NCBI RefSeq assembly: GCF_030445035.2
Contig: NC_080698.1
Span: forward strand, 1,123,501 to 1,187,500
From: Dasypus novemcinctus
Lineage: Eukaryota > Chordata > Mammalia > Cingulata > Dasypodidae
DNA length: 64,000 bases
Direction of reading: 5' to 3'
In this document: one piece after another, positions 1-64,000 of the stretch
How the letters are laid out: the number at the start of each line of letters is the position of its first letter
How positions within the stretch are numbered: position 1 is the stretch's first letter
Position numbers and translations under genes: made by a program
The notes under the pieces: model-generated
The model's database searches: none
Told to the model about the DNA's origin: nothing
What the model saw: only the letters and a program-made list of their open reading frames with translations

Positions 1-392
1 AGAGTCTCTCACACAGCTATGGGGATGCATTAGTCCAGGTTCCACAGGCAGGCTGCAACCAGGAGCTCCGATGAAAGTCCAATGAAGATTCTTGACAAGA
101 TCTGGGAGATGTTGGCTGTCCAAAGATGAGCTGGGAAATTCTCTCTCAATGCTGGAATCACTTCCCCTTTTAAGGGATTCAGCTGATTGGGTTAAGCATC
201 ACTCCCTGCTGATGGCACTCTCCCTGACCAATGTAATTATAACCAGCTATCTATGATTTACCACTGCAGTAAAGTCCATGGTGACTAAAGTCCATAAATG
301 CCCTTGTATTACATTAGCCCAGTGCTTGCCTGACCAAACAACTGGGCACAGTTACCTGGCCAAGTTGACACAATAGCCTAACCATCACAAGA
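1..392 (-). repeat. Old interspersed repeat, family not identified
   Basis: Shares long stretches, in reverse complement, with 17130-17590 (for example GTCAACTTGGCCAGG and AAGCACTGGG). It lies against the broken L1 endonuclease region that starts at about 393 and may have inserted into it. The outer end is cut by the window edge. Confidence 0.5.
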
Positions 393-2267
393 TGTCTCTA
401 TAATAATAGCTGGAGACTTCAATACACCACTCTCAGTATTGGATAGAGCATCTGGACAGAGTATAAATAAAAAAACAGAGAACTTAAATTATATGATAAA
501 TGAACTAGACCTAACAAATATCTATATAGCATTGCACCCCAAAGCAGCACGATATACTTTCCTTTCAAGTGCTGATGGATCCTTCTCCAAGATAGAACAT
601 ATTTTGGGTCACAAGACAAGTCTCAATAAATTTTAAAAGATTGAAATTATATAAAATACTTTCTCTGATCATAACAGAATGAAGTTGGAATCAATAATGG
701 GTAGAAAAAGGGAAATTCATAAATATATGGAGATTAAACAATACACACTTAAATAATTAGTAGGTCAAAGAAGAAATGGCAAGTGAATTAAAAAAATATC
801 TTGAGACAAATGAAAATGAGAACACAACATATCAAAACCTATGGGACACTGCAAAGGCAGTGCTGAGAGGAAAATTTACAGCCCTCTACTTACATTAAAA
901 AAGAAAATTGACGATCTAACTGCACACCTGGAAGAACTAGAAAAAGAACAGCAAACTAATCCCAAACCAAGCCCAAGGAAAGAAATAGGAACGATCAGAG
1001 TAGAAATAAATGAAACTGAGAACAACAAAAAATAGAATCAACAAAACCCAAAGTTGGTTCTTTAAGAAGATTAACAAAATTGACAAACCCTTAGCTAGAC
1101 TGACAAAAAAAAAAAAAAAAAGAGAGAGAGAGAAGATGCAAATAAATAAAATCAGAAATGAGAGGGGGGATATTACCACTGACCCTGCAGAAATAAGAGA
1201 GATCATAAGAGGATACTATGAAAAACTATCTCCAAAAATGTAGATGATATAGACAAGATGGACAAATTCCTAGAAAGACACAAACTACCCACACTGACCC
1301 TAGAAGAAAGAGAAGACCTCAACAAACCAATTACAAGTGAAGAGACTGAAACAGTCATCAAAACCTCCCAAAGATGAAACCCTGGGACCAGATGGCTTCA
1401 CAGGTGAATTCTACCAATCACCCAAAGACAATCTAATACCAATCTTGCTCAAGCACTTCCAAAAAATTGAATAGGAAAGAACACTACCAAACTCATTCTT
1501 TAAGGTCATCACCAGAATATTAAAACCAGATAAAGATATTACAAAAAAAGAAAATTACAAACCAATATCTCTAATGAATATAGATGTAAAATTCCTCAAT
1601 AAAATACTTGTAAACAGAATCCAAAAACACATTAAAAGAATTATACATCACAATTAAGTATGTTTTAGCCCTGTTATGTAAGGGTGGTTTAACACAAGAA
1701 AATCAATTAGTGTAATGAACCACATTGATATACTGAAGAAGAAAATCAAATAATCTTCTTGAATAATGTAGAAAAGGCATCTGACAAAATACAACACCCT
1801 TTCTTGGAGAAAAAAAAAACACTCCAAAAGATAGAAATAGAAGGAAGCTTTCTCAATATGGCAAAGCGCGTATCTGAAAAACCTACCTCTAGCATTGTAC
1901 TCAATAGTGAAAGACTGAACGCTTTCCCACTGAGATCAGGAACAAGACAAGGATGCCCACTGTCACCATTGTTATTCAATATTGTGCTAGAAGTTCTACC
2001 TAGAGCAATTAAGCTAGATAAAGAAATAAAGGCACACAGATAGGAAAGGAAGAAGTCAAACTTTCACTATTTGTTTTTGATATGATCCTATATCTAGAAT
2101 CTACTGAAAAATCCACATCAAAACTACTAGAACCAATATATGAGTTCAGTAAAGTGGTGGGATATAAGCTTAAAACACAAAATCAGTAGCGTTTCTATAC
2201 GCTACTGATGTGCTATCTGAGAAGGAAATGAGAAAACAATTCCATTTATAATAGCAACTAAAACAAT

Positions 2268-2375
2268 CCAGTAGCAGATGTCGCTCAAGCGGTTGAGCGC
2301 CTGCTTCCCCAATGGGAGGTCCCAGGTTCAGTCTCTGGTGCCTTCTTTAAAAAATAATAAAATAAAATAAATAAA
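2268..2375 (+). mobile_element. DAS-type SINE, short form, inside the L1
   Basis: tRNA-like head with box A/B-like text (GCTCAAGCGGTTGAGCGCC and GGTTCAGTCTCTGG), ending in an A-rich AATAAAATAAA tail. Confidence 0.8.
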
Positions 2376-3151
2376 ATATCACATATTTAGGAATAAACTT
2401 AACCAAGGACATAAAGGACCTATATTCAGAAAACTATAAAACATTGCTAAAAGAAATTGAAGACTTAAATAAATGGAAGGATATTTCATGTTCATGGATT
2501 GGAAGATTAAATATTGTTAAGATGTCAATCCTCCCCAAACTGATGTACAGATTCAACGCAATACCAATAAAAATCCCAATAGCCTTTTTTGCAGAAATGG
2601 AAAAACCAATTATCAAATCTATTTGGAAGAGTAAGGGTCCCCAAATAGCCCCAAAGATCTTAAAAAAGAAAAACAAAGTTGTAGGACTGTCACTTCCAGC
2701 CTCTAAAGCATATTACTTAGCTACAGTGATAAAAACAGCCAGGTGCTGGCATAAAGACAGACACATTGACCACTGGAACCAAATCGAGAACTTAAAAATA
2801 GACCCTCACATCTTTGTCAAGTGATTTTTGACAAGGCAGTTAAGCCCTCCCAGCTAGGCCAGAAGAATCTATTCAACAAATGGTGCCTGGAAAACTGGAG
2901 ATCCATACCCAAAAGAAAGAAATGGGATCCCTATCTCACATCTTATACAAAAGTTAATGCAAAATGGATCAAGGACCTAAATATAAAACTACAACCATAA
3001 AACTCCTAGAAGAAAAGATAGAAAAACATCTTCAAATCTTGTGGTATGTAGAAGTTTCTTAAATCTTATACCCAAAGCACTAGCAACACAAGAAAAAATA
3101 GATAAATGGGACCTCCTCAAAATTAAACACTTTTTGTACCTCAAAGGCCAG

Positions 3152-3215
3152 AGGGGAGCAGGTGTGGCTGATCCCTGCTTCCATGAAAAGATCCTGGTAC
3201 CTCCTTAAAAAAAAA
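3152..3215 (+). mobile_element. DAS-type SINE fragment
   Basis: Short copy with an internal deletion (GCAGGTGTGGCTGATCCCTG, then TCCTGGTACCTCC) and a poly(A) tail. Confidence 0.6.
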
Positions 3216-3284
3216 AAAGATTAATAATTTTTGTAGCAATGAAAATATTCAAATATTGAATGTGGTGATGAAAGCACAACTCTG

Positions 3285-3669
3285 GGGAAAACGGACTTTG
3301 GCCCAGTGGTTAGGGCGTCCGTCTACCACATGGGAGGTCCGCGGTTCAAACCCCGGGCCTCCTTGACCCGTGTGGAGCTGGCCCATGCGCAGTGCTGATG
3401 CGCGCAAGGAGTGCCGCGCCACCCAGGGGTGTCCCCCGCGTAGGGGAGCCCCACGCGCAAGGAGTGCACCCCGTAAGGAGAGCCGCCCAGCGCGAAAGAA
3501 AGTGCAGCCTGCCCAGGAATGGTGCCGCCCACACTTCCCGTGCCGCTGACGACAACAGAAGCGGACAAAGAAACAAGACACAGCAAAAAGACACAGAAAA
3601 CAGACAACCAGGGGAGGGGAGGGAAATTAAATAAATAAAAATAAATCTTTAAAAAAAAAAAGAAAAAAA
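3285..3669 (+). mobile_element. DAS long-form SINE with target-site duplication
   Basis: The head contains GGCCCAGTGGTTAGGGCGTC and GGTTCAAACCCCGGG. A GC-rich body and an AAATAAATAAA-type tail follow. It is flanked by a 15-base direct repeat, GAAAGCACAACTCTG (3270-3284 and 3670-3684), which splits the L1 3' end. Confidence 0.93.
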
Positions 3670-4054
3670 GAAAGCACAACTCTGTGATTATACTGAGATC
3701 CATTGATTGTACACTTTGAATGGATTATATGGTACATGAATAAAACTGCTTTAAAAAAAGATTGACAATACCATATATTGGAAAGGATATAGAATGAGGG
3801 GAACTTTTATAAACTGCTGGCGAAAATGTAAAATGATCCAACAACTTTGGAAAAGTATTTAGCATTACCTACAAAAGACATGCCTGCCTTGTGACCCAGC
3901 AATTCCAACCAAGGAACACGCATGTATGTATGCAGTGAGAGTCGTGTACAAGACTGTTTATTAAAGCATAGCTCATCAGAGTCCAAACTGGAAATAAGCT
4001 GTATGTTCATCCACAGGATAATGGATTAATGAATTGTGCTAAGTCTAAATGGGG

Positions 4055-4458
4055 GGAAGTGGACTTGGCCCAGTGGTTAGGGCGTCCGTCTACCATATGG
4101 GAGGTCCACGGTTCAAACCCTGGGCCTCCTTGACCCATGTGGAGCTGGCCCATGTGCAGTGCTGATGCACGCAAGGAGTGCCCTGCCACGCAGGGGTGTC
4201 CCCCGCATAGGGGAGCCCCACACGCAAGGAGTGCGCCCCGTAAGGAGAGCCGCCCAGTGCGAAAAAAAGTGCAGCCTGCCCAGGAATGGCGCCGCACACA
4301 CGGAGAGCTGACACAACAAGATGACGCAACAAAAAGAAACACAGATTCCCGTGCTGCTGACAACAACAGAAGTGGACAAAGAAGACACAGCAAATAGACA
4401 CAGAGAGCAGACAATCGAGGTGGGGGCGAGAAATAAATAAATAAATCTTTTAAAAAAA
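4055..4458 (+). mobile_element. DAS long-form SINE
   Basis: Same layout as the copy at 3285, with an extra middle block containing GAGAGCTGACACAACAAG. Confidence 0.9.
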
Positions 4459-6010
4459 ATCTTGTTGGGAGCAAAGTTTTGAGGGGGGTTCGGTATCCAA
4501 ATTGAAACGTGTGCTTCTTCCTCGGTTGGACGCCTACAACCCATGGAATGGGAAGGCAGCGAGATCTTAACACCCGACGGGCAAAGCAAGGCCAGGTTTG
4601 TCGTTTTGGGGCCCGACGTGTAACCGGGTGGTAGCGTGGGTACTGAAGCCTGCTCTCCCTTCTGCTGAGCGCGGGCAAGTCAAGGAAGACTTCCTCGATG
4701 CCAAAGGCCTTCTTTGGAATTAAAATCATACTTAGAGTTTTTCACCAGATAATTTTTTTCCTTTATTTTTTGAATTCGCCTCCCCGAGTCCTGTCATTAA
4801 GTAAGTTCTGCTCCAAAGCCCTCGCTCTTGCTGGCAGGGGTGGGTGCTCCTCTCCCACCCACTGCACTGTGCATCTCTGCAGAGCCCAGAGCCTCCAGGA
4901 GGGGCCGGGGAGGAGCCCTGGGCTCGGAGGGCAGCGAGGAAGGGCCCAGCAGGCCTGCCTGGCAAAGCTCAGCGGGGCCACCGTCCCCCACTGCCGCCCC
5001 CACTGCCGCCCCCATCGCCCCCCATCGTCCCTCACCGCCACCCCCACCGCTGACCGCTGCCCCCACCGCCCCCCATCGTCCCCCACTGCTGCCCCCACCG
5101 CCAGAGTGGTCAAGAGCAGCCTCGAAAGCAGGCATCCCTGCCCCATAAGGGGGAAAACAGTTCTTCCTCCGCAAAGGCCCCTTGGCCTGCCGTCAGCACT
5201 GCACAAAGGAAGAGGAGCTCGCAGCTTAGAACAGGGTAGCCAGGCTTCAGCCAACACCATGTGAACATAAATAATTTATAATGTTGTCGTTCACACCAGA
5301 CCACAAACCTGTCACCCAAGAAAACGCGAGAAAAATTAAGATAAGCCAAAGTCCAGAACATGCCTGGCCTTTGGGTTCTTTTTTTAAGGGTCTGTGCTTT
5401 CCTTGATCCTCTCCAGGGACAAGGGGCCCAGGTTCTCCACCTGTTTCGTGTGCCTCAGCCTCAGAAAACGGCACTGCGCTCCCCGGACCAGCGGGTTCTT
5501 TGCTGACCCCTATTTCCTGGGTGAAGAATGAGTCGTGTACATGATTAGAGGCCCTCGTGGAGGCTGGACTTTACTCTGCAGGTATCCGGGCCCCCGAAGG
5601 CGTGTGCCTGTGGGTTCGACAGGAGCGCCAGGTGCCAAGCAGCAGGGCTTTTCCACGGAACAACCAGACTGGCATCGTGTGGGGAGACCAAAAAGAAGGC
5701 AGCCGACAGACTCCACATGCGGGATAAAACCAGAGTTCTCACTGTGGCAGCCAGTGTTGTCCAAGACAATGTAATACAAGTCACGAGCATAGCTTAAAAA
5801 AATTCCAGTAGTCCTATTTTAAAATTTAAAAAGAAAAAGGTGGAAATTAACTTTAGTAATATATCTCACTTAATCCACTACATACAATATATCAGTTCAA
5901 AGGGAATAAAACAATTACTAACGAGATAATTCTCTTCTTATTACACTGCTTCAGAATCCTGGTGTGAATTATGGTGCAGCACATATCAACTTCTATGCTA
6001 AATTACTTCT
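4459..6010. other. Mostly unique sequence, no gene seen
   Basis: GC-rich to about 5760 and AT-rich after. A C-rich tandem stretch of CCCCCACTGCCGCC-like units lies at about 4980-5105. Open frames on both strands here lack splice context or recognisable domains. Confidence 0.6.
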
Positions 6011-6011
6011 G

Positions 6012-6280
6012 AGAGAAGCGGATGTGGCTCAAGCAGTTGGGCACCAGCCTACCACATGGTGAAGAGGAGCAAGACAGCGAGATGATGCGGCAGGACGACC
6101 AATGAGAAACCTTGAGAGGCACCAGTAGGGCGCTGCGGCTGACGCAACGGGACACCTCCCTCCCACATGGAGATCCCCGTTCTGTTCCTTCTGCCTCCTA
6201 AAGAGAAGACAGGCAGGGTGAGCAGACCGGCACCAAACAACGAGGGAGGGGAGAAAGAAATAAATCCTAAAAAAAAACCA
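6012..6280 (+). mobile_element. DAS-type SINE, rearranged
   Basis: Begins GAAGCGGATGTGGCTCAAGC, but the box B part is missing and the body is unusual. It ends in an A-rich tail just upstream of the SLC25A38 CpG island. Confidence 0.7.
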
Positions 6281-6729
6281 CTTTAGAAGTGGAGTGTGGC
6301 CTACCAAAACCATACAGCTGTGTTTAAAGGGAAAATATCGCTCGCCGCTTGTTTTAAACTGTGAGTATGAATTACATAAACGGACTACAACGTGAAATGC
6401 CGCCTTCCAGCGGCCGGGGCTCCCCTCCCGGCGCAGCAGGTCTACACCGCCTACGCGGTCAGGGATCCGAGCCCGGCGAGGCCAGGGCGGCGGGCGCGCA
6501 GTCCCGGAGGCCGCCCCGAGGCGGCGCTGGGGCCCTCGGCCGCAGCCGGAAGCGCAGGCCGGGCCCCACCCCGGGGCGCGGGTTTCTCCGCCCCCGACGC
6601 ACGCGCGGGCCCGCCCGGGTGTTTCAGCGGCGAGGCTGCGGGTGTGGACGCCGGGCCGGCGCCGGCGCTCGGGGGTGCGCAGCCCAGGCCCCCGCCCCGC
6701 GCCCCCGCCCCGCCGCGCGCTTGCCGCCC

Positions 6730-13792
<7,063 letters not shown>

Positions 13793-14264
13793 CCGCGGGG
13801 CCCGGGACAGGGCGCAACCCATGGCCCACACTGGTGTCGCCATCCTGGAGCGAGAAGACGTGGTCGGAGCTGGAGGGCCTGTGGCTGCGGGCCCCGTTCG
13901 AGCGGTGGGTAGACGGCTGCCCGCGAGCCGAGTCTCCCCTGGAACCGTCCTGCTTGGTGCACCACGGCCGGCAGTGATGAGGGGCAGTGACGAGGGCGCA
14001 GCCCACTCAGACGGCCTCGCCCGAGCCCTCTCCAGCTTCCACTGTCCCCACCCTGCAGCACCTCCCTGGCTGTGCTGGAGGGCGAGGGGCGAAGCCCGGG
14101 GCCTGGGGCCCCTGGTGGGCGGTGGGCTGCGCTCCGCGGGGCTGGCTCTGCGGGAGGTTGTCAGGGAGGCTGTCGGAGGAGGAGGGTAGCTGTGATAGGC
14201 CCCTTGCCGCCCTCTCAGAGCCTCAGAGGATGGGCCGTGGCTTCCCAGCCTCAAGGCTTGTCCT

Positions 14265-14270
14265 AATAAA
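14265..14270 (+). terminator. SLC25A38: SLC25A38 polyadenylation signal AATAAA
   Basis: Canonical AATAAA about 470 bases after the stop, followed by a GT/T-rich stretch (TGTTTTGGTCTTTGGTCTGT) typical of a downstream element. Confidence 0.8.
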
Positions 14271-14689
14271 ATGTTTTGGTCTTTGGTCTGTCAAGTTTCA
14301 ACCCTTAAGTTCTGGTGTTTTCTGCAGCTAAAGTTCAGGTAAATACAATGAAGCACTTTATCGTTGAAAGCTTTTGGGAAACCTAAATAGAGTCGTAGCT
14401 CAGTTTTAAAATAATAAAATAGTTTTAGGATGTCTGGCTCTTGATCTGTATTGGTCCCTAAAACCCTCCAAAATTAGCAGCTTTATTTCACATATCACAC
14501 AATTCACCTGTGCCAAGTGCAGCTTTACTGACTGGTCCCGGCATCGCTGTGGGCCAGGTTTGGGAACATGCTCTTCTAATAAACCCTTTATGCCCATTTG
14601 CAGTTAATCCCGTGCCATTCTGCCTCTATAGATTTCCTTTTTCTGGACAGTCTGTATAAATAAAGTAGGCCACCAATATGTGGTCTCTG

Positions 14690-15010
14690 TGTCTAGCTTC
14701 TTGTCACTTAGTGTAATGTTTTTGAGATTCACCTACGATGTATCTATGAGTACTTTCTTTTTATGGCCAAATAAGATCCCCTTTATGGCTATATCACACT
14801 TTATTTACCCGTCATTTGAGATGTTTCCACTTTGGCTATTCTGAACAATGCTGCTATACATTCATGTGCAAGTTTTTATAAGGACAGGTGCTTTCGTTTC
14901 TCTTGGGAAAAGTGCTGCATCACGTGGTAACTACTGAGCCAGTCGAGCAGCTCCCAGACTCTTCCAGAGCTGCTGCGCCCCTTTCCGTCCCCACCAGCAG
15001 GGACGCAGGT
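14690..15010 (-). mobile_element. L1 3'-end fragment, reverse orientation
   Basis: Contains CTATTCTGAACAATGCTGCT and neighbouring text that is the reverse complement of the usual L1 3' region. 5'-truncated and diverged. Confidence 0.7.
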
Positions 15011-15494
15011 TCTGGTTTCTTCCATTCCAGAAGTTAGCCCAACTCTTTCCATCAACTTTCAGGTGTAGGAAAAGGCTGTTGCAATATCCAAGCAGCTTTG
15101 TTCGTGAAAGGTGTAAATCTGGCTGGAGGCTGAGAACCCGGCTCGGTGCAGGGGGCCCCAGCTCAAGGCTTGGACCTGAAGCTCCAAGTAGGCGTCAGCG
15201 AAGAATGTCCTGCCTGCCAGTGGGATGTGAGCTAAGGATGTTGGGTGGTTTGTAAGTTTCAGTACTAAAGGCTTTAGGTAAAAATACCCCATTCAAAATG
15301 CGGTGTGGATGGGGTCCCCAGGGCGCAGCCTGGGTTAGGGTGTTCAGGGGAGGCAGGAGAGCTCCTAGGACTGGCATTGACACCCCAAAAAGGAGCCAAG
15401 GCAGGGCCACCTCCTCAGACCTGGGCCCAGGGGGCTTTTTCCGCAGCCTCCTTACCTCTCACCTGAGCCCTGGAGACCCCCTGCCCAAGGCAAA

Positions 15495-15735
15495 GGGTGG
15501 CGGTAGGCTGGGGGGTGCTGGGAGGTGCTGGGAGGTGCTGCGGGGTACTGGGGGGTGCTGGACAGTGCTGGGAGGTGCTGGGGGGTGCTGGGGTGCTGCA
15601 GGGTGCTGGGAGGTGCTGGACGGTGCTGAGAGGTGCTGGGGTGCTGCAGGGTGCTGGATGGTGCTGGGGGGTGCTGGATGGTGCTGGGAGGGACTGCGGG
15701 GTGCTGCGGGGTGCTGGGAGGTGCTGGGATGTGTG
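15495..15735. repeat. Minisatellite with 10-base GGTGCTGGGA units
   Basis: About 24 near-copies of GGTGCTGGGA/GGTGCTGGAC in tandem, with 9- to 12-base variants. Purine-rich on the + strand. Confidence 0.9.
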
Positions 15736-15878
15736 ACCTCTTTCCAGAACAGGTTTGCTCTCTGTAGACTTGGCTCGTGACTTTTGGCCACCACCCTCTC
15801 CTTAGGTGCTCCTCATTGTTATTTTGGGGGCAAATAAACGTAAATTAGCCTAACACTAACCTGAACTCTGCCTCTGCA

Positions 15879-15957
15879 AATCCTGGCACCAGCCACGAAT
15901 CCTGGCACCAGCCACGAATCCTGACGCCAGCCACGAATCCTGACGCCAGCCACGAGT
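15879..15957. repeat. Four tandem 19-base units
   Basis: AATCCTGGCACCAGCCACG twice, then AATCCTGACGCCAGCCACG twice. The two variants pair up, suggesting stepwise duplication. Confidence 0.9.
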
Positions 15958-16259
15958 GGCCGTGGTGCTACAGTAGTTTTTTCTCTTGCTTCACCCTAGA
16001 ACTATGAGGTCGTGTGATTCTCAGTGTGATTCTTTGTGGTTCAGATGGGAAGTCCCAGGGAGCCTCGGCATCTGCCTTTGGGACATGCCTGTTTCCTTTT
16101 TCTTTTAATGATTTGTTCTTGGCTGAGTCAGACTTAAAGCACATTATTTAGAGGCGAGGCTTTGTGGGAGGGAAACAGTCATCTGGCAACCAAAGATAAG
16201 GCCTGGTAGGACAGGAGCCAAAAGAAGACACAGATGCAAAGCCAAGCTGCAGTTAGGCT

Positions 16260-16740
16260 CACTATGTACAAACAGTTTTGAAATATTTCAGACGATCGAA
16301 ATGGAAGAGCAGATGGCACAATGCACAGTCTCACCCAGACTGATCGTTATTAGGATTTTGGCGGGCCTCTTCGTCCCCTGCTCTCTGAAATGTTTAGAGC
16401 AGATCCCAGACTTCACATTTCCCAACCGCACTTGGGTGTACATCTCTGAAGCTCATGGATGTTTTCTTAGATAAGTGTAATCACTTACCCCACCGGAAGA
16501 AATTTAACAACTCTTTTGCATGTTAACCAATACTCAAGCCATATTCAGATTTCCCTGATTGCCTCAAAAACGCCTTTTCAGTTGGTTTACTTGAGTCAGG
16601 CTCCAACAAGCTCCACTAGGTTTAAATCTCATCCAGGGAGCACTCCTTCCTCCCTGCTGCTTTGTCCTGTGCACTCCTGTAGAATGTCCCACTTCCTGGA
16701 TTTGCCTCTTTTCTTGTGGTTTTAACTCGGTCCTCTACCT
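16260..16740 (-). mobile_element. Ancient L1-related fragment
   Basis: Diverged text such as CAATACTCAAGCCATATTCA and GATTTCCCTGATTGCCTCAA resembles old L1M-type sequence. A related piece lies at 17870-18090 (GTCTGGAACAGTTCCTCAGC). Confidence 0.4.
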
Positions 16741-17129
16741 TATTTTTTTTTTTAACTGCCCGTGTTTGCTGTAACCCTGGATGCCCCTTACCTCGCCCCT
16801 TGCCTGTTTGCTGTAAACTGGGTGAGGGTCTCTACCATCCTAGCAGAGGGAAGGACACGCGGGCCCTACCGACATGTACGTTCTCCACTCACAGTTCACG
16901 TCAGAGCACGTCCCCTGGTGTGCTGCTTCAGGGTAGGTGGGAGGTGACCACCCCCTCCTGACCCACCTCCCTTTAGTGGAGAACGGGGTCTGGAAGCTGA
17001 GATCTGGGCACTGCTGTGGAGTTGCTGACCGCAGGCCCTTTGCACAGGACAAACACGTGTGCACACACTGACATCCGTGCGTATTTCTGTGTCCATCTAT
17101 ACATGCCGAAAGCCATGAGCTCATAGCGA

Positions 17130-17590
17130 CGCCTCCAGCTTACGTGTCAACTCGGCCAGGCAATGGGGCCCAGCTCTCTGGTCAAGCAAGCACTGGGTTA
17201 ATTGTCATACAAGGGCATTTCAAGGACTTGAGTCACCAGGGAGCTGATGGCATAGATGGCTGGTTACAGCCACATCAACCGAGGAGCCTGCCGTCAGCAA
17301 CCAGTGATGTCTCAGCCGATCAGCGAAGGCCTTAAAAGAAGTGATTTCAGCTTCCAGAGAATCCCTGTCTCTGTTCAGACCGCCAGCGTCCAGGGAGCTC
17401 ATCGGGGCCCTCACTGGAGCCCCTGGTCTGCAGCCAGCCCGTCGGCATTTGGACTTGTGCACCCCCAAGGTGGCAGGAGCCAATTTTATGAAGTCTCATC
17501 CTATTTACAGACACCTCCTGCCAGTTGTTTCCCTAGACAGCCCTGACTTACACAATGTGCTCTTTGGAAATTGTAATACTCATAAAATCC
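17130..17590 (+). repeat. Old interspersed repeat, same family as 1-392
   Basis: Starts near GTGTCAACTCGGCCAGG and ends near CCTAGACAGCCCTGACTTAC. Colinear in opposite orientation with the element at 1-392. No coding capacity seen, so probably a non-autonomous element; class not determined. Confidence 0.5.
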
Positions 17591-18149
17591 CCGTTTGTAA
17601 CCACCTTGTGTTGCTGCAGCCCTCGCCATTGCAAAGATGCTCCGCTCAATGGGCCCCTCGCCCGTGCCTGCCATCGCAGCAGCCTCCCCTCCCGGACCCC
17701 AGGCCCCGCCCGGCCCCCTCAGCCCCCTGCAAGGGGTCTTCCTCACCCCGCAGCAGGCCCCTGCCCTCGCTCCCCTGCCCACTGCCCACTGCCCACTGAC
17801 TCAGCCCCATTCTTCAGGCTTCAGGGACAGGGCGTCAGGGAGCAAGAACGTATCCTTCACACAGCGTGTATTTCATTTTAGGAATTTTCTGATACAGCCC
17901 ATTTTCACATTTTGCCAACTGTCCCCAAAGTATGTTCTTTAGAGTAGTTTTTCTCCCTGATCTAGGATCCAGTCCAGGAACGCTGTTGTGTGTAGCCGTC
18001 ACGTCTCTTTAACCTTTAGTCTGGAACAGTTCCTCAGCCTTCTTTTGTCTTTGATGAAGTTGATGTTTTAAAAAAATCTGTAATAATTACCAGCTGTATT
18101 CCCCTGGCTAAGAGATGCAGAGGTAATGTGAGGTTTACATTTCTTTGTT

Positions 18150-18238
18150 TGAAGGTGAGCGCCCACCTACCACACGGGAGGTCCTGGGTTCAGCTGTGGT
18201 GCTTCCTACAGAAAAACTAGCAGTCAACAAGCAAAACA
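18150..18238 (+). mobile_element. DAS-type SINE fragment
   Basis: Only the centre of the head is left (CCACCTACCACACGGGAGG). It is cut by the long-form copy inserted after it. Confidence 0.6.
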
Positions 18239-18239
18239 G

Positions 18240-18605
18240 GGAAGCGGACTTTGGCCCAGTGGTTAGGGCGTCCGTCTACCATATGGGAGGTCCGCGGTTC
18301 AAACCCCGGGCCTCCTTGACCCGTGTGGAGCTGGCCATGCACAGCGCTGATGCGCGCAAGGAGTGCCGTGCCACGCAGGGGTGTCCCCCGCGTGGGGGAG
18401 CCCCACGCGCAAGGAGTGCGCCCGTGAGGAAAGCCGCCCAGCGTGAAAAGAAAGAGCAGCCTGCCCAGGAATGGCGCCGCCCACACTTCCCGTGCCGCTG
18501 ACGACAACAGAAGCGGACAAAGAAACGACGCAGCAAATAGACACCAAGAACAGACAACCAGGGGAGGGGGGGAAATTAAATAAATAAATAAATCTTTAAA
18601 AAAAA
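18240..18605 (+). mobile_element. DAS long-form SINE with target-site duplication
   Basis: Flanked by ACAAGCAAAACAG (18227-18239 and 18606-18618). Close in sequence to the copies at 3285 and 29815. Confidence 0.93.
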
Positions 18606-18770
18606 ACAAGCAAAACAGATGAGGGAGCCATGGCTGGGGGGGGGGGGGCGCCTCACTAACCCTTTTAAGATGCTTGCAAATTATGTGATTGACTCTTACC
18701 TATTTTTTAAAAAACTTTATTTCTTTGTATGTGTGAGACACAAGCAATAGGCTCATTAAAAATACATGTG

Positions 18771-20517
18771 GGAGAGAGAACCAGCAAGATGGCAGTGGAG
18801 TAAGGAGCTCCTAGAGTCGGCTCCTGCTGCAGGGCAGTCCGCAAACACCCAGAGCTCTCTGGAGCTGCTGAAACACCGGTTTGGGGGCTCCAGGAGGCCA
18901 GAAGAGCATCCTGCAACGTCCTTGGGGGAGTGAAAGGAGGAGATGCCCGTCTGCAGAGAAGACTCCTAAGTACAGTGCTCCACACCATGGAGGCCACTGC
19001 CCATCCTCCACTGGAGGCACAAGCCGCCTCGGGAGCTGTTCCGTGGCTGGAATTGAAAGCTCCACTTCCCCAAAACGGGGTAGGAAGAGACGGTGGGGCA
19101 CCAACTTCAGCTACTGATGAGGAAATTCAGCGGCTAAAGTACGATCCTGAGAACAGCTAAGGTTTGAGCCTGTCCAAGTCAGAAAGAGGCTGGGAGCCGC
19201 CATCTTAACTCCGCGCCAGGCATGAGGGGAAGTGGGGTGGACTGAGAATCCCAGTGCTGGTGGGACCAGCTTCTTCCCACCCAGGTCAGATTGCAGCTCC
19301 AGCCTAGACCCCAGTGCTACCTCCAGGAGGGAGGAAGCTGCGGGGACCTGCGCCAGCCTCTCCAGGAAATTACCGGCCAAGCCATGGAGGCCAGTGATTG
19401 TCCTACTCTGGCGGCACAAGCTGCCCCAGGAGCTGCTCTGTGACAGGAATTGGAAGCTCCATTTCCCAGAAACGGGAAGAGGAGACTGTTGGCTGCTGGT
19501 TTCAGCTACTGATTGGGAGGCTTGGCTGGTTAAGGGATAACCGTGGGAACAGCGGGAGTGAGAACCAGCCCCAGCCAGAAAGAGGCCAGAAGCTGCCACT
19601 CTGACTCCACCCCAGCCTGAGGGGAAGCCGGGCTGACAGCTTCTTTCTCGCAGCCTGCAGCCTGCCTAGGCTTCAGCCCCGCCTCTGGCAGGGAGGAGGC
19701 TGAGGAGCCCTGGGCACCAGCCTATGCAGGTAACTGTAGGGAACTCTGGCTGGCACAGACTGAAAATCAGAAGTCTACCAGGGCAACTGTGGTCATCTTA
19801 GGACCTGCACTGCACAGATTGCTGCCCACACCTGCAGCTCCATCCTTGCCCCAGGCAGGGGAGAAAAGGGTGTGAGGCTCCATCAGTCTCTCTGGGCAAC
19901 TACAGTCTAGCCCTGCACGTGGATTATTCCACACAGCTGTGACTCTGTCCCTACCCCTGGCCAAGGAGAAAGTTGGAAGAAGCTTCATTGGTCCCTGGTG
20001 CAGTGAGGGCAGCTTGAGCCTCCACAGCTTACAGCACCAACTATATGCTTGGCTCCTACTGCACAACCAGCAAGGGAAAAATTATAGGAAGCCCTAAACT
20101 GAAGATAAAAACTGCACCCAGAATAAATACTCTAGTAAGCCAGATTCTAAGACACCAACAAAACATTACAATCCACACCAAGAAACAGGAAGCTATGGCT
20201 CAGTTAAAGGAAGAAGATGAGCCTCCAGTTGACATAAAGGAGTTGAGACAATTAATTATAGATGTTCAAACAAATCTTATAAATTCAATGAGATGGCTAA
20301 AGAGATGAAGGGTATTGAGATGACATTGGATGAGCACAAAGAAGAATTTGAAAGCATACATAGAAAAATAGAAGATCTTATGGGAATGAAAGGTGCAATC
20401 AATGAAATAAAAAAACTATTGGTATCATATAACAGCAGGTTTGAGGAGGCAGAAGAAAGGATTGGTGAGCTTGAAGAAATGGACTCTGAAAGTAAACATA
20501 CAAAAGGAGAGTTGAAG
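18771..20517 (+). mobile_element. L1 5' end: 5' UTR and start of ORF1, 3'-truncated
   Basis: Opens with a full-length-type L1 start (AACCAGCAAGATGGCAGTGG). The 5' UTR has two diverged monomers about 396 bases apart. The N-terminal part of ORF1 follows ([15 protein letters not shown], then DEHKEEFESIHRKIEDLMG, a coiled-coil region). It stops in ORF1 at an A-rich GAAGAAAAA and is bounded by direct repeats of AAAAATACATGTG. Confidence 0.85.
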
Positions 20518-20530
20518 AAAAATACATGTG

Positions 20531-20909
20531 GGAAGCAGATGTGGATCAAGAGCCTCCACCTACCATATGGGAGGACCCAGGTTCGATCTCTGGGGCCTCC
20601 TGGTGAAAAAGAAGAAAAAGTGAGCCTGTGCAGTGAGCTAGCGCCCATGCATGTGAATCATGCAGCAAAATAACCATGCAACAAGAGAAAGACAAAGGAA
20701 GGAGTCAAGGTGAAGCGCAGCAGAGACCAGGACCTGAGGTGGCGCAGTTGACAGGGAACCTCTCTCTACAGCAGAGGTCCCCAGGATCGAATCCTGGTGA
20801 ATCCTAGAGGAGAAAGAAGAGAAGACAAAAAAAGAGAAGAAATAGAGGTCATCCAGCAAATGGACACAGGCAGCTAGAACAGCAGGGTAGGAGAGAGAGA
20901 GAAGGAAAA
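20531..20909 (+). mobile_element. DAS-type SINE next to the L1 5' end
   Basis: Head GGAAGCAGATGTGGATCAAG and box B-like GGTTCGATCTCTGG. A second SINE-like head segment (CCAGGATCGAATCCTGG) lies near 20780. It ends in a poly(A) and a third copy of the AAAAATACATGT site. Confidence 0.8.
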
Positions 20910-20927
20910 AAAAATACATGTAACGGG

Positions 20928-21010
20928 GGCAGACGTGTCTCTAGCCATTGAGCACCTGCTTCCCAGATGGGAGGCCCCAGGTTCAGTCCTGGATGCCTCC
21001 TAAAAAAACA
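20928..21010 (+). mobile_element. DAS-type SINE, short
   Basis: Head with GAGCACCTGCTTCCCAGATG and AGGTTCAGTCCTGG, then AAAAAACACAG. Confidence 0.8.
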
Positions 21011-21045
21011 CAGAAACAGGCAAATCAACCAACCAACCTAGGCAA

Positions 21046-21140
21046 GCCAGTGTCGCTCAGTGGTTGAGCGCTGGCTTTCCACATACAAGGTCCTAGGTTT
21101 AATTCCCTGTCTCAGTACCTAAGAAAAAACACAAAACACA
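21046..21140 (+). mobile_element. DAS-type SINE, short, divergent subfamily
   Basis: Head CAGTGTCGCTCAGTGGTTGA with ACATACAAGGTCCTAGGTTT. Like the copies at 41990 and 27950 (reverse) it belongs to a distinct tRNA-head variant. Confidence 0.75.
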
Positions 21141-21590
21141 CACGTACACATATAAGCAAAAAAACCCCTAAAATTTACACCACCATTCAGATATAAGTAG
21201 TCCAGGTAGCGATACACATATGCAAGTGTACACACTCAGACACATAATTTGGAATTATATCTTACATATGTGAGCTGACAGGTAATACACTGTTTTGGAA
21301 CCTGATTTATTTTACAAAATATGGAACAAACATCTTTCCATGCATGTGGGTGAAATTACCCAATTGAAAAATGGACTTTGAGAATGGGTCAAAACCCAAC
21401 AGTAAGAAGGAAAGTACCTAAAACAAAATACTGTCAGATGAATAAGAGTCAAACGTAGCTCTAAGATACATCAGAAAATATTAACGAAGAGAAAAAGCAG
21501 GTGCCAGATTTTAATGATTTTAGTGAGACAGAGCACACAGGCTGGGGCCACGTGGATGTCTTCCAGCGCAGGAACCTGTTTCTTACTGTT
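21141..21590. other. AT-rich intergenic sequence, nothing recognised
   Basis: No coding signal. Some wording resembles old L1 sequence, but I cannot assign it. Confidence 0.4.
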
Positions 21591-22589
21591 CTCCTGTCCC
21601 CCCCAGCTTCCCCCCGCCCCCACTCCCCGGCGTGGCTCCAGGGGGCTCCTCCGGCCCCCGGGGGTGGGGGTCTCGGGGGCTTCCCTCGCGTCCGGGCTTC
21701 CCCCCCACCCCCCACCCCCTCCAAAGGGCATCTTCCTCAGCCTTTGACAGGTTCTGCGGCTTTCCCTCATTTTCTTCGCAAAATTTTTTCACGTTGAGTG
21801 TTTTTCCCTTTTTGAGTGACTCCCTCCCCTCGCCGTGCGCGCGCGGGAAGGACGCAGCGCCCCGCGGGCAGCCAGGACACTGGCCCCGCGCACTTCGGTT
21901 TGCCTGACCCGGGTTTGGTGACGTTCCTCGCGATCTGAGGAAGCTAGAAACGTCCGACAGAAGGGACGTTGTGTTTGGACTGACAGCGTTACTGAGGGAG
22001 AATCACCTAGAGTTCACGCTTCTGAAGCCAGACTCGGCCTTGAACGGGCGTGCACGCAGCTCCCGGCTGCACCCTGCACTTTGACCTCTGCTCGCAGCCC
22101 CCGGGTCGTGTGGGCATTTCAGGTCTCGTCTTGGGGGCTTCACGCAGAGCCCCCGGCCCCAGGCCCGCAGCCACCAGCCCGGCGCGGGTGGGTCCCCGCG
22201 GGGCTCCGCTCCCTCACCCTCATTCTCGGGGGGGGGGGGGGGGGGCGGAGGGCCCGGCCACGCGGCCGAATCTGAGCGCGGCAAGAACCGGCACCCCCCC
22301 CCCGCCCCCCGCTTTTCCTCTCACGACCTTCGGGACAAAGAGCCACGGTCCGACCCGGCTTCCGCCCCAGCGGGGCTCGGGGCTCAGCAGACCCGTCAGG
22401 AGGGAGGGGACCTCTCCATCCCGCCACCCGGAAACGAGGGCCTCGGGCAGGGGTCGCCGGCCCGCCGCTCGGGGCCTGTCCCGGCCGCCCGCTCCGCCCC
22501 TCGCTCGGCCCCTCGCTCCACACCGGCCGCTGTGAGGTGAAATCGGCCTCCGAGGGCGGCCCGCGGCCAGGCTGAGCGCGCACGCCCCC

Positions 22590-23830
22590 CGCCCCCCCCC
22601 CCCCGGCCTCCTTCCCCGCCCCCGATCCCCCCGCGCCCCCCCCCGCCTCTTCCCTGTCCCCCTATCTCCCCCCCCGCCCCCCTTCCCCGCCCCCCTTCCC
22701 CACCCCCCCTCCCTGCCCCCTGATCCCCTCGCGCCGCCCCCCCCCCCCGCCTCCTTCCCCGCCCCCCTCTACCGCACCCCCCGCCACCGCCCCCGGTCTC
22801 CTTCCCCGCCCCCGATCCCCCCGCGCCCCCCCCCTGCCCCCCGGCCTCCTTCCCCGCCCCCGATCCCCCCGCACCCCCAGCCACCGCCCCCCGGCCTCCT
22901 TCCCCGTCCCCCTTCCCCACCCCCTTACCCGCCCCCCCCTCCGCCTCCTTCCCTGTCCCCCCCTACCGCCCCCCGGCCTCCTTTCCCGCCCCCCTTCCCC
23001 ACCCCCTTCCCCGTCCCCTGATCCCCTCGCGCCGCCCCCCCCCCGCCTCCTTCCCCGTCCCCCCCTACCGCCCCCCCGCCACCGCCCCCCGGCCTCCCTT
23101 CCCCACCCCTGATCCCCCCGCGCCCCCCCACCTCCTTCCCCGCCCCCCCTACCGCCCCCCGGCCTCCTTCCCCGCCCCCCTTTCCCACCCCCTTCCCCGC
23201 CCCCCGATGCCCTCGCACCGCCCCCCCGCCTCCTTCCCCGTCCCCCCCTACCGCCCCCCCCCCGCCACCGCCCCCCGGCCTCCCTTCCCCACCCCTGATC
23301 CCCCCGCGCCCCCCCACCTCCTTCCCCGCCCCCCCTACCGCCCCCCGGCCTCCTTCCCCGCCCCCCTTTCCCACCCCCTTCCCCGCCCCCCGATGCCCTC
23401 GCACCGCCCCCCCGCCTCCTTCCCCGTCCCCCCCTACCGCCCCCCCCCCGCCACCGCTCCCGGCCTCCCTTCCCCACCCCTGATCCCCCCGCGCCCCCCC
23501 CACCTCCTTCCCCGCCCCCCCTACCGCCCCCCGGCCTCCTTCCCCGCCCCCCTTTCCCACCCCCTTCCCCGCCCCCCGATGCCCTCGCACCGCCCCCCCG
23601 CCTCCTTCCCCGTCCCCCCCTACCGCCCCCCCCGCCACCGCCCCCGGCCTCCCTTCCCCACCCCTGATCCCCCCGCGCCCCCCCCCACCTCCTTCCCCGC
23701 CCCCCCTACCGCCCCCCGGCCTCCTTCCCCGCCCCCTTTCCCGCCCCCCGATGCCCTCGCACCGCCCCCCCGCCTCCTTCCCCGTCCCCCCTACCGCCCC
23801 CCCCCCGCCACCGCCCCCGGCCTCCCCCCG
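22590..23830. repeat. C-rich satellite upstream of the caspase, 186-base higher-order period
   Basis: Built from short units such as CCTCCTTCCCCGCCCCCC and CTACCGCCCCCCGG. The landmark GATGCCCTCGCACCG recurs at 23206, 23392, 23578 and 23750, so spacings are 186, 186 and 172. The - strand is a near-continuous series of G runs. The very long open frames on both strands are by-products of this composition. Confidence 0.92.
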
Positions 23831-24159
23831 CCGCGCTCGGCGCTGCACCGCGGGCCCGCCCGCCTGCCCCGGGCGCCTCTCGTCCCGGAGCCCGGGTGGT
23901 TGCAAGCGTGGCCGCCGTCGGCACCACCTGGAAAGCTCCAGAAACGCCCGGGCTCCGGCCCAGGGCGGCCGGGCTCGGGGCGTTGCAGAGGCCCCCGCTG
24001 ACCCCGCGCAGCCGACGACCCGGGGCCCTGCGGCGCGGCCCCGCTCGGCACCCCGGGCCTCGGCGGGTTAACGGGGGCGGGGCGCGGGGCTGCGCGGGGC
24101 GGGGCTGCGCGGGGCGCGCCCCCTCCTTCCCGGCTGCGCGGCCGCGGGCGCGGGGCGCC
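23830..24159 (+). promoter_or_regulatory. Likely CpG promoter of the caspase gene
   Basis: CG-dense, with GC boxes (GGGGCGGGGCGCGGGGC near 24070 and again near 24100) directly before the first ATG. No TATA box is seen. The transcription start is not placed. Confidence 0.5.
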
Positions 24160-24350
24160 ATGGAGGGGGCGCTGGGGGGCGCCATGGAGGGGGCGCGGGG
24201 GGGCGCCATGGAGGGGCCGCGGGCGCGGGGCGCCATGGAGGGGGCGCGGGGCGCCATGGAGGGGCCGCGGGCGCGGGGCGCCATGGAGGGGGCGCGGGGC
24301 GCCATGGAGGGGGCGCGGGGCGCCATGGAGGGGGCGCCGGGGGGCGCGCC
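24153..24350 (+). repeat. In-frame minisatellite of the caspase N terminus
   Basis: Units of 21 to 27 bases built on GCGGGGCGCCATGGAGGGG repeat eight times. They encode [16 protein letters not shown] and MEGALGGA. Every unit length is a multiple of three, so copy number can change without shifting the frame. Confidence 0.9.
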
Positions 24351-24628
24351 GGCGCTGGAGGAGCTGCAGAGCCGCCTGCAGGAGACCCTGGGCGTGCTGT
24401 CCCCGCGGGAGCTGCGCACCTTCCGCCTGCTGCTCAAGGCGGTGGACGAGGAGCCGCGCGTGAGCCCGCTGCAGCTGGAGCTGGAGGGCGGCAGCGCGCC
24501 GGGGCTGGCCCGCCTGCTCGCGCGCCACTACTACCTGCCCGCCGCGCCGCGCGTGCTCGCCAAGGTGCTGCGCCAGCTGCCGCGCCCCGACCTGCTGGCG
24601 CGCTGGCAGGGCGCGAGCGACCGCGACG
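24160..24628 (+). CDS. CASP15: CASP15-like exon 1: start repeat plus pyrin domain
   Basis: Carries eight in-frame ATG codons and the whole pyrin fold. No upstream in-frame ATG precedes 24160. The donor GTGAGC follows 24628 in phase 1. The last ATG of the array lies about ten codons before the pyrin domain and may be the ancestral start. Confidence 0.88.
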
Positions 24629-27600
24629 GTGAGCGCGGCGGGGGCGAGGGGAGGGGGCCCCCGAGGGAGCGGGCGGCGCGAAGGGCGGGCCCGGAGGGGG
24701 AGGGGGCTCGGGGGAGGCCTCGGGGGGAGGGGCGAGCGAGGGCGCCCTGGGGAGGGGGCGGGGCGGGGACCCGGCGAGAGGGCCCCCCTAGGGGGAGGGC
24801 CCGTCGAGGATGGGGATGGGGGTGGGGTTGGGGGCGGCGAGGGGCCCTGGGGACCTCAGAGGGGTCCCGAGCGGCGGCGCGCAGGTGAGCTGCGGGTACC
24901 TGCTTGGCGGGGGCGGGGCGAGCGCTCGGCGGGCGGCGGGTCGCCAGGTGGGGGGTCGCCAGGTGGGTGGTCGCCGTCCACCTGCAGCCGGAGGTGGAGG
25001 AGTTCGCCTCTACCGCGTCCTGGGGCTTCCGACCTGGGAAGTTTGCGGCGAGACCCCGCCGGGTCCCCTGCGGCTGCGTGTGGCCGGGGTGGGAGGGGGC
25101 ACCGTTTTCCGTGGATGTGCTAAGGGGTGGCTTAAGAAATGCAGGAACAGGTTGCGGGCGCTTGGCCCCCAGGTAAATGAATATTTTTGTGTGTGGAGAG
25201 AGAGAGCACCTGCAGGCGGGGAGCTGACCCTGAGGCCCTGCCCGCGGTCCCCGCCCACGGCAGGCGGACCCTGGCCGAGTTCTAGGTGTGTGGCCCGGGC
25301 TCAGGCCTCGGTAAGGCCGGCAGCTGCAGTCAAACGCCTGCGGGCTTGGAGCGCCTTCCTTGTATCTTCCACACCTGCACCTGCACCTGCACACCTGTGT
25401 TACCTCACAGCTTAGTTGTGTGCGAGTCACACTATCATCGTCATCCATTTAGAGCCTCTTTTTGCTGGCAGTGTGTGCATTTTCAGAATCATTCAGACTG
25501 CGCATCATCATGGCTACATGCTGTAGATGCTCAAACATTTGAATTAAATTTTAAGAGATTATGTTAAATTAGCAATAAAATGGGGTCACCTTACTTCTTG
25601 CCCCTCCCTAGGTCTCCGTCTCCTCTTTGGGAGGGGCACCTCCTCTTTCTGAGGCAGGGCCTGAACTTGACTTAGGTTGCCAGTCCCGCGAGTTCCGGAT
25701 GTGCTCCTGGTCCAGGATGAGATTATTGGGGGGAGAGGGGGGAGCGCATTAAGAGGAAGGACAGCAGATCTTGATTAAAGAGGTAAAAAAATGAGAAATA
25801 ATAATGCTCATTTTATTTTATTTTCCTTTTGTGAAAATTCATTCAGTTATTCCAAGAAAGATTGTAAAGAGAAGCTATGACTGTGTGGAAGATGAACTGG
25901 TAACTATTTTGTCTTATTCTAACACTGCACACTGTTTAAAGATAGTGTTTAGTCACCCTGTGGGCATTGTTTGTGCTGCTCGTTGCTTTCTGTTAAATAG
26001 TAAAAACGCTAGCCAGTTAGAAACACCGCGGGCCTGCTGCTCTTGGCAGACAAGCTGGGCGCTGTTACTCTCTCCACAAATAAGGTAGTGAGGCATAGGT
26101 CTGGCTGGTGGCTTTGGGCAGCTTATACAAATTGTCAGCTGCAGGTTGGTTTTAATTATGGAAATTTTAAGAACAGACAGAAGAGAGAGTAGAAAAATGC
26201 ACCTCGGGCCTGCAGCCTCTGCCCACCGCCCTGTTCAGCCGCAAGCGAGCTTGTTTCCTTTGCCCCCCCCATTCTAAAGCCAGTGTAAATGCAGTGTCAC
26301 TTTGATTTGTAAACCTGTCAGTTCGCATGTCTGAGAAAGGGCTTTCAAAAGGGACCCACAACACCCTCACGACGCCGGGGTGCGGCGGGCTCCCGCCCTG
26401 CTGGGTGCGCAGGCCTCGGCTTCCACGGGGGCCAGGCCGGGCTGGCCTTGAGGCCGCCACCGAAGGCTCTTCTCCCTGCCCGAGCTGGCCTCTGCTCCCT
26501 TGCCCAGGGCCCTCGCTCCCGCCCCGCTGTGTCCTGTTCTTTCTTAAACTGGGGGCCTGGGGCAGGAGCCGGCCTTCCCAGCCGTGTCCAGCCGAGGTAC
26601 CTGCGCCGCCCTCGCCGTCCCTGCGCCCCGCGGCGTCGGTCCGGGGCCGGGGTGTGACCGCTGCCCTCCCTGCAGGACTGCTACGACCTGAGCGGAGCGC
26701 GGAGGGCCTTCCTCCTGTGCGTGCTGAAGGACCGGCCGGGCGCGCGGCAGGACGTCCTGCTCATGCAGGCGTGGCTGGGCCAGTGCGGCTTCGAGCACAC
26801 GCCGTGCATCGACCCCGACAAAGCGGTGAGCACTGGCAGGAGGCTCGGGCTCTGTCCTCGTTCCTTCGCGGGAGACTCTCTCTCTCCCTGCCTGGCAGCA
26901 CCAGGGCCTGCTGCGCGGCACCCTGGATTCTTCCTCAGCTCGCCTCCGGCTGTGTTTGTCGGCCCTCGTAGAGTGACCGCCCGCCCGCCGGCCAGCGCAG
27001 GGCCCTTGGGGCGCCCATCTCAACCAGGGCCGCACAGCCGCAGAGGAGAGCTGAGGGCGCTCCTGGGCAGGGTGGCTGGGTGGGCAGGGAGCCCAAGGAA
27101 AGGGCCTGAGGGATGGGCAGGGGGACGCAGCGGCCTGAGAAGTCCACGGGGCCCTGGCTGGAGCAGGTGGGGCAGGAGAGATGGGGCTGGGATGACACAG
27201 AAAGAGCAGGTTACAGGGTGGGTGGGAGGGAACTGGGGGCGGTTGCCCAGGAAGGTCCTGGGAGTAGCCGTCGCTGTGAGCGGCAAGGACAGGGGACAGA
27301 GGGCCGGGGCAGGCGGGCTGGACGCCCTCAAGGCAGGTTTGCTCCAGGGGTGATTTCAGCCCCGGGGGCATGTCTGGGGCACCTGGTTGTCGTGCCTGGG
27401 GCAGGGGCTGCACTCGATGTCAGGGCAAAGTTCCCCCTTAACTGTGACTTCCTTTCCCATCTCTGGGGTAGGGGTGATGATAGCCACTTGCTGGTGGGGC
27501 TGCCGTGGGGGCTGCAGGGGCGGTGCGGGGTCCTCAGGGTCGTGTGTTCAGTAAACTTAGGTTTTATCGTTAGGCCTCAAAGTTAAAAACTGATTTCTTC

Positions 27601-30600
27601 ATCTCCCGAGGACTGTGCCAGCTGTCCCTTATGTTCCAAGACTTACTCCAGAGCGTTCCCTGCAGGTGGCGGATGCTCCCCAGATCTTGGGCTCTGTTCT
27701 CCCAGGTCTTTTCTTCGTCCTTGCCAAGACTTAATCTGTAAATATGTAGTAATCTGACTGGCAGATAGTCAGTTGTTTGAAAGGATTGAATGAACATCTC
27801 TTCCCCACATATCTGAAATTCCACCTTTATTTTGAAATAAAAATTAGATATTCTTGGATTGTTTCTAGGTTCTAAAATATTCTATCTATATATTTGCTTA
27901 TTCTTATGCCCATATCTCAGCTTTATTTGCCATGACTTTCTAATGCTTTTTTTTCGGTGCCGGGGCCAGGGATTGAACACGGGACCTCATACGTGGAAGG
28001 GGTCGCTCACCCACTGAGCTCCCCTGTTTCTAGTATTTAAACCCAATTTAAGTTTTATTTTCTCTCAATGGAATGGCTGGTGTCTCTGTTACAACACGCG
28101 GAGGAGTTGTGGCAACAGTGTTCCGTCTTTCCCTTTGAGTGGGGATGATTCTGGTGACATGTCCTGGTAGATCCTGGCAGGTACACGTATCGAGTCGACT
28201 CCTTCATTTCTTTCCATTTCTAGCTTGCTGAAGGCACTGATTTTGTAAAGTAACTTGTATATATTGAAATAAGTTAATACTATAAAATTCAAGAATACTA
28301 ACCCTTTGGGGAACTGTAATTCTGTTGTGTTTTGTGGTAGAGGCTCAGAAATACCCAACTTGTGTTAAACAAGAGCCAGGGACGTGATAGGAAGAAATCG
28401 TGTGACTTCTGAGAACAGCCAAAAGAGAAGTGGCAGTTAAGGAACTAATATCTATCTCTTATTTACGGTTAGGGACATAAGTATTTATATATTTACCTTA
28501 TCTGATCACTTGCAGAAGGTCCACTTTGCTAGCATTTCGGGTTTCCCCCCGCCCCCAGATTTTGTCATTTTTTCTGTAATGTGCTGTACTGTTTTACAGG
28601 AGTTACTTAGAAAAATAACAGCATTTCGTGATGGACTGAATGAGACTAAAGATGAAATTGGCTGTTGCCTTGTTACTCTTATGTCACATGGTGAAAATGG
28701 CTTCATTAAAATGAAAGACGGTGGCAGAGTCAGCCTGGAAGACATTTTTGAAATGTTTAATAATAAAAATTGTCCAGCACTTCAAGAGAAACCGAAGATC
28801 TTCATAATCCAGGCCTGCAGAGGCGGTAATTGACTTTTGTATCATCCTATTTCTAGGAAATTTTCACATTAGATGACAGAAAATAAAAGGGAAAATGTGA
28901 GTGTGTGTTTAAGTAGAGGACTCCTAACTGCTGTGACTTGCACGTAGTATATGAGGGACCTCAAGCTGCGGAAACAGGATGGAAGGAACACTCAGGGGAT
29001 GGAACAGTAAACTTAGGCCACGAGAGGGTCCACGTGGCTGACCTCGCGAGCTGGGCGGGGGGTCTCAGGCTCACGGGACACGGTTGGCCGCGAGCCGTGG
29101 GATTCCACGGGGCTTTTGGGACGAATCACCCACTTCCTTAGCTTTTTGTCGGTATTTCTCTTGTGGTGATACGAGCTTGTGATGACTTTCGTTAAGGGTC
29201 GCTGGGGTCAGCTGTGTCCGTTAGTGTGGTTTGTGTTTTATTTTCCTGAAAACACAGAGAAAAGAGACAGTGGTGTTGAAACAGACGATGAGCCGATGGA
29301 TTCTGACGACTATCAGGAGAAGAGGAGGCTGCCGACATTCAGTGATTATTTCATCATCTACCCTACCCAGCCAGGTGAGGCGGGCGTGTGCCGGAGATCG
29401 ACCTTCTTCCAGAGGGCGTTACAGCCTTTTCAGAAAATTATTACGCGTTCAAATTGGCACATAGAAGAACACACTTCATGAACCCTTCCAGCTCCCTTTA
29501 AAAAATGTTCCTGCTTTCAGAGATGGCAGGTTGGCATATATTTTTTTACTTTTTATTATTTTTTATTCATTTTTTTGAGTTACTAGGGTTTGGGGATTGA
29601 ACCTGGGACCTTGTATATTGTGGGAAGCTGGTGCTCAACCACTGAGCCTGTCGGCTTCCTGAGTTGGTTTTCCATTTGTTGTGCTTGTTGTTTGTTTTTG
29701 TTTTTTCAGGAGGCACTGGGAACCGAACCTGGGACCTCCCATGTGGGAGGCGGGAGCTTAACCACTTGAGCCATATCTGCTGCCTTGTTTATTTTTTAAA
29801 AGCGGTTTTTTTTTTAAAAAAAGATTTATTTATTTATTTAATTTCCCCCCCTCCCCTGGTTGTCTGTTCTTGGTGTCTATTTGTTGCGTCTTGTTTCTTT
29901 GTCTGCTTTTGTTTCTTTGTCCCCTTCTATTGTCGTCAGCGGCACGGGAAGTGTGGGCGGCGCCATTCCTGGGCAGGCTGCTCTTTCTTTTCACGCTGGG
30001 CGGCTTTCCTCACGGGCGCACTCCTTGCGCGTGGGGGCTCCCCCACGCGGGGGACACCCTTGCGTGGCACGGCACTCCTTGCGCGCATCAGCACTGCGCA
30101 TGGCCAGCTCCACACGGGTCGAGGAGGCCCGGGGTTTGAACCACGGACCTCCCATATGGTAGACGGACGCCCTAACCACTGGGCCAAAGTCCGTTTCCCT
30201 AAAAGCGGTTTTATTCACACACTGTACACTCCATTCAAAGTGTACAGTCAGTGTCTCTTAGTATAATCACAGTTGTGCTATCATCACCACAATCAATTTT
30301 AGAACATTTTCATTGCTCCAGAAAGAAAAACCCCATACTCCTATACCCCCCTATTAGTAACAGTTTTGTCTTTCCTTTCGTTGCTTATGCTTTGGATGTT
30401 AAGTCTAAGAAATCATTGCCTAACATAAGTTCCCGAAGATGCTTTCCTACATTTTATTCTAGGCGTTTATAGTCCTGGTTTAGTCTTTGATCCATTTTGA
30501 GTTAATTTTTGTATATGGTATGAGATGGACGTCTTCCTTTATTCTTTTGCAAATGGAGATCCAGTTCTCCCAGCACCATTTGTTGAAGAGATTATTCCTT

Positions 30601-33600
30601 CCCAATTGAGGGGACTTAGCAGCCTTTACAAAAATCAACTGGCCGGGAAGTGGCTGTGGCTCCATCAGTTTGGCTCCCGTCTACCACATGGGAGGCCCTG
30701 GGTTCGCATCCTGGTGCCTCCTGGTGAAGGCAGGCTCGCTCACGCCGCGGAGTGCCGCTGGCCCGTAAGCGCTGTGGGGTGCCCTCTGGCCCCCAAGCGC
30801 CGCGGAGAGCTGACTCAGCATGGTGATGCAACAAAAAAGGGAGACAAGCAAAAACACAGAAAAGCACCCAGGGAATGGACACAGAGACCAGAAAACAAGC
30901 AAGTTGCAAAGGTGGGGGGTGTAAAGAAAAAATAAAATAAAGACACAGAAGAAGACATAGCAAATGGACACAGAGAGTAGACAGCAAGCAAAAAACCACG
31001 AGGGGGTGGGATAAAAAATTAAAAAAAAAAAAATCAGTTGGCCATGGATACGAGGCTCCATTACTTACTCTCAATTAGATGTCGTTGGTATATATATCTT
31101 TGTGCTGATACCATGCCGTTTTGACTGCTGTAGCTTTGTTACATGTTTTAAAGTCAGGAAGTGAGTCCTCCAATGCTGTTCTTCTGTTTAAGATGTTTTT
31201 GGCTGTTTGGGGTCTCTTACCCTTCCAAATAAATTTGATAATTGGCTTTTTCATTTCTGCAAAGTAGGCTGTTGGAATTTTGATTGGAATTGTGTTGAAT
31301 CTGTAAATAATTTTGGGTAGAGTTGATATCTTAACAATACTTAGTCTTCCAACCCGTAAGCATGGAATGTCCTTCCATTATTTAGATCTTTGATTTCTTT
31401 TGGCAATAATTTACATCCTTGTTTAAATTTATCCCTAGATACTTGAGTCTTTTAGTTGCTATTACAAATGAAATTTCTATTTTTATTTCCTCCTCAGCTT
31501 GCTCAATGTATAGAAACACTGCTGATTTTTGTCTGTTGCTTTTGTACCCCTGCTCCCCACACGTTTTGCTAAACTCATTTATTAGCTCTAGTAGCTTTGT
31601 TGTTGATTTTTCAGGACTTTTCTGTATATAGGATCAGGTCATCTGCAAATAGGGAAAGTTGTACTTCTACTTTTCCAGTTTCGATGCCTTTTAGTTCTTT
31701 TTCTTGTCTCTGCTCTGGCTAGAACTTCTGGCACCGTGTTGAGTAACAGCAGGGGCAGTGAGCATCCTTGTCTTGTCCAGATCTTAGAGGGAAGGCTTTC
31801 ACTGTTTCCAGAGTGAAGTGATGTCAGCTGTGGGCTTCTTATACCTGCTCTTTATCATGTCGAGGGTGTTTCCTTCTCCTCCTATTTTTCTATTTTATCA
31901 AGAAAGGATGCTGAAATTTGTCAAATGCCTTTTCTACATCAATTGAGATGATATGTGGTTTTATTCCCTTCATTTTGTTGATGTGTTGTATTACATTAAT
32001 TGATTTTCTTGTGTGGGGTCCATGCTTGCATACCTGGGATACACCACTTGGTCAAGGTGTATACTTTTTTTTTTAGGTGGTAGTTGGGATCAAACCTGGG
32101 GCCCTCATACATGGGAAGCAGGTGCTCAACCACTAGAGCTATATCCACTCCCTGTATAATTCTTTTAATGTGTTGTTGGATTTGATTTGCCAGTATTTTG
32201 TAGAGGATTTTTACTTCAATATTTATAAGAGAAATTGGTCTGTAAATTTATTTTCTTATAGTGTCTTTATCTAGCTTTGGTATGAGAGTGATATTGGCCT
32301 CATAGAATGACTTACATAGTTTTCCCTTCCTTCTCTTCAGTGTTTTTGGAAGAGTTGCAGCAAGATTTGTGTTATTCTTCTTGGAATGATTGGTAGAATT
32401 CCCCTACGAAGCCATCTGGTTCTGGGCTTTTCTTTGTTTGGAGGTTTTTTGATGACTGATTTATTTTCTTTACTTGTAATTGGACTTTTGAGGCCTTATA
32501 TTTCTTCTAGAGTCATTGTAGTTTGTTTCTAGGAATTTGTCCATTTCATCTAGATTGTACAATTTGTTGACATATGGCTGTTCATAGTATCCTCTTACAA
32601 TCCCTTTCGTTTCTGTGGGTTCAGAAGCGTTATCCCCCCTCTCGTTTTCTATTTTACTTACTTACATCTTCTCTTTCTCTCTCTCTCTCTTAAGGTTTAT
32701 CAATTTTTCCTTGAGCCTTCAAGGAAACAACTTTTGGTTTTACTGCTCTCTTGTTTATTTATTCTCTGTTTATGTCTGTTCTAACCTCTGTTATTTCTTT
32801 CCTTCTGCATGCGTTGGGTTTGGTTTGCTGGTCTTTTTCTAGTTCCTCCCATGTTGCAGTTAGTTCTTTGATTGAAGCACTTTTTTTTTTAATTGTTAAG
32901 CATTTAGTGCTATAAATTTCCCTCTCAGCACTGCCTTCTTCGCATCCCGTAAGTTCTCATATGCTGTGCTCTCGTCTCCATTCATCCCAGGCTATTGACT
33001 GATTGCTCTTGTCGTTCTTCTTTGACCCACTGGTTGTTTAAGAATGAGTTATGTAACTTCCGTATATCTGTTGATTTTCCTGTTCTTTGCCTGTTATTTA
33101 TTTCCAGCTTCATTCCATTGGGGTCAGACAAGATGCCTTGTATAATTTCAATATTTTAAAATTCACTGATACTTGTTTTGTGACCCAGCATGAGGTCTGT
33201 CATGGAGAATGATCCATGTGCACCTGAGTAGAATGTGCGTCCTGCTGTTTTGGGGTGCAGTGTTCTGCATGTGTCTGCTAGGCCTAGTTCATTTATTTTA
33301 TTCAGGTTCACTAGTTGCTTATTGCTCTTCTGTCGAGACGTGCATCTGTAGGTGAGGGAGGTGTGTTGATGTCTCCAGCCATTACTGTGAGGGTGACCAT
33401 TTCTCCGTGAGTTTTGCCAGTGGTTGCCTCGTGTGCTTTCAGACCTGTGGTTAGGTGGATAAATATGCATGATTGTTATCTGTACTTGATGGGTTGCCCC
33501 TTTTATTAAGTTATAGTCTCTTTTTTTTTTATCTCTTGTAACAGCCTTTGTCTTAAAGTCTATTTTGTCTGTATTAGTATATCTATCCCACCTCTTTTTT

Positions 33601-36600
33601 GGATCATCTTTTTCTGTCCTTTCACTTTCAATCTGTTTGTTTTTGAGTCTTAGTGAGTGTCTTGTAAACAACTTATTGTTGGATTTTTATTCATTCTGCC
33701 AGTCTGTGTCTTTTGTTTGGGAAGTTTAATCCATTAACATTCAGCGTAAATACTATAACAGCAGTTTTATTTCAGCTACTTTGTCCTTTGGTTTTTATAT
33801 GCCGTACCTTTTTTGCCCTCTTTTCCTTTATTGCAGCCCCCCCACTTTCTATATAGTTGATCTTTTGTGATGTATCTGATTGATCCCTTTGTCATTTTTG
33901 TTTTCCATATATTTTTTTATTTTTTTAAAGATTTCTTTATTTATTTTCCCACCCCCGTTGTTTTATGCTCGCTGTCGCCCTCTATCTGCTCATCTTCTTT
34001 TTCGGAGGCAGGGGGAACAGCCCAGCATCTCCCAGGTGGGAGGGAGGTGCCCAGTAGCTTGAGCCACTTCCACTCCCCATGCGCTTTAAAAATATTTTCT
34101 TTGTGGTTACTCTGGGGTTTGTGTTATATAACCTATGTCTGTAACCGACTAATTTGGAAAGATACCGACTTTGTTTCAGTAGCAATCACTTTCTCTGTGT
34201 CTCCACCTCCCTGCTTCCCCTCTTTATGTTGTATTTGTTTCTCATTTCCTCTCTATACTTTACATGTCTGTTATCAGGAAATATGACTTTTTCCCTTCAA
34301 TTGTATCCTGACTATTGTAGGAATTAAAGAGTGGAGTTATATATTGAGGATGCTGTAGTGTTGGGTTTTGCGTTTATCCTTTTACTTAGCTTTACTAAAG
34401 ACTTTCACTTCTTCCAACTGCTCCAAGCCACTCTCCTGTCTTTTCCTTTTCACCTGAAGAACTTCCCTTAATAATTCTTGTAGGGGAGGTCTTTCGTTGG
34501 TGAATTCTCTCTGTTTCTGCTTATCTGTGAATGTTTTAAACTTTCCATCATTTTTGAAGGACAGTTTTGCTGGACAGAGAGTTTTTGGCTGGCAGTTTTC
34601 CTCTTCGAGTACCTTCAATATATCATACCACTTCTTGCTTCCATGGTTACTGATGAGAAATTGGTACTTAATCTTTTTTTTTTGAAGATTTATTTTTATT
34701 TCTTCTTGCCCCCCTCGTTATTTGCACTCGCAGTCTGCTCTCTGTTCATTGTGTGCTCGTCTTCTTTTTAGGAGGCACCAGGAACGAAACCCAATACCAG
34801 TGGTTTGAGCCACCTCCGCTCCTTCTCATTGTGTCTCTTTGTTGCGTCATTATGTGGCATCAGTTTGTGGTGCCAGCCTGTCACATCAGCTCACTGTCTT
34901 GATCATCTTTAGGAGACACCATGAACTGAACCCGGGACCTCCCATGTGGTAGGCAGGTGCCCAACTACTCGAGCCACATTCGCTTCCCTCCTTAGTCTTA
35001 TTGAGGATCCGGGGTATTTGATGAGTCACTTTTCTTTTGCTACTTTCAAAATTCTCTCTTTACCTTTGACTTTTGACATTCTGATTAGTATGTGTCTTGG
35101 TGTAGGTCTGTTAGAGTTTATTCTGTGTGGAGTACATTGCGTTTCTTGGGCATGTAAATTTTTGTCTTTCATAACATTTGGGAAATTTTCAACCATTATT
35201 TCCTCAAATATTCTTTCTACTCCCTTTCCCTTCTCTTCTCCTTCTGGGACACCCATGACGCATATGTTTGTACGCTGCATGCTGCCATTCAAATCCCAGA
35301 GACCCTATTCAATTTTTTCTGTTCTTCCTCTGTCTCTTCTTCTGACTGTATGATTTGAATGGTCTTGTCTTCTAGTTTGCCAGTTCTTTCCTGTGTCTAT
35401 TCAAATCTACTGCTGTATGTATTTTTAATCTCCATTATGTGCCTTTCATCTCCATAATTTTTATTTCTTTTTGAACTTTCGAATTCTTTATGTTCACACA
35501 TTTTCTTTTTTTATTTCACTAAAAATTTTTAAGTATTTAATTCATACTTGAACATAATAAACAATAAATGTATGGTAGAAGTTGTGAACTTACAAAACAA
35601 ACATAGATAACATCATACAAGGTTCCCATACATCACCCTATCACTAACACCTTGTATTATTGTGGAACATGTATTACAAATTATGGAAGAATCATTTCAA
35701 ATATGACTACTAACTATAACCAGAATCTTACATGTGCTGTATTTTTTCCCCAATCCACCTGATTATCAACATCCTGTATTAGTATTATATATTTGTTATT
35801 GTTCATGAAAGAATGCTCTCTCATTTTGTCTGTTAACCTCAGTCTGTCTTCCAGTGTTGTACACCCAATGCCTCCTACAGTCCATTCAAAGTGTTCACTC
35901 AGTAGCTCTTATTTTCATCACAGAGTTGGGCTGTCTTCACCTCTGACAACTTTAGAATGTTTTTATTACTCCAAAAGGAAAAATCCCATACTCTCTTCTA
36001 CCCCCTTATTGTTGTCTCTTAGAATAGATATAATATCTTCTTTGCCATAATTGTAATGTTACTGTTAACTATCATCCATAAGTTACATTAGTTGTAATTT
36101 TTCCCCGAATCACCATATTCTCAACTTTTTATAAAAGAACATTCTTATATTTATACTGTTAACCACAATCTTCATCCACCACTGAAATCACTGTTATACA
36201 TACCATAGAGTTTCCTCTAACTTCCTTTCAATTGTCATTGATGTCCCTAGACTACCCCTTTCAGCCCCAGTCACATTTATAAATCATCAGTGTTTGTTAT
36301 ACTTGCTGCCACGTGTTCCACACTTTTACAATAAACCTTATTAATACTTATACTTACACTAAGCATCAACTCCCTTTCTCAATCCACGTTCTGTCTCCTA
36401 GTAACCTGTACTCCAGAGTTTACCTCCATGAGTTTATTCATCATATTTAGGTCATGTTAGTGAGACCGTGCAATATTACTCATTTTGTGTCTGGCTTATT
36501 TCACTCGACATAATATCCTCAAGGTTCATACATGTCGTCATATGCTTTACAACTTCATCTTCCTACAGCTGAATAGTATTCCATTGCATGCATATGCCAC

Positions 36601-39600
36601 ATTTTGTTTGTCCACTCATTGGTTGATGGGCACTGGGGTTGTTTCCATATTTTAGCAGTTGTGAATAATGCTGCTGTGCACATTGGTGTGCAGATGTCAG
36701 GTTGTGTCCTTGCTTTCAGTTTTTCTCAACAAATTCCTAGTAGCAGGATTGTTGGATCATATATAGTTCATATATAGTTCTATATTCAGCTTCTCGAGGT
36801 ACTGCCGAATTGTCTTCTGCAGAGGCTGCACCTTTAATTAGGAAAATTAAGAGTTGTCCTAATTCTTCACATCTTCTCTAGCACTTGTAGTGTTCTGTTT
36901 TAAAATACTGGCCATTCTATAAAATGTGAAATATCTTACTGTAATTTAGACCTGTATTTCCCTAATAGCTAGTGATGTTGAACATTTTTTTCCTGTGCTT
37001 TTTGGCCATTTGTATTTCTTCTTCGGAGAAAAGTCTATTAACGTCCTTTGCCCATTTTTTAATGGGGTTGCTTATCTTTTTATCATTGAGTTGTATGACC
37101 TCTTTGTATAACATGGAAATCAAACCCTTATTGAATATGTGGTTTTGAAACATTTTCTCCCATTGAGTAGGCTGCCATTTTACTTTCTTGACAAAGTCTT
37201 TTGAAGAACAAAAGTGTTTACTTTTGAGGAGGTCCCATTTATCTGTTTTTTCTTTCATTGTTCATGCTTTGGGTATAAGGTTTATACCTTACACCGCTTA
37301 TGACAAGATCTTTAAGGTGTTTGTTTTCCTACATTTTCTTCTAGGAGTTCTATGGCTGTAGCTTTTATATTTAGGTCCTGGATCCTTTTTTTTCTTTTTT
37401 AGCTTAAAACATTAATATAATGTGCAGAATTCCCATATCTCCACCAACTTAGATTGTTGTGGAACATTTTTTACAGATAATGAAAGAACTCTGTCACTCA
37501 TTTTGTTTTAGTTTTTGTGTGAGGAGTAAGGTAGGGATCCTCTTTCTTTTGGATGTGGATATCCAAAACCAGCACCGTTTGTTGAATAGACTCTTCTGGT
37601 CTGGCTGGGTGGGTTTGACTGACATGTCAAAAATCACTTGATCATAGATGTGAGGGTATATTTCTGATAACCGAGAAATACGCTGTGGTCAGGGTGTGTG
37701 TCTTTATGCCAGGGCCGTGCTGTTTTTACCACCGTAGTTAAGTAAAATGCTTTAATGTCAGGAAGGGAGAGTCCTCCAACTTTTTTCTTTTTAAAGACAT
37801 TTTTAATGTATACATTAAAGTATACAGTTTGGTTAGATATATTGTAAGTATACACTTGTGACTCTATCTCCATAATCAAGAGAAGCAAATATTTCTATCA
37901 CTCTGAAAACTTTTCTCATGTTATAATCCGTCCCTTCCTCCAACCCCATCTCCAGGCAGCTACAGGTATATGAAATGTCTCTATAGGTTATACTGCATTT
38001 TCTAGAATTTTATATAGAATAATGCCATACAATATTATAATGTATGGCTTATTTTTCCACTTGGCATAATGGTTTTGAGATTTGGCCATGTTTTGTGCAT
38101 TGATAAAACAATCCTTTTATTGCTGAGTAGTATTCCATTGTATAGATATACCACATTTTCTTTATCTGTTCACATTTGTTGGACATTTGGGTTGTTTCAC
38201 TTTTGGGTTATTCCAAATAAAGCTGCTATGAACATTCATATACAAATCTTTGGACATGCATTTCTGTTTCTCTTGGGTAAATACCAAGGAGTGGAATGAC
38301 TACTTCATATTGTAGGTGTATGTTTAACTTTTAAGAAACTGTCAATTTTTTTCCAGAGTATTGGCACCTTTTACATTCCCACCAAGAGCATATGAGAGAA
38401 TTCCAGGTGTTTCACATCCATGCCAACGCTTGGTATAGTTACTTTTAAATACTTGACTCGTCTAAATGGGTGTGCAGGTTGAGCACATTGTGGGTTAATT
38501 TGCAGTTCCCAGAAGACTAGTAAGATCCACTGTCTTTTATTGTGTTTATTGGACATCTATTTTTCTTCTTTTTCTAAGTGTCTTTTCATATCCTTTGCCT
38601 AATTTTTTGATTGGATTGTTTGTTTTCTTATTATTGAGTTGTAAGTGTTCTTTGTATGTTCTGAATGTAAGTCCTTTGTCTGATGTATGTTAGAAGTATT
38701 TTCTCCCTATCTTTGACTTACCTTTTTCATTTTCTTAATGTGTTCCAAAAGCAAACGTTTTACATTTTGAGGAATTTATCGATTTTTTCCTTTTATGGCA
38801 TGTGGGGTTTTTGGTTCTATCTAAGGAACTTTTGCAATCATGAGGTTGCAAAGATGGCCTCTTGTTTTTTTCTGGTTTGAACCCAGATTATTATGAGAGG
38901 GTGCAATTCTGATATTCTCATCAAGTTTCCATAACAAACACATTTTTCATGTTTTTTATTTATTTTATTTTATTTTTTTAAAAGATTTATTTATTTATTT
39001 CTCTCCCCTTTCCCCCCACCACCTCACCCCAGTTGTCTGTTCTCTGTCTATTTGCTGCGTCGTCTTCTTTGTCTGCTTCTCTTGTCAGCAGCACAGGAAT
39101 CTGTGTTTCTTTTTGTTGGGTCATCTTGCTGCATCAGCTCTCCGTGTGGGCGGCACCATTCCTGGGTAGGCTGCACTTTGTTTCACGCTGGGCGGCTCTC
39201 CTTACGGGGCACACTCCTTGCGCGTGGGGCTCCCCTATATGGGGGTCACCCCTGCATGGCAGGGCTCTTCTTGCACGCATCAGCACTGCACATGGGCCAG
39301 CTCCACACGGGCCAAGGAGGCCCGGAGTTTGAACCGTGGACCTCCCATGTGGTAGGTGGACACCCTAACCACTGGGCCAAGTGCGCTTCCCGTGTTTTTT
39401 AATCTAATAGTAAAAGTAACTTCAATTGTTAAATCTTTTGAGAACCCCCAAGTAAATTCCTTGTAGATGGATTTGGGGGTAAAATGACATACTGGAAATT
39501 TACTTAAAATGCTATAGTGGGGAAGCTGATGCGGCTCAAGCAATTGGGTTCCTGCCTACCACATGGGACTGGGTTCAGTTCCTGGTGCCTCCTGAAAAAG

Positions 39601-42600
39601 ACAAGACAGTGAGCTGATGTGATGGGCTTGCACAGCGAGCTGACACAACAAGAGGCATAGGGAGGACAGCATAATGAGAGATACAACAAAGCAGGGAGCG
39701 GAGGCGGCTCGGCGATTAGGCGCCTTCCTCCCATGGGTTCCGTTCCCAGCACCTCCTAAAAGAGGAAGACGAGCACACAACAAACAGACGCAGTGAGTGC
39801 AAACAGCAAGATGGGGGCGAAGTAAAATCTTTAAAAAAATTCTATAGTAAAGTCCAGCAATTAAAAAAAGAAAGAAAAGAGTTAAATGAAGCAATATAGC
39901 AAGATATTGGTGACTTTTGAATCTGGGAGATGGTGAGAGGGGGTTATACTTTTCTTTTTAAAAGGCATGTGATAAGATGCCCTCTGGAGGGCTTGGGGAC
40001 TCGGCTGTGCCACTGTTGCCACCAGCCCGGAGAGGGGGGCTCATCCCCTCAGACATCCTGCTGATTCTGTATCTCAGATCAAAGCCGTTTGCTGGGCTTT
40101 GTCCAAAGTAGAAGACGTTAACTGCACACAGAGGAGAGGACTGGATGGAATATTTTTGTTTTCCTCATAGATCACGTTGCTCTACGGCACCCCCGCACAG
40201 GTTCTGTGATGATTGAAGCAATGTCCGAGGTCTTCAAACAGTGTGGCACAAAGTGGCACATTGCCGACTTTTTCACCAAGGTAAGTAAATTCAAGTGAGC
40301 TTGTGCTCCCGTCATTCCAAGGCTAATGCATTTCCTGAGAAGATCTACTTTATCCATGAAACCCTGAGAGTTGCCAGAAAGCCTCATGGAAACATGAGCT
40401 GATGATTCGTTGTTTGAAGGGCCGTGGCCAAGAGAAAGTTCAGGTAGTGGCTGGTGGTGAGGGTAGCGCAGCACTGAATGAGGTGAGGGGTTGAGGTGGG
40501 AAAGCTTGTGGTGTATGTGTGTTTCCTCAGTTAAAAAGAGAGTGCCTAAAGAGCTAGAGGCAGTGACAATTAAATGCATTACTTGATCCTGGACTGTCTC
40601 TAATGGAGGAGAAAAAGCCTCAGTAGGTCATTACTGGGACGTGATAAAACTGGAAAAGAGTCTATAAACTGTCTACTAATGAAGTTTAATTTCTTGAACT
40701 TGATAACTGCACTTAGGATGGTTATATGAGAGAGCATCCTTGTTCTTAGGAAATGCCCGTGGGTATATTATGTGTTCAAGGAACATGATGTATACAGCCT
40801 ATTCTCAAATGATTATAAAATGGAAAGAAACAAAGATAGGTAGAATGAAAGACAGGAACACCAGGTGTAGTAAAATGTTAAACTTGGTGGATCTGGGTAT
40901 CTGGTAGGGTGGGGTGGGGAGTTGGAGTTCTCTTATGGGTTTTGTATTATCTTTCCAACTGCCTTCTTAAAATTTATTTGTCTTTATTTTTTAATGTCAC
41001 ATTCAAAAAATATGAGGTCCCCATATACCCCCCACCCCCCTCACCCCACTCCCCACACAGCAGCAACCTCCTCCATCACCATGGCACATTCATCGCACTT
41101 GGTGAATACGTCTCTGAGCACTGCTGCCCCACATGGTCAATGGTCCACATTACAGTTTACACTCTCCCCCAGTCCACCCAGGGGGCCATGGCAGGACATA
41201 CACTGTCTTTTAGTTTAAGAAGAAAAAGGAAGGAAAACATAGTGGCAGTTGCTATTGTTGATAAATGGATTGGGTATGAGGTGGACTCTCAGGTCTGTTG
41301 CTGGCGGCAGCTCTGTGCCGCCTCACCTCCCCAGGCCGCGCGGGGTCATGGAGGACCAGCACTGCCTGTCCAGCTCGGAGCCTCTGGTGAACGTGCACCG
41401 GACGATGAGTAGCCAAGAGTTGCAACAGATTTATAACGACTTGTAGTTTGGAGACTCTTTGGATTACAGTGGTTTATCATATTGAGATAGAAGAGTAATT
41501 TCCCTCTTAACCTGGGAGTTTTATACTTGAGAGAGCTAATTAGAAAAGGGTTTAGTTGAGGTCAGTAACCGCAGTGCTAACAGTCATCACGTGGTTCGCT
41601 CTGTGCCAGTGCCTGTTCTCTGCACTTACTGAGAGTGATCCATGGAACCCACTATTGGAGATGGGTGGACACTCAGGCCCAGAGCTGGTCAGCAGGGAAG
41701 GGTGGATTCCGGCCCAGGCACAGCAGGTCTGGAGTTCGCGGTCTAACCACTCGGCTGCAGTTATCTTCACCTCCCCACCTTGTGGTGATTGCTTTTGTTT
41801 CTTTTTTTAAAAAAGATTTAATGTTAATACTTTGCATATGATACCAGTCTTAAAAACTCTTCCGGGGAACGGATGTGGCTCAAGCAGCTGAGCTCCTGCT
41901 TCCTACATGGGAGGTCCCAGGTTCAGTTCCCAGTGCCTCCTGAAAAAACAGAAAGGAAAAAAAAAGAAAGCAAAATGAAAAAACCAACTCAGGGGCGCTG
42001 ATGTGGCTCAGTGGCTGAGCGCCAGCTTCCCACATACGAGGTCCGGGTTCAGTCCCTGGCCCCAGCGCCTAAACAGAACAAAACAAACTCTTCCACCTCA
42101 TTTGAGGTGAGCTCTTTGGAGGGAAATCTTAAAAGGGAAGAAACTAGAAGCTATTTTTGACAGTCATTTCAACCATATTTACCAATATCTTTTATTGCTC
42201 AGTTTCTTTAAGAAAATGGTTTCTTGTCAACTTTGCAGGAATATGTAATAAAGACAGATTTAATCAACATGTAAATATAAATCCATTTTAGCTAACACCA
42301 AAAAATTGTTTTACCGATCATTGTTCATTAATAAGTCTTTAACGAATACTCTTCATTAAAATTTTTTTTAAATTAGAGCAGTTGTAGGTTTAGAAAAATC
42401 ATGCAAAAAGTACACAGTTCTCATTTACTACCTCTGCCCCACATACACACACGTTTTCCCTATTATTAACATTATGCGTTAGTGTGGTACCTTTGTTACA
42501 ATTGATGGAACAATATTATTATATTTATATTAACTGTAGTCTATCATTTACTATAGGTTTCACTCTTTTATATAGTTATATGGAATTTCAATTTTAATTT

Positions 42601-45600
42601 TGGTAGCAATTTCCCATTTTAACTACATTCAAATATACAATTCAATGGTGCTAATTATATTCACAACATTGTACTACCATCTTGACCACCCCAAACAGAA
42701 ACTCTATACCAATTTTTAAAAATTTTTCTTTAGAAACTATACCAATTAAATGTTAACTCCCCACTCCCCGCACCTACCCTGACCCCTGGCAACCTGTATT
42801 CTAATTTCTGACTCTATGAATTTGCTTATTCTCATATCAGTGAGATCATACAATATTTGTCCTTTTGTGAATGACATTTTATTCAACATGTCTTCAAGGT
42901 TTATCCATGGTTGTAGAATGCGTCAGAGCTCATTCCTTTTTTACACTGAATAATATTCCATTGTATGCAAACACCACTTTTTGTTTACTCATTCACCTGT
43001 CGATGGACACTTGGGCTGCTTCCACCTTTTGCCTAGCACTGCCGTGAACATGTGTGCACAGGTGCTTACATGAGGTGTGTCCTAGGAATGGAATTGCTAA
43101 GTCCTATGGTAATTCTGTATTTTCTGAAGAATTACCAGACTCTTTTACATAGCAACTGAACCATTCCCTTCAAGAGTGTATGAGGGTTCCAGTATCTCCA
43201 CATTCTTACCAGCATTTGTTTTCCTTTTTTAAAGATATAGTAGCCATCCTGGTGGCTGCGAGGCGGCATATCGTTGTGGTTTTAACGGGCGTCTCCCTAA
43301 CCGCTTATGTTGTTGAGCGTCTTTTCATGTGCTTACTGGACCTTTTTTTTCTTCTTTAGAAAAAGATCTATTCATGTCCTTTGCCCTTTTTTTTCTTTTT
43401 TTCCCCCATTGTTGTGTCTGTCTTTAGGTCAGTACCATGCTGTTTTTACCACCTTAGGTAGGTATTATGATGTAAAATCTGGAGATGAGGGTTCACACTT
43501 TTCCTTTTATGATGTTTCTGGCTATTTAGGACTCCTTATCCTTCCAAATAAATTTAATGGTCGTGTTTTCAATTTTTTCTTTAATGCTGGTGGAATTTTT
43601 ATCGGGATTGCATTAAATCTATATATCAATTTGAGTAGAATTGACATCTTAATGGTATTTAGTCTTCCAGTCCTTGAGCATGGAATGTTCTTCTAGTTAT
43701 TTAGTGCTTTTTTTATTTGTTTTAACATTGAGTTACAGTTTTCTGAATACAAGTACATTACATCATTGGTTAAGTTTATTCCTATTTGAATTTTATTATT
43801 TGTCATATTTTATTTTCACCACTCTTTTGACACTTGTAGTTGCTTTTATTGATATACTCTTCATTTCTGGACTCTCTTCTAGGCTCCTTTCTCCTCTCTT
43901 TTCTTTTCAGACTCTGGGACACCCTTTAGTATTTCCTGAAAATCTGGTCTCTTGCTTAGAAATTCTCTCAGTTTCTGTTTATCTGTGAATAATCTAATTT
44001 TGCCTCATTTTTGAAAGACAGTCTTGCTTGATATAGGAATCTTGACTGTAAGTTTTTCTTTGTAGTATCTTAAATATATTTGACCACTGTGTTCTTGCCT
44101 CCATGGTTTCTGGTGAGGAATCAGCACTTAATCTTACTGGGTATCCCTTACACGTTATGCATTGCTTTTCTCTTGCTGCTCTCAGAATTCTCTCTCTTTG
44201 TCTTTGGCATTTGACATTCTGATGAGTATGTGTCTCAGAGTTGGTCTATTTGGATTTTTTCAGATAGGAGTATGTTGTGCTTCTTGACAGGGATATCTGT
44301 CTTCAGTAGGATTGGGAAGTTTTCTACCAGTATTTTTTCAAATATTCCTTCTGCCCCTTTTCCCTTCTCTTCTCCTTCTGGGACACCATAACACGTATGT
44401 TTGCACACTTTTTGCTGTCATTTAGTTCCCTGAGACCTCGTTAATTTTTTCCATTCTTTTCTTTATCTGTATGTTCACTTTCAGAGGCCATTTCTTCAAG
44501 CTCACCAATCCTTTCTTCTGCTTCCTCAAATCTGCTATTTTATGATTCCAGTGTTTTTAAAATTTCTTTTATCATACCTTTCATTCCCATAAGATCTGCT
44601 ATTTTTCTATGTATGCTTTTAAATTCTTCTTTGTGCTCATCTAGTGTCTTCTTAATACCCTTAATCTCTTTAGCCATCTCATTGAATTTATTAAGGAGAT
44701 TTGTTTGAACATCTATGATTAGTTGTCTCAACTCCTTTATGTCATCTGGAGGTTATCTTGTTCCTTTAACTGGGCCATAGCTTCCTGTTTCTTGCTGTGG
44801 GTTATAATTTTTTGTTGGTGTATGGCATCTGGCTGACTAGAGTATTTATTCTAGGTGCTGTTTTTCTGTTTCGTTTAGGGCTTCCTGCCCTTTCTCCCTT
44901 GCTGGTTGTGCAGTAGGAGCCATGGATGTAGTTGGTGCTATAAGCTGTGGGGGCTCAAGCTGCCCTCCTTGCCCCAGGGACCAATGAAGGTTCTCCCAAC
45001 TTTCTCCTTTGCCAGGGGTAGGGACAGAGTCACAGCTGTGTGGAATAATCCAAGTCATGAAGGCCTAGGCTGTAATTGCCCAGAGAGACTGATGAAGCTT
45101 CATGCCCCTTTCTCCCCTGCCTAGGGCAGGGATGGAGCTGCAGGGGTGGGCAGCAATCTGTGCAGTGCAGGTCCTAAGAGGACCACAGTTGCCCTGGTAG
45201 ACTTCTGATTTTCAGTCTGTGCCAGCCAAAGTTTCCTGCAGTTGCCTGAATAGGCTGGTGCAGGGCTCCTCAGCCTCCTCCCTGCCAGAGGCGGGGCTGA
45301 AGCCTAGGCAGGCTGCAGGCTGCGTGAAAGAAGCTGTCAGCCCGACTTCCCCTCAGGCTGGGGTGGCATCAGAATGGTGGCTACTGGCCTCTTTCTGACT
45401 TGGGCTGGTTCTCACCCCAGCTGTTCCCACGGTTATCCCTTAACCAGCCAAGCCTCCCAATCAGTAGCTGAAATCAGCAGCCAACCGTCTCCTCCTCCCC
45501 TGTTTCTGGGAAATGGAGCTTCCAATTCCTGTCACAGAGCAGCTCCTGGGGCAGCTCATGCCACCAGAGTAGGACAATCACCGGCCTACACAGCTTGGCC

Positions 45601-47476
45601 GGTAATTTCCTGGAGAGGCTGGCACAGGTCCCTGCAGCTTCCTCCCTGCTGGAGGTGGCACTGGGGCCTAGGCTGGAGCTGCAATCTGACCTGGGTGGGA
45701 AGAAGCCGGTCCCACCAGCACTGGGATTCTCAGTCCACCCCGCTTCCCCTCATGCCAGGCGTGGAGTTAAGATGGCGGCTCCCAGCCTCTTTCTGACTTG
45801 GACAGGCTCAAACTTTAGCTGTTCTCAGGATCATACTGTAGCCCACCGAATTTACTCATCAGTAGCTGAAATTGGTGCCCAACTGTCTCTTCCTCCCCTG
45901 TTTTGGGGAAGTGGAGCTTCCAGTTCCAGCCACGGAACAGCTCCCGAGGCGGCTTGTGCCTCCAGTGGAGACTGGGCACTGGCCTCTGGGGCGTGGCGCC
46001 TCTACTTACGAGTCCTCTCTGCAGATGGGCATCTCCTCCTTCCACTCCCCAAGGACGTTGCAGGATACTCTTCTGGCCTCCTGGAGCCCCCACGCAGGTG
46101 CTGCAGCAGCTCCAGAGAGCTCTGGGTGTTTGCGGACTGCCCTGGAGCAGGAGACGACTCTAGGAGCTCCTTACTCCGCTACCATCTTGCTCGTTCTCCG
46201 TTTTCCCTTTTTTAAATTGGATTGTTGTCTTTTTGTTGTTGAGTGGTTAAGGGTACTTTATATACTCTGGACATTAAACCCTTATGAGATATATGGTTTC
46301 AACATATTTCTTCCCATTCTGTGGGTTGCCCTTTACTTTCTTGATAATGTTCTTTGATGCATAGGTTTTTTTATTTTGAGAAAGTCTCATTAATATATTT
46401 TTTCTTTTGTTACTTGTACTTTTGGTATGAAGTCTAAGAAACCATTGCCTAGCACGAGATCCTGAAGATGCTTTTCTATGTTTTCCTCTTGGAGTTTTAT
46501 TGTTTTGTTTTTTGTTTTTTTCTCTTTATTTTTTTAATGTTACATTAAAAAAAATGAGGTCCCCATATACCGCCCACCCCCCTCACCCCTTGTTTTGGTT
46601 TTTATACATACATTTTTTATCCACTTTGAGTGAATTTTTGAATATGGTGTGAGGTACAGGTCCAGTTTCATTTCTTTTGCATGTGGATACCCAATTTTCC
46701 CAGCACCTTGGTGGAGAGACTATTCTTTCCCCATTGATTGGACTTGGCATCCTTGTCAACGATCACTTGACCACAGATGTGAGCGTTGATTTCTGAACTC
46801 TGAGTTCGATTCTGTTTCCCATTGCCTTTCCTTGTGCCAGTACCACGTTGTTTGGGTTATTGTAGCTTGTATTAACTTCTGAAATGGGGGGTGTGAGTTC
46901 TCCAACCTTGCTCTTTTTCAAGATGGTTCTGGCTATTCCAGCACCCTCATTTTTAAAGCACTTCACTGAGTCGACACTGGCAAGAGGTCGAGAGACATGC
47001 GTGATGTGGCCCTTGCATTAGAGCTGCTTCCAGGGCAGCGAGGTAGCAGGGGATGCGCTCACCACCCTGCAGCTTTCGAGCTGGGTGCTTTGCGGTACAT
47101 GGTCCAGCTGCTCACTTGACCTTGAGTCCCAAGGCTGAGACAAGGTCAGGATCTTGCCCGATGCTACCTGGTGGCAGGTGAGGCTCACCCCCAGGTCAGC
47201 AGGTTCTTCTCTGTTGCTCTGCCCACCCCCCAGTGCTGCGTCTGGTCCCTTAGCAGGATGCTTGTTTCCTGGCCTCGTGCCTGGGCGCTGCCTTGGCACC
47301 GGGTGAGGTTTGCTGAAGGGCTTTTTGCTCAGGGCTTCGCCTTCTTTTGGAAAACTTGTGCTTTTATCTTACAGGTGAATAACAGAGTGGTGCACACTGA
47401 ATTTCATCTGCGGGACGATCCAGTGAAAGTATCCCTTGTAATGGAATCCACTTTAACTAAATCTGTGTACTTTTGA
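24160..47476 (+). CDS. CASP15: Pyrin-domain caspase, caspase-15-like (seven exons, intact)
   Basis: Predicted cysteine protease of 408 residues from the first ATG. Exons: 24160-24628, 25847-25899, 26676-26825, 28600-28825, 29258-29374, 40171-40280 and 47375-47476. All have GT and AG intron ends and compatible phases. Residues 1-65 are a MEGARGA repeat. Residues 66-150 are a pyrin domain ([14 protein letters not shown], then [10 protein letters not shown] and [14 protein letters not shown]). Residues 157-174 are a linker. The catalytic domain starts with [20 protein letters not shown], close to caspase-14. The catalytic His254 (SHG) and Cys297 (QACRG) are present, as are likely S1 arginines R194 and R344. 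The subunit linker (300-338) is acidic, with VETD and EPMD as possible self-cleavage sites. The small subunit ends KSVYF. Caspase-15 is, from memory, the mammalian caspase with a pyrin prodomain, known in pig, dog and cattle but absent in human and mouse. A death-effector or CARD prodomain fits poorly. Confidence 0.88.
24640..25840. other. Caspase intron 1
   Basis: G-rich to about 25300 with short direct repeats (GGTCGCCAGGTGG near 24940-24975; CACCTG hexamers near 25375-25400). AT-richer after that. No extra exon recognised. Confidence 0.5.
25847..25899 (+). CDS. CASP15: CASP15-like exon 2: linker
   Basis: A 53-base exon encoding [18 protein letters not shown]. The acceptor is ATTCAG, the donor GTAACT. 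It takes phase 1 from exon 1 and hands phase 0 to exon 3, which supports a real exon even though its sequence is not diagnostic. Confidence 0.72.
25905..26670. other. Caspase intron 2, no repeat recognised
   Basis: AT-rich first half, GC-rich second half, with no interspersed repeat or additional exon that I can see. Confidence 0.45.
26676..26825 (+). CDS. CASP15: CASP15-like exon 3: start of the catalytic domain
   Basis: Fifty codons from [18 protein letters not shown] to CIDPDKA. It aligns with the start of the caspase-14 large subunit (YDMSGARLALILCVTKAREG). R194 in DRPG matches the S1-pocket arginine position. Acceptor CTGCAG, donor GTGAGC. Confidence 0.92.
26830..27945. other. Caspase intron 3, 5' part
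   Basis: G-rich unique sequence to about 27550, then AT-rich. Nothing else recognised. Confidence 0.45.
27950..28030 (-). mobile_element. DAS-type SINE, reverse
   Basis: Reverse-strand head with CAGGGATTGAACACGGGACC and CCACTGAGCTCC. Confidence 0.75.
28600..28825 (+). CDS. CASP15: CASP15-like exon 4: His and Cys catalytic residues
   Basis: Begins [15 protein letters not shown] and includes LMSHGENGF and the active-site pentapeptide QACRG. The acceptor TTACAG follows a pyrimidine tract; the donor is GTAATT. Leaves in phase 1. Confidence 0.95.
29258..29374 (+). CDS. CASP15: CASP15-like exon 5: inter-subunit linker
   Basis: Thirty-nine codons, [18 protein letters not shown] then [16 protein letters not shown]. 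The acidic stretch lies where caspases are cut between large and small subunits. Acceptor ACACAG, donor GTGAGG, phase 1 to phase 1. Confidence 0.93.
29550..29665 (-). mobile_element. DAS-type SINE, reverse
   Basis: GGGGATTGAACCTGGGACC and GTGCTCAACCACTGAGCC on the + strand mark an inverted tRNA-like head. Confidence 0.75.
29700..29790 (-). mobile_element. DAS-type SINE, reverse
   Basis: AACCGAACCTGGGACCTCCC and TTAACCACTTGAGCC mark another inverted head directly beside the previous one. Confidence 0.75.
29815..30200 (-). mobile_element. DAS long-form SINE, reverse
   Basis: Reverse complement of the long form, ending at CCACTGGGCCAAAGTCCG. It is opposed to the + strand copy at 18240. Confidence 0.92.
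30640..31030 (+). mobile_element. DAS-type SINE in the L1
   Basis: Flanked by imperfect copies of AAAAATCAACTGGCC, showing insertion into ORF2 of the reverse L1. Confidence 0.85.
32068..32155 (-). mobile_element. DAS-type SINE, reverse
   Basis: GGGATCAAACCTGGGGCCC and GTGCTCAACCACTAGAGC mark an inverted head. Confidence 0.75.
33925..34082 (-). mobile_element. DAS-type SINE, reverse, rearranged
   Basis: Tail AAAGATTTCTTTATTTATTT, body GTCGCCCTCTATCTGCTC and a partial head GTAGCTTGAGCCACTTCC. Confidence 0.7.
34682..34992 (-). mobile_element. DAS-type SINE, reverse
   Basis: From a tail AAGATTTATTTTTATTTC to the head CCCGGGACCTCCCATGTGG and GAGCCACATTCGCTTCC. Confidence 0.85.
35500..38945 (-). 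mobile_element. Stacked L1 3' ends, reverse
   Basis: At least two L1 copies. At 35500-37790, a 3' UTR (AATGCTGCTGTGCACATTGG) and ORF2 C-terminal sequence are broken by an insert at about 37380-37480. At 37790-38940 there is an older copy with similar 3' text (CTGAGTAGTATTCCATTGTA). None keeps an open frame. Confidence 0.75.
38960..39393 (-). mobile_element. DAS long-form SINE, reverse
   Basis: Same layout as the copy at 29815 with the extra middle block; head end CCACTGGGCCAAGTGCGC. Confidence 0.9.
39520..39838 (+). mobile_element. DAS-type SINEs, two heads in tandem
   Basis: A first head at 39520 (GAAGCTGATGCGGCTCAAGC) and a second at about 39695 (GGAGCGGAGGCGGCTCGGCG), followed by one A-rich tail. 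Probably one insertion into another. Confidence 0.75.
40171..40280 (+). CDS. CASP15: CASP15-like exon 6: small subunit, S1 arginine
   Basis: Encodes [18 protein letters not shown] and on to WHIADFFTK. The LRH arginine aligns with the substrate-binding arginine of other caspases (YRH in caspase-14). Acceptor CATAG, donor GTAAGT. The preceding intron is about 10.8 kb, mostly L1 and SINE. Confidence 0.93.
40980..41220 (-). mobile_element. L1 3'-end fragment, reverse
   Basis: TATGAGGTCCCCATATACCC followed by C-rich text; matches the fragments near 11700 and 46560. Confidence 0.65.
41555..41765 (-). mobile_element. MIR SINE relic, reverse
   Basis: GTGCCAGTGCCTGTTCTCTG, then GGATTCCGGCCCAGGCACAG and GGTCTAACCACTCGGCTGC, a typical old MIR layout. 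Confidence 0.65.
41862..41950 (+). mobile_element. DAS-type SINE, short
   Basis: GGATGTGGCTCAAGCAGCTG, AGGTTCAGTTCCCAGTGCC and an A-rich tail. Confidence 0.85.
41990..42088 (+). mobile_element. DAS-type SINE, divergent subfamily
   Basis: GATGTGGCTCAGTGGCTGAG and CACATACGAGGTCCGGGTTC; same head type as the copy at 21046. Confidence 0.8.
42350..43420 (-). mobile_element. L1 3'-end fragment, reverse
   Basis: Old copy with AACACCACTTTTTGTTTACT and similar 3' region wording, 5'-truncated. Confidence 0.65.
43430..46195 (-). mobile_element. L1 LINE 5' half, reverse
   Basis: Includes the L1 5' end (reverse complement of the AAGATGG start, near 46175), two 5' UTR monomers about 400 bases apart, and ORF1 ([20 protein letters not shown] and the part after it). 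A piece of ORF2 lies at 43430-43720. Its 5' UTR is the same type as at 18771, in the opposite direction. Confidence 0.82.
46200..46985 (-). mobile_element. L1 3' end fragments, reverse
   Basis: ORF2 C-terminal and 3' sequence split by a short stretch ATGAGGTCCCCATATACCGC near 46555. Confidence 0.65.
47375..47476 (+). CDS. CASP15: CASP15-like exon 7 and stop
   Basis: Encodes [16 protein letters not shown] and on to TLTKSVYF, then TGA at 47474. It matches the caspase small-subunit end (caspase-14: NPEIQSTLRKRLYLQ). The acceptor is CTTACAG. I found no AATAAA close downstream, so the 3' end is unplaced. Confidence 0.92.
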   Translation: MNNRVVHTEFHLRDDPVKVSLVMESTLTKSVYF

Positions 47477-47889
47477 CATTAGGAACAATGAAAATACAAG
47501 ATCTGCTTTGAGGTAGACTTTGTAATGAGCTGGGAGGGTTTCTAGCATTGTATTGGCATTGTATATTGCATTATTTCTCACAAGTGGTAATAATACAGAT
47601 GGTATTTCTCCAGTTTGTTTTATATACATGTTATTTTTCTAAGATTTAAGTAGCTTTTTTAATGATGCTTTTTTGATACTTGTGATTAGACTTTTTTTTT
47701 TTTACGATCTCTGTGGTTTAAAAAATTTTTTTTTCTGAACTGTTATCAAAAAATGGAAGTCCAGACCTGTGCTTTGTGCGCTGTTTTGTCATGTGTCCCT
47801 TGTGGATTAATCCAGCCCCTCCCCCATTGCCCCCCGGTTTGGTGCTGGAGCTGAGCCTCGTCTCCTGGGCCAGGGTTCAGGAACTGCGG

Positions 47890-48390
47890 TTAGATGGTCT
47901 TGCCTTCTGTTGACCTTGTTTCCCCGCCTTGCTGCCTGACCGCCCTCAGGGCCTCCCGGTCTGTTCCCGGTGCCCTTGGCGCCCTCAAGCCTCCACCTTC
48001 CACCCCAACCCCCAGTCCTCTGCCTGCTGTCCCAGGTCTTTGGGCCTGTTACTTCTCTGCATGGAACACTCTTCTCCACTCCATGTAGGTAAGTCCTTCT
48101 GTCCTTCAAGGTTGGAGTCAGACATCGCAGGCGCAGGGGAGCCTTTCCCAGCCGCTCGTGCGAGGCAGCTCCTCTCTCATAGGAAACCCTGTGCCTTTCT
48201 TTTGTAGCGTTCAGCACCACTGTGATGAAATGATTGTGCAGTGCTGGTTTAGTAGCTCTCCGGCTCAGCCATAGACTCCACGAGGCAGACGCTGTCTGCG
48301 TACCACGGTATCCCCATGTCTTACGGCACAGAGAGGCCGCGTGGTAAACACACGGTGGCTGAACAGTGCCTGTCTTTAAATTCTCCTCCA
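47890..48390 (+). mobile_element. L2 LINE relic
   Basis: Text such as CTGCATGGAACACTCTTCTC and CCTTCAAGGTTGGAGTCAGA, then ACTCCACGAGGCAGACGCTG, follows the order of an L2 3' end. Confidence 0.55.
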
Positions 48391-48880
48391 CGCCTCAAAG
48401 CCTAGCGCATTCCCTCCGCACGCCTAGCCCCCTGCTAGCCCTCCCCACCCACGTGGGTGTCTCACAGCCACTTCAACTCTACAAGTTGGAAGTTAACCTC
48501 AGCTTCCCCTAAATCTCTACATAAAGTCCACCCCCACTAACAACAACCCTTGACTCTCCACTGCCTACACCCCAAATACTCTTAGGGAAAACGTTCCACG
48601 TCCTCCTCTGTCGGGCTCAGCCCGCGTTTCTAACGTGCTGCCCTTTTGTCCTGGGCTTGGCCATACCGGGGGCCTCACCCCTCCTTCCTGAGGGTTTGAG
48701 GATCAGTGAATGTTGAAAGTGCGCTCTTGGATAGGCTGTGGTTAATTCTGCGCGTTCTGCCTGAAATGCCGTTCTTACCGTGCCCGTCCTCAGCACTAGT
48801 GTGCTTCCTCAACACTATACATTCTCCAGCGTGCAGTTTGGATTCCGTCCCACTCTAAAAACATGTATGTAGACGTGTTT
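48385..48880. other. Unique intergenic sequence
   Basis: No gene or repeat recognised. Confidence 0.4.
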
Positions 48881-48884
48881 AGGA

Positions 48885-49000
48885 TAACAAACTCTGGACT
48901 GAGCAGGAGTTTTAACTGTAATTGTGCTTTAACTTTCTGTGTCACTTTGGACCTTATTTGTGCCTTGGTTTCCCAATGTGCATGAGAGATTTGGCTCAGC
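48885..49000 (+). mobile_element. MIR SINE relic
   Basis: TTTCTGTGTCACTTTGGACC and CTTGGTTTCCCAATGTGC match the MIR core order. A second possible MIR piece in reverse lies at 49490-49575. Confidence 0.55.
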
Positions 49001-50679
49001 TGACTTGGAGAACTCGTCCAGCTGGGCTTCCCCGAGCTTTGACTTCCTAGTGCGCTTGCTTGTGAGCGTCCTGGCACGCGGCTGCTCCTGAACCTCACGT
49101 TGGCAGCTGCATGTGACTGTCGGGCTGAGAAGAGCGTGGATCCTTGGTGAGAGTGCGCTGAAGAGGGTGGGCCAAGTTCCCTGAAGCAACCCAGAACCTC
49201 CAGTCCTGTCTCCATTTCAGGGATAATTGTGTCCTTTTTAGTTAACGTGGTTTTTAAAATGTGTAATGTGATATAATTTTGTATGTGTAGTTTAATTTTT
49301 AAACCATCCAATATGATATTTGATATGTAATTTTGTAAGTGTGGTTTTTTTTTTAATAGACCATTAAAGTATCTCTTTGGTTCAGCAGATGCGCTTATCA
49401 GTTCTCTGTTCATCCACTTCGTGTAGGATTTCCAGGCATTGGGCTTATTTTACCTGGACAGTAGACTTGCACAATACTAAGCAATCCTAACAGCTCCCAC
49501 TTCCTGAGAGACGTTAAAAGACTTGTTCAAAGTCAGTCAGTATGCGACAAAGCTGGGATTCCAAAGCATAGACTAAACAATACGAGATAGAAAGTGCCAA
49601 GTGATAGAGAAAAGTTGTCGACAGTGCTTTTGGCAAACAAAAGGAACCATACGTCTGTTTGAAGGAATGGAGGAAAAGTAATTTTGGAGCATTGCTCAGG
49701 CACTTACAGTCAGATGGTGAAGAAGAATGTAGGACGACTGGATGACAGATAAACAGGTGAGGGGGAGCAAGGAGGAAGGACGTCTGTGTGGAAAGAAGGT
49801 GGTACAGATGCCCACCTGAGACGGAGTTGGTGTCTGAGGTCAGCTGGGGGCCCGTTTCAGGTCTCTGGACTCTGCTCCAGATCAGAACCAGGGGTCTCTC
49901 CTAGCCACAGCCCCCCCCCCCAATGAAAGCAGTCCCTATCATATTTTATATTGAAAAAAATATTAAGCCCAACTTAAACACAATAGACCATAGAAATCCA
50001 GGTTTGCAAAAGGAAGGCCCAAGAATTATCAAAATGGACTCGGACAAAAAGCGGTGGAGAAACTGTTGTATGCAGAAGACCGGGGACGGGAGGGGGCAGG
50101 GTGCTGAGAGGACCTGCTGCCCTTCCGAGACGAGTGTCTCCTGGGCCAGAATCCAGTGGTGTACAACCACTGCACTACATTTTTAACCTTTGGATTTACA
50201 CCTCACCTGGAACTTTCATCATGCAGATTAGTTCTCAAGGACAAAGTTATTTTATGGGAAAAAAACGATTTTATGGAGAAACACACCCAAGCACGGTTGG
50301 ATTTCAGTGTCGGAGGTTATAATGGAGGGTGTGCCAAGGTGAGCCGTCCTAGAAGCCCACCAGGGACCCCGCAGTGACGTAAACCCTGTGCAGCCAGCCA
50401 CTCGGTCTTCAGATGGCTTTTTCCTAAATGTCCTTTTTTTTTTTTAATAATTTTTGAGACCCAAAATGTCTCTACATATTTTCTTTTTCAGCAGTTTCTT
50501 AAAGCCATAATGACAAAGTTTACTCCTTTTCTTCTATGGCAGTTCCTTGTTAAAATGCAGTGGCATTTTGCTTCATTTCCTTAAATTTAAAAATCTGTGT
50601 TCCTCATGGGAATTTTTAAAATATTAAAAAGTGGAGGAAAAAACCCCACCCAGTTTCTCCACTTTTTTATATTTGTATC

Positions 50680-50815
50680 AGTGGTTCTCACTCTGGGATG
50701 CACATTAGAATTACCTGGAAAGCCATTTTTAAAATCTGATTTTTCTGGTCTGAGTTTGGGTATGATAGCTCTCCAAGTGATGCTAAAGAGTAGCCAGGAT
50801 TAAAAACCAGTGCAC
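50680..50815 (+). mobile_element. MER5A-like hAT transposon relic
   Basis: Starts CAGTGGTTCTCACTCTGGGA, continues ATTAGAATTACCTGGAAAGC and ends near CCAAGTGATGCTAAAGAGTA. Non-autonomous DNA transposon of the Charlie group. Another end, GTGGAGAACCACTG, at about 54990-55003 in RPSA intron 4 may be a second copy. Confidence 0.65.
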
Positions 50816-51419
50816 AACCAACACTTTGGCTATTTCTTTGCAACCATCTTTTAAGGCAAAAGGCTTCAATTTTTTATTTTCGCCTATCACCTTCATTCTG
50901 CAATTCTTATAGTCTGGGGCACATTTAAATTCCTTTCAATGGTTACATACGATTGCAATGAGCAGAGTAAATCTTTAATCTCCTAATTATGGGCACTGCA
51001 ATTTTTTCTTCTACCAAAATTTTTTTCTTGCATACCGTCTCGAAGTCCTGTCCTTTTTACTTTCTCAGGAAATTTCACCCTAAGAGAACATCTAAAATCT
51101 GAATTACTAACTGCTAAGTTGTCCTCCAATAAAACGAAAGTAATTTCCCAACTTTCGTTTATGGAACACTTGTTTTTTCCCAACGCTCCTCCCGGCACGG
51201 GTGAGGGAACCGCGCTTCGGGGACGCGAGGGAGCAGGACGGAGCCCGCGACAGCACAGGCTCCCGCCGGGCAAGGGCGCGAGGCGGCCGCGACGTCCAGC
51301 GCGCCGGCACCCGACGCGCCACGCTCGACGCGCCACGCTCGACGCCCGCGCCGCCGCGGACCGGAAGTGGCGCCGCCACGCCCGCCTCCCGGGGAGCCCC
51401 GCCCCGTGGCGCCGTCCCG

Positions 51420-51488
51420 CCCTTGTTCCGCTAGGCTTTCTTTGCCATTGGCGGCGGCGGGCTATATAAAGACGTCATTTCCGCCGTC
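51420..51488 (+). promoter_or_regulatory. RPSA: RPSA core promoter with TATA-like box
   Basis: TATATAAA at 51463-51470 lies about 20-26 bases before the likely start. GACGTCA at 51471-51477 resembles a CRE half site, and ATTGG at 51447-51451 is an inverted CCAAT box. The predicted transcript opens with CCTGTCCTTTC, a pyrimidine start of the 5'TOP kind that places ribosomal protein mRNAs under mTOR-dependent translation. Confidence 0.75.
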
Positions 51489-51537
51489 CTGTCCTTTCTG
51501 CGCTACCCACGGAGGGGTCCGTACGGCGTTGTCCTGG
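51489..51537 (+). other. RPSA: RPSA non-coding exon 1
   Basis: The text CTGTCCTTTCTGCGCTACC and on to GGCGTTGTCCTGG closely matches the human 5' UTR as I remember it. The donor GTGAGT follows 51537. The exact start base is inferred from the TOP motif. Confidence 0.75.
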
Positions 51538-52117
51538 GTGAGTGCCCCCTCGGGGGTGCGGCGCCCGCAGGGCCCGGCCGAGTCCTCCGCGCGAAGGAGG
51601 GTGCGGAGCCCGGGGAGCAGGCGGCGGGCTCCCTCGCGCCTCCGCCCGGCGGCCGCACGTGGCGGCTCGCGGCCTCTCACAGCGCCGGGCGCGCGGGCCC
51701 ACGCGGCGGCCTTGCCTGCCGCGCTCCTCGGGTCGGGCTCGGTTGGTCCGGCCCCGCGGAGTGCCGAGGAGCAGGGACCGTGCGGGGAGGCTGCCTCTGA
51801 ACTGCCCCCTTCGCAGCCCCGCGTGGCTCCGCTGCCCGCGGCTGCTCGCTGCCTCCCTGCGGGGCCTGCCCGGCACGCCCGCGCACCTCGGAGGTGTTAG
51901 GTTCCCGCTCGCTGTTCTGCCGCCTCCCTGCCGCTCGTGTCCTCGGCAGCTTTGCCGCAGTTGTGCAGTGCGTGGTGTGTCTATAGTTTAATCGCCGAGC
52001 TAGACGGACACCGTGGGAGACGCGCTCCTGGGTTGCCTTTAAACGTGTGGGCGGTTTCGAATGCTTCTCAGTCAGCTGCATGGAATGGTAGAAACTAGAT
52101 TAAACATTGTTTTTCAG

Positions 52118-55812
<3,695 letters not shown>

Positions 55813-55861
55813 GCTGTTCTGCCGCAGGCTCCCACGGGAAGTGGAAGCGAGGGTGCCGGAA

Positions 55862-55867
55862 AATAAA
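55862..55867 (+). terminator. RPSA: RPSA polyadenylation signal AATAAA
   Basis: AATAAA fifty bases after the stop, giving the very short 3' UTR typical of ribosomal protein genes. Confidence 0.88.
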
Positions 55868-55869
55868 CG

Positions 55870-58280
55870 TGGTTTCTATAATTTAAGTAGTTTCTGAGTT
55901 TATTATTCCAGGTCAAGATGCCTGGTGATTGCGTTAGTCTATTTGACAAGTTTTGCCCGTAAAATCCATTCTAGATACAAAGTGTATTGCTTTGGGGAAT
56001 TTTCCTGAACTTGCCCCTGTGCGTCTAAGTGGCCATCTGAGCTCTGAGAACGGCCGTGATGGCTGCACATGGGGTTGTGGCAGTTGTACTCTGGAGGGCA
56101 CTGCCAGTGTCCCTACCCACTCCCATGTCTCTTTTGAGAAGGCAATTGCCAGTTTCAACTTTAATTTTTCTTTTTGATTGCTGCATCTGGATTAAAAACA
56201 CAAGTAAGAGGTTAGTTTTAGGAGATGTAGGAGACCTGCCTCTGCCCTGGTGACTCCACCTGCAGTGTGCTCGCCTGAACTGCTGGCACCCTGTTGAGGC
56301 AAGGGTCTTCAGACTGGTCGAGGTCTCAGCCCTCCTTTTCAGAGCTTGTGGATTTTTTACGTAAGGCTGCCTGCCACCTCGCCATCTGGTTCTGTAGAGA
56401 AGTGGCTTGCCTGCATGCATTTGCCAGTTCTAAAAGGTAGTTTTCTACAAGCGTCCTGATGCGGTTTATTAACTACGACTTGCCTTGGTGGTCCTCTGTG
56501 GCCCGGGGTTTAGAGTAGGTTGGTTTTGCCTGGTGGTCTTGCCAGTTACGCAGCAAATGGATGAATGGCCAGAATCTCTGGGTTTGCCAGAGAAGCAGAA
56601 CTTAGCTGGATGTCTATGTATAACAGATTATAAGGAAGTGGCTGCTGAGGGGTCAGGTCTGAACTAGGTGGAGGAGGCAGGGAGGGTGACACGCCTGGGA
56701 GCCAGGGCAAAGTGGAGGGCTGTGGTGGTAGCACTTCCTGTCATCAGGTGGACAGTCTACCCTCTGTCCAGTCGCCTGGTCTGTCTGGTTCTGGGAAGGG
56801 TGACTGGCCTTGCCAAGACTGGTGAGCTCTCAGGCTGCCCGATAATGGCTCATTTGGGAAACAGGAGAGTGGGGAAGATAAACGAGCTGGGTCCAGGCAG
56901 CTCAAGCATCTTCAAGGTAAAAGTGTAGGGCAAGTTTAGGGAAATCTTGCAGTCTAAGCAATGTAGTGGATCCTGCATCCTGGTAGGCTGCAGTGAATAT
57001 GGAGCCCGGTGGTGGCGGCAACAGCTAATTTCCGGAATTAACCAGAGAGAGCAGTATGGGATGGGGCTGCTGGCACAGGGCTTCAGGAATGGGGAAAAAG
57101 CTCACCTGTCGCCTTCTGGAGTAGAGGGTGCTGCAGGAGCCACCCAGGCAGGGACCCGTGGAGGCAGGTTGTCCTTCACAGACCTGGCCCAGCCTGCCAC
57201 CTCCCACGCTGCAGCACCCGCCCCCCAGCCCTCTGTGAGTAGTGCCTGGTGTCTTAGTACAGGCTGGGCCCCTGCCTCCGTCCCCTAACATTCCTGCCAA
57301 CTGCACCCCCCCCCCCAATTTCCTAGAATCTGAGTTTAGGGAGATGCCTTCCGGTCAGGATTGGTTTTTTCAGTGGGAGCTAGATGAGGTGAACTCACAG
57401 ATCACCCCATCTCCTGTCATGCCCTGGGCCTTGCCCTTGTCACAGCCACAGTGTCCTTGAAGTGTCCTCAGGCAGTGGGGCCATCACCCTAGAGTTGGCA
57501 TGAACTGAAGTAGCCTCGGTTGTGCCCACGCAAACTTGGCCTGCTTGCCATTGACCTGGTGGGATCCTGGGTCTACGGAGAACCTCTGCCCCTTCCCAGG
57601 CTCTGGCCGGAGCCTGCGGCGGCAGCTGCCCCTGGGGGCTGGAGGCTGTGCCCGCAGGTGCTGATCCAGGCCCCACCTCCAGCCCGCAGCTCGCGAGGCA
57701 CCCCAGAGGCGGGCAGGTCGGTGGAGGTCTGACGGGCCACGGCCCCACGCCAGGGCGCCTCTCGCCTTCCCTGGCCCTGAGGGGCTCTGGCCATCGCCTC
57801 ACCACCCACGTGAGGAGTGTGGAGTATGGCCTCCGGAATCGGACACCCCTGGGTGCCAGCCCTGCTCTGCCCAGCCTTGGGCTATGGTCTCCGGGTCCAC
57901 GCGGCTTGGCCATGCCTGGGATAAATTGCTGCTGAGACTGAGTGAGATCCTCAGCGCAGTGCTGGCCTGCGCCTGGGCCTGACGATGTCCTTGGTTAATA
58001 TTTAGTTTAGAAATAATTTTGAATTGTAAAGTGCAGATGACTGTAAAAGTTGTATCTCCATTCTTGAGGCATAGGAACCGAGTTAGAGCCTTTGCAATTA
58101 CAGCAAAGCAGGCTAGGAAGTGGGGAGGTAGGACCGGAGGAAGCCTCTCTGGGCACCTCCCCTCTCCTCCCCCAGGTCACACAGCTGTGCTCACCAGCCG
58201 CTGTACCTGCGCTCGCCACCGCTGCGCCTCACTTGACTATCATTTTACCACCTCAGTGGGCTCCTTTCAATCATGAATTG
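55870..58280. other. Intergenic sequence downstream of RPSA
   Basis: No exon with convincing splice context was found. Open frames at 57440-57935 are GC-rich and overlap on both strands. A short stretch at 56580-56650 (AGAGAAGCAGAACTTAGC) may be the end of an old repeat. Confidence 0.5.
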
Positions 58281-58284
58281 TTTG

Positions 58285-59770
58285 GTTTCCTGGTTTTTTT
58301 TTCATTTTATGAACAACCTAATTAAGATATAATTTACATAGCATGCAATTCATCCATTTAAAGAGCATAATCCAGTGATTTTTAGTATATTCACAGAGTT
58401 GGGCAACCATCACCACAGCCAATTTTAATTTAATTTTTTTAAAATATTTTTTTTAAATATTTAAAATGTAGATTACATAAACTTACATTAAAATTATTTA
58501 TAAGGGATTCCCATATGCCCCACTCCCACACCTCCCCCTTTTCCCACATTAACGACTTCTTTCATTAGTGTGGTACGTTCATTCAATTGATGGACACTTT
58601 GGAGCATGGCCAGTAAGCATGGATTGTCATTTATCTTGTAGTTTACACTCTCCACTTGATTCTGTAGCGTATGGCAAGATGTACAGTGGCCGCCACAGCG
58701 AATCTGAGAACATTTTTGTCACCTCCAGAAGAGCCTCGGTACCATTCCGCGGTCGCTGCTGGCTTACCTGCATTGCTGCCCTCGGCCTAAGGCGGATATA
58801 AATTCACCTCTTCCGGGAGCTGCGCATAAAAGGAATCATGCGCTACATGGTTCTTTGTGACTGGCTTCTTTCACTCAGCTAATGTTTTCCTGTTGTAACA
58901 TATATCAGGACTTACGTTTATTCCCAGATACTACTCCCTTGTATGGAGATACGTCGTTATGTTTGTCCAGTCGTCAGTTGGGCATTTCGGTGGTTTTCAC
59001 TTCCGGGCTATGCTAAATAACGGGCACCTGCGTGCCAGTGTCTGCGGGTTCATGTGTCTCAGGTTCTCTTGGGCATACACCTAGGAGTGGAATTGCTGGA
59101 TCATATGGTAATCTGTGTTTAATCATTTGAGGAACCACCAGACTTTTCCAAAGTAGCTGCATTATTTTACACCAGCGGGGAAATAAGGTTCCAATTTCTC
59201 CATGTCCTTGACAGTACTTGCTATTATGTGTCTTTCTTTTGTGATTTTGGTTTGTGTCTCCGAAGTGACTAATGATGTTGGGCTCTTTCTCAAGTGCTTA
59301 TTGGCCATTTAAAGATCTTCTTTGGAGAATTGTCTGTTCAGATCCTCTGTCGACTCTTTCACTGGACTTGTTTGCTTTGAGCTTTCCATCAGTGGAGTCT
59401 GGCGAGGCTTCTCGTGCTGCCTGCCCTTGAGATCAGGCAGTTGCCGTGCTTCTGTCGCGTGTTCCATGCCATCGGCAGATCGCAGGGGCGTGTGGGTGTT
59501 TCCACATCTGGCCATTGCCGAGGGGACTGCTTTGGACATTGGTTGATAGATCTGGTGCTGTTTTCCTTGTAGGTTTTAAGCTCTCAGCTCCACGAGGCAA
59601 CGCTAAGCTGTTTCACGGTCTCCTGTGGACACTGCCCTTCCTTCCCGGCTGTACTTTTCTGGGCCAAGGCTGCGTTGTCCTAATTACTACAGCTTTTTGG
59701 GTCATCCTCAGAGCTGGCAGGGCATTTTTAGCCTGCGAATTTCTGTTAGAGAAAACCAGGTCTTTCTTGG
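58285..59770 (-). mobile_element. L1 ORF2 end and 3' region, reverse, degraded
   Basis: Contains the reverse of a typical ORF2 C-terminal motif (ESTEDLNRQFSKEDL on the - strand at about 59309-59350) and 3' text such as CACCTAGGAGTGGAATTGCT. Confidence 0.75.
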
Positions 59771-59999
59771 TGATGGGTTTACCAAAGGCAGAGAGTGGAA
59801 CGAAGGAGGGGTGGGCCTGGGAGGCCAGGTCCCGAGGACAGAGGCTCGAAGGGGAGCCCCGCACAGCCCAGCTGCGGGGCAGGGGACGGGCGAGCATGGA
59901 CGGGTCAGGGTCGGGTGGGCTGTGCAGAGCACAGCGGGAAGGCCTCGGATCGTCCTCCTGGGGTCCTCCCCTCGTTAGCCCCTAAAGCCAGCGGGATTG

Positions 60000-61060
60000 T
60001 TCCACATACTTCCTGTGGCTCCTCGACCCATCCTGCCTTCTTTCCCAGTTGTGAAAGGCCACCCACAATGCGAAAAATAATGATTGAAATAGAAGGAAAG
60101 GACTTCGAGATTTCACCGGAGAGGATTATCACTTTATACGTTATGGAGAAATGGAACTGAAAAAACTGTAGCAAAATTCTGTGATCCTGATCATAGACAT
60201 ATTTACAGATTTCTCAGCTTTTCTACTAATATAGGAAAATGGTGTTCAACCTATAGGGAGCGAACTCTTAATACTTGTTTAAATAAATTTAAATGGTCCA
60301 ACTAGCATCTTTATAATGAAACAGAATCGTGTTGTGGACAATATAATAAAATACAAAATACCAGGAACTTATTCCTAACGTGGTTATGCAGAGTTGGACA
60401 CAGTTGCATCTCAGTTATTTAAGGCATGAATGGGCAAATTCAAGACGCTAAATGCACATCTTAATGTGGGTCTTGTCAAAGTTAGATTGTTGAATGTGGA
60501 CTTCTAAGCAGTAGAGCTGGATGCCCCCTTGGGAGGACGCCTCCTCCTCGTCTGTGGACTCTGCCCCCCGGGGCCTGCGCAGGGTCACTGGGCCGTGGGA
60601 GCCGTGGTGACGTCGCACCTTGGTTTTCACGCTCAGATAAGCCTGGAAGTCACATCCAGACCAAGCAGAGGCCTCTGCCTGCGTGTCCGCGGATCCGCGA
60701 GGTGGGCAGTGGAAGCTCCTCAGCCCTGCCCTCTGTCTGTAGCATCTCCTTGTCTGAGTCACTGATTTGGACCCGTATGTGGCCCCTTCCTGCTCCCAGG
60801 GCCTCCTTTCTGTCTCCATGTGTTACGCTGACTCTCGTTCTGCTCTTGGCTCTGTCCCTGGTGGAAGGCAGTGGCCCGCAGAGCATGCGCCTCTCCATTT
60901 GTGGGGGGCTGGTCCACGCTGGTGCAAGGACCCCCCCCCTTGCCACATTGCTAGAAACGCCCACGTGATCTCCTGTGACTTCCTTGCTGGAAGGCCTCCA
61001 GCACTGCTTGGGAAGTTCAGACTAGTTCTTCAGCCTCTGAAGCCTCTTTTTCTGCCATCC
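60000..61060. other. Unclassified intergenic sequence
   Basis: A short frame from 60069 reads MRKIMIEIEGKDFEISPER and ends at 60160. It has no recognised domain. The rest shows nothing. Confidence 0.35.
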
Positions 61061-61064
61061 AATC

Positions 61065-61620
61065 TTTATTATTATTATTATTTCTCTATTTTTAAAGAAA
61101 CTTCAGATTACATAAATGTTACATTGAAAATTTAGGGGATTCCCATATACCCCACCCCCATCCCCCATTCTCCCCCATTAAAATCTTTCATTACTGTGGT
61201 ACATTTGTTGCAATTGATGAACACATATTGAAGCATTGCTGCTAACCATGGTCTAATAGTTTACATTATGATTTACACGTTGCACAGCACAATTTTATAG
61301 GTTTTGACAAAGCGTATAATGGCCTGTATCCATCATTGCAATGTCATGCAGAACAATTCCAATGTCCCAAAATTGCCCCACGTTATACCTACTCTTCTCT
61401 CCTCCTCCCCGCAGAACCTCTGGTGGCCACGGCCTTTATATCAGTGTCACGAGTTCTTCCATTGTAGAATAATCATGTCTGCTGTAGTCTGTAGTTGCAC
61501 TCTTCCCTTCTGTTTGTGCATTTCTCAATCTTGAGGATTTGGGGATGGCGATGCCCATCTGCTTCCGATTGAGAGGGGCTCTGATCTCATGGAGCAGGTG
61601 GTCCATCCGTCTTCCAGTTA
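61065..61620 (-). mobile_element. L1 3'-end fragment, reverse
   Basis: GGGGATTCCCATATACCCCA after AAATGTTACATTGAAA-like text resembles the fragments near 11700, 41000 and 58500. Confidence 0.55.
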
Positions 61621-62530
61621 GACCTTTACCCTCAAGATAAAGAAGATGCTGTCTGGAATATCAGAGGCATCTCCTAAATAGGAGAACAGAGATGTGCATA
61701 TCTTAGACCCTTGCCCCAGTCTGCTTTCTGGCTCTGTCCAATACTCATCCCAGCCCACAGGACTTGCCATCTGCATAGGAAACCTTCACCTGTCGACCTC
61801 GAGAGGAGCTTCCAGTGTCTCTTGGCTGCAGAGTCTTTACAGGCTTTCAGTCAGATGGAACGATGTAACACTTTAAATGCTTCCAAACCCACTGAAAACT
61901 CACCTTATTATACTTACCATTTTTAGAACTTACTTCACCCCTCAAACTGCCCTAGTTTTGTACAAATTTGGGTAAAACAATTCAATTTTGATGTCTATAG
62001 AAAAAGAATAAATCTGGAAGCACACCTAGAATGTCACTTTGAAAATAGGAATTTGTCACGGACATGATCTATTATAGTGAAAGGATACGGATTAAAATCA
62101 ACCCAGGGGGAGGCGCCTGGGGAGGGGTCAAGGAGCATTGGCCCGGAGCGTCTCTGTCCCCTCCCAGGGGAGCCGTGCCTAGTGCTCGGTTCTGACAGTT
62201 ATGTGGGTCAGTATGCACAGCGCACAGCCAACCAGGGATGCTCCCGGCGTCGTGTCCAGGGTTCTGTCGGGGCTGACTGCCCGTGGGACTGACCTTCCAT
62301 CGCCAATTCCAGCAGAGGCTGAGCTGGTGCTGTGTGCAAAGCCCCCACCGTGTCACGCCACTGGGGACCCCGCGTGGCCAAGTCCAGGTCGGCCCCGCTC
62401 TCAGGCAGGTCAGGTCCAGCAGCCAGGACAAAGGACACGCGCGCTTCGGGTAGGGTAGTTCTTTACAACCCCATTAGTTTAGTCAGTGTAACGTACTTCA
62501 CCGCAGGTTTAAAATAATAATTGCCAGGAT
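61620..62530. other. Intergenic sequence, nothing recognised
   Basis: Part of the first 300 bases may continue the repeat before it. No gene seen. Confidence 0.4.
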
Positions 62531-62710
62531 TTTTTTTTTCTATCTGGTTGCTTTGGTGCGTCGCTTTGCCATGCGGAGGCCTGCCCCTCTCCGTCTAGGT
62601 CGGGATGCCTTTTTTCTTTTTTTTACCAGGAGGCCCTGGGGGTCTAGCCCAGGTCCTCCATATGGTAAAGGGGAGCGCAATCGCTTGAGCCAAGACTTCT
62701 TTTTGATTTT
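62530..62710 (-). mobile_element. DAS-type SINE, reverse
   Basis: CCAGGAGGCCCTGGGGGTCT, CCTCCATATGGTAAAGG and CGCTTGAGCC mark an inverted head. Confidence 0.7.
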
Positions 62711-62711
62711 A

Positions 62712-63620
62712 TTTATTTTTCTATTTTTCAAATTATTTCTGTTCTTTGTTTTTTTTCCTGCTTTTGATTTCCTCTACTTTCATTTGTTGTTTTCAGACTT
62801 CCTAAGATGAATTATTAATTCACGTTTTTGTTCATTCTTGTTCAACAGTATATATAATTTTACTATAAATTGCTATAAATTTAATTAATTATTATATTCT
62901 AGGTGATCTACTATTGTAGTTTAGAGTTACTCTTATCACAGTTGTTTGAGAGTGCTTTTTATTAGTTATTATCGGGCTTTGCTGTTAATTTTTATTCATC
63001 ACATGTGATCACGTGCGCTGCGTGGATTGTGGAGCTGGTGGCGCTTTCCTTGTGGTGTAGCACGTGGTTGAATCTGGGGAATATTATGTGGCGTTTGACT
63101 AGTACACGGGCTTTCTATGTTTTTAGGGAGCTCTCTGTATATCTAATTAGGTCAAAGTGTTAATTACTTGTTCAGATAATATATGCTTTCAGTTATTTTT
63201 GTATATTTTATTTCTGAAGTCTGACAGTGAGTTAAAGTCTTTTGCTGCTGTTATTTTCCTCTGGATCTTGTGTTACCTAAAGGCCATCTACTTAGGTGCC
63301 TTGTTAGGTGCGAATAAAGATTTGTAATCTTTTTATCACCATCGTGGGTCTTATCTCTTATCATTGTGAAATATCCTTCTTTATCTGGTTTAAAATGTTC
63401 TCCCTTTAATTCAACTACATATCAACTTTGTTTTCTTTTTATTTATGTGGCATTTTTCCTGTTTTTAAAAATTTTTTATAAATGTATGAGTCATTTTTTT
63501 GAGTTAAGTCTCTAGTACACTATGTATGTTTTCTTTATTTGTATTCTCATGTAGTCATATAGCCTTTTAAAAATAGGGTATGCTTTTGCTTTTATTTATA
63601 ATAAATTCATGAGTGAGTGA
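62712..63620 (-). mobile_element. Old L1 ORF2 fragment, reverse
   Basis: GTCTTATCTCTTATCATTGT and GAAATATCCTTCTTTATCTG read as the reverse of an L1 endonuclease to reverse transcriptase region. Highly diverged. Confidence 0.55.
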
Positions 63621-63624
63621 CTCC

Positions 63625-64000
63625 TGCTTGTCAAACGAGTCTCACTAAAGGGATTCCTCTCAGAACTAGGAAAAGTCTATGTGAAAGCCAACTTCCGCCT
63701 CCGCGCTTACTGCCACAGGAGGCAGTTTTAGGAAGCCTTCGTCTTGCCTTCAAATGATCAAAGATTCAGAAATAATGAAGTCGCCTTACTATTTTATAGT
63801 TTTATTTGATAATCAGCTGTCAGCTTTCATCGACTGACTGTAGGTTTTTCAAAGTGAGGAATCCTCACCCTCACCGCGTTTTCTGGACGATGGCTCACGG
63901 ATACGGGACGGGCGCTCCTGTCCCTTTGGCCTAGAAGACTTGCCGAGCCTGTGTCCGTGCACACGCCTGGCGCTCCTTCACGCTCACGGCAGACGTGTGG
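63625..64000. other. Unique sequence at the window end
   Basis: No gene or repeat recognised. Confidence 0.4.

What the first reader, a model, noticed from the sequence alone, without database searches (positions are those of the whole stretch)
24160..47476. Intact pyrin-domain caspase between SLC25A38 and RPSA
Seven exons with matching phases encode a pyrin domain fused to a caspase-14-like protease with SHG and QACRG intact. Human and mouse have no functional caspase of this architecture, and in human SLC25A38 and RPSA are direct neighbours. The combination matches caspase-15, which I recall from pig, dog and cattle. An intact copy in a xenarthran would place the gene in the placental ancestor and make the human and mouse absence a loss. 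A pyrin prodomain suggests direct recruitment to ASC-type platforms.
Basis: partly seen in the sequence, partly recalled or inferred. Interest (0 to 1): 0.88.

Follow-up and report, generated by a model that had tools for sequence, protein, structure and literature searches.

The report
Intact caspase-15 gene, probably armadillo
This stretch carries a complete, apparently working copy of caspase-15, a known protease gene that humans and mice have lost, and an old retrotransposed copy of its spliced message elsewhere in the same genome shows that it was once transcribed and spliced as predicted.

Summary
Seven + strand exons (24160-47476), GT-AG with compatible phases, join into a 408-residue protein with a pyrin domain (Pfam E 3.5e-9) and a caspase domain (E 4.3e-42), catalytic His254 and Cys297 intact. 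SLC25A38 and RPSA flank it. The linker has Asp-Asp pairs at Cys+12/+13 and Cys+19/+20, exactly the autocleavage offsets reported for pig caspase-15. It is caspase-15.

New here: the same genome holds a frameshifted, intronless retrocopy spanning all six exon junctions and about 1.85 kb of 3'UTR, bounded by an 11-bp direct repeat: a fossil cDNA that confirms the splicing. The parent has no disabling change; the retrocopy has 12 frameshifting indels and two premature stops. Where their caspase domains differ, the parent agrees with paralogues 38 to 7. Divergence-based constraint tests were inconclusive.

No paper found here links caspase-15 to Xenarthra; the two primary papers could not be read. 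Species unverified. Verdict: new orthologue of a known gene, with one oddity, a minisatellite of eight in-frame ATGs.

The parts
24115..24159 (+). 5'UTR, approximate; start inferred from the 5' end of the retrocopy
   Evidence: about 13 bases of clear match (from 24122) just inside the retrocopy's left direct repeat; inference
24160..24628 (+). CASP15 exon 1: start-codon minisatellite and pyrin domain
24146..24342 (+). Minisatellite carrying eight in-frame ATGs (24160, 24184, 24208, 24235, 24256, 24283, 24304, 24325)
25847..25899 (+). CASP15 exon 2
26676..26825 (+). CASP15 exon 3, start of the caspase domain (YDLSGAR)
28600..28825 (+). CASP15 exon 4, SHG and QACRG motifs
29258..29374 (+). CASP15 exon 5, intersubunit linker with D309-D310 and D316-D317
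40171..40280 (+). CASP15 exon 6, small subunit
47375..47476 (+). CASP15 exon 7 coding part, ends in TGA
47477..49330 (+). CASP15 3'UTR, extent inferred from the retrocopy
9790..13789 (+). SLC25A38 exons (upstream neighbour; outer limits of tblastn pieces)
52135..55809 (+). RPSA exons (downstream neighbour; outer limits of open frames read by eye)
52904..53051 (+). SNORA62/SNORA6-family snoRNA in an RPSA intron
54564..54716 (+). SNORA62/SNORA6-family snoRNA in an RPSA intron

Best explanation
This is the intact orthologue of caspase-15 (CASP15) at its known place between SLC25A38 and RPSA. Shown here: gene structure, domains, catalytic and cleavage-site residues, synteny, past germline transcription and splicing (retrocopy), and an open frame kept long after that retrocopy arose. 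Inferred: the pyrin domain gathers pro-caspase-15 on a pyrin-domain platform (ASC/PYCARD, NLRP or pyrin type), or possibly on a ligand such as LPS; clustering pairs the catalytic domains, which cut themselves between the paired aspartates of the linker into large and small subunits; the active protease cleaves IETD-like sites and drives apoptosis, as reported for the overexpressed pig enzyme (Bid cleavage, caspase-3 activation). Identity and intactness I hold at about 0.95, the recruitment mechanism at about 0.6.
For: Spliced ORF with consistent phases. PYRIN and Peptidase_C14 above Pfam cut-offs. PYD modelled as six helices; the first 18 of 50 listed fold matches are all pyrin domains. D|D sites at C+12 and C+19 as in pig. 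Synteny. YDxSGAR shared with this genome's CASP14 and CASP16; apart from its own exons and the C11 retrocopy, the best match in the genome is the CASP14 locus on C45 (E 3.8e-16). Retrocopy spanning all six junctions, with 3'UTR and an 11-bp direct repeat. Parent 0 disabling changes, retrocopy 12 frameshifting indels and 2 premature stops. Parent agrees with paralogues 38 v 7 (p 3e-6), still 24 v 6 (p 0.0014) away from gaps. PYCARD present. Pig biochemistry and the lipopolysaccharide idea: PMC12292325.
Against: Divergence-based tests do not show constraint: coding and 3'UTR divergence from the retrocopy are equal (0.226 and 0.224); pairwise omega 0.87 (0.63-1.21) overall, 0.71 (0.45-1.16) for exons 4-7, 1.12 (0.74-1.8) for exons 1-3. 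Exon 6 in a duplicated block is not significantly less diverged than its introns (13 of 110 v 167 of 983, p 0.18; without CpG 9 of 100 v 157 of 963, p 0.06). No transcript data for the living animal. No vertebrate caspase-15 sequence was available. The best PDB sequence matches are caspase-7 chains (E 5.4e-26; no caspase-14 or -15 among the best 60 of 226 listed). The PYD resembles PDB pyrin domains only weakly by sequence (best E 0.084), and only one of five models was confident.
Confidence: 0.85

Rival explanations
1. It is caspase-15 but no longer under effective selection: the frame is open by recent luck or by weak selection only, and the gene is on its way to loss as in other lineages.
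For: Coding divergence equals 3'UTR divergence; omega not different from 1. Minisatellite growth at the start of the protein. The gene was lost in other lineages (PMC12292325).
Against: The retrocopy gathered 12 frameshifting indels and 2 premature stops while the parent has none. Parent keeps His254, Cys297 and Arg194, the retrocopy has lost all three. Differences fall mainly on the retrocopy side, 38 v 7, although a faster local mutation rate there could help cause this.
Confidence: 0.12
2. It is another caspase that gained a pyrin domain independently, as in fish caspy/caspb, and not the caspase-15 orthologue.
For: Identity to short CASP1 and CASP3 pieces (24 of 52, 35 of 87) is no lower than to CASP14 (86 of 228), and no tree was built. 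Best PDB matches are caspase-7.
Against: Same locus, same linker Asp-Asp spacing as pig caspase-15, shared YDxSGAR with CASP14 and CASP16.
Confidence: 0.02
3. Chance assembly of exon-like stretches or a processed or partial pseudogene.
For: Very GC-rich, repetitive exon 1.
Against: Six introns, domains above Pfam cut-offs, and an intronless copy elsewhere that joins the same exons.
Confidence: 0.01

Closest known systems
Caspase-15 (CASP15) of pig, dog, cattle, cat, opossum, platypus, green anole
   Same: Locus between SLC25A38 and RPSA, pyrin prodomain, catalytic Cys, linker D|D cleavage sites at the same distance from Cys (reported in PMC12292325; found here)
   Different: Longer N terminus made of an eight-ATG minisatellite (catalytic Cys at 297; 258 in pig by the review); a lineage not mentioned in the passages of the papers seen. 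No sequence-level comparison with these orthologues could be run.
Caspase-14 and caspase-16
   Same: Caspase domain starting YDxSGAR; both found in this genome (L025, L024)
   Different: Caspase-14 has no prodomain and caspase-16 a caspase-like prodomain (PMC12292325); neither has a pyrin domain
Zebrafish caspy/caspa and caspy2/caspb
   Same: Pyrin domain joined to a caspase
   Different: Closer to caspase-1 by the review's account (PMC12292325); not compared here
Human CASP15 remnant
   Same: Same locus, by PMC12292325
   Different: Degenerate in human, open here

Membership tests
Caspase-15 | Pyrin-fold prodomain | tested here: met
   Pfam PYRIN 37.1 bits, cut-off 22.9; six-helix model and PYD fold matches
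Caspase-15 | Caspase catalytic domain with His/Cys dyad | tested here: met
   Peptidase_C14 E 4.3e-42; SHG 253-255, QACRG 295-299
Caspase-15 | Gene between SLC25A38 and RPSA | tested here: met
Caspase-15 | Autocleavage sites at Asp-Asp, 12 and 19 residues after the catalytic Cys | tested here: met
   C297, D309-D310, D316-D317; pig C258, D270-D271, D277-D278 from PMC12292325. Sites present; cleavage itself not tested.
Caspase-15 | Member of the CASP14-like subfamily by phylogeny | tested here: inconclusive
   Shared YDxSGAR and best other-gene match CASP14, but identities to short CASP1, CASP3 and CASP7 pieces are similar and no tree was built
Caspase-15 | Direct sequence orthology to pig, dog or opossum caspase-15 | not testable with these tools
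   No vertebrate genome or proteome collection held other than the window's own genome
Caspase-15 | Proteolytic and pro-apoptotic activity, IETD preference | not testable with these tools
   Reported for pig (PMC12292325)
ASC-dependent inflammasome caspase | PYD-PYD recruitment to ASC | not testable with these tools
   PYCARD present in the genome; the interaction is untested for caspase-15 by the account of PMC12292325

The most novel reading that the evidence does not exclude
In this lineage caspase-15 is a functioning, fast-evolving pyrin-domain caspase whose start codon lies in an expanding minisatellite, so that alleles make N termini of different length in front of the pyrin domain and so tune its assembly; the retained gene would make this animal a natural place to test what the lost human caspase did.
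Probability: 0.12. Interest if true: 0.6.

Novelty: new member of a known kind. Interest (0 to 1): 0.4.

Why it matters
It gives what looks like a complete CASP15 in a lineage that the passages seen of the 2025 review do not mention (a term search for xenarthra, armadillo and sloth in it found none). If the animal is a xenarthran, the Afrotherian loss can be placed after the split from Xenarthra, and a mammal that can be studied carries a pyrin-domain caspase that humans and mice lack. The retrocopy is an unusual, RNA-free proof of past splicing that also gives the transcript's extent and an internal comparator for decay. None of this changes the published picture of an ancient gene lost several times.

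Tried and rejected
Chance or artefact: rejected because an intronless copy elsewhere joins the same exons. Another caspase: rejected on synteny and linker spacing. L018/L031 (C32) as a second retrocopy: rejected; it is a duplicated genomic block of window 39860-40960 holding exon 6 with intron on both sides. Constraint by codon position led nowhere (differences 0.203, 0.248, 0.227 at positions 1, 2, 3). Constraint by omega and by coding against 3'UTR divergence: not significant, or none. Constraint by exon 6 of the C32 block: p 0.18, 0.06 without CpG sites. A caspase tree was not built: only 49 columns were common to the seven sequences. Matching the window's pyrin domain to 14 other pyrin loci of the genome by tblastn: no match at E 0.01.

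Literature: caspase-15 alone 28 papers, 20 listed; caspase-15 with armadillo 1, with Dasypus the same 1, whose passages use the armadillo for other pyroptosis genes; with Xenarthra 0; CASP15 with gene loss and mammals (listing); CASP15 as a whole word was swamped by a structure-prediction contest (listing); a retrocopy search gave nothing on point (listing). PMC2779465: passages only. The 2006 and 2008 Eckhart papers are not held, so whether they already scored the armadillo is unknown.
Full report
Observation. The window was re-read with tools. SHG (253-255) and QACRG (295-299) are present. Pfam gives PYRIN at 72-145 (E 3.5e-9) and Peptidase_C14 at 192-406 (E 4.3e-42), both above the curated cut-offs.

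Neighbours. RPSA lies downstream (52135-55809; exons read by eye; Ribosomal_S2 by Pfam and PDB 40S ribosomal protein SA at E 9.5e-51 for the one exon piece given). Two SNORA62/SNORA6-family snoRNAs lie in its introns, so it is the intron-bearing gene and not a processed copy. All three genes point the same way.

Membership. The 2025 review PMC12292325 (abstract, passages, and sections 5 and 7 seen) describes caspase-15 as the only pyrin-domain caspase in mammals, located between SLC25A38 and RPSA, with autocleavage in pig after D270 and D277, each followed by another Asp, and with catalytic C258. Here Cys is 297 and the pairs are D309-D310 and D316-D317: offsets +12/+13 and +19/+20, identical to pig. 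The S1-pocket positions of caspase-1 (recalled: Arg179, Arg341, Ser347; matched by eye) are occupied by Arg, Arg and Ser (R194, R344, S350). The caspase domain starts YDLSGAR, as do this genome's own CASP14 (YDMSGAR) and CASP16 (YDLSGAR). In the genome search the best match to another gene is the CASP14 locus on C45 (44%, E 3.8e-16). Identities are 86 of 228 to CASP14, 73 of 228 to CASP16, 58 of 169 to PDB caspase-7, 35 of 87 to CASP3, 40 of 131 to L002 and 24 of 52 to CASP1, so identity alone does not settle the subfamily; I built no tree. In the PDB the best sequences are caspase-7 chains (E 5.4e-26; best 60 of 226 shown).

Pyrin domain. Folded alone it gives six helices at mean pLDDT 83.7 in the best of five models; the other four have 67.5, 60.5, 53.4 and 52.9. 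The first 18 of the 50 fold matches listed are all pyrin domains, TM-score (query) 0.65-0.77, but none of 127 reaches E 0.001, which I put down to the short helical fold. By sequence alone the best PDB pyrin match is weak (E 0.084).

A fossil cDNA. A search of the window's own genome with the caspase domain (19 matches) found, besides the gene's own exons, an intronless match on contig C11. Aligned to the coding sequence it covers nt 189-1227 and spans all six exon junctions (71% identity; 72% over 1338 columns). The junction of exons 1 and 2 falls in a deletion of the copy and is therefore less clean than the others. Homology goes on through about 1.85 kb of 3'UTR to window 49330, interrupted by insertions that look like the SINEs of this genome. 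The copy is bounded by an exact 11-bp direct repeat, and an A-rich stretch stands before the second one. This is an L1-type processed copy of a spliced caspase-15 mRNA. It shows transcription and splicing as modelled in an ancestor's germ line and suggests transcript ends near 24115-24122 and 49330. Between the stop codon and 49330 there is no AATAAA or ATTAAA; the only one up to 50500 is at 49363. The 3'UTR difference of 0.224 is a Jukes-Cantor distance of about 0.27, or 0.13 per lineage; with a recalled mammalian rate near 2e-9 per site per year that is very roughly 60 million years.

Is the gene maintained? For: the retrocopy has 16 indels, 12 of them frameshifting, and two premature in-frame stops, the parent none. 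The copy has lost the catalytic His, the catalytic Cys and Arg194, which the parent keeps. In the caspase domain parent and retrocopy encode different residues at 89 of 211 aligned codons; the parent alone agrees with a paralogue at 38, the retrocopy alone at 7, neither or both at 44 (p 3e-6). Dropping codons near gaps leaves 31 v 7 and 24 v 6 (p 0.0001 and 0.0014). A faster mutation rate at the retrocopy's site could contribute. Against or neutral: coding divergence equals 3'UTR divergence (0.226 and 0.224); omega is 0.87 (bootstrap 0.63-1.21) overall, 0.71 (0.45-1.16) for exons 4-7 and 1.12 (0.74-1.8) for exons 1-3. In a genomic block duplicated on C32, exon 6 differs at 13 of 110 sites and its introns at 167 of 983 (p 0.18; 9 of 100 and 157 of 963 without CpG, p 0.06), with no gap inside the exon and 22 gap openings outside it. 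Taken together the frame has been kept for a long time, the amino acids may have changed fast, and present-day use is not proven.

The N terminus. The coding start lies in a minisatellite (24146-24342) with eight in-frame ATGs, each in the context GGCGCCATGG; the first in-frame stop upstream is at 23665 and no further in-frame ATG intervenes. The retrocopy shares about 13 clear bases of 5' sequence and then passes almost directly to the pyrin domain without the repeat, so the repeat either grew later or was deleted from the copy. Which ATG is used cannot be told.

Mechanism. Most likely: pyrin-domain clustering, proximity-driven autocleavage at the D|D sites, protease activity on IETD-like targets and cell death, by analogy with pig caspase-15 as reported in PMC12292325. 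PYCARD is present on C37, with PYD and CARD pieces (CARD 79% identical to the recalled human one), and PYDC1-like and MEFV-like pyrin domains lie on the same contig (the last two names rest on similarity and on recalled human positions). The review says that the pyrin interaction has not been tested and also raises LPS binding.

Novelty. The gene, its place, its architecture and its loss in Euarchontoglires and Afrotheria are in print (PMC12292325; PMC2779465 passages). Orthologues in opossum, platypus and lizard already establish that the human and mouse absence is a loss. Within the open-access library I found no paper that holds both caspase-15 and Xenarthra and one that holds caspase-15 and armadillo or Dasypus, which uses the armadillo for other genes in the passages seen. 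The primary papers of 2006 and 2008 could not be read and may already list the armadillo.

Noticed in passing
G000:C11:14398694-14402849 (L023 about 1695-5850): Frameshifted, intronless CASP15 retrocopy with 3'UTR, SINE-like insertions and an 11-bp direct repeat at both ends; lacks the ATG minisatellite.
   Followed up: yes
G000:C32 about 28560549-28561801 (L018, L031): Duplicated genomic block of window 39860-40960 carrying exon 6 with flanking intron and altered splice sites.
   Followed up: yes
window 22588-23826: Large C-rich minisatellite (best row 22887-23826: 186-bp unit, 5.1 copies, 93% matches) upstream of the CASP15 start, in a stretch of over 80% GC.
   Followed up: partly
L024 (G000:C37:70680000-70689900): CASP16 with a caspase-like prodomain copy appears present; integrity not checked. 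Runs of N lie nearby.
   Followed up: partly
L025 (G000:C45:43308000-43317900): CASP14 pieces in order, so CASP14-, -15- and -16-like genes are all in this genome.
   Followed up: partly
L045 and L043 (G000:C37:28391000-28405000): PYCARD (PYD and CARD pieces) close to a PYDC1-like pyrin domain.
   Followed up: partly
window 47477-49330: The inferred poly(A) site has no AATAAA or ATTAAA upstream in the 3'UTR; the nearest is 33 bases downstream at 49363.
   Followed up: no
L001 and L006 (G000:C12:14103922, G000:C1:180790992): Intronless caspase-3-like copies, each with an in-frame stop (name by eye).
   Followed up: no
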